Shown one piece after another: positions 1 to 64,000 of a stretch of DNA of 64,000 bases (position 1 is the first letter of the stretch; every line of letters begins with the position of its first letter). The notes under the pieces are model-generated. The model did no database searches and had not been told where the DNA came from. It saw nothing but the letters and a program-made list of their open reading frames with translations. The stretch spans positions 904,356 through 968,355 of the forward strand of contig VXAI01000117.1 of assembly GCA_013399305.1 (NCBI GenBank), read 5' to 3'. A program made the position numbers and the translations under genes. This DNA comes from Rostratula benghalensis. Its lineage: Eukaryota > Chordata > Aves > Charadriiformes > Rostratulidae.

Positions 1-2020
1 CCTGCCCACATCCACCATTGCCTCCCTCAGTGCCCTGGCCCCAGCAATATGGTCCCAACATGGTTGGGTAATGCTGCATTCCTGGGTTTGGAGGAGCAAG
101 GCTCCATGCAAGTGGTGGTGGCACATCTCAAGGGGCCTCTTAAGAAAGATCAAAGCCGAGTGCCTACAACACGCCAGCGTGACATACTGTACAAATGCGA
201 GGCATTTCCCTCTCTTTATGTGCAGCGTGCTCCATAGTTTTGCATTTCACAGCACTATGAAAGCTTCAAGAGTTCCATTTACGTTAACAAGCCCATAAAG
301 CATAAGGTTATTAAACATTGTTTATAGTGCCCTGTCTGAGCAGCTCATTCATTTACCAGCTGGTTTGTTTTCTACTAAAAGCAAGTTTCACAAGGGCACC
401 AAGTTGTAGCTGCATGTGTTGGGGGAGTTTGTGTCAAAAGGACAAGAAAAACATCAGCACTACCATCACCACAGAATGCCTGAATTACTCAGTAGTAGGG
501 ATGGTCAGTGTTTTTCAGAGGTGGATGAAATATCTTAGCTTTGCAATTGGAAAAAAAAAATTGTATTCAAACATTTTAAAATTTATTTTTGATGAAACTT
601 TTTCAGCATTGGCGATTTTCTGCAAATTTCAGTGTAGTTTTCCTGAGGTCATTGTCTTAAAGAGAGCATTTTCACATTTGCGTCTTTGGTGAAAAAGTCA
701 CAGCCTAGGTAATATCATCACCTAGTAATCACCACAAAACATAATCAAGTTATTGTGTATGTGGAGTGATGGGTATCAGGAGATATGGCAGAGTGGAGAT
801 TGTCACCTAGAGTGAGGATTAGGTGAGAGCATCACCACCAGTATGGCGTTGCACAGAGCAGGAATTTGCTGAGAGCAGCTGGACAGGAACGGTTGGGAAA
901 AAGGGGTTAATCTGAGTTTAAGGGAATGCCTGCTGTGCTGGGAAAGGATCACAAAGTTTTATCCACATGGGCCTACTGGGAAGGTGTCACTAAGAACACG
1001 TTCACAATCTCAGGGGCATTTTTTTTTCCCAAGAAGGAAGTCTAAAGTGGGTTTTCTGGCCAGACTTTCAATGGCTGAAGCACAGGGTAAGAAAAGCACC
1101 TCTAAGAAAGTCACCGGTGAATTTTCTTCACTGTTCCTAATTGGAAGAGATAAAGTTAGAGTTTAGTAATCAAGTCTGGCATGTGTTGGGGGAAGTGCAG
1201 GTGGGTCAAATGCCACAGAGAATCAATTACAGCAGGTGCCAGTGTTTGGGGACTGAGGGTTTTGGAGTATGGGGCAGGGCAGAGAGGCACCTCCTATCAA
1301 TGTCTGGTGTAAGATGTCACTCAGTTCTGACAATGGCAGTAGCAACCTGTGTCCAGGAATCATTGGGATGATGTATTTTGTTTTAGACCTGAAATAATTT
1401 TTACAGATAAGAAAATGTTTATTCTGTAAAACATTTTGGAAAACAAATCCAGCTGTACAGCTGGAAATGTACAGCTGAAAATACTGTAAACATGCAGGCA
1501 AAACGGAGGCAGCTTTGATTTTAATTTTTTCCTGAAAGCATTCCCCTCTTTTCAACTAGCCCTGACTTTTAATACTGAGAATAAAGTCCACAAACTTATG
1601 CTCAAATATTAACAGTGACTTGATTGCAACAATTAGTGAAGTGACTTGGCGGATCTGAAGGTTTAAGACATTCACACCATGAAAATTGTGATTAGAAATC
1701 CATTGAACTTAGAATTTTCTTGGAGAGGTTTCAGGAAAGTCAGTTTGTAAGGCAGAGTGAAAAAGCTCAAAAGATTTAGATAAGCAGTGAGATCCCTGGA
1801 AGATCAGATGCTATTTTCTTCTTCTGAGATTCCTTGGGATGGAACTCTTTGGAGAATAAGATAAAATTCCTGTAACTCTTCATTTCAGCCAGAATATATA
1901 TTTTTTAAAAAATACACGCAGGTGTTCCAAAGGGAAAGTATGTATAAGCTAGGCTAACAGTATGTTCTACCTCACATGTTATGGATGTGAGACAACACCA
2001 ACATGGTTAAATCACATCCC

Positions 2021-2031
2021 TTCTTTCTTTT

Positions 2032-2123
<92 letters not shown>

Positions 2124-2124
2124 T
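2021..2124. repeat. (CTTT)n microsatellite
   Basis: More than 100 bases of almost pure CTTT units lead directly into the run of Ns. A short T-rich tract resumes on the far side (2,381-2,398). The true array length is therefore unknown, and the open frames read through it are artefacts. Confidence 0.97.
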
Positions 2125-2380
2125 NNNNNNNNNNNNNNNNNNNNNNNNNNNNNNNNNNNNNNNNNNNNNNNNNNNNNNNNNNNNNNNNNNNNNNNNNNNN
2201 NNNNNNNNNNNNNNNNNNNNNNNNNNNNNNNNNNNNNNNNNNNNNNNNNNNNNNNNNNNNNNNNNNNNNNNNNNNNNNNNNNNNNNNNNNNNNNNNNNNN
2301 NNNNNNNNNNNNNNNNNNNNNNNNNNNNNNNNNNNNNNNNNNNNNNNNNNNNNNNNNNNNNNNNNNNNNNNNNNNNNNNN
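2125..2380. other. Assembly gap (256 Ns)
   Basis: An unbroken run of N lies between the CTTT array and a poly-T stretch. The gap most likely reflects an unresolved microsatellite. Confidence 0.99.
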
Positions 2381-5300
2381 TCTTTTTTTTTTTTTTTTAA
2401 TCCTAGAATCAGTAGGACAAACTCACCCCATCATGAAAGATCTGGCAGCTCCCTCTGAGATCTGAACCCCATCCAAGTGATAATTATAGCTGTTTGAAAT
2501 CCGGGAGTCAAGAAGTAGCCTCCAGCCACTCAACAAAGGCTTCTCCAGTGCTCCTCCGAGGAAGCGGTGCCGACACTTCCCTTCTCCTTTTTTCCCTCGT
2601 GCTGAAACGCATTCGCAGAATTTCCTGAAGCCTCTAAGGCTTTTCCAGAGATCTGGTGGAACCAGACCTGGTATCTCATGAAGTATCATCGCAAGCAAAG
2701 ACAAAGAAACACCCCCACGGGCATAGTTAACGCAGACAAACCTTAATGGCATTTATTTTTTTCCCCCGCTCTCTAGTTGCAAATGTATAATTAATCTCAG
2801 TTCAAATTTACGAGTTTGATCTGCTTCTAGGCTTCAGATGCCTTTGAAGGAAGGGGAAGACTCTGTGATTTGGTCTGGGGTGCTGAGGATACACTTGGTG
2901 TTTTACATGGGCAGATAGCCTGGTGATCAGCACTGGTAAGACATGGAGGTCTCCTGGCTCACAGGCCTGGGGCAGGAGGGCAGAGGCTGGGGTGCATCCC
3001 AAACTGAGCCATGCAGGGCTCTTCATCTGAAGCCACCATTTTCTCCAGGGCTTCTTTGAGCAGTGAGGGGATCTTCAGGCCAGCGGTGGAAACCTTCCAC
3101 AGATGCAGATGAGAGGAGATAATCCTCCCGCAAGCAGATCCTGTGAGTCCTCACTCCTGCAGTGTAAAAGAAAAGAAAGGCAGAGAGATGAAAAACGTAT
3201 CCACTTCAAACAGGGAAATTTCCATTTGAAGTGCCGTCTTCGAGTCAAATCCTCCCCAGCAGCAGCACTTCTTTCCCCTCCCTCAGTAGTGTGTATCAGT
3301 TTCTTTTGACAACAGTTTCATGGCTTCGGGATAAACAAGCCCAACTCCATTTGTATTATATTTTACAATTACAGACAGACCACGGAGATTAAAATTCTTT
3401 GGATGAGTCACCAAAGACGGGGAGGGGGGGAGGTGGGTCCGCCAGGCCCTGTGAATGGAAAACAAACTGAATCCAGCCTTTCATCCCTGGGGCTGCCATG
3501 GAGGCCAGGCCTTCCCTGGGTGGTTGTAGGTGAGGAAGGTAGATCTGAGGGGACACCGGAGCCAGGAGCCCTGCATGCTGTGGAGATGACCGAGGTGGCT
3601 TATCGCCCTGGCATGGGGGCTGGCTTGGGGCTGGGGAGGTCTTGGGGCTCTTTCTCACTCCTTACAGCACAGTAATCATTTCCCATTTCCCCAGCAAACA
3701 CAAGTCACTGAAGAAGAAAATCATATCTGGCTGATCCACAAGGCTTTTATTTTTGTTTTACTTTCCTGCTGGAAGAAAAGGCCTCCCTTAAATGTTTTCT
3801 TCCCCAAAGTGCAGCCTTTTGGTTTGATCACTGGAGCTTTTTAAGTCCTCCTTGAAGCAAATTGACATGAAACTCCGTGTGCTGACACGCGATGCTGAAA
3901 GGTTTCCTGCTGAAAACGTCAGTCAAACACCTCCCTTTCTCCAGTCCACCCTCTTTTCCCACCTTCCCTGATGAATTTGATGTGAAGTTTTATCAAATAT
4001 GCTTTATCAGAAAAAAAAAAAAAAAAATTGGCTGGAGGAAAACCACCCTGTGGTATCCCAGCTTGCCTAGAAAACTGCCTTCACTGTGAGGGTAACCAGA
4101 GGGAGCTGGTTTAGGCTACTGGTGGCAACTTCTCTGCTTAAGGCTACCTTGTGCACAGCTTTAATCCCTTTGTGCAGAGGAAACTGGAACCAGCCAGGAG
4201 CTGCCACCAGAGTATTTTCTCTTACACTGCATGCTTCTTTTCTGTATCAGATTATGATTTTACACCTCAGCATCCAACCCAGCCACCACTCTTCCTCACC
4301 TAGATATTACCTTTGCAGGTCAGAGAGGCAGGTGTAGTCCTGGCCTGACACTGTGATAGTCAGGCTAAGTCCTCCAAGAGCCTTTGCTGGCTCCCTGCAC
4401 AACTGAAGATGCCCGAAAACTTTGTTAACTTTTTCACACCCAGGACCATTTGAGTTTAGATAAAGCAGGAATCAGAGCCTCCTGGACTGCCCCAGTCCCT
4501 TTTTCTGAATCTCCTGCTCCAAGGGACACTGGTCTCTGCTGAGACAGGCTTGTAGAAATATGGTGAGAAGATCCTCGGAAGACTTCTCTGCCTCTGCAGT
4601 TGGCATTAATATTAGGACTACCGGGTCCCATTTCTCCCTCACTGATCCGCTTGCCTAATGGGTGGCTTTTTTGGACAGCAGGACCGCCTGGATGATCAGC
4701 AAGGCACTTCCTTGAGTGACTGTGGCTTTCCTCAGCAGTTTAGTCAGACTCTGGGCTTATTGCATACTGCAGGCTGCAGAAGGCAGTTCTTGCATCCTGG
4801 GCTGCCTTCCCAGCACTTCTTGTCCATGTCTCACCCCTCTGCTAGCTTCAGCCTGCTCTCATGCTGTCCTCTTCTCTTGCAAAGAGAAGTCAAGGCTGCA
4901 AGAGCCACTCAGTGGAGTTTTGCATGCCAAGAACAAGAGGTTGTGTCTTCATGCTCCTTCTGCTGGAGATGGTGGGATCCAAACATCCTTTTGAGAAACA
5001 TGATACCCTCAGCTTCTGTCTCTTAGCACATGAGCACATGCAGATGGGAAAAGTGAGGTGGCGTGTTTAGCACTTCACACAAGTCTAGGTCCTGTATCCT
5101 CAGAGGAATTTAGGCACCTACAGAAGACAAGACACACAGGGCTGCTGCACACCTACAGGGCTGGTGCTGGGCTTGGGACAGTCAGGGCCAAGCTCTGCAG
5201 AGAGGTACTGCCATGCTCAGCAGTGTTTGCAGGTGTAGAAGGACATGGTCCCTGAATCAGTGTTTGGTAATTAAACGGGAAAGACCAATAAAAAATGAGA

Positions 5301-7500
5301 GTGAAGGAAGTGATATTTATCCCTATTTGCAGATAGGGCATCAAGACAAAGGGAGATGAAAAGAATTTGTACGGGTTGCACAAGCCTGTGGCGGATGAGA
5401 ATGCTGAAAGCTCTTTCTGGAGATGCATGTGAATGCCTCAGCCTTACAGCAAACTTTTCTCTCCAGGAGTCAGTGTGTGATGGAGGATTCACTTTCTGCC
5501 AGAGGAGCAGGGAGGAAAGGAGGCAGCAATGGTGCTCTTGGCTGGTATTGATAATCATCAAATAGTTTGAATTCCTGACTGAGAGACAAGGAAACAAATA
5601 TTTGTCTCACAAACAAGGCTTCATGTTTCTCAATCAAGATAAAATTTCTGCCTCATCCACTGACCATTAATGGAAGAGCTCATGGGGTCTGGCAGGAAGA
5701 ACAGACAGATTCCTGCGTGTCTCCTGAAATAATGGGATTTTTGGAAGCCTTACCCAGGTCATCTGCAGCCCTGAGACTGAGGCAGGGAGGGATGGGGGGT
5801 ACAGGAGGAACAAGCCCTCTCCAGAGCAGGGAAAAGCTCCCAGAACGTCACACCACTGTGAGAAAGGGTCTCTCTCTCCCTCCCTGCTTGTCCCTCTGTG
5901 GCCTGGCTGGCTGACCTACAGGTGCCCTTTTCCCCCCCGAGATACATTCCCTGGGAGGGTTTCTGCACTATGGAGTTCTCACCCACCAGCTTTGCAGGCT
6001 CTTAGGGGAGGAGAGCACCCAGCACTGCCTGCACAGTCCTGCCTGTACCCAAAGGCACCCTCCTGACAGCACTGCCCCACATCTTGGGCTAGGCAAAGAG
6101 GTTTCTATGGGTGGAGAGGTTTCCCCTCCACCCCAGAGCTCAGCCACCATGGAGGGGCTTCAGCCCTGCAGACATGCAGTGTCTTACATCAGAAAGGAGG
6201 CAGACAAAGTCCTTTCTGGGACAGGCTCAAAGTACAAGGATAGATACTCAAAATCAAAATGGAAAATAAAATACTCAAAATACTAAAACAAAAACAAAAC
6301 AAAAAAGAAAATGGAGAAGTGCTCCTCACAGTCCTTTTTATATCTGCCTGATTAAAAAAACCCAACCTCCTATGAGAGGTGAATGGAGAAAATCCCTTTA
6401 GCAACAACTACAGCATAAATACATTCCAGGGAAAAAATAATTTACAGTGATACATTTTTTCTTCCTCATCCAAGAAGTGGTTAAGGATTTGGCAGGGAAA
6501 GAGTGGAGGGACTGATCAGCCTACCTATGATTTTAAAACTTGATAGCTTGTCTGTGAATGTCACAAATTTATAGCCCAACAATAATAAGCATTAGTCAAA
6601 AATAAAACAACCAGCTTGCTTTTTTAAGACTTTTTTTTTTTTCTTAAGATTAAAAGCACAAACAGGTTACAATTTTGAAAAGCCAAGAGCTGGGTAACCA
6701 GGTGATTTATCAGCAAGGCACTCTTCTGGCTGGGAAACCCACCTTTTCTTTCTGCCTGCAACTGCAAAAAGGGTCATAAAAACTTATGTAATTTTATTAT
6801 ATTTGGCAGTACATCCTGGAGCCTCCTGAGGACTGAGACAGAAATGAGGTGTGGTACCCAGAGACCTTGAAGGTCCTGTAACCTGAATGCTTGACACAGA
6901 GGGATGATGCTGCCCACAGGGCCTGAGGAGGTTTCAGTGGCTGTTCTGTCTTCCCTCTGCTCTTGGGGGAGAAGAGAACAATTTGGGGTAGAAGCACATT
7001 TGGGTGCTCGCGGGGGCATAGAAGAGCTTTACGCAATCCCTCGTATGCTGCAGGCTAGGCAGGGCTCAAAGACCCAGATCCTCCTTCATTATTCTGAGTA
7101 CTGCACATGATTGCTTTTCATCTCCTTTCCTTCCCCCTTAAATTTTGTCATAAAACCCCAATGTCTTGTCCTTGAGTGTGTATGTTCACAATGCCCGGCA
7201 GGCTGCTGTTCTCCCTGGGTGGCTCTTCCCTATGAGGGTGCTCAAGTTTGATAATTTCCTACCGCTTAATTGACTCGGGTAATAAACTGCTGCTCTAACG
7301 CATCAGGGCTGGGACCTTATCACACACACCCCCATCCCCACATCTTCCCCTGCAGGAGCTCCATCTCTCCCCTCCCCTTGGGAACCGGCAGGGCCCCCCT
7401 CCTCATCTATTTCTTTCTCCCCTCCTGGCACACAGCAGGGAAACAGGTTCCCCAGGTTTGTGATTCACAGGGAAGAGCAGAAAGCCTGATCTACCTAACT

Positions 7501-7594
7501 TCCCACCCCATGCTGGCATGCTGAGGCTGAGAAGAAAGAGTCCAAGCTCCCACCCCATGCTGGCATGCTGGGGCTGAGAAGAAAGAGTCCAGGC
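7501..7594. repeat. 47-bp tandem duplication
   Basis: Two head-to-tail copies (7,501-7,547 and 7,548-7,594) differ at two positions, followed by the first bases of a third copy. Each contains 'tgctggcatgct' and 'gctgagaagaaagagtcca'. No coding role is visible. Confidence 0.9.
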
Positions 7595-10500
7595 TCCCAC
7601 CTCAACAAGAAGCACAGCTTGCCCAGGGGAAGAAAAAGGGGTCTATGCCTCAGTTTCCTCAGGCACTGTGGGAGGAGAGAAAGGAGGAGAACTCTTCCCC
7701 CCCATCCAACTACCTGCCAGGCAAAGCTGAGCCCAAGCGGGAAGCAGGGTGCTTGGTTATAGCCCAGCTAGGGTGGGGGAATGAGAGGGAAGAGCAGTCC
7801 GGGCTGCCCCGGACACCTTTTAGGAACAGACTCCACACAAAGCTGACTCAAACACCTCAGTGTCTAAGAGAGAGCAGCCCAGCCCCTGTGTGTCTTCTGC
7901 TAAGCTAGTAAATGTTAGATTAAGTGCTGGCAGATGACTCCATTTCCCTTTCCTGGTCCTAATCTCTCCAATTAAGACTAGAGATTATTTTGGTTTCTGA
8001 ACTTTATATACAACACGAACCAAAGTGGTCTCCTGGGCTTTGGGAACGAGGGTCCAGTGGGATGGAGATGTGCTCAGCACCACGAAAGCCAACAGCAGCT
8101 CAGGCTGGGGATTGCTTGGTCGGTGTCTGGGGAGGGTGAGTTGCACATTTGCCCAGGGAGCTCAGGACCTTTTCTGTGCCCTCTGCTCCTGCCTCCCTCG
8201 GCTCACACACTGCTCGGAACTCCCCCCAGCTGCAGGGAATGATTCCCACCCTCCTGTTACATATTGCAATTAAAAATGAGAAAAAAAACCCACCAGAAAC
8301 CACATAATTACTGATGCTTTTTGGGTGCCAGGATGTTACCATTCTCCTCTCCCTCCCACCATGCAAGGGACCAAGCACTTGCACCCGGTGTCACCCTGGC
8401 TGGGGAACTGCAGAGCTCCCACTGCCACTTCTCTGGGTGGAAAACCAGAGGTGCTGGTGATCAAAAGCCCCTGGCACTTAGGACAGTGCTGAAGAGAGCG
8501 AAGCAAATGCCAGGTACAGGCAGGGCCCACTAATTAATTGAAGCCTTCCTTCTGCAGGCAGGGGAGCGTGCTGGCACATGCCGCAGGAGGGATATAGCTT
8601 TGATTGCTTTGAAGGCTGGGAGTTGGGGGGGAAAGGGGGAATGGAGGGAGAAGAGGCCAGTTTAAGTGTGTTTATGTTTGAGAGGAACAAAGGAGAGCGG
8701 AGGAGAGGCCGGAGGGTGGGTGGGTGGGTGGGAGTGGCTGTGCCAGAGATGTGTCAGAGATCACTTGTTCCTCCTGGGCCAGAACACCAGCCTGGGACCA
8801 CCAGCAGAGGAGGAAGCTATGTGTGTGGAGCTGTGTTTAAAGCAGGGAGAGGAGAGATAGAGGCAGAGGAAAAAACCAAAACAACAAACTCTCAAGAGGC
8901 TTAGGATGGCGATAAACAGGACACAGGTTAGACACCAGGCTCCCAAACAGCGTGGTGCACAAATACATAGATACAGGTAACATGGCAAGGGTGTACCTTG
9001 GCTAGATCCTAGTTTCCCGTGGCAGAGGCTGAGACTGGGACCCCTGGAGCACCCCAGTTCTGCATCCATTATGGCAAATGAAGCACAGGTGTTATCCCTC
9101 CTCCCCTGTCCCCCCGTCGCCATCTGCAACGCTGCCAGGAGGAACTGCCTTCCTGAGGTTGTTCTTGCACACCCCAGGGGCCGAGGGCTGCCCCTTCTGC
9201 CTTGCACTGCACCCTAGCACTCCCAGATTTAGGGGGCTGTCTTTGAGTGTCATCCACCACCACTCACAAGCCAAAAGCGCTTTCCTGTTTGCTCTGGTGG
9301 GAACAGCACCTGCAGGAGCACCTGGGCACATGGTGAACAGTCAGGCCCTGGCAGGAGAGGAAGCACTGGGCCACGCTGGCTGTGGCTGCACAGCACTGGG
9401 CCCTGCAGCAAAGCCCTGCAAGCACAGAGAGGAGGAGGGTGCCATGGTGGCCACCACCAGAGACAATGCCTTCTGCTTCCTGAGGGTGGTAGCTCTGTTT
9501 TGGCAGGTCCAACCTGTAACTTAAAAGATCTCGTCCTCGGGCAGAGAGTAAGAGAAATGCAGTGAGCTATGTGTTCTTACTAAAAAGAGGCCTGCATCCA
9601 AGGGCTAGTTTTATTGCACTGCCTGAAGGCAGACTTAACTGAGGCACCCCGTGCAAGCCCCAGGGCCAGCAACTCAGGGCCAGCAAACCTCCTGCTGCTG
9701 CTGGTCATCGTACAGGTGATCTAATTAACTGCAGTGAGGCAGGAAACAGGCAAGTGTCCTGCAGCTGGACAGAGGTGAACAACAGCTCAGGGGTGTGGGG
9801 CAGATGCAGATGTCCTACCTGTGGTTTCCTATCAACAGGAAAAAGAAGAAAAAAAACAACCCTAACCAAAGCTTTCACCAAAGCTTTTTCAGACTTTTGG
9901 GGGAAGGGAGGGAAGCACATCGTACATTAGCAGGTATTTTTAAGTTCTTTGTAACCTTCCATGGAAGCAGAGATGGTTCAATAGCCACATTGCCTCTTTA
10001 GTGTTGCCAAAATGCTTCTGCAGATCCACCTGTATTTCAGCACAGGAATTCGAATAGTGTGCCTTTCCTACCTCACAATTTTTTAAAACACAAATTTAAA
10101 AAAAGCTAGTTGACAGCTCTACTTGGAGAGAAAAAAAAAGACAGACTTGAATTGGAAAACCATTTAGGTTTAAACAAAGACCAGGGAGGCATCTGATATT
10201 TTTACTCCTTTTTTTTTTTTTTTAAGTGGTTAGGCAACCAGCACTATCCTCCATACAGCACAACATGTAACCAAAAGTAGTAGTAGCAGCTTTGCAACAG
10301 GAAACCAAAATTGACAGCACTTCTCGCGTCCTTGAACACTAACGATCAGAAGACTTAAAGCATAAATGTGAAAGCATCTCCACAGTACACGTGCTTTCTG
10401 CTTGTTGTAAAAAACCTGAAATTTGTCTCTTAACAGCAGTGGTAGGTAAAAGTTGTAAGGAGAACCATGTTGGAGAAATGCTTATCTATTTTAAAACGTG

Positions 10501-10950
10501 AATGTTTTAAAGGTTCCCTTGCATTCCCTATTGGAGAGTCTGAAATATTTAGACAGAAACATTTGCAGGGAACATGGACTTCTGCACAGGATTTGAGACC
10601 TGACAATTTGTTTTTCAGTCACTGGAGGCTAATTCGTATTTCTAAGTGAAATGATTTGAAACTGTCTTTAAAGGAGTCACACACAAGGACTCACAGCCGT
10701 GACTCTTGCTGCATGTGCTGCCTCTGCACCTGCAGCAAACACAGTATTTGACCTTAAGAAACCACTGAGCACAAAGCGATTAAGACAGTAAAATGCTATA
10801 AAGCGTCCCAAGAGCAACAGGTTTCGGCTAAGATCCTAAACTTAAAGGGATGTTTCATCAAAAGGCACTCGAGCCCATCAATCACTACCCGCTCCTTTTA
10901 CAGGAGTCCCTGGCAGGGCTCCACGCTTGCTTTGAGGTTTTTTTTCCTCC

Positions 10951-10968
10951 TGCCGCCCCCTGGTGTCT
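10951..10968 (-). promoter_or_regulatory. CTCF-like binding motif
   Basis: The plus strand reads tgccgccccctggtgtct. Its reverse complement contains ACCAGGGGGCGGCA, close to the CTCF core consensus (CCACNAGGGGGCGC-type). It lies about 1.3 kb beyond the RTCB stop codon. The match is by eye only, and occupancy is inferred. Confidence 0.4.
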
Positions 10969-12003
10969 GCATTCGGGTTTACGGGCAAGCTCCAGCCCCT
11001 CTCCAGGGAGGGGGACCCGGCAGGCTGGAGATAAGTAACACTCTTGTCACCTTGTCATAACCAAATTCTAAGAACACCACTGTATCGCCCTCCTCTGCAC
11101 ATTTTTTTTTTTTTTTTTTTTATTTCCAAGATCCATCAGCTGTAATCACAAATAGTGGTGGGTTTCAAGCTCATATTTGTACTTAGGAGCGGACACCAGA
11201 CATTTTAGATGCAAAATAAACATGACACAGACACACTTGCAGTGTCCATCTTCCCATTTTTATTTGTAATTCCCCAAATCACCCAGCGGGGATGGTCAGC
11301 TTCCCCTCCAGTCTCAGTTAACGAATGGAAAAGAAACATCAGAAGTCACATCACACCGGGCCTGATCCTGCAACTGGGCTCGCTTAAATCAGAGCTGCAG
11401 GACACAGTGAGAAATATTATCCGATCCAACTTGTTCACACTTAGGACTTTGCTAAATATTGGATTAGCACATCTGTAAGTTGTTCAGTCACAACTTTTAT
11501 TAGGCAAAAAGAAAACCCCAACCACTTTCAAAGCAACAAACTCAGTCCTACTAGCATTTCCGCAAGACTGCGGAACACCTACTCGCGCTGAGCCAAGCAC
11601 TCCCAGTCCTGTGTTAAATGGGAGAGGGTGGGGGGAAGAGGGAAGGACTGTGCCTGAAGCCTAGCTAGTGCCTCTCAACCCAAGTGGGAGACCACTCCCA
11701 ACTCCATATTTCTTACCCAACTGCCACAGAACATGCAACAATATAGACTACACATAAAGGTATCTGCAAACAGAACAACCTCTCCCTGCCCAGAAGCACT
11801 ATACCCTGCCTATCAGAGTACTTCTGTATGCAGAAAGAGCTCCAGGCACTCAGGTGTGGAGACAGCAGGTCTGGTACATACACCCTTTTCGCTGATGGAG
11901 GTGGTCTTGCAGCACAGCAATTAGTGACAACTCAGGCAAGTCTGAGGTCCTGCCTGTGGAATCATCAGGCAAATAGGAGAGGGACTGCATGTAAAAACCA
12001 AGA

Positions 12004-12009
12004 TTTAAT
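12004..12009 (-). terminator. Possible RTCB polyadenylation signal (ATTAAA)
   Basis: On the minus strand this reads ATTAAA, the commonest variant poly(A) signal, about 240 bases after the RTCB stop codon. No canonical AATAAA lies closer. The next on this strand is at about 11,496-11,501. A 3' UTR of 250-750 bases is therefore plausible. Confidence 0.4.
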
Positions 12010-12246
12010 CATTTGTTTGCCCTTTCCTCACAAGGGAAGAGCATCATATAACAGAGAAGAGGGAGGGGGCATTAATTACGCTTAGGAGTGATTAAAAATA
12101 TAAGTATCCTCAACTGTTGTGTTTCCAGAACAGGGATGTGATATCTGAGCATCCGATGGAGTCCAAGAGGTGTGGGAAGATGATGGTTCTAGTCAGTTTT
12201 GTGTAAGGCCTGGAGATGATGTGCATTTCTGCTGCCTTGTCAGTTC

Positions 12247-22646
<10,400 letters not shown>

Positions 22647-22778
22647 GGCGGCGGCGGCGGCGGCAGCAGCGCGGCCACCAACGCCCGGCTCCGCAGCAGG
22701 AACCGACGGCGGCCGCCAAGGGTCAATTCACGCCACCTCAGCCGCGGCGGGGATAGGAGCCGCCGAGGGTCAAACTTC

Positions 22779-22861
22779 CTGAGGGGAACGGGAAGGGGAA
22801 AGAGGGGGGAAAAGGGAGGGAGAGGGAGAGAGGGAGGGGAAGGGGAAGGGGGAGGGGGGGG
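22779..22861. repeat. Polypurine (G/A) tract upstream of RTCB
   Basis: About 80 bases of almost uninterrupted G and A on the plus strand, with many runs of three or more G and ending in eight G. It lies roughly 130-215 bases upstream of the RTCB start codon. Such tracts can bind Sp1/KLF-type factors and form G-quadruplex or triplex structures. That activity is inferred here. Confidence 0.85.
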
Positions 22862-24417
22862 CAAAATGCCGGCCGTCAGCGCCCCACCGTGGCGGGGAGG
22901 CCTGTATCCGTGAGCCGCTGGCTTCCTTTACCCCCGAGGCCGGGCAGAGGACCCCGTTCTGTTCCCACCCGCCTTGCTCACGCCCTCTCGGCTCCCTCAG
23001 CCCGGCCGCAGGGCCGGGCAGGATGTGCCGCCATTGAGGCCTGCAGGCGCTCCGGCCCGGCGGAGATGCCAGGATCCAGTCATCCAGCTGGTCCCCGGTT
23101 CCCCGTGTGCCACCTCCCACGGCAGCCGGCGGCACCCGGGACCTGTGGGGCGAGGGCACGAAGGGCAGCGCAAGGCCCAGGCCGTGCTGGGTTGAAGGAA
23201 CTCGGGATCATGCCTCCCTCCCACAATGTGACACTTTGGGACTGGCTCTACAGAAGAAGCAAGTGGTTTCTCAGGTGCTTGTGTCTTATGCAAACCCTGT
23301 GCCTGTCCACCATCCCCCTGGGGCAGAGCAGTGGGATATTCAGGTGGGATATGTATATTATTAGCAGTAGGATATTTAGGTACCACAGCACTACAGGTTG
23401 ATGGAGTTGTGTCAACTATAGTCAGGCAGAAGCTGCCTGCACCCCATCAACGATTGTGTTTTGTGCATTTTGCTGTGCAGTCTTGGCTTGAAAAGGGCTC
23501 CTGGTTGACGAGTGAGAGGTGTGGGTATGGCTAGGGTATGGGCAGCACACCAGGCAGATGGGACTTTGCTGCAGGGGAGGTTTGAGGTTCACAAAACCAT
23601 CAGAACAGAGCAGGCTGTGGCATTCCAGCCTTTATTTCTCCTCTGTTAGTGCTAGTTTGGGAGGCGTAAGCCAGCTTGGCCAAAGCACAAGAACCTAAGG
23701 CATGTCTTTCTGCAGAACTGTGTTCAGATTTGCACATTAATAAAGCATTGAAAAAGAAGGGGGAGAAAGAGGGCAAGACACAATACTGAAATGAAGTAAG
23801 AAATAAAGTATCTGTAACTATTTCAAACAAGGAAGATGACAATCACAGGGGAAGAGAGAACTATGAAAGGAAGGAATAATGCCACTTTGTCTCTCTTCCT
23901 GAACTGCTTCAGCATCTTTGTTAAGGTTTATGTCAAATGTTTATTTAGACATTGCAAAGATTTTAGTTCCTGCTGTAATTGGCATAGCTCCCAGTCTGAC
24001 ATGGTTCTGGAAAGAGCTCACTTCATTCTTACAGTGTTATGTTCAGAATGAAGTTATTTAAGATCATTACAGTAGAAAAGAGATTAGCAGGCATGCCTGC
24101 CCAAGCAGCATTTTGACAACGTACTTTTCCTTCTTTTGAAAGCACCTTTCTGGAAGTGTATAGACAAGACTGTATTTCAAAAGAGGCATTAATCTTAAAA
24201 ACATTTTTGCATCAGTTAAACTTCAGTATAAACAATGTCAAGCGTGTGTCATATGTTCTCCTCCATAGTACAGCCTAACCACCAGTTTTCTTTACTTCCC
24301 CACATCTCCCTTCACCCCCAGCCAGTTAGACTTTTCAGCAGAACTGGACAGTGTTTAGCCTTCAGAGTCACATTATTGGTTTGAAGTTTGTGGTTAACAA
24401 ATGGTCTCTCTTCTCCT
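22862..24417. other. Short RTCB / BPI gene A intergenic spacer
   Basis: Only about 1.77 kb separates the gene A stop codon from the RTCB start codon, both transcribed leftward. The right part should include the gene A 3' UTR and the left part the RTCB promoter. No further coding exon was seen. Confidence 0.6.
23940..23945 (-). terminator. Possible gene A polyadenylation signal (AATAAA)
   Basis: The minus strand reads AATAAA about 470 bases after the gene A stop codon. A second AATAAA on the same strand lies at 23,631-23,636. The sequence does not show which one is used. Confidence 0.35.
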
Positions 24418-27400
24418 TTAGTGTCCTTTGTAGTGGACATCGGTAGAAATCAGCATGTGTCCCTGCGGGGAGAAGAACAGTCACTGAAATGCTATAAATT
24501 ACAAAAAGAAGGTGGGTTTTTGTTTAGTTGATTTTCCTATTTGGTTTTTGTTTTATTCTGTTTTGGTGGATTTTTTTTTGTTTGTTTTGTTGTTGTTTTT
24601 TCCCCCCAGTTTCAACTCGATCCTGTTGCTAAAGTTCAGAAAAATCTTTGTAAAAGAGCCCCACCTTTCCCTGGCTGCTATCCCTTTGCACCATCTCCAG
24701 CCAACACATAAGAGTTCATCTGAGCCTTGAGGCCACTAGGCAGACATCACAAGGTGGGGTTGTTTTTACCTAATTTGAGCCAGTTAAGAATTAGCCATCT
24801 AATCTCAATTAACCTTTAGGGCTTTCCCCATTGTCAGTGCATAGAGAGCAAGGAACCTGCAGAGAGCAGCCCATCACAGTCTAATATGGTTATCTATCAA
24901 AAGTGGGAGGAATTTCTTACTATCGACCATAGCCAATAGACTGGGACTGGAAGTGTAGATTATAAAAATAGCTTTTAAATTGGAATCCCATTCACTTTGA
25001 CAAGGTATAGCAATTCTCCCGTGTCCCATCTCATTTCTGTTTACTGATGAGGAGACTGATTAGAGAAAGTGAGGTAGGGGAATGGGCCCTTAATTTGTAA
25101 TTAGCCTATAAGATCATTGACCACTGGTGACACTGAAAGCAGTTTCCAGGCATTTGTATTTTGTAGGAACTGCATAGCTGGCTGCTGCCAGGTATATGGA
25201 ATGCAAAGAAAGATTAAAAAAACCATTTGTGCTTATTTCTTGAGTTGTGCATTGTGCTTGATCACAAGCAAGGATTTGAGACTGACCCTGCAGGGCTAAA
25301 AATCACTGAGAAGTTGGTAAATGAGGAGAAATGTAAGCGTCTTACCCATTTTCTGGGCAGTTCATTTGTCAGCACTGTCTTTGTACTGATTGTCTGGCAA
25401 AATTCTGTATGTTCAGTCTAAAGGCTAGAACGTGTTGTGAGAAGCAACAGAATATGGTGTGATTTGGAGAACAACCAGAAGGTGAAGAATATTTTCTGAG
25501 AGCTCACTAACTACTTTTGACCTCAGCCGTTACCACCAATTATTAACAAAATCCAGTCATGCTAGGTGCACAAAACTGAATTCACTCCACTCTCCTATTT
25601 CAACAATTCCTGTTAAATTCAGCAGGACTGTATGGATAGCAATAACTGATTTGATTTAATTGGCCAAAATTGAATGAATTGTTGAGGATAAACCTGGTTT
25701 TGCACTCAATTGCAACTTGAAAGGCTGAACAAGCTGTGCCTTTGATTACTTCATGGTTAGGTGTTTAATGCAAGACTAGCTTTTCCTCTCAAAGAAAGAG
25801 AAATTTGTTCCTAATAGGATTTTACCATTATTACATACCTCAGTTTAAACCCAGAGTGAATGACCTTTTCATGGGAGTGTCAAAATCTCACCTGTACAAG
25901 CGTAATGTGAGGTCTCATCAAGGTAACATTGGCTAGATTGGGAAGAGGGAATCCTTTTGACAGTTTAGCTTAAAAAGAGAGACAAACACAATGATTTTGG
26001 TATGCATTGGAAAGATAATAAATACCTGCCCTTCAACAATCTCCAGAGATTTCTACATCATTTACAAAAATTAACCTCCTGAGTCTTCACAAACAACTCC
26101 GTGAGGCAGATACGATGCCCATTTACTAATGGGGAAAAAGAATTACAGGTGCTTTTCTCTTGGTGGAGTGTTGCAGCCAAACCAAGGCGTTTCATGTTCC
26201 ACATGTTACATACTCAGTGTCCCTGGTGGCCTGGGGGATTGTTAATACAGCTCTGGCATCGTTAGAACCCATTCCCATTTGTCTTCATTCATTAAGGAAG
26301 GTGAAGTTCATCCCAGTAAAGAGGGCTGGCGCAAAGCCATGTTTCCTTCCAGGGCCTTACATAAGATTTATGAGAGGCAAAAGCCCTGTGTGGGTCTCGT
26401 AGAGAGGAATACATTTCACACACGGTGGCCTCAGGCAGGTGGGCAGGCTAGGGAGACATGCTTCTCCCTGATGCACCAGGGCCACCTCGAGCGAGGCAAA
26501 GGCAGGTGAATTATGAGTTTCCTTGTCCTTTTTGCAAAACAGTGCCAATGAGAAGCTACACTCAGATCCCTGTGAATCAATCTTCCCCTTCCACTGCTTA
26601 CTGGCTGATGGTTATTTTCCACTCAAGTTATGAGAACTGGAAACTTAAGCAGAAAGTGAGCAGAAGTTCATAGCATCAGTCCCACTCTGTTGGAAGCTTT
26701 TAGCTTAGAAATACAGCCTTACCGTTAGCTGATGGAATGACTTCAGTCTGTAAAATGTAAGACAGGATGTTCTCCAGAAGTGAGATCTGCCACAGAGAAG
26801 AAAACTGAGTTAGCCATCACTTCCTGATAGTGGTGGAACTGTGGTGCCCTAATCCTAGATGGAATTAGTAGGCTTATGTTCAATTTTTAGCTCTTGTTTG
26901 GCCCAAAAGGGCCATAACATAAAGTGACCTTTGGATCCTAAGTCTTTGGAATAACGCAAAGGAAGCGAGATGCAAGATGCAAATGGCTTTCATCACGCTT
27001 GGACAATGTTTTCATTTAAATCGGTCTGTTTCTTTTATTTGGGAGGTAATTTATCGCCAACAGCAAAGCAGGGCCAGAACAGCCTTAATCCTTTCTCCTC
27101 AGCTACTCAGAACTGATGGATTGTACTCAGGATTAAATGACTCTCTTCGGAGGCAGGGTATTTCCCCTGCAGGGCTACAACCGTGCCATCCCAGGCATCT
27201 GAGACCAGTGGTTCGGCTCCAAATCCCTGCTGTAATTCCGAGCATCTGTGATGAGCACCAGAGCACCACATGGCCTGCCTCTGCCTCACTTGTGCATGTG
27301 ATGGCTTAGGCAGCACACTGCTGCCTCCGGTTAGGCTACAGTTTCCTTGAGCGCTGGGTATTTCACCCTTACGATTCCAGAGGTCTTTCTGCTACTAATG

Positions 27401-30400
27401 AAATGCAATACACCACTCAGGGAATCTACAAAGATTTCATTTTCAGAGCACTAACTTTCCCCAGATAATATACTTTTAGCTCCATGGCAGAGAGGTGGCT
27501 GCCAGAAGACAGGAAAAGAGGCATCCAGGAAGGAAGCCAAATAATTTAGAAATGCAAGTAAGATTTAACAGGTTACTCTTTAGCTTTGATAACCCTGGTA
27601 TTCCCGGTTTGCATTTTGCATGTGCTTAAATTATCCACTTACCTCAAAAAAGCCAACGTTGGAGTGGGCTAGGGAGAATTGGAGCCTGAGGGAAAGAAGT
27701 GAAATAAGATGAATCACTAGAAAGGATAAACACACATTATTCTAGTCACGTGCAGTCACTGCTGTAGAGCTCCAGGCTGTGAGAAACGTCTGTAAAGAGA
27801 TTTTTGAAGCAATATATTTTACACAATGCATACTGCCTCCTAGAGAGAAAGATGTGGCTTGCTTAGAACATTGCAAAAGAGTAAAGCTAGATGGGCCATA
27901 GCCAGCAATCAGAGTATGCTTCTCTCTCTGCGCTGTATTTTGAAAATCCTACTGACAATTGACTTTACCAGGGCTAAGCATCAAGAACTTGCAGGCTCAG
28001 ATATTTTGCAAGGATTTTGGTACATCCGCATAATGGTTTGATATGAGCCTTACTGGACTGGGAAGAAAAATCCTGTTCATTGTATGGCACTGCTGCTGAT
28101 GGCTGTTGCTACTAATGTTTCTGTTTCCAAATTTTCAAATACTTATTCAGTGCATATTCAAGTATCCAAACACACATTCAAAACATCATTTCTGAGTTTC
28201 CACAGAACCAGCATCCTGGCTCTCAGCACACTAGATTTTTCTTTTTGAATCTGCTGCAAAAAAAAATTGTGAACAGTACTGCCTTCCTTAAATTCCTAAC
28301 ATCTCTGTGCCCTGACAAACTCTGCATATTCTTGACCCTATAACGGTCTTCCCAAGGGCCTATTGTGAAATCAAGGTCTCAATTCCCAGCTGTGAGGTCC
28401 TGGTACACAGAGCTTCTTTCTATAAAATGTGTCATGTTAGATGTCTAAATGCTCAAGCCTCTGGTCTCCAGCTTTCTGACCCTTGGGAGCTGCAGTGCCT
28501 TAGGTGAAGAATCTCTGCTGTAAGAGCATCATCGTAGGGGAACTGTAGGGGTCCAGATTCTTTACTCTGTCCCGGACTCCTTTGCACTTTAAAAAAAGTG
28601 CACTAAAAAGTGTCACGGGTGGGGTAGAAAGTAGTTGCATCTTGCCAGCTGGAACGGGGTGAGGGAAGCTCTCACATGATTCACAGTCATCATAATTGCC
28701 CTGCACACTTCATTTACATGGCTCAGAGGGGACAGTAGATATCAGGAGCAGAGAATTCCAATGAGACCCCTGCCCTCCAGCAATCCATAGCTGGTGGATC
28801 CCTTGGGGACTGTGGTGGTTGTCACAGAGAAGTTTCCTGACTCTAAACTTGTGCTTGTACTACGCCATAGAGAATTAGAGAATCTAATGCTTATGAACTC
28901 GCCAGGGAAACACATTTATTAAATTATGGTTATCTGATCATGAGCCTCAACTGCTAATGCTGAGATTGCTAACACTTCCAAATGGCTGGAAACCCTTTCC
29001 ACCCCAGATTGAATTACCTGTTTAAACATAGTGAGCCCACCAATTTCTGGTCAAATATATTCAGAGCAATGCTGGTGTTGGCTGCCTGCAGAAGAAAAAA
29101 AACATGGGTTACCAGACACAAAAACACAGGACCCTTGCTCTGAATTAGTCCCAAATACAAAAATACCATCTTCCCAGTTATGTAGGGAAGCTGTTTCCTG
29201 TAGATGCAACTTTCTCCCTAGCCTGTGGCCCATGCAAGGCTGCATACAGTAGATGTCTGTGCGTCTGAATGGCACTGACATTGGAGCTGAAATGAGTTTT
29301 CACTCAGGGTAATGAGGTTTCACTAATCACAGACATTTTCAGTTAAATGAACAAGTTGCCAAGAGACATGACTCATGCCTGCAAGACTGTCATTCCAGGG
29401 AATAAAACTTTGGTTAATTAGAGTTAATTTTTGGACTTTTGTCCATCTATAGGAAAAAATTCTTTGTCATAGAAATATCCTATAGATTAAGTGGGACCAC
29501 TTAAACACCACCTGTCATTAAGGGGAATTTGCATGTTTAAGTACTATAAATCTGGTATTTTGGGGTTGGGTTTTTGTTTTTTTTTTTTTTTTTTTTTTTT
29601 TTACAGTTTTAACAGAAGGAAGGAACAAACATATTTAACCCTGAGTTAAATGTCACCTCTTTTTCATTGTACTTACTATGTTCATAGTGAACAACAGCTG
29701 GGTGGTTGAGTCTGGCAGAACAGCAAACACCTCCATGGAGCCCTGAATTTCTACCGTGAAGGAATCCTGCTCTAAGCTGATGACAGGTATTTCAGTAGCC
29801 ATTAGCTTCAACATCACTGGGTAGGGTGTAACTGAATATTTAGCTACCTGTAAGGTTCCGAGACAACAAAAACAAATAAGACAGAAAAATGCTTTTCTTG
29901 TAGAACAGATCAGAATACTACATTTTCTCATTCTCAAAGTGTTTTGAAGTTCTTTAAGAGGAGGGTAAAGACAATTGCTAACATAAGATTCTTTCAGGCA
30001 AGCAGGAGGTAGCAGTTTTCTGTGGTGATAAACAGTCTTGGCCACATTAGGAATGGAGTGGAAAGTTCTTTCCACGCTAGGAATATGATTTCTTCTGAAT
30101 CACTTTGAGAGAAATTAAATACTTGTTTATGAACACATGAATAGAACAGGAATGTGACATTTAGGTCACACAAAAGAGCTCAGGAGTCATTCAGCTGGAG
30201 ATTCCCCCATCTCATGGGATAGGTTCCTGCTCTGAACTGTCCTCAGAGGAGCCTCACTCTGGCCATTGCCCAAATAGTGAGTAGGTTCACCAAGCTTATT
30301 ACTTAAAACAGAGGGAATGGAATACTAGCATCAACACTTGTGGCATTTTATGGAGAAGACCATGTGATGACTGCCCTTGGAGCATTCTTAGATTACTGAG

Positions 30401-33400
30401 GAAGGAACTTAATACCACCTGGGAAGCAAACAGGGATGTGAAATTCTTCGAACCATGATTTAATCCATCACTGGCATTCATAGCCTAGGGTCTCTGACGC
30501 TTGTTTTCAGTTCCTCACTCTGTCTGAGCCAGTGGAAGCTATGCATGCTTATATTCTCTCTCTGTTATATTCATCTCCTCCACCTAAAATAAATTGAAAT
30601 CCTGTGCACCTGCCTTGTCTGTTCCATAGATGTAATGCTTCCTGCCCATCTGTTAGCTTGGTTTCCTGCATGTGGCCACTACAGCCCCTTCTCAGATCTT
30701 TACTGAATTCCTTTCTGCTGGACAGTCACAGGTGAGCAGTGAAGCAAATACAACTACACAGGCTTTGGGCAGGAGAAAGGAGTTATTATTTCTGAGATGA
30801 AGCCTTCTCAGAAGGCCCTCAAAGCAGGACTCATGACTGGAAGCTTTTTCCTGCCTAGACCTGGCTTTAGGTGGGAACAGCTGTGGCTTTTGTCACAATG
30901 CCCAGAGTAAAGATGGATGTGCAACATTATGGGCCAACTTTGTTAACAGTGCAAGTCATCCAATTCGTGGGTGTGGGAGGTGAAAAGGCCCATCTGCTCT
31001 GCTGTTATGAGGCATACGTGTGCCAGCTTCTCCAGCACAGGAGCCCTGGTTACCCTACAAGCCTTTGGGATACCCCAGTAGTGAGGTGTCTGACACCCAC
31101 ACTGGGTGGTTTCCCAAGAGTTTGTAGAAGTAATGATACTCACCTCAGGAATGATGCTGCCAAATATCTCTGTGCTTATATTAAAATAGCTGCAAGTCTG
31201 GAGGAGAAGTAAAAAAAAATAAAAGAAGCTTACCAGATTTGACCTTCATGGTTGGCTTTGGTTAAATGCATTATTACTCTCATTTCAATGATTTTTTGAT
31301 TCTGTGTCTTTTGTTCTTTGAAATATTCTTAAAGGACTAAGTATACTTAAAGCTGATTTCCAGTAATATACCAAAATACTTCCTGGGAAAGCAAATGCTT
31401 AATATCGTCATAGTTTGGGCTGCAACTGATACATTTTGGGACTTACTGAACCTCCTGGAGACAGGCTAGCCAAGTCTGCCAAATCCAAGTCAAGCCAATC
31501 CAAAGCTACTGGGCTTTGACATATGCTTGTCTTCCATGCCCCCTGTAGTACTTACAGTCTGTGAAGACTCTTCAGAAAACAGCCACTGAGGCTGCTAAAT
31601 TCCACAGAGTAGATCCTTTGTCTGCACCAGAAAGCTCTATGCCTCAGGTCTACCAAACACACCCACCCCTTTTTTTTTTTTCCCCCATAGAAAAGTTGTC
31701 AGTATTTGGTACCTTGCTCAGTGGAACTTGGCACCCCGGCTGTGGCCTGAGGCACCTCCATAGAGCATAAAATAAAAGCATAACGATACCCTGCTATTTA
31801 TTATCTGCTGTCTCAGGACTTTGCAAGCCAATTGGCAGCTTTAATACGGCCACATACTGACAACTGGCAGGTCAAAGGCCCATCTTTGGTGACCTGAGCC
31901 ACTCTGACCCCATTCCTTCTGTGTCCTACTCACCTCTTCTGCAATGGTGATGTTGAAGGCCCCTGCGGTGTAATAAGCAAAAGAGGAGGTCTGAAAGATA
32001 TGCTCGGAGAAGGCAAGGTGGAGCATGGAGTCACTTTGGTCTGGGATAGTGAAGGGAGCTGCCACACAGGTAGAGCCAGTATAGTTTCCAGCTGGATAGA
32101 CTATACCCTGAAAGGTATTGGCAGAGACAAGAAAAACAAACAGACAAACAAACAAAACAACAAACCACAATCAAAATAGGACTTTAATGTGACTGCAGAC
32201 AACTAATGTGTCTTCCCTTTCCCTTGGTCAGGCCATTCATTTGGTGTATAACTGAGCAAATAGGCTTTGTAGTACACACTGAAGCTTTAGTGCTTTCAAG
32301 CAAGTGGTGAAGACAAGTTCCAGAGATTGGACACCTTCACAGATCACACCTGAGATCTATCTTTTGAGATGTTGATCATGTACTGAAGACAGTCTACCAC
32401 CTCTGAAAATAAAGCCTCTAAATGTAGGGTCTATGTACTGCATGAAGAGGATGACTAAGGCTCCTCCTGATACAAAAGGCTTATTTTTTTGCTTTCCCCA
32501 TCTCCAGGAATTTAAATCTGCTGCCTAGAGAAATCCAGTGGTCTCAATTACAAAAAAGGATCTCTAAAATCAGAGGTCTTTCTAGGTAAAAATCAGCACC
32601 TTATTCTGCCCAGAAGCAAGTGGAAAACTTGTGCAGAGAAAAGAATGCCTATGAGAAAAAGAAAAGTTATGTCTGACAATCCTAAAAACACCTATGTTGT
32701 CTTTTTCACTGCCCATGATATTAGCTAAGGCTTCCAGATGTAATACTTCCAAATGCAACCAGATGAAAACAAAAAGGTAAAACTGATTCAAAATGAGGGA
32801 GGAACTCAGAGGCTAAGATTTTTTGTACCCTTTTTATTAGTTCCCCCTTTCTGTTTAATCTCAAATATATTCTGTGTCTTTTATTTTCTCAACTCCTCCC
32901 CATCTCTCTCTAAATTTTGTGTTGCTCTTTTAAAGACTAGCAAAACACTGACAAAGTGCCAAGTCACTTTGCCCATGACACCCCCTCCTCCCGCTTTCAG
33001 TCCTCGCTGGATTTAACACTCACTTTGCATTTTTCCCCCATGTTGCATCTTCTGTGGGAGAATAGCTCCTGTAAACAGCTGTGATGCTACCTCTTTCATC
33101 TACCTCAAGCCCCTGCTTAAAATCTAATTGCTACAATACCCAGAAGAGCCTGACAGCAGCTGCAGAGCTGGTGGGCCGAGACCAGTATCTCCCATACTGA
33201 TGGATACCAGCTTTTTGTTCCTTTGTGTTCCCACCTCTTCCCTCCCTGTTGTCTCTTGTTAATACTTTAAGCTTTTTGTGACAAGACTGTCTTTTCGTTC
33301 TCCCTTTGTAGAGCACCTAGTGCAAGGAATCTTAAACTTAATTAAGGATCTTGGTTACTCCAATGAGGATAACTGCCCTCAACCAGAAACCATCTTACGC

Positions 33401-36400
33401 AGAATGACAATCAAGTCATGCTAGAATTAGGAGCTAGTCTGGTTTTAGTTTCAATACGTAAGGAGATTTTTTTTTTCCTTTATTTGAAAGAACCTTTCAG
33501 GTCTTCAAACTCAGCAACACTCATTGGGTTCCCATGCTTTTTTCAAGGGTCTTCTGCCTTCCCTTTCAAGGTGCCAGAGGCTTAATTCTTGTTCCTATAG
33601 GCTTGCTTTTTTCTTTTCCTCTCTCATCTGACAGCAGATGCGTTTAGTTAGTACAAAGTGTAGGAATCTTCCCCTGACTGACCGAACAAAGAAGCTGCAG
33701 ATATTTTTTTCTTCTAACTTGCTTAGTCAACTTTTACTGCTCTCTATGTGCTATAATCAACTCAACAGCATTTATAAAAAAAGGATGTGGCTTTTGACTA
33801 ATTCATTTGTTGTAACAACATACGAAGTGTTGTAACAGGATAATAATTCATGTTGTAACAGGATTGTTAAAAATTATTACAATAACAAATGCAATAGTGC
33901 TTTGAAATGTCTAGATTCTCAGATACTGAGTCTTAATGCTCAGAACAGCAAGCGGTCATTTTCAAAAACAGCATACAAAAATAAAAACCATACTAATCTT
34001 GGCAAATGGAACTGTTGGCAATTACCTTTAAATCCAAGTCAATGAACTGTCGGAATACCGCTGGCAAGCTATTTAAGGAGTAGTCTACTTCAGCCAAATT
34101 GTCAATCGGCATTGGGACTGTAAGGGTGGTAGATAAGGCAAAATACCCAATATTACAAAAAGCACAGAGAGATTTTTATGTATACGTAAAATTCGAAGTC
34201 AGTTCCTGAAGGGACACAAGATGTCCCGAAGAGTAGGGAAAACACAACCAGGGACCTCCTTAACATGCATTTTGATATAAGGCCTGATGTTTCTGCTGGA
34301 GCATTCTTTATTTTGTCCAGTGTTTTCTCATAGTGGAAAAGTAAATTTGATCCAACTAAAAAAAACCCCCAAAATATAAAAAAATTGGCCATACCAGTGC
34401 TTCAGGGCGTAAGGTGGTGTTGGAGGTGGTGGGATTTCTTGTCAACCAGTTCTGAGAGCATCCAGAGTGCATCCTCTGACTTACAAATACTTTCCCAGTG
34501 TGGTGGGTGCCTGATCTGCTTACATACTTGTGTTTTGCACATGGTGTGTTACCAACACTGTGGGGTATCTTAAACGCCCACATATCTAACCCAAAATGGT
34601 TAAAATGAGAAGCTTTTTATTTACAAAGGAGCTTTTTCATTTTGCCTTCGGCAAGTCTGATAAATAGGCAAGTGAAACTTCAATTTCCAGGCAGGCTAGG
34701 AGAGCAGGCTTCTGCTGGTCAAATGCTCTGGGTGCAGGAGGGCTCAGAGCACAGGAAGGAAGGGAAAACTGCCTTAGCATCGCTGCTGTGGCCTTTAGAG
34801 ACCTTTGTGTCTCTAACAACAGAAGTGCATGCTGCGATACTTGCAAGTTGAAAATAGCTCCCAAGTCCTTTGCTTCTCATAAATATAATTTTCTTGTCCA
34901 AGTACAACTCTCTTTATTTAACTGTGGTCCTGTAAGCAAGGGAGCAGACAGATCAGGGGGTCTGTTGCCACTCCTGGAGACTTTGCTGCACAGCTGCTGC
35001 TATGGAAGCTGCAGAATTTCACCGAACAGGAAGGGGAAGACAGAGGAAAAAAATATCACTAGTGACTCACAATTCAGTGATCGGAGGTCTTCATCTAGCA
35101 AGTGGATCCCAGATCTGATGTTGGGACATGACTGTATAAAAGCACATTCAAATTATGGCTTGATTAGTGGCTAGATTGTAAGCAACTCTCACCTGTGTGC
35201 TAGCAAATATGTCTGCTTATGTGACACACATTGCAGCATTTGTCAAAACACCTAAATTAGTTCTTCAACTAACTGGTTCCCCAAGGTTCCAATTTGGTGC
35301 AATGTAAGCGTGTCCTATGTCAGAACTGCTTTTAGGCAACAAAGCGAGAAGTTGCCAAAGGCAGCCTGGTGGGGGTGACAAAACCACAGCCTTAAATAGC
35401 ACAAGGAGAGAGATATCTCATGTTGGTCTCACAGGGAGATCCGTGGGCGGAATCAGAGCCATCTCAATCTCTGTCTCCTCTCTGAGGCCCTGGGCAGGTT
35501 GTCATTAGAACTACGCACCTCTTTGATATGATGAAATTTAAAGATGTCATTCTGTCAGGGTATGCACCACAACTTCTCTGTTCATCACCCAATATATGTT
35601 TCCTCTGCCAAGTATGAAAATTAACCAGACCCCAAAAAGCCTGTAGGCAGAGACTTATTCTGCATTGGAATGAGAAAATTGCTACATTTTCTGGCCTTGG
35701 TTGAACTGTGGACTAGTCAATATCTTGGCCATGAAGTTGGCACTTTATCTGGAAGCATCTCTGGCTGACAAAATGGTGACTGTGTTGATCAGACTGGAAC
35801 TATACTATTTTTTCTAGGTCTTCCTTTGCCAAGTTCACAGCACTGACATGTGAAAGTCATATTCCTTAAACCCCTCCCATACACAATTTGAAAGGCTTAC
35901 ATTAGTGACCAAGCTCCTGTGAATGGGTTTCTTCAGATACTTGATGAAGAAGTTATGCAGGAAACTAGAGGAAAGGAAGAAAGCAATTAGTGGGTGAAGC
36001 ACTGCAATCAGGTAATCAGATATCTCCAAAGAAAATTAATGTCCTCTGAGTATGATATTCTAGCACACAAGGGAGCTTTCTGAAATGTAACAGCTATCAG
36101 AGAGCCACAATTTAAAAGGAAATAATTTCACCACATGGCATCTTAGCAAGTAGTCTGGGTAGATTCATCTTTATGAATAAGGAAGTCTTCATATTACCAC
36201 CATCATGTATGTATAAACACAGAATAAATTAAATAATTAGTCTCTGCACTAGGAACTTCCAACACAAGTAAAAAAACCCAACCAAACAAAAAAACCAAAC
36301 CTAAAAACAGATGACAAGAGTTGTATTCAGAGAGTGAGAGAAGAACACAAGAACTATGAAATAACATTGCACAGGGTCACAACCAGAGGCAGAACAGACA

Positions 36401-38828
36401 GCAACCTGGTTCTGTTCAGTTTAGATAGCCCTGTGTCCAGGAGTACTTAAAGCATAGTACAAGCATGTAACTTCTACCTAGAGTTGAAGATTAGAGCAGT
36501 ATTTGGAGAGAAGTGAGGGCTCAAGAAGCCCAAGTTGTTTGATCTGACCAGAACTGCTGTATTTATCCTCTACTCAAGGGACAGTGTACACAAATGCAAA
36601 AACAATGTTCAAATTTGGTTATTTTTACACTGGTTTAGGGCCCTGATTCTCATTTGTGGTGCCTATAGATGCCAGAACAGCTGCCCTATTTTGTGAAGTT
36701 GTCTTTGTGCTGTTCATTGACAGTTACCTTCTCCTCAAGTGTACACAGATCTCTTCCACTTACCCATTTCTCCCATTCAACTTGATGTCTATATCACCAG
36801 AAGTTGTCCGGCAGCTGGCAAGTGATATTGCTGTATGACTTGTATTATCCAGGGCTGTTGAAATGATTGCAGTAACAAACACCTTGGAAATATACACGGT
36901 GCTTCTTCCACTATCTTTGCTGCATAAAGTACAAATAAAGAAATAATGGGAAAAACCTTATTTTTAATAAAAGTTCAAAGCTCAATTAATTCTTAAATGA
37001 GCTCTTTTCTGTTCACTGAAGATGAATTTATCCGAATGCTTTGTATTTCATGGCTCTTAATGAAAATGGATTTTAATATGTCTGCAAAGAATCAAGTACT
37101 CCGCACAGATATCCAGCTAGGAGTTTTGGAAAGTGATGCATTTAGAAAAGTAGGTAATTCACTGTTGTAATGTATTCCAGTTACCAGACCTGCACCCACA
37201 GCAGAGGAAACTGGAATATGCTTTGCCTCAGACCTGCCTCTTCCCTATGGAATTTCCTGGCAATCTGGACTGGTGGCTGTTCTTGGTCACTGCCACTAAC
37301 CTGCTCTGCTTGCTTGTCTTGGGTACGCACTCACCAGTGAGGACATTGCCCTTCCTGCCCTGACATCACGCTCACCTCCCCTTGCACCTGGGTCCCCTCC
37401 CCTTGCAAACAGCCAGCCCTTGCTGCCCCTGACAGCAGAAGCCCAGAAGTGCAGACCCGAGACTGCTGTAATTCAGTCAGTTTAGCAATATAGGTAATGT
37501 GGGGGGAAGAGGAGAGATTTCTTTCCTCTGAATCTGCCTGGGACTAGGAAGGTGTGGAGACCGCTCTAAGGTCATTGCTGCCCATTTTTTATCAGCTTTT
37601 GCACTGTATCTCTTGGAGGCACAGCACAGGGCTTCTAACAACGTAGCTGCAATGGGAGGGTTTATTATGCTGGACTGTGATTCACTATACTACAATTTTT
37701 CTAAATTTGTCATTAGCTGGCAGGCTGGACAATGACAGTCTTCAGCTACAGCATCAACCTTTTACTATTCACAGAGGTGCTTCTCAGCCATGGGCTCTTT
37801 ATCAGTGCTTATGGCTGAGTGGGTAGGGGCAGTCTCCCACCAGCAAACCTGTTGAGAAAGACCAATCTGTACTCCTGGGTTACCGCTACTACCTGTTAAA
37901 GACCATGTTTGCCATGAAGGGGTCACAAGAAAAACTAAACTTTGCATTTTTATCTTTATATTCTCCATCGAGAAAAATCTCAGGACACGCGAGGCTGTAC
38001 ATACAACATCCAGGTCCTTATGTTCCAGCTCATATCGATGGTTAGAGAAGCATTTCCAATCACCAGTTTTATCCCAGTCCCAGGTATGAAGGATATGGAA
38101 GCACTGGGGAATTCAACAGCAGTGACATGTATTCTAGAGTGTGAAAGAGATACAGGGAAGAAAAAGAAAAGAGAGGTTTGTATTTCATGAGTCAGGTGAA
38201 CACAAAGCGAGATTCAAATTTCAAATGCAAATTGCCTTTAGAGAGAAAACTTACTTTGAGATGTTGTATTTGACATTACCAAGCCCATATTTCTCATAGC
38301 CACTCAAATCAGGGAAACGCTCTTTCTCCATATTCTGCTTCAGGATTTCCAGACCAACCTCCTTGGCTACAGGAAAGCAGGGATCAGTTCAGTTGCCTTT
38401 GATACTGCTTGGGAGTTTAATTATATGTTTCTGGCTTAGGAGATGGGATGGACACAAAGTCAGAAGGAAGAAGGTGTCTCATTTGAGACCCAGCAGTCCT
38501 ACTTCAGATCTTGCTCCTAGTCATGGCAGGAGTTAAGCTTACCAATTCATACAATGCTGCCAAGCAGCTTAATCTATCTGCTATATTGTACTCTTAAAAC
38601 TTTCCTTTTCTTTAGAGCCTGTGATCAGGTCATTTCCCTTCACTGCCCTTGCTTCCCGAGGTGTCTGTCATACCAGGATTCAGTTCAATACCATCACCAG
38701 TTCCTGCAAACGTCACACATACCATATTCCAACCCCTTCTGGGTGATCCTCACTTTGAGTCCAGGGTTGGCATTGAGTTGCCCACTGAGCAAACTTAAGA
38801 GGAGGAGGGAACAGCAAATCTTCACCAT
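24418..38828 (-). CDS. BPI-fold family C-like secreted lipid-binding protein (gene A), 15 exons, complete
   Basis: Member of the BPI/LBP/PLUNC family, secreted proteins with two lipid-binding barrels. Coding exons: 38828-38723, 38366-38255, 38133-38005, 36919-36764, 35964-35901, 35131-35071, 34117-34026, 32107-31934, 31197-31144, 29847-29677, 29085-29018, 27685-27643, 26786-26723, 25968-25892, 24462-24418. These total 1,416 bases, 471 residues, with no stop or frameshift and GT-AG at every intron. A hydrophobic signal peptide of about 20 residues (core SLLLLSLLSG) precedes the family start NPGLKVRITQKGLEYG. Other family hallmarks are FIPGTGI (exon 3), AGAFNIT (exon 8), KGFPLPNL (exon 14) and LISTDVHY (exon 15). 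C152 and C191 match the conserved BPI disulphide. Several N-glycosylation sequons are present (for example NYT, NIT, NTS). It occupies the position of mammalian BPIFC next to RTCB and may be named BPIFC in databases. Ligand and function are not visible from sequence. Confidence 0.95.
29577..29602. repeat. Poly-T tract in gene A intron 10
   Basis: A run of 26 T on the plus strand, appearing as A in the transcript. It is simple sequence and likely length-polymorphic. Confidence 0.85.
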
Positions 38829-38900
38829 CTTCCTTGCTTTTTTACAGGACCTGTTAATAATTATTTATAATAATAAAAGAAGTTCATGCTATGTCACATG
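38829..38900 (-). promoter_or_regulatory. Possible gene A core promoter or 5' splice acceptor
   Basis: Just upstream of the start codon, the minus strand has TATAAATA (38,862-38,869) followed by TTATTAACAG. The first could be a TATA box placed very close to the ATG. The second could be a 3' splice site joining an upstream untranslated exon. The two readings conflict and cannot be resolved here. Confidence 0.3.
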
Positions 38901-40960
38901 GTGGATGCACTCTCTTCCCCCTCCGTGGAAGGAGCTGTTCTGTCACCACAGTTCCCTCCAAATGGGTAAAGTGGAAAGCCCAGCAACTATGGAAGAGAGG
39001 AACTGTTCTGCACAGACTGTTAAAGAAGTAGAGTTCCTCAGGGTAGAGAAGTCAGCCTATTCAGTGTCATAGGGAGTGGGGGAAGTGGAGAAGCATCCTT
39101 CTGGACAAATCCTGTTACAAGGGAAGTGGCTCTGAATTTTTTGGCTGTAATTATTCCCCTCCCCACCAAGTTAGTGAAATAAGTATCTTATTTTTCCCAA
39201 GATGTCTGGAGCTCTCGGTGCATCCTGGGAATTCAGCAGACCTTACTGGTTCTTAGGACTTTGGAAAAACTGGTCAGCTCATTCAGATATAGACGTAGAC
39301 ACCTCTACTTTAGGAACTTTGAGAAGCACTTTATGATCCCTCCCAACAGTCAACAAAAAAAAATTTTGTGTCAGCAGACAATGTTTTCATGATCCCTTGT
39401 CTGCGTATTAATAAATACATTGTTTTATCCTAAAAGTTTCCTTGCAAACCTTATGGTGAAATGGATGTTTATTTTGGCTTTTTTCATTCTCATTAAACCA
39501 CTTTCTTGCCAATGGACAACCATAGCCTGGTTCTCCATTCACAGATAGGGATTTCAGTGTTCAAAGTATTTTATAAGAAGAAATTAATAATTATTACTAC
39601 TAATAATTTACATATTAATTGCTAGTGTCTTGTTTCCCTTGCTTGGGCACATAAAAAATGGACTCAGCTCTTTTATCATCTCCTCTCAGAAAATTTTAAG
39701 GGGATACTCATAGCCTGGGACAGTGACTTAGTGCCCAGAACATTAAAAAAAAAAAAGATTTATCATTCACAGAGGGTTCCCCTTACCCATATGCTTGGGT
39801 GGAAGTGTTTTTATTTAATTAGAGCCACTCAAAAGTTATGTCTCTTACCTAAGACAGTCATCTTTATAGTAAAGAGGGATACATCTATCTTGAAATCACC
39901 TGTCTTAAAACAAATTTCCTTGTTGGGAGTGCTCATCTTCCTCCTGTAACTACAGGATTTAATGTCTACCTCTGAGGTGGGACAAGGTAGGTAAGCCAAA
40001 CCTGTATCAGTTATACATATATTATGTGCCAGCGGTGACCAGTTACTGTATGGTTTTGGGGTGGTCCTTCTATTAATGAGGGAGCCCCACCCTTCCTGGT
40101 CATTCTTCACATGGAGAACCTGCTCCTAAAGACATAGAGGCCTTCTGAAAGACACTCATCTTCTGGATGATGCCAGTAAATAACTTGTCAATAACCAGAG
40201 ACAATTTAATTTCTCACAATACGGTCCGCTAATGGCAGCTTTTCTACAATGCTGTGAGTGAAACCTGTCACTCCCTTTCATGGCATGGAAAAAACCCAAC
40301 AACATGCACATTCCCCCCAACATCACCACCCAAAACAGCCCCCAAACCCAAGCAGAAACCCACGATAAAGCAAAGGTAGGGGTGGCACCACTGATAGGCT
40401 ATACAGCGGATGATCACTTGGCTCTCCCTACCTTCTCCTGCACATCACGCAGTGGTCCTTGGTGGCTCTATAGCATTTACCTTAGAGGTAGTGAATGAGT
40501 CAAGCAAAGGCCCATCCCAGGGCTCTCTGTGACTGGGTTTAAGTTGAGATGGAGCTGTGCTGTATGAACCACAGGCTGCATGAAGTGTGAAAGTGAGAAG
40601 CTGTTGCTGCCAACAAGGTGTCCCAGGAGGAGTGGGAGAAACCACCCTGAGGGATAATTTTAAAACTGAACTGGACAAAATCAGGTGGCAGTTTTGCTAT
40701 TATTTTGTTTTGTTTTGTTGTTGTTCCCTCAGAGCTGGGAACAGTTCTCTGTGGGGGAGTGTCATAGCAAGAATAACAAACAGGTCACATTATGATGATT
40801 TTCCTTATTCTTATTTCCTTATTCTCTACTACTCTCTACTACAGTTACGGATAGCTGAACATACATGAGAGTGTCTTTCCTAGCATTAAGTTTATGTATA
40901 AAAAGATTCTTTAGTTATCACACAGCTGTTGCAGGGCTGAGATGAAACCATCTAGAAGCA

Positions 40961-41004
40961 GACAACTGCCTCTCCCCTAATGGACAACTGCCTCTCCCCT
41001 AATG
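40961..41004. repeat. 22-bp perfect tandem duplication
   Basis: Two identical adjacent copies of the unit beginning gacaactgcctctcccct. This is a small recent replication-slippage event in intergenic DNA. Confidence 0.9.
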
Positions 41005-41974
41005 CCTGAAAATTTATTTTGATATTGCTGCCTCTTTCACTAGCCTTTTCAATATCAGAGGTAATAATATATCTCAAACCTCTAAAATATTTTCAGTCCT
41101 GACCACAATTTAAACAAAATGCAAAATTATGAAATAACATTCACTTAGCTTTTATGTAACAGACAGCCTTAAGTAATCCCACAGAACACCTTTGCCTTTA
41201 AGTACAAGTAATATTTTCTTTTCAATTTTAACTGACAGAAATTGAGAGGTGGAAGAAAGACAATTCACGAGTGGAACGAAACCAAACTCCAAACTACTAG
41301 AAGGGAATGTGTCTTTGACATAGGCATAGTTCTCATACCTTAAAATTCTAATAATTTAATCACATTTAGCTACACCTATCCCCGTCCCAGCAAAGCCACT
41401 CTACAACAAAGAATAATCACAAAGTATTTGCTACCATACCTCTCCTCCGAGGCTGAAGAGAAGACCCTTGCTGTACCAGACCACAGGGCTGAGGATGCTG
41501 CAGGGAAAACCCTCTGCAGCCGTGTCTTTTAAAGGAAAGAGCTGTGAGCTTGGAGAGAGCCAATTGCTGCCATCTTCAGCGGTATCATGCAGGGAGTGGC
41601 CTCTCCGGTAATCATGTCCCAAATTATTTTGGGTGTCCCAGGTTAAATCTATCACTTTAATTTCATTTAGGGACTATGCAAAGGGCAGCATAAACTGTTG
41701 GGTGGGGGTGCTCAGGCACTGGGGTGCTGTGCTCGGGGTGACATGCTGCCTTTCTGGCACTCTGTTTTGGTGCTGACTTTTCAGATGGACCTGGGAGGAA
41801 ACCCCCATTGAGACTCTCTTTCAGCAGTTCCACAGGACTGATATTCATAGCCAGGTCTGCATTGTGAAGGAAATGAATGCATGGGCCACTGCTAGGAAGG
41901 ACAGATGCAAAACAACTGTCTAGGCCCATCTGTTCTGAAATTGTTCAGGATACAGAAAACCGTAAATTATATAG

Positions 41975-42048
41975 TATTTATAGTATATATATACATACGC
42001 ACTATAGTGCATATATATATATATGGCAAATATATATATATATATCTC
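41975..42048. repeat. AT microsatellite with central palindrome
   Basis: Alternating TA arrays flank the perfect 12-base palindrome gcactatagtgc (41,999-42,010). Such sequence can extrude as a cruciform and is often length-variable. Confidence 0.85.
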
Positions 42049-43849
42049 AATCAAGTGATTGCAGTCAATATTTTTCATTTCTGCTGCTTCCTTATTCAGT
42101 TAACCAGTACTTTAGCTAACCAGTACTACATGGCTTGTCAAAGAGGTGATTTAATCAATTAGCTTGCATGTAAACCAAGCCAATTCCCTCAGGCATGAAG
42201 CCCTTCTCTGGACAATCTGAGTCACTTCATTGTGCAATCCGTGAATAGAAAAGGGTAGAAACATTTGTCAGTCAGTCAACAAATACTCGTGCTTTACATA
42301 GATCTATTATTCACCTCAGGGAGTCACATGCATAATAATTTCATTATTTATATCTCTGGCAACTGAGGATGAATGAAAATCACACCTCTGTTACAAAGAA
42401 CAATCCTGTAAATTTTTTGCTCAAGTTCTGCAGTTCCTTCAAAGCAAGGGAAAAGCACCACTATTCCCATTCCATTCTATCTCAGCTTACCCTCATCATA
42501 TCCTTTTAACATTTTATGGTTCTTCTAATGGAATACCACCCAGTTCAGATAAAACTTTCAGCAAAAGTTAACAAAGACAGACTAAGGCTTCGAGAACAGT
42601 CTCATAATTTCTTTCTACAAATATAGCAGTAAAAGCCAAATATCTGCTTGCAGGCACATTCAGATAGCACATTCAAATATGCTATACATAGTTTCTACAC
42701 CCAAGCTTTTCACCTCTGAAGGTGTTATAAGGAGGCCCTAAAAGGAATGGTTTGTTTCAGTTGAGCCCCCAAGTGTTTGCTTCAATCTGTATGCTGAAGG
42801 GGATATGGAGTGCAATCCTTTTTACCCAATATACAAGAAACCTGATGAGCTTATCAGTATGGCCATTCAATGGAGACTTGCTGCTGCGTCTCCACAGATC
42901 ACTTTGACTTTGCATGATTCCAGTGTTGCCTCTGGCTCGGTGCTCTACCGGTTCCCTTTCCCTGCCTCCCCTAGTCCTCCCCGTTCAACGTGGGCTCTAG
43001 TCCGTGGCACACGGAAGGACATGCGTCATTTCCATTGTTCTGTCAATGGGGAAACAATACCAGACTAAAAATGGTACACTGACCAGCAGGTAAAGTATAG
43101 GACAATATAGGGGAAGTGTTGGTGTATACAGCATCCTTTTTAGTCTTAGAAGAAGCAATTACTTTGTTTGTGAGCAGTGGCCAAACTAGTGCTGAAGGGG
43201 CAATGTCATGCTAAGCCATGGCTCTGGTTTGAAAAGGCCCATTGAAGCACGGCACTCACCGGTCAGTCCTGGAGCATGTGTCCCATTGGAAGAGAGAAGA
43301 GGTGGGGACAAGTGCTTTAGTTCTCTTTTCCCCCATTTCATGAATTCTCCCCCAGATAGGTAGAAGAAAGTACCTGAAGTGTTATCAGTGAGGAACACAA
43401 AGCTATTTAAAAATCTCAATTTCTTTTTGAGTTCTTCCTTTTCCATTCTTTTTCTAGTTGCCTTCACATACCACAGTATACAATGACCTGGTGGCCCTTT
43501 CTGTGCTTTACTGCTGTTTGTGTTCAGGATGGGGGTTTTCAGTAAAAAAACTGTAGCAGCCAGCTAGATAAAAAATCTGATTCAGCTAAAAATCAAATAC
43601 AAGCTACACTTCTGTCCCAAGCTGAAACTGACATTTTTGTAGTGCGATGACTGTAGACTAGTTTTCCTTTCCATACATTTCCACTATCTCCTGGTCAAAT
43701 GTCTCCGGTGACACTGACATAATGCAAAAAGTTTCCAGCTCCATTTTACAAATCTGAAAGGTACAGAATTATTTGGAGATCGATACTCTCAAAGAACTGT
43801 AGCTACTCCCAAACAAGGAGTAGATGATGTAAAGTGGATGATGTAAAGG

Positions 43850-45930
43850 CCAAGGGCAGCTTTGGCTGCAGCGAGCATGAGACTGTGGAGTTTCAGATCC
43901 TGGGAGGAGTGAGCAAGACAAAGAACAGAATTACAGCCATAGACTTCCGATGAGCAGATTTCAGGGACCTGCTTGGCAGGATCTGTGGGAAATTGCCTTG
44001 GGGAGCAGAGGTCCAGAAGAGCTGGCTAGTCTTCAAGGGCAACCGCCTTAAAGAGTAAGAACCGTCCATGACAATGTTCAGACTGTTGAGCAACTGTGGC
44101 AGAAGGCCAGCCTGGATGAACATGGAGCTCCTGAGTGAACTCAAACACAGAAAGGAAGCATACAGAAGATGGAAACTGAGACCAGCTACTTGGAAGGAAC
44201 ACAAAGATACTGCTTGCATATGTAGGAGTGAAGTCAGGAAAGCCAAAGTTCAGTTGGAGCTGAAATTAGTTTGGGAGGTGAAAGGTAACAGGAAAGGTTT
44301 CTGTTACGACATCAATAGCAAAAGGAGGGCTAAAGAGAATATGGGCTTACTGCTCACTAGGCTAGGGGACTAGTGACAAAAGACATAGAAAAGGCCACTT
44401 TTACTAGCAAAACTTGCCCTCTGACCTCCCAGGTTGCTGAGCTCCTAGCTGAGTCTGTGGGAGGGAGGCAGCACTCACAGCAGATCAAGAGAGAGCTCAG
44501 GATCTTTTAACCCACTCGGACATACACAAATCCATAGGACTGGATGCATTAAGGTTCTGCATGGGTGATCTAACTCTGAAGCTGCTGTCTATCACCTTCA
44601 AAGAGTCGTGGCACTTGAGACAGGTTCCTAATGACTGGAACAAAGCACATATCACACCTGTCTTCAAGAAGGTCAAGGAGACGTCAATCTCACCTCAGTT
44701 CCTGAGAAGGTTATGGAGCAAAATGTCTTAGAAGCCATTTCTAAAGCACATAAAGGGTAGGAAGGTAACTGGGAAAAGCCATCATGGATTTTCCTAGGGC
44801 AGACCATTCCTGACCAACCTCGTTGCTTTCTGTGATGAGTGGACTGTTTTTGAGAACCCAACAGCAAAACAGGATGTCTCAAAGCTTGCTTGCTGCAAGA
44901 TATCTGCCACCTCTGCACTGTGGACAAGGGGACAGCAGTGGATGTTCTATACCTTGATTTCAGCAAGGCCTTTGACACAGATGGGCTGGAGAAGGTAAGT
45001 AGGAAATTAGATGGACTGCCAGAATCAAAGAGCTGTGATCAGTAAAGTCTTGCTGTTGATAGTAACTAGTGGAGGTCCCACAGGAATCAGTAGTGTGACC
45101 AATACTGTTTAATGCAACCGGGATGATGATACGGTGCACTCCCAACAAGTTTATGAACAACACCAAACTGGGGGGAGCAGTCAACATGATGGAATGCAGG
45201 GCTTCTATTCAGAGAAACCTGGATAAGCTGGAGGAGTGAGCTGACAGTAACCACATAAAGTTAACACGAGCAAGTGTGAAGTCTTGCATTTGAGAGGGAA
45301 TAACTGCCTGCAGCAGTACAGGCTGGTGGCTGTTTAGAAAGCAGCTCTGCAGGGAAGGATCTGGGAGTCCCAGTGGACAGGAAGTTGGACGTAAGTCTGC
45401 AGGTCCAAGTAAGAGATCCTTCTCCTCTATTTGACACTTATATTTGACACAAAAGTATCTACTTTTGGAGTAGTGTGTCCAGATTGGGCTCCCCAGTTCA
45501 AGAGGGATATTGTTGTCCTGGATCAAGTCCAGCAGGTGCCACCAAGCGGGCTGGAAAACATGATCTACAAAGAGAGATCATGCTTGTTATGCTTGGAGAA
45601 GAGGGGGGCTTGAAAAACTTTTTGTTACCTAGAATGTTTTGATCAGAGAATACAGAGAAAATGGAGCCAGACTCTTCTTGGAAGTGTGTGGTGATAGGAC
45701 AAAAGGCAACAAGAAAAAGTTCGAACATGGGAAATATTGATTAGCTATTAGGAAAAATAAAATTACTCTGAAGGTAGTTAAATAGTGGAACAGATTGACC
45801 AGCAAGGTTGTGGAATTTCCATCCTTGGCAGGTTTCAAGACTTGACTGGACACAGCCCTCAGCAACCTGATCTAATTAGTCCTGTTTAGAGCTAGGGTCT
45901 GGACTAGATTATATGATTCTATAATTATGT
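43850..45930 (+). mobile_element. CR1 LINE, about 2.1 kb, 5'-truncated, decayed ORF2
   Basis: The sequence follows the CR1 ORF2 order: the region before the reverse transcriptase (frames at 44,068-44,373 read RPAWMNMELLSELKHRK and INSKRRAKENMG), a reverse-transcriptase start resembling 'F/SKAFD' at about 44,960, and the standard CR1 3' tail ending near 45,930. Frame shifts and stops break the reading frame throughout, so it is a dead copy. It is oriented opposite to the two host genes. Confidence 0.88.
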
Positions 45931-46350
45931 GGTAATTAATTGGATTTTATAAATCTGTTCCCACTATTGGTATACAGTTACAAAGGGAAAGGGAAAATTC
46001 TTATGAATACTAAGGTCTTACTCCATTCACAAAGTTTTGCTAACACTAATGAAGATAATTTGAATTATGCAAGAACTGGTTCCTAAAATTAGTAAAACAT
46101 GGTGTCTATAACTCTACTTAAAAGAACCTCATCAGGCTGCAATAAGTTTTGTAAAGCATCAGTAACACTGATTATATATTCACCGTATTAAAATCAGACT
46201 TAGTATGTGGAAAGTGATAAAGAGGTTTTACTAAACCATTAAAAATAATGATGAAAAGCCATGTCTCTAATGTTATAGCATCCACTCTCTACAAGCCAAC
46301 AGAAGGAAGACTACATATTTCTTTAATTATTGTTCAAAAGTAAAAGGTCA

Positions 46351-49300
46351 TTAGGAGTGACTGTCAAGGTCCTCATCTCCCCCTTCCTCAAGTTCGTAGT
46401 GAACATCAGTGGAAATGACCAGATGACCCTGAGGAAAGAAGAACATGTAAAATTACTTTGAATATTGGACAGACATATTCAGGGTCAGTACAGTGGGACT
46501 AGATCCCATGGTACGTCCTTTGGCAGGGTGGCAGATGAGTGGTTTTATGCCTCCTCAACCTTAATTAACTTCAGGGAAGGAATGGGATCTGATCTAAGGT
46601 AATACAACCCTCCAAAAGGCTGAGTAATACCACCGAGACACTCAGGTTGCCTATGAGCCTTCCTAGAGAAGGACAAGAGCAGTGAGGACTCAAGCACTCA
46701 ATGCTCCTAAGCCCAGTTTGGTATAGCAGAGCTGTCTTTGTGTTGTCCCCATGCTGGCAGACCCCAAAGGGCCAGTGGACCCTTTATAACCTACAACTGC
46801 TAGAGGTTTGGGGGGGTGGAGTTTGGATTTTATATCTAGTGTATAGATAAAGCTTTACAATTAGCAACGTTTAGATCTACCCAACACAGGAACACACACA
46901 AATGCACAGGCCTGAAAAAGCAGCAATATTCTTTACCAAGAAATCGCACTCTCACCTTTTTGATTTCTATTACAGGTCCAGTCAGGGTAGTGTGGGCCAA
47001 GTTAAAGAGAGGAAATCCTTTTCCTAGTTTATCTTCAGAAAGGACATGTAAAAATACATTTTATAAAGATAAAATAATAAAATAAAATAATAAAAATAAT
47101 AAAATAATAAAATGCCCTTCAGAATAATCTTTCTCAAGGAACTCAATTTGTTTTGCAATTTCCCTTTAATCAGCTATCCTTGCACCTCCTAAGGGACCTA
47201 TTGTTCATATTTGCTTTTCAGCAAAAAATCTTGTGAAATGTTGCATACAAATCAAACCTCTTACAATCTCTCAGTTGTCTGACACTGGGATCTGACTGCC
47301 TTTGTTCCCCTTCAGATATCTGCCCCACACAATCTGCTTTCTACTCTTTCCCACTCACAGTATCACAGAATGATATGGGATTGGAAGGGACCTCTGAAGA
47401 TTATCTAGTCCAGTTCCCCCACCCCCCACCAAAGCAGGTCCTCCTACAGCAGATTGCACAGGAACTTGTCCAGGTGGGTTTTGAATGTTTCCAGAGATGG
47501 AGACTCCACCACCTCCCTGAGCAGCCAGTTCCAGTGCTCTGCTGCCCTCAAAGTTAAGAAGTTCCTTCTCGTGTTTAGATGGAACTCCTTATGTACAAGT
47601 TTGCATCCATTTCCTCTTGTCCTGTTACTGGGCACCACTGAAAAAAGACTGGCCCCTTCCTCTTGACACCCATCCTGTAAGTATTTATAGGTGTTGTTCA
47701 GATTTCCCCTTCAGCCTTCTCTTCTCCAGACTAAAAAGACCCAAGTCCCTCAACCTTTCCTCATAAGAAAGATGCTCCAGGCCTCTAAACACATTTGTGG
47801 TCCTCTGCTGTACCCTCTCTAGCAGTTCCTTGTCCTTCATGAACTAGACACAGTACTCCAGATGGAGCTTCACCAGGGCATGATTGGAGGGGCAAGATAA
47901 CCTCCCTCGACCTGCTGGTCACACTCTTCTGTAGTTCCTGAGGTGCATCAAGACAATCTGACTTACTCTCCATTTTCCTTTAATTTTCTTCTCTACCTGA
48001 TCCTCTAATCCTGTTAGGCCCTCTTCTTCTCATCTATCCTCACCCTCCTGGATCAAGCCCCAGCTCTATTCCTATTTGCTTTTCCAAACACCTGACTTTT
48101 GCATGCCTCCCTTTCATTCTCTTTCCTTTCTCCTCATCAGTAGCTCACTTCCTCCCTCAGCAGTCTCCTCACCTCTGTTTACTGCACAGGCACAATTCTG
48201 TACTCTTCTACCTGCTTCTTTCCACCTTTCCACCTCTTTCTTTATCACCCCTCACTCTATGCATCCCACTGAGATGATTTTCTACTTTGTCCTGCTTGTG
48301 GCAGCAGGTGAAGCACAAAGGCAGAGAGAGGTGATAAAAGTTAGAGATGGTCTCCCAAAGCTCCAGGATCTAAGTGTGCTTCTGTGCGTCCCCAGTTGGG
48401 AATGTTCTCTGACTCTGGCTTGACTCCGTGTCAGGACAAGACTCAAGCATATCACCTCTGCTGCCAGGCTTGATCCAGTGAAAAGGAAACCCAGACCCAG
48501 GGTTTGGAAGGGAGCCAAGACTTGCTCTGTCCCAGTCCCTAATCCAGGTGACTGAGGGACCAGGACTGAAGTCCAGCACAGAGCAGACCTGTCCAGGTGT
48601 AGCCAAATGGACAGAAAACCTCTGATAACAAAGTCTTTAAAGGTGGACACTTGCTTTTATGGTGTCAGCCTTGCTTTCCTACCAACTGTGCCCAGGAACT
48701 GGCCACAATCCTTACCATTGATTACTGGGATCACTGCACTCCGTAAAGCATAAGACAGAAAATTCTCAATTGGTGACTTCTGCTGAGGAGGAAAACACAT
48801 TTGGTGATTACTGCTGGACGCCTACGGGATTGCAGCTTCACGAGGGAGATGGAAGGTTAGAAATGGAGTGGCATGCAAAAAGATCAGAAAAGAGCTTGGC
48901 ATACAAAATCTTAGGTAAAAAAGGTCTTTTTTGGTTTAAGTTGCAGCTGAACTATGCAAAATACACATGTCAAAGAGGTGTCCTTTTTTTCTCACAATAA
49001 GTTAAATTCAAGGGGATTTTATTTTATTTTTGTATGTTAAGTATCTAGGTTGAACCTTAACTTTAGGAATGAAGTCTCTTCAAACCCATTTCAGCTGCCA
49101 GGACTCAGTTCTCAGAAACGAACTGTTCTGTGGGTGGCAAGAACTGCCCTCTCCTGTTGCTCTGCCTTATGCCACTGTGATTAGTGTCCTCCTCCCTGCA
49201 CTTAAAGATGTAGGTTGGGCTGAGCTGCTGCAGAGTCACATGGACCATTTCTCAGTGTACAGTGAATGATATAAGCAGTGGCATGGTGTTTCTTTCATTC

Positions 49301-52300
49301 CCTATTTTTTACTCCCCTTTTTATCTTTGTGTTTTGTGTTGTGTTTGAAGTGAACCAAGATAATTCCCAAAACTGAGCTTAAGCCTGACATTGCATTCCC
49401 TCCAACTGCTACACCAACTCAATCCAGCTGTGAATTCAGGCTGGCTGTCAGAAATGGCTAGAAGAGGTGTTTGGCCCATGCTTGCCTTTGTGCTGCTGAA
49501 TACAGAAGTGAGCAGACTCAGCTATGACAACTTGCTAGGTCATGCAGACCCAGGTACACATTTCTCTTTGTTTGAAATAATGTTACATACTAAGAACTCC
49601 ATAACATTTGGAGCCTCTGACAAGAAAAAAAACCCCAATACTCCAAGAGGTATTTCTTCTTACTTGAAAGAAAAAGAAAAGCAGAGAATATACTACTTCA
49701 AAGCAGAAAGAGAAGTGGCAGGTGATATCCCCAAGACAGACCAAGAATTGTCCAGCAACAAATTCTGATGATTTTTTTTTTATCTCTGAAGGGCTCAGCT
49801 ACCTTTCCTAGGCACTGAAACTATCAATTTACCTCAGAGAGGCCAAGAGTTGGGTGCAGCAGGGAGAACTGGAGCCTGAGAAAAAGAGGTAAAAGAAGAG
49901 GATTCACTAGAACAGATTAAGGCTCAAGTTATGCATACTGCTTCAAGATTCATTTATGGAATTTTGTACTGATACAATGATGAATCACACATTTAACTTT
50001 CCCAAAGACTCTTTGATTCCCAACAGCTTTCAATCAGAACTGGCATGACTACAAATGAGTTCTAGAATCACTGGTATCTTTCTGATACTAATCTACTCCT
50101 GCACTCATGTGTTGTCCTGGGCTGTGACTCTAACACTTAGGAAATCAGATTTTTCTGTATTGCCATTTTCCGTGTAGCTAAACTATGCATTCCTAAAATG
50201 TTCATTATTATTTGAATAAACTCATATCCATTCCTAACCATTTTGATTTCCTAACTGTTTCCATTGATGCCTGAAATGCATTCTCAGATCACTGTAAATA
50301 TACTGTGAGGGAAAACCAACATTTTGAAGAACAGAAGAACACATTCTTGTGTCAAAAGCTCTAAGCAAGTGGCATCATTACTTCTTAAACTTTGGCTGAC
50401 ACTGTGGCTCTGATCACTCTAAACTGGCTCTGAAGAGTCTAAGTCCTCTCTTCCTGTTAAAAAGGGCCAGTGACCAAAACTAAGAAAAGGCTGCTCGCAT
50501 TTTTCTTTACTGCAAATATAATAGGTTAAAAAAATATCATATATTCTAGAATTCTGCCCCAACTTGGAGTATAGCGCTGATAAGAAGAAACACTGATGTG
50601 AGCTACTTGTGCAAAAGTTTGTGCTTCTACTCACTTGGTGCACTTAGGGAGGGAGGCTGTCAACCCAGCCCGCTTGGTGTGAATAAAATTTGTTCTAAGA
50701 CATCTGAGAACACCTGTAGCTGTAGATAACCACAAAACCAGCAAGATCTAAGCAAAATCTAAAAAGCTTTGAGCTTTGCTTCAAACTACAGACACCTTTC
50801 TAGTCTCATTTGTTTGATGGCATGGTGTCTGTGGTTGCAGTATGCGCTATGGTAGTCTCACTTTTCCTCTTTCCCTCATGTGAAGCCATACAAAGGGCTA
50901 GTTGGAGTGGTCCAGTGCAGTGCTTGCACTCTGCCAGTTTTGTTTATGATGCTGAGACATGGAATGTCAGGAACATTTAGAGGGTTTCAAATTAACTATT
51001 AAACTTCATTCTTCAGCATCAGCACACGATGAAACAGATGCCTTTAAGATAACCAGTAAGTTGAACACTGTCATCTGGAAAGGTATTTAACCTACAGAAA
51101 GAGGGAGTACCACTTTGCACAAGAGACATGGTTATTCCACAGTTTTACTCTATTTATAATATTAATCATTACTATTCAATATTATCATTCAATATTACTA
51201 AATATGACTAATTTCTGCAAGATTTAGAGCAACCAGTCAAAAGTATCTTAGAGCCCTGTGAGAATGAAGGTAACTAATTTTCTTTTTCTTATGATGAAAC
51301 AGGCACTGTCAGGCTGACACAATGAAGTTCTGTTGTGTCCTAATGTTGGGACCGTTAATGTTGCTTTCTGAATTTTCCTTGGTTACCTCTTCAGAAGTAA
51401 TGAGATAATCAACTTCTGTTTGGTTATTGTCAAATTGGCTCTGGTACTGGCTGTCTGCAGGGAAAAAAACAAAACAGTCTTCTGTGACTGTATACACAGA
51501 CAGATACTGTGTTAGATACAGGCACAAATGCAATTGCTTTTGTGATTGGAAACACAATGTCTAAAATTTTTATTTGGTCAATACACGTAGATAGTGTGAA
51601 TTTGCTGCTTTCTGTCAGCAACTGAGATTGCATGAGTGAAGTGGTAACACTAGCCAAATTGCCTCTTACCATTAGGATCATTTAAGTCCTTGCACGGCTG
51701 ACATAATAGGTTCCCTTTCAGCCTAATGAAAAGATGTCTGGGGACACACTGTACTATTTTATAACAAACAACTTAGAAGGTTGGGCATCAGATCATCACG
51801 GTTTTATATATTGCAATTTTTTCTTCAATTAGCACTCAACCTCCCACATGGAGAAAAAAAAGGGCTTTCATAAGTAGCACTCTTCACATGCCTATTAAGT
51901 TCTACAATGTGATTCATGTTTCCTCCCTGTGAAACAGGAACAGAACATTATGCATATTTGTGGCAGACCAGTATATGCTATTTTATATCAATATCTATGA
52001 TTTTCAAAGGATCTGGAAGATTACTGTGTGATTTGTTCAGCCTCAGCACGGAATGTTATCTTCTAGCTCATGTTACTCACGAGATTCCCTGTGAAGACAT
52101 AGTGGGCGCTTGAATTTGGCAGAAGAGCAAACACTTCTACAGAGCCAGTGGTCTGGAGGATGCATCTGTCTGCGTTTAAACTGACCGCAGGTGGTGATGT
52201 AGCCATCAGCTTCAGCAGCACTGGGCACGCCGTTCCGTTACTCGGAGCAACCTGTGGAATTTCAAAGAGGTAAAAAAACACACTCAATGAATAGTTAAGC

Positions 52301-55300
52301 TTTTATTAAGCTACAGTTTCTGTGTCTGCGTTGTAAACAGGTGCTATAAGCCAACCCTCTTGTTAATTAGTCTATATTAAAAATACTTTGTTTTAATTAT
52401 ACCAACTGAAATGACGTAATTAGCATAGCATATACTCTGAATTTCAGAGACCATAAAACAATTACAAAGTTTTACGGTTTTACACTCACTGATATTGAAC
52501 ATATATAAAGAAATAATTTAAAGGTTGTTCCTGAAAAAAGCTATTTCAAAAGGAGGGGATTAGCACTGCATCTTAAAGAGGTGAGGGAAATGAGTGATTC
52601 CAGTAAAAAAAAATAATTAACAACCCTGACAATATAAAGAATTTGGAAAAGAGGCAGACTGACAAAAGAGCCAATCTTCTGAAAAATAGAGAGACTCTTA
52701 GAGGACAAAATTTTAGTTTGCAATGCCACAGATTCCAACTTTCATAATTTATAGTAATTATTTACAAAATAGATTTATAATGATTGTCATATTAGGAATT
52801 TTTAAAGCACCTCATAGTATCCTAATTCCTTGCATCATGTTTATAAACATAGCTAATCATGACTATTACTTCCCATTGTGTATAATCTCTGGTGGTCATA
52901 AATCAGGTATCTTTGCATAGAAAAGTCCTGCTACCAATAGCAGAGATACCATTACCTTGAATGGGAATAAAAGGAGACTGATCTCACAGATGTTTACCAC
53001 TTAGTCACTTTAACTGTTTCAGAGACTGAGAGCAAATCTAGAACTTAGAGGGGTAAAGAACAACTGAAGAGTAGAGTGATATGAATAGGAAAAACATAGA
53101 TTTATGATGGGATAGACACCTATGTTTGAATCTTGCACTAATCATAAATCACCTCAGTTTCTCTGTCAACTCCGAACTATTGCAAAAGAGCTAGTACGCA
53201 GATATCTAATATCCATAAGAAACATTAGCTGCTGCTCTTTCTTAAATGGTCTGTGTAAGTAAAAGTACCCACCTCAGGAACAAAAACTTTGCATAGGGTG
53301 GTGTTTAGGTTGAAAGCAGTAGCAAGCTGTAAACAAATAAAATAAATTAGATCCTTATATCAGCTGGAAAATTAGGTTTTCCTTGGGGGAAACCCCCCCA
53401 TCCTGTTTACTTTAGTTTTAGAAAATCCATGTTTTGATTTAGTATTTCCTTGCCCCAGAATGATTCCTAGTGAACCCACAGTACTCTATGGGACACAAGA
53501 GAGACAGATTTCTTGTGGATGTGTTTTAGAAGCACGTACCAGCGAACAAGCATTATACCTGAAAGAATAAATATTGCATCCCACTTTCTTCCTGGCTTTG
53601 GGACTTTCTTACATGAAATATACTGTCAAGGGCAGGACCCCAAAATCTTGTTTGCCTTTTTGCTGCTAACCACTGTGATAATCTTTGTCAGTGCCATTTG
53701 TGTCACTGATTTTTATAAAGACCTGTTTAGCAATACTTCTTGGAAACTCTGACTTCTAACGCCAGCATGGAAACATAATTTCTGAAAGTAGTCTTGTATG
53801 TTCCTCACCCACAGCTGAAACCTTAGTCTTCTTGTACCTGCTTCTTGCCTTGTTTTGACGCTCTGTTGAGCCTGAGGGTTTGTTTTAGCTCTCAATACAG
53901 CCAATACATTTGTTGTGGTCCTCTATGCAGCAGATTGTGAATTCAGTACACTTTTTTCCTGTCTTGGCCTTTCCTTTCCCATGTGGAATCCATGCAGAGA
54001 AAAGGGGGTTTGGGTTCTTTCTGCCACTCCTTGCACATCAAGTTCATATCTGTCATTCCCTGCCCAGAGCTGCCAAGAAGTTCAGACTTAGGTTTGAGAG
54101 AGACTTTGACTATTTTAAATGATGACATACAGAATGAATGTCAAGGATCCCTCCTACAGATGGCAGAATTGTGACCCAAATCTGTGTGAAATGGTGAACA
54201 TAACATTAGTCTCCTTTGCTGGCTACTCATACTGCTGATATTTGTAATTCTATTACATGTAAATTATGCTCACCTCTTCAGAGACGGTGATGTTAAAGGC
54301 CCCTGCTCTGTAGTATGCCAGTGAAGCGGACTTCAGAAAATAGCTGGAGACTCCCAGGTATAGCATGGAATCACCCTGGTCTGGGAGGGCAAATGGAGCT
54401 GGCACAAAGGGAGGGTCTGAGTGGTTTCCTACTGGATAGACTGTGCCCTGCAAAGAGTCATTATCAAGTATTTCTAGTTGTAAACATTAGTATCTTTCAG
54501 AAGGCATTAGCAGTGGTTGAAAATTCTTCCTAACATGAAGAAAAGCTTGACATTGAAGAAAACCTGAAGTAAGCAAATAAGTTTGTGATATGCCCTGAAA
54601 ATCAGCAAATTGGAAAAATGCAGGAATCATGGAGAAAATTTGGCCTCCATCCTTTCAAGGTTTGAACTGGAGCATTCAAATGAGTATTCTGAACAGTAGC
54701 TATGAGACACACACAAAAAAAATCATCTGGACCACATTTTTCTTTCTCTTGTGGCAATGACACATTAGTTAATTTAATTCTAAGGGTGACATTTAAGGAA
54801 CATCTTCACGCACATCCCAGAAGCACTGGAAGTCGCTTAGGACAGAGACGTAAATGAGCTTTTTATATCACTGAACTCTTAGCCCTGGTCCAGCTGCCAG
54901 TCCTCTAAGATCTGGTTTGGGTGCTGCAGAGGTGTGTGACCTTGATTCAGTTTATACTAAGAAATTAATGCCTAAAATGTGAGAAGGTATGTGAGTTCAG
55001 TCCACGTAAGATAAGAAAAGTAAAAACAGACAATAAGTACTGTAATTACTGACACTGTAACAATTAGTAGCTGAGAGATTCAACAGGGAAAATGCTGACA
55101 TGGAAAGGTATAAAACCCTAAGAAAAAACTTGAGAGTTGGAAGAAAGCCAGCTGTATCCTGGGCTGCATCAAAAGAAGGGTGGCAGCAGGTCGAGGGAGG
55201 TGATTCTGCTTCTCAGTGCTTGTGAAACCACCACCTGGAGTACTGCATCCAGCTCTGGAGTGCTCAGCACAGGAAGGAATGAGTCTGCTGGAATGGGTCC

Positions 55301-58300
55301 AGAGGAGGGCCACAAAAGTCATCAGGGGGCTGGAGCAGCTCTCCTATAATGGATGACAGGCTGAGAGAGTTCAGGCTGTTCAGCCTAGAGAGGAGAAGGC
55401 TCTGGGGAGACCTTCCTGCAGCCTTTCAGTACTTAATGTGGGCCTACATGAAAGATGTATACAAACTTTTTAGCAGGGCCTGGTGAGATAGGACAATAGG
55501 AGTAATGGTCTGAAACTAAAAAAAAGGGTAAATTTAGACTAGATACAAAGAAGAACTTTTTTACAATGAGGGTGGTGAAACACTGGAACAGGTTGCACAG
55601 AGAGGCTGTAGATGCCCCATCCCTGGAAATATTCAAGGTCAGGTTGGACAGGGCTCTGAGCAACCTAGTCCAGTTAAAGACATCCCTGCTCATTGCAGGG
55701 GAGGGGTTGGACTAGATGATCTTTAAAGGTACCTTCCAACCCAAACTATTTTGTCTTTCTATGATTCCAATTCATAATCACCAAGAATAAGCCTGTTCCA
55801 AGGAGCACTGAGGACCAGTAACTCCCTTAACTGATTAATAACTGACTTAGAAAGCCTCATCCAGTATCCCATTGGGGTGTCAGAACATTAAAGCTTAGCC
55901 TGTAAGATCTATTTAGCTATACTAGGTGATAAATAATTACTTACAACTCCTGTATATTATGTATATCCTGCTTGCAGAGTGGGTTTTTTTTTTGGCTGGT
56001 AAAACTTCCTTGAACAAAATAACCAAGGAGAGTTTCAGCCGTAGCTCTAGCACACCTTTCTTAACCAAAGTCAGTTCTGAGAGCAACAGGGATGCTCTGA
56101 ATTACAAGGACTGTTGAAGCTGCTGGAATAGCTGGGCGTTACTGAGATATCTCTTGCCACCAAAGGTGAAAAACAGATAAGAAAGGAACTGCCGTGTGTT
56201 GCTCAAGGACTGTCTTTTTTTGGGTGTGACCTATACATATACAAGATGCCGAGTCATCTCAAAACAAATACTTTGGATTGCAATCACATTGGTAGCCGTC
56301 ATTATGTATCACCAGCAACAGACAAACACCAAGCAGCAGTGGAAGAGGTATATATCTAAAGAACACTTTAATGCTGATAAATAATGGCTTTGATTAATTA
56401 ACAAATGCAGTTAATCTATGAAACAAACAATCATATCCAGTTTCCAAAATAGCTCTTGCCCCAATTTCTTACTGTTTTTCTAATTAAATATTGGAGAGAC
56501 TAAATAAGACTGTAGGGAAAGAAAATGAATCAACACAAAAGAGAATCAGAAAAGTCTTAGAAAGCACACTGATATTAAAGATAAATTACCTTCAAATCCA
56601 GGTTAATGTGCGATTTGAAGACTGCTGGAGAACTAACTAGGGAGTAGTCTATTTGTGCAAAGGCATCAATCTGGCTTAAGACTAGAAAAATGGTGGACAA
56701 AAACAAAACAGCCATTATTACAAAAACATATCACAAACAGTTATGGTTTAGTTAAAGGCAAAGGCATTATAGAAATGATGAATTTGGAGAAAAATACTAG
56801 TGAGAGAAGGAAGAAGAAAATGAAAAAAACTTTTTATAAGGGGAAACGTGAGTCCTCCCTCCAAAAGCGGAACAGATTCCTCCCATTTTAGGCCTTGCTC
56901 TCCTGTTAGTCACAACTGAATACACTCCTTACAAATCTCTCCTATGCAGTGAGATGGGTATCTGCAGCGGAGTCCTCTTTTTTGTTATATATTTCCCAAG
57001 AGCTAAACCTTCCTATATGATTAGTGAAACACTGGTAAATACTATAAAATACTTTGGAAGGTGATATTAGCACAGTTTTATGCATCAGTGTTGCAGGCAA
57101 AGGATGTTTGTTCACAACAATAGAGAGAGTTTTATCACACAATGTGATTGAAGATTTTTTCTGAAAGGTGCTTGCATGCGACTTCAGTTTGATTGTTATT
57201 TTTGATTGGACCGTGAGGTCTCTTCAGATTGCATAAATAACCACATGTTTTTAAAGAGAAATGGTGAATTCACACAGAGATTATGAAATACTCAATATGA
57301 CAGCACAGGCTGGAGTGCCCTCGAGCCTGCCTGAAGTGTTTAGGTATGTGCTGCATAAGCAAATGTTATTGATGACCATGATTTTCAGTAATATTTGCCA
57401 GCACTTGGCACACAGTGGGTATAGGCCATGTTAGGGAAAAAAACCCCAAGCCCAAAAAGCTGCTTACTCTGCTTCCTAATAGCAGAGCAAATCATGGAAA
57501 TACCCATAATGCAAAGTGAGGAGTGGGAACAAACTCTCTGACCTGAATTATATGACTTGGGGAAATTAAATGAATTTGACTTGGTGAAAACTGCAAATAA
57601 TCTTAGTTTGGGGAAAAAAACCCACAACAAACAAACAACAAAACCCCATGGGATTGATTATAGTAGCTAAAATCTTACATTTATATACTTTTTTGACAAA
57701 TATATCTACTGTCTTCATGCCTCTGTACGGGTGACACAGTAATTGTTACTGGTGTGAAGAGAAACATGCCTAGTGTGACAGTGTCTTCCTGCAGCATCTT
57801 GTTATCTCACTGAACTCAAGTTCAAAACAAGATGTGCTAAGTTTACATGATCTTATAGGACCACAGTGCAGCATGGTGTGTTTGGTAGGTCTTTAGTGGA
57901 TTACTGCTAACTCATGTTTTCTTCTGTCCACAGTACCAAGAGCATTAAGGACCAGCATGAAAATGTTCATCTCGAAAATCTAAGGAAACAACACAGGTCA
58001 GCTACAACAGACTGATAGATTACAGTTGACTTGCAGAAGAAGAAATCAGAATATTGTATATAAGGTGTTATGCATGAGATTTCTAGGGTGGTGTATGGAA
58101 CAGGTTAAAGTACAGAACAATGAACGTATTTTTCTTCCTTCATTTTTTTGTACTGTGAACACAGAAATGGTTTGGCACCTAATAAAAAAGGCTACAAATT
58201 GAGCACCGTGAAGATTACTTAACATAAATCTGGTATCAACAACTCACCCTGATGCTTTCTAAGCTGTGCATCCATCATTTGGATTTTGTATTTGATATTG

Positions 58301-61300
58301 AGGCACAGCTACATGAAAAGAGATACAAGTCAGTAATGTAAGGCCTGTATTTCAACTCCTTTCACTAGCAGAAACCATCTTTGCAAACTTACATTTTTAT
58401 CCAATTCAGTTTGAATGGGCTCCTCAATATAACCAGACAGAAAGCTGTAGATCCAGCTGGAGGAAAGGAAATGAACACACTGACTTTTTACCATGGATTA
58501 AAATCTTTGAAGTATAAAATCTGTCAGACTGGGACATCAATGTAATTTATATTAAAATGAAAAGCAATTACAGTGATACTGGTAGACTGAGCAGCTGACT
58601 GTTTTTATTAATTACAGAAAATCAAATGAGGAGAACTCCAAACATTGTTTCATAGTCTCTTTTGAAAGCTTTATTTTTAAATTGCAGGTCAGCTTGTCTA
58701 GACTTTCTTCATATCTGCAAACCTTCATTTGCAATCTTGTACTCTTTAACATGCTTAAATGGCAATTTTTTTCATATGCAGTATGTCTAGTCAGCTTATT
58801 TGCTGGCACATGCACGAAGACCTGTAGATTAACCACACGTGACACACTTAGCAAAGAAGCCTGATTTTGAAAACAGACCTTCAAAACTCTATTTCCATAG
58901 CCTTCAGTAGTTAGTCGTAATAGGTAACTGGATCCCTAAAAATCAAAATTTGAACAGTGGCCCTTATGCTACAAACCCTGCTATGTCCCACAAAGTAATT
59001 AGAAAATGTACCTACCTAGATCCTCCATCTAATTTGACTTTTACATTATTAATGCTCAGCTGGCAATTGTGTAGCAACACAGACAAGTGGCCTGTGCTGT
59101 CCCGTGACATTTTGAAGACAACTGTGATAAACAGTCCTGAGATGGACACAGTAATTCTTCCTTGGTCTTTGCTGCTCAAACAAAAAAACACAACTCAGAA
59201 CTCAGTCAAGGAAACATCTGCTTTAAGCGAACAATTTAAGAAGGTACCTGTAAATCAAGTTTGAAAGGACTTCTTGCTTCTATCATCTAGAATGATGAAT
59301 GGGTTTTCTAGGGATTAAAGTAGATTAGGGACATGCATGGTATTCAAAGACAGGGTATACCCATGAGTTTCCAGGACATTAATTTTTCCACTGTTATGCA
59401 GGATTTGACAAGTTTGCAAAAATGTCACAATTTCACAGCAACACAAGACATTTCAGTCCTTCGTGACAGATCATGCTGAAGGCCTCTGGGACTGCAGAAG
59501 CCAATTAATTTATAAATATACAACCCAGTGTTTCTCAATTTTGCAATTGTTCTTTTCTGTAAGAATTTTCAAGAAGCCTTTTTTTGGTCTCCATTTTTTT
59601 GCCTGCTCCAAACCCATTCATTCTCCTATCTGTAAAAATTCCACTAAGACCCCAACAAAAATATCCTTACACGTAAATTCCAGCAAATTTAGGTATTAAG
59701 ACTACAGTTAGCAGTTGTAGAAGCTGTAGACCAACCAAGCAGGATACAGAGAGCTGAATGGATGTTAGAATAGCCTTATAAAAACCTCATTTACCATAAT
59801 GGAACTGGCTCTTAAAGTATAACTTTTCACCCCTTTATCCTGATTACTCAGGTTTTATTTTCCTAGGTGTTACTACAGTGGCTGCAGCATACTATGGAGA
59901 AAGAGCCCAGCACAATATGAAACTCCAAATGTAAGTCTTTCTCCTTTCCTTTGCATTTTTCAGGCTAAGCAAAAATCCTGTGGAAAGCAGTTTTAATCCC
60001 AAAAGATTAATCTTAACCAAACCCCAAACCATAAACTACTCCTGACCAAACCAGTAAGTAGTACTGCAAGACAAAAGTCTCTCCTACCACCACTACCATT
60101 TTAAAACTCAACTTTCAATTGGTACATGTGCATTAGGTGGCTATCTGGAGGAAGCATCACTCTTCAGACCCTCATTTTCCAGTCCCTGCCCAACCCCCCA
60201 TCCCGCAAGCTATTAGGAAAAACATTTTCCCAAGTAGGATTTGGAAGCATGGGGACGGGTACTTGGAGAGGTTGTGGCAACACCATCTTTGGCTAAACAA
60301 CCCCAACAGACAGCTGACCTGATCTAATCTGGTGATTGCTCTGTGTTGAACAAAAGGCTGGACAAAATGACTTCCAGAGATCCTTCCAACCTGGGTTTAC
60401 CTATCCATCAGTGACAGGGACCATTGCAAAAGGACCTCAGCCCTCTTCCTCCTTTTTGGACTGCTTGGGAAATAGCAAGAAGCCCAGCTCCTTAGGTGTT
60501 CTGTTCCCACATCCATATATCTGCTCTTCTTCAGGAGGAATCCTGATTCACTGAGACAGGGTCTAAGCTCCGTGCCTCTAAGGGCAAAAGGCCTGCAAGA
60601 GATTTTGTGACTTGCAGAGTGCTCTGTGACACAGTGGAGAGGAGGGCTATAATGAGAGCTGGAAATGCAGGGGTAACAGTATCACAATTAAAAAGCTATG
60701 GTAAGATCCATCTTACTGACCCTGGAAAGAGTCTGGGAGGGATGGGTGGTCAATGGTCTCTCTTGAAAAGCTCATTTTCAGCTGGTCCCTCTTAGTCTGC
60801 TATGCTGAAAGCAACACGTAGAACCAGAGAATGGAGGAGATGAAGACTAGGGCATGTTCTGGATCTGCCTAAACCTACACCTATTCACAAAACATCGCAT
60901 CGAACAGAGCAGTGCAGGTTGTTCCTGCTGCCCCTCAAAAAGACACAAAAGACCCTTCACCCCCTAAACTCCACCAAAGCTGGCTTTTACTACCTCCACC
61001 ACAATCTGCTCCACCAAATCCTGCATACCAGCTCCTTGCCTCCCTTGCTGTCCAAGAAGTCTTTGGAGTCTTGCACATCTAGAGTGTCTCCAGATTATTC
61101 CCTAGGTCCTTATCCTCCGGCATGAGGGAGAGGTGGCTTTGTGTGTGGGAACAGCTGATTTGCCTTGCTGAACACAGTACCCTTTTCCTCATAACACTGG
61201 TACAACAGAAGGAGCAACAGACGGGTTGGGGGCACAGTGACAGCAGTTTCCTGCCAACAATACTAAAATTAAATGCAGAATTTCATTCCCATGCTCCTTT

Positions 61301-62236
61301 GAAGTTACGACATACCGTGAAACTTGCGGCCTGGTGATCCATCTTGCTGTACTATCTGGCTCGCAAAAAGAGAGCAACACCTACCACTGCTACCAGTTAC
61401 TCCATTTTGCAGTAAACTACATTGTAGAGATTAGCACTGTGCAAACTTTGCAGATATGCCAGAAGTTTTAGCCCTCTCCCTGCCCCAAGAAAATCTAGAA
61501 TATTATATTAAAATTCTATAGCAAAAATAGTGAGATAAAAAAGTGAAAACATCAGTATGTAATCTCATCATGAAAGAAAATCTCATACTGCACATGCTTG
61601 TAAGTTTTTCCATAGTGACCCAAATTCTGGAGTTTCCAAAGTTCTGAATATTTGGAATTGTGACAGTGCCCTTCTTTTAACAGGAGCACTTTGGAAGACA
61701 ATACACATTGTACCAGCAAATAGGAAATTAGCTATGGAGCAATCGTTTCAGTTATACTGTACAAAGAAAGTAGCAAATGTATTCATTGCAAACTCTGTGG
61801 TCCTGAATATTCATGTAATACCATGTAATGCACAGTCTGGATAAACTGAGAATGTTGGCAGATGTCTGACCTGATACCTCCCAAAGAGACACCGTGTGGG
61901 GTAGAATAATTAAAAAAAAAAAAAAAAAAAAGTATTATTTGGCAGTGGATGTTGTTTCCTTCTTAAGAAGTTTATTCAAATAGATTGCTGCTAAACGATA
62001 AAGCATATCTGACCTGAAAAATAATTACTAACTGGATTCCTGAATTTCATTGCAATTCTTCTCCCAAAACTGTCCCCAACACCTGCATCACACTGTACAG
62101 TACTTACAGCAACCATGTGTTCATTCGCCAGTCTGCATTGATCGTACCAGAAGCACGTGCCACTGACACACTAATGCCAGTGCCAGGAATGAAGGAAGCA
62201 GAAGTTTCTGGGAAATCTACATCATTAATTCTGAGC
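46351..62236 (-). CDS. BPIFC: BPI-fold family C protein (gene B), exons 3-15, 5' end not in window
   Basis: Second tandem BPI/LBP/PLUNC-family gene, same strand as gene A. Exons found: 62236-62108, 59171-59016, 58456-58393, 58308-58248, 56681-56590, 54447-54274, 53326-53273, 52251-52081, 51454-51387, 49875-49833, 48779-48716, 47032-46956, 46428-46351 (stop TAA). These 1,231 bases encode 409 residues plus one split codon, open throughout, with GT-AG introns. Family marks are FIPGTGI, the paired cysteines in HNCQL and [14 protein letters not shown], the exon 8 signature [25 protein letters not shown] and [10 protein letters not shown]. The exon 8 and SLVSSP stretches resemble mammalian BPIFC more than gene A does, so I give the symbol tentatively; gene A is the competing candidate. 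The tail is extended and acidic ([14 protein letters not shown]). Signal-peptide exons 1 and 2 were not found up to position 64,000 and presumably lie beyond it. Confidence 0.9.
47355..47965 (-). mobile_element. CR1 LINE 3' fragment in gene B intron 13
   Basis: The sequence opens with 'tatcacagaatgatatggga', the reverse complement of the CR1 3' end, and continues through typical CR1 3' sequence ('ccagttccagtgctctgctg', 'ttcctcttgtcctgttactg', 'ctcgacctgctggtcacact'). It is in the same orientation as the host genes. Confidence 0.9.
55100..55775 (+). mobile_element. CR1 LINE 3' fragment in gene B intron 7
   Basis: Contains 'atcctgggctgcatcaaaag', 'gagtactgcatccagctctgg', 'ggctgttcagcctagagagg' and the tail 'gggttggactagatgatctt' then 'tatgattcc'. 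These are in correct CR1 order. It is antisense to the host gene. Confidence 0.93.
60255..60412 (+). mobile_element. CR1 LINE 3'-terminal fragment in gene B intron 3
   Basis: A degenerate tail: 'tacttggagaggttgtggca', later 'ctgacctgatctaatctggtga', and 'ggctggacaaaatgacttcc' followed by 'agatccttccaacctgg'. It is older and more diverged than the copy at 55 kb. Confidence 0.7.
61914..61931. repeat. Poly-A tract in gene B intron 3
   Basis: About 18 A on the plus strand after 'gaataatt'. Simple sequence only. Confidence 0.8.
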
Positions 62237-64000
62237 CTACAGAATACAGAAAAGTGGATACATTAGATTGCATGTCACAAGAATAAGAAGGACTTTTGAT
62301 CCCCGAAAATCTTTCACCTATAAAAGGCAGAGTCTATCCTTTGGTAAAAGAATTTCTCCAAAATGGGGGACCCTCATATTTTAGGAAAGAAGAACACCTG
62401 TACCATTAATTACACTTAGTAACACCCTTGGAAAAAGAATCCTTAATATCTGTCCAGGGAAAAAAGGAATACCTAAGCAAACCAAAAACTTCCCCTTGGG
62501 AGTAAACCAAACTCCTTAAAGTGAAACGTGCTTGCTGGGGGAAAATAAGGCTGTGTATTAAACTCCAATGCTACATCTATAAATAAATCCAGGTTATCTG
62601 AATGTCGGCGTTTGCAGAAGAATATCGAAATTTCTCTTTCCCCATTCTGTATATCCTTCCACGCCTCAGCAAAGGACTTGAGAGAGGATTCATTTTTCTA
62701 AAAATAAATAAATAATAATAATAAAAAAAATATCTCACTTGAAGATTTCCCTGCCAAAACAAATGTTTCTGATAATCAAGGATATTATCTTGCAAATGGG
62801 TGTGTGGAATTGAGCTGAACATTGTAAAGATATCAGCTGTGATCTTATAATGTAGTCTACATTCCTCATTGTTTCCTGCTATCTGGCAGAGATCTCTGAA
62901 ACAACTGCCTTTAATCTACTTTTCCTGGGGCAAAAGGCATCAGCTATTCTTAGTTAAAATGACCATAATTTTCCAATAACATTTTGGGCAACAATAAAGC
63001 TGCCTTTAGTAATCCTGTTTGCAGTGAGCTAAAATCAGATCATCCACTGGGAAGATGGCCAATTTCAAGAACTATAGTTGGGAGAATGAATTGGGGTTTT
63101 GAAGATCATATAATAATTTAGGTTGGAAAGGGACCTCAGGAGATTTTCTGATTCAAGCCCTGAAGTCAAAGCTGGGCCAACTCAGGAGCCCTGTGCACTT
63201 GTGTCTAGGACAAGAATAGACAATCTCCAATCTCTGGGTAAGTTGTAAGGAAAAGAAAGCAAAATGCTACTGAGCAGCACAGCAGCACAGCTTGGCTTTA
63301 TAGTGATATTAGAAGATCAGAATTTTTTGTTTTTCTGCTCATAGCCTGTTGGCAGAGCTTTCAGTGGAAGATGGGGTTGAAGGCTGTAGGAAAAAAAAAA
63401 AAAAGAAAAAAAAGCTTTTTTATTACTCTTCTTATTTGGAGAAATTGCAGGAAAGTCCATAAAACTGTTCTTCTACTGGCTGCCCCTAGTACAATGATTT
63501 TCCTCATCAGGAAATAGGTGTCCAGCCTTATCCAATCAGAATGCTTATTCACCATTGTAAATCCATCCAAAAAGATGCTGTAAGAGGCATCTTTCTGCCA
63601 TGTCAGCCCTGATAAACCGTACCCCTGCACACATTTTCATTTTATCCCTTTGTCGGCTTTTTCTTCAGAGACAAACAAATTAGTTTCACTGCTATGCATC
63701 CTTCCTAGTAGCAGACTGTTAATAACACCAATTCTGCCCTCTTTCCCACCCATTTCCCCTGGCTGTAACATGGTCTTGCCCCAAACCTGATATAAACTGC
63801 CTAAAAAGGCAGCCAAGGTGCTCCTTCAGAAGCTTTCAAAAGTTCGTCTCTGAGTGTGGCGGAAGGATTTGCTTATAAAGCCAATCAGTGTTTGGGAGTG
63901 GGAGCAGAGTTAGATGAACCATTAACATTTACCCCTGAAAAAAAATATGGCTGCATAATTACTATGTGGTAATAATAAGCTGTTTCATCCTAAAACTTTG
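62237..64000. other. Presumed gene B intron 2 (no exon recognised)
   Basis: I searched the minus strand for the signal-peptide exon and the 112-base exon 2 that gene A would predict and found neither. The stretch holds an A/T-rich simple repeat (about 62,698-62,730), a CR1-like fragment and an 89-codon open frame (63,361-63,630, minus) without family features. Confidence 0.5.
63104..63220 (-). mobile_element. Probable CR1 LINE 3'-terminal fragment
   Basis: 'atcatataataatttaggtt' followed by 'ggaaagggacctcaggagat' resembles the reverse complement of a CR1 3' end. The rest is too diverged to align by eye. Confidence 0.6.

Follow-up and report, generated by a model that had tools for sequence, protein, structure and literature searches.

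A pair of BPIFC genes beside RTCB in Rostratula benghalensis that appears older than the bird-crocodilian split

The window, that is the whole stretch of 64,000 nucleotides analysed from Rostratula benghalensis, includes two BPI-fold genes on the minus strand. They are arranged head to tail, about 7.5 kb apart, and are called here copy A (upstream) and copy B (downstream). It is very probable that they form a sauropsid BPIFC pair which was duplicated before the separation of birds and crocodilians, of which both members were kept, and which would encode secreted, lipid-holding proteins. The gene pair is not new: it was published for chicken in 2011 (PMC3253384). The question of the tandem pair is mostly closed by this known pair and its published chicken transcripts, and the main gain of the present analysis is a lower bound on the age of the pair, an addition to the published chicken work.

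Gene models of the two copies

The genes were located by searching each strand and phase for chains of exons with the twelve lengths stated in a sequence-only reading of the window; an open frame was required, and splice sites were scored by approximate textbook frequencies. Two chains that do not overlap were returned, each on the minus strand (+112.1 and +108.5 bits), while the best other chain reported over both strands and the three phases scored -10.7 bits. In plus coordinates, exons 3 to 14 extend over 62236..46956 in A and 38133..25892 in B, and all their borders are AG/GT. RTCB adjoins B downstream on the same strand; its first 34 codons occupy 22545..22646 (PDB match, E 4.6e-16) and further RTCB stretches were found. 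The head-to-tail arrangement beside RTCB, as originally proposed, is thus recovered.

Copy A (minus strand) includes exons 3 (62108..62236, 129 bases), 4 (59016..59171, 156 bases), 5 (58393..58456, 64 bases), 6 (58248..58308, 61 bases), 7 (56590..56681, 92 bases), 8 (54274..54447, 174 bases), 9 (53273..53326, 54 bases), 10 (52081..52251, 171 bases), 11 (51387..51454, 68 bases), 12 (49833..49875, 43 bases), 13 (48716..48779, 64 bases) and 14 (46956..47032, 77 bases), all from the chain search, followed by the last coding exon with the stop codon (46351..46428). These thirteen exons are all open with canonical borders. Exons 1 and 2 fall outside the window: complete A-type proteins from Apteryx and Numenius had only chance-level matches above 62247 (E 4.4 or worse), indicating that the end of the window truncates A. 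Exons 4 and 13 carry tandem acceptors (GAGCAG and CAGCAG), so that 159 bases (upstream GAG acceptor) and 67 bases (upstream CAG acceptor) are possible as well as 156 and 64. The resulting extra residue is present in some public bird A-type models.

Copy B (minus strand) is complete and encodes 471 aa. The coding part of its exon 1 (38723..38828) contains the start codon and, by eye, a signal-peptide-like stretch, and exon 2 (38255..38366) has 112 bases. The chain search then gave exons 3 (38005..38133, 129 bases), 4 (36764..36919, 156 bases), 5 (35901..35964, 64 bases), 6 (35071..35131, 61 bases), 7 (34026..34117, 92 bases), 8 (31934..32107, 174 bases), 9 (31144..31197, 54 bases), 10 (29677..29847, 171 bases), 11 (29018..29085, 68 bases), 12 (27643..27685, 43 bases), 13 (26723..26786, 64 bases) and 14 (25892..25968, 77 bases); the last coding exon with the stop codon is at 24418..24462. 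Exons 1 and 2 of B and the last exons of both copies extend the exon list of the sequence-only reading, whose outer coordinates are the points where the B stop codon ends (24418) and where exon 3 of A starts (62236). That reading described two intact-looking genes, a description that holds for B; A lacks exons 1 and 2 within the window.

The lengths it gave for exons 3 to 14 are found in both copies. However, equality of every exon length depends on which of the tandem acceptors is chosen in exons 4 and 13 of A. Moreover, these lengths had been taken as a sign of an old duplication, and they carry no such inference because near-equal sizes are a trait of the whole BPI/LBP/PLUNC family. BPI, PLTP and the chicken 'BPI/LBP' gene have nearly the same exon sizes as the BPIL2 pair, and A and B share the family sizes (64, 61, 92 ... 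68, 43, 64, 77; PMC3253384 Table 3).

No third copy or pseudogene fragment was identified in the window by tblastn with five BPIFC proteins, which outside the A and B exons found only scattered places with E above 0.1. An Rfam scan of the window yielded no family at or above its gathering score, and PDB and plasmid searches gave no match to the ORF at 26923-27309.

Counterparts in chicken and mammals

As for the window genes, two chicken genes, BPIL2a and BPIL2b, are related 2:1 to human BPIL2 (BPIFC) (PMC3253384). Their proteins share 46% identity, compared with 45.6% (175/384) between A and B, in agreement with the low identity first noticed. All 12 exon sizes of BPIL2a match those of the window genes and 11 of 12 do so for BPIL2b, where the counterpart of the 92-base exon 7 of B is listed as 89. 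The 2006 chicken assembly places the pair 5.3 Mb apart on chromosome 1, whereas A and B are close neighbors. Matches to published chicken primers link A with BPIL2a and B with BPIL2b (BPIFCB). The BPIL-2R1 forward primer matches A in exon 8 at 19/20 positions, and its reverse partner matches nowhere in the window (at most 13/20). On B, the BPIL-2R2 primers match at 17/20 and 17/20 and the BPIFCB primers at 18/20 (forward, exon 5) and 16/20. A is the counterpart by orthology of chicken BPIL2a, and B, which lies beside RTCB, that of BPIL2b. Among database proteins, the best relative of A is from Numenius (91%) and A-type proteins are found across birds, while the best relatives of B are bird BPIFC or BPIFC-like proteins (up to 90%).

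Mammalian BPIFC (BPIL2) belongs to the same family and clusters in the tree with its sauropsid counterparts, separately from BPI and from the frog and shark relatives. Mammals have one BPIFC each among the tree rows used. In the human gene order, BPIFC adjoins RTCB, as does the A/B pair.

Age of the duplication

The first tree included 52 rows: 49 of the 244 fetched proteins, chosen by completeness and species spread, together with A, B and human BPI. The second comprised 27 of these rows and the tortoise fragment P0102 (28 rows). The 47 amniote BPIFC rows group together in the first tree (99/99) with BPI, shark and frog outside, in a sampling from which LBP, PLTP, CETP and PLUNC rows are absent. 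Bird A groups with crocodilian A (100/100) and bird B with alligator B (99/98). Two clade tests were carried out on the 52 rows and eight on the 28 rows; several of the groups tested were defined once the first tree was known, which weakens their p values. A single clade of crocodilian copies is rejected (p-AU 8e-91, 52 rows), as is a single clade of bird copies (p-AU 4.6e-05, 28 rows). Since both types are common to birds and crocodilians and a bird-specific duplication is rejected, the duplication appears, from these sequence comparisons, to predate the bird-crocodilian split, which is a lower bound on its age.

The branching within bird B deviates from the bird species tree in the first tree, ratites being placed inside with waterfowl and pheasant.

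The duplication might be older still, preceding the turtle-archosaur split or the amniotes, with turtles, squamates and mammals each keeping one copy. This is possible but somewhat doubtful. Turtle BPIFC falls on the B side (95/88 in the first tree, 91/84 in the second), and with 28 rows a grouping of squamates, or of mammals, with either copy is not rejected (p-AU 0.147 to 0.393), so that mammalian BPIFC may be orthologous to A, to B or to both. However, turtles outside A+B are not rejected with 52 rows (p-AU 0.232) and barely rejected with 28 (0.048); with 28 rows, the placement of squamates and mammals both outside A+B+turtles is not rejected either (0.225). No A-type turtle protein occurs among the relatives found for A and B. 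An interpretation of the tortoise fragment P0102 as a turtle A-type protein was given up, since the fragment pairs with Terrapene (98/93) within the turtles, albeit on a long end branch (0.27). Long branches are in play here. More tentatively, two BPIFC genes may already have stood beside RTCB in the turtle-archosaur or the all-amniote ancestor, mammals, squamates and turtles having kept one each, possibly different ones; this we consider unlikely. If true, birds and crocodilians would have kept both ancient copies, perhaps for roles in the egg tract and at the egg surface, and mammalian and reptile BPIFC need not be one-to-one orthologues.

Protein features and retention of both copies

The Pfam profiles PF01273 and PF02886 recover the N- and C-terminal LBP_BPI_CETP domains in each protein, with scores that exceed the curated cut-off. 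The N-terminal match in A begins at profile position 48 because exons 1 and 2 are missing. B matches the solved BPI (3.5e-60) and LBP (7.5e-56) structures (1bp1, 4m4d) over nearly full length in both domains, which settles the BPI fold. The N-domain cysteines are spaced by 39 in each window protein and by 40 in BPI, an equivalent arrangement; we take this pair to be the conserved disulphide, as in BPI. The N-terminus of B is hydrophobic by eye and that of A lies beyond the window. The human BPI stretch compared is strongly basic without any N-glycosylation sequon, whereas both window proteins are slightly acidic, A having 7 sequons and B 8. A and B look like secreted lipid-binding glycoproteins without the strong positive charge of BPI.

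An alternative is that they are BPI-like antibacterial proteins binding LPS through a cationic N-terminal domain. Their membership of the BPI family and the still somewhat basic N-domain of B (+6.2) are compatible with this, and PMC4534581 lists eggshell BPIFCB among antimicrobial proteins by family analogy. However, neither copy has the strongly cationic N-terminal domain of the BPI type (+1.0 in A, where it is incomplete, and +6.2 in B against +16.2 in human BPI), and net charge is -2.3 for A (exons 3-15) and -4.2 for B, where the human BPI stretch has +14.9. Such an activity is therefore rather improbable. In the preferred reading, each gene would encode a secreted two-domain BPI-fold glycoprotein that most likely holds lipids in its pair of barrel pockets, at the surface of epithelia, the reproductive tract and the egg, and that may sequester or transfer host or microbial lipids. 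We infer this lipid cargo, as well as any defence role or division of labour between the copies.

The tree, the overall constraint and the published transcripts agree with the proposal that an old duplication was followed by retention of both copies. The A-B dN/dS ratio is about 0.35, an average over both branches with dS (1.27) near saturation. In chicken, RT-PCR detected transcripts of both genes, whose patterns differed and whose levels peaked in the reproductive tract (PMC3253384), so that absence of transcripts from one copy, an outcome that would have spoken against retention, is not found in that species; nor does the tree reveal a recent pseudogene copy. Both copies may persist because their expression differs. 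A recent tandem duplication in the bird lineage, or decay of one copy into a pseudogene, might be suspected from the close head-to-tail arrangement and from the unproven start of A, whose first exons are outside the window, but is highly improbable given the rejection of single clades of bird and of crocodilian copies, the identity of only 45.6%, the thirteen open A exons with canonical borders and the occurrence of A-type proteins across birds.

In birds and crocodilians, the name BPIFC covers two non-equivalent genes. This matters when findings on human BPIFC in skin and hair follicle are extrapolated to these animals.

Gene models and splice sites

Gene A (the upstream copy, BPIL2a type) and gene B (the downstream copy, BPIL2b/BPIFCB type) were modeled by a chain search of both strands of the window in three phases. 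The search took as input the twelve lengths that the sequence-only reading had proposed for exons 3 to 14 (129, 156, 64, 61, 92, 174, 54, 171, 68, 43, 64, 77), scored splice sites and required open frames. The search recovered two minus-strand chains, scoring +112.1 and +108.5 bits; the next-best chain scored -10.7 bits and none came near these two. Exons 3 to 14 occupy plus-strand positions 38133..25892 in gene B and 62236..46956 in gene A, with AG/GT borders at every exon. The gene B model is complete at 471 residues: exon 1 contains the start codon and encodes a hydrophobic N-terminus, exon 2 measures 112 bases, and the stop codon in the final exon ends at 24418. The last exon of gene A lies at 46351-46428 (minus strand). 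Its exons 1 and 2 were not found in the window using Apteryx and Numenius A-type proteins, which gave only chance-level matches above A exon 3 and matched exons 1 and 2 of gene B. Within the window, the description as an intact-looking gene is thus shown for B only. About 7.5 kb separates the stop codon of A from the start codon of B. RTCB shares their strand and starts near 22646 (34 residues matched, E 4.6e-16; four stretches matched, E 4.2e-64), so that the order along the minus strand is A, B, RTCB, and the proposed tandem pair beside RTCB is confirmed.

The equality of exon lengths requires a qualification. The acceptor is doubled at gene A exon 4 (GAGCAG; 59016-59171) and exon 13 (CAGCAG; 48716-48779), and the proposed lengths correspond to use of the downstream AG. 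The extra exon 4 residue resulting from the upstream AG occurs in A-type proteins of Numenius, Apteryx and Callipepla. For exon 13, 11 of the 13 public bird A sequences in our tree showed the pattern searched for; read by eye, six carry the extra residue (Rhea, Falco, Apteryx, Numenius, Nothoprocta, Lepidothrix), four lack it (Phoenicopterus, Columba, Heliangelus, Coturnix) and Dryobates is ambiguous. Both residues are absent from two crocodilian A proteins. Since the extra residues vary among bird A models, equality of all twelve lengths is one possible reading, true if the downstream AG is used at both exons.

Several repeats were also observed. At 2021-2124, about 26 copies of TTCT form a microsatellite that directly abuts 256 N (2125-2380), which presumably mark an assembly gap due to this repeat. 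A 47-base unit is present in two copies, 96% alike, within or downstream of RTCB (7501-7601), and a G/A-rich repeat (22781-22857) lies just upstream of the RTCB start, inside its apparent GC-rich promoter. A translated stretch in gene A intron 13 (47448-47621) may resemble the final part of the reading frame of the avian CR1 retroposon.

Family identity and the chicken pair

Both proteins contain both BPI-family Pfam domains. Among solved structures the B protein matches BPI (1bp1, 3.5e-60) and LBP (4m4d, 7.5e-56), and CETP weakly (2.0e-06). The top rows of the 117 proteins listed for B are bird BPIFC or BPIFC-like, with 80-90% identity for complete models and 73-76% for some shorter or low-quality ones. 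Among the 93 listed for A, the best is from Numenius arquata (91%); those covering A fully mostly show 73-91% identity, with three lower models (67, 67 and 60%). These matches point to a neoavian bird, probably close to the shorebirds, as the origin of the window. The best 120 of 165 matches to platypus BPIFC are nearly all mammalian.

The observation of the sequence-only reading is real and correct in outline, and its substance is already published. PMC3253384 describes two chicken BPIL2 genes with a 2:1 relationship to human BPIL2, 46% identity and nearly the same exon sizes. The chicken BPIL-2R1 forward primer matches gene A at 19/20 positions (the reverse primer gave no match), while the BPIL-2R2 primers match gene B at 17/20 and 17/20 and the BPIFCB primers at 18/20 and 16/20. 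This ties A to BPIL-2R1, taken as BPIL2a, and B to BPIL-2R2, taken as BPIL2b, and to BPIFCB. Equal exon lengths had been read as a sign of old duplication. However, BPI has similar sizes (129, 156, 64, 64, 92, 177, 60, 168, 68, 43, 64, 77), as do PLTP and the chicken BPI/LBP gene in the same table (PMC3253384); the match is therefore a family trait without information on age.

Linkage and age of the duplication

In 10 of 11 species with both types and a contig size among the A and B matches listed, the longest-contig size, compared by eye, is the same for both (Dryobates, Merops, Rhea, Apteryx, Colius, Columba, Aegotheles, Porphyrio, Callipepla, Alligator), linkage being deduced here from equal sizes for cluster representatives and not from coordinates; the sizes differ in Podargus. 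Merops has both types on a 51 kb contig and in Callipepla their locus tags are two numbers apart (792 kb contig), which agrees with close linkage. In contrast to the 7.5 kb observed here, the 2006 chicken assembly puts BPIL2a at 49.97 Mb and BPIL2b at 55.31 Mb on chromosome 1, 5.3 Mb apart (PMC3253384). Either the locus was rearranged in chicken or that assembly is in error.

In a maximum likelihood tree of 52 sequences, bird and crocodilian A proteins form one clade (support 100/100) and bird B and alligator B another (99/98), with ratites and fowl/waterfowl in both bird clades. Grouping the crocodilian copies as one clade was rejected (p-AU 8e-91, 52 sequences), as was grouping the bird copies (p-AU 4.6e-05, 28 sequences). 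As judged from these proteins, the duplication is thus older than the separation of birds and crocodilians, some 250 million years ago, and the old duplication proposed earlier is upheld. Branching within bird B departs from the species tree, and frog, BPI, shark and one lizard raise a long-branch warning; both count against full trust in the tree. Turtle BPIFC groups on the B side (95/88 with 52 sequences, 91/84 with 28), which, if true, would imply an earlier date and a turtle A copy lost or unsampled. Turtles outside A+B are compatible with the 52 sequences (p-AU 0.232) and barely rejected with 28 (p-AU 0.048). None of the other placements was rejected with 28 sequences: mammals with A (p-AU 0.147) or with B+turtles (0.284), squamates with A (0.393) or with B+turtles (0.241), mammals outside all sauropsids (0.429), or mammals and squamates both outside A+B+turtles (0.225). 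A published dating of the duplication was not found in the BPIFC/BPIL2/BPIFCB literature on birds, chicken and reptiles, subscription papers lying mostly outside coverage.

Constraint, expression and putative role

Identity between A and B is as low as proposed, 45.6% (175 of 384 residues). Over these 384 gap-free codons, mismatches at positions 1, 2 and 3 are 0.404, 0.305 and 0.497. The Nei-Gojobori ratio of 0.35 (dN 0.45, dS 1.27) averages both branches with dS near saturation and therefore indicates constraint on the pair as a whole but does not show it for either copy alone. The ratio fits the proposal that both copies were kept under selection; the stronger argument is that both have retained open frames from before birds and crocodilians diverged, together with conservation across birds.

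Both chicken genes are transcribed in distinct patterns, each highest in the reproductive tract (PMC3253384), BPIFCB occurs in the chicken eggshell matrix (PMC4534581) and a homologue in crocodile eggshell (PMC9363672). In roosters on a restricted diet, BPIFCB is one of the changed genes (PMC11232191), and a gene list from a chicken GWAS names it together with RTCB and SYN3 (PMC12193209). Human BPIFC is linked to epidermis and to a family with hair-follicle cysts (PMC6565563).

Both proteins retain the N-domain cysteine pair and carry N-glycosylation sequons (seven in A, eight in B). Their net charge is low (A exons 3-15, -2.3; mature B, -4.2) compared with the human BPI stretch (+14.9), as is that of the N-domain (+1.0 in A, whose first part is missing, and +6.2 in B, against +16.2). 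These charges make the binding or transfer of lipids a likelier putative role for A and B than killing of the BPI type.
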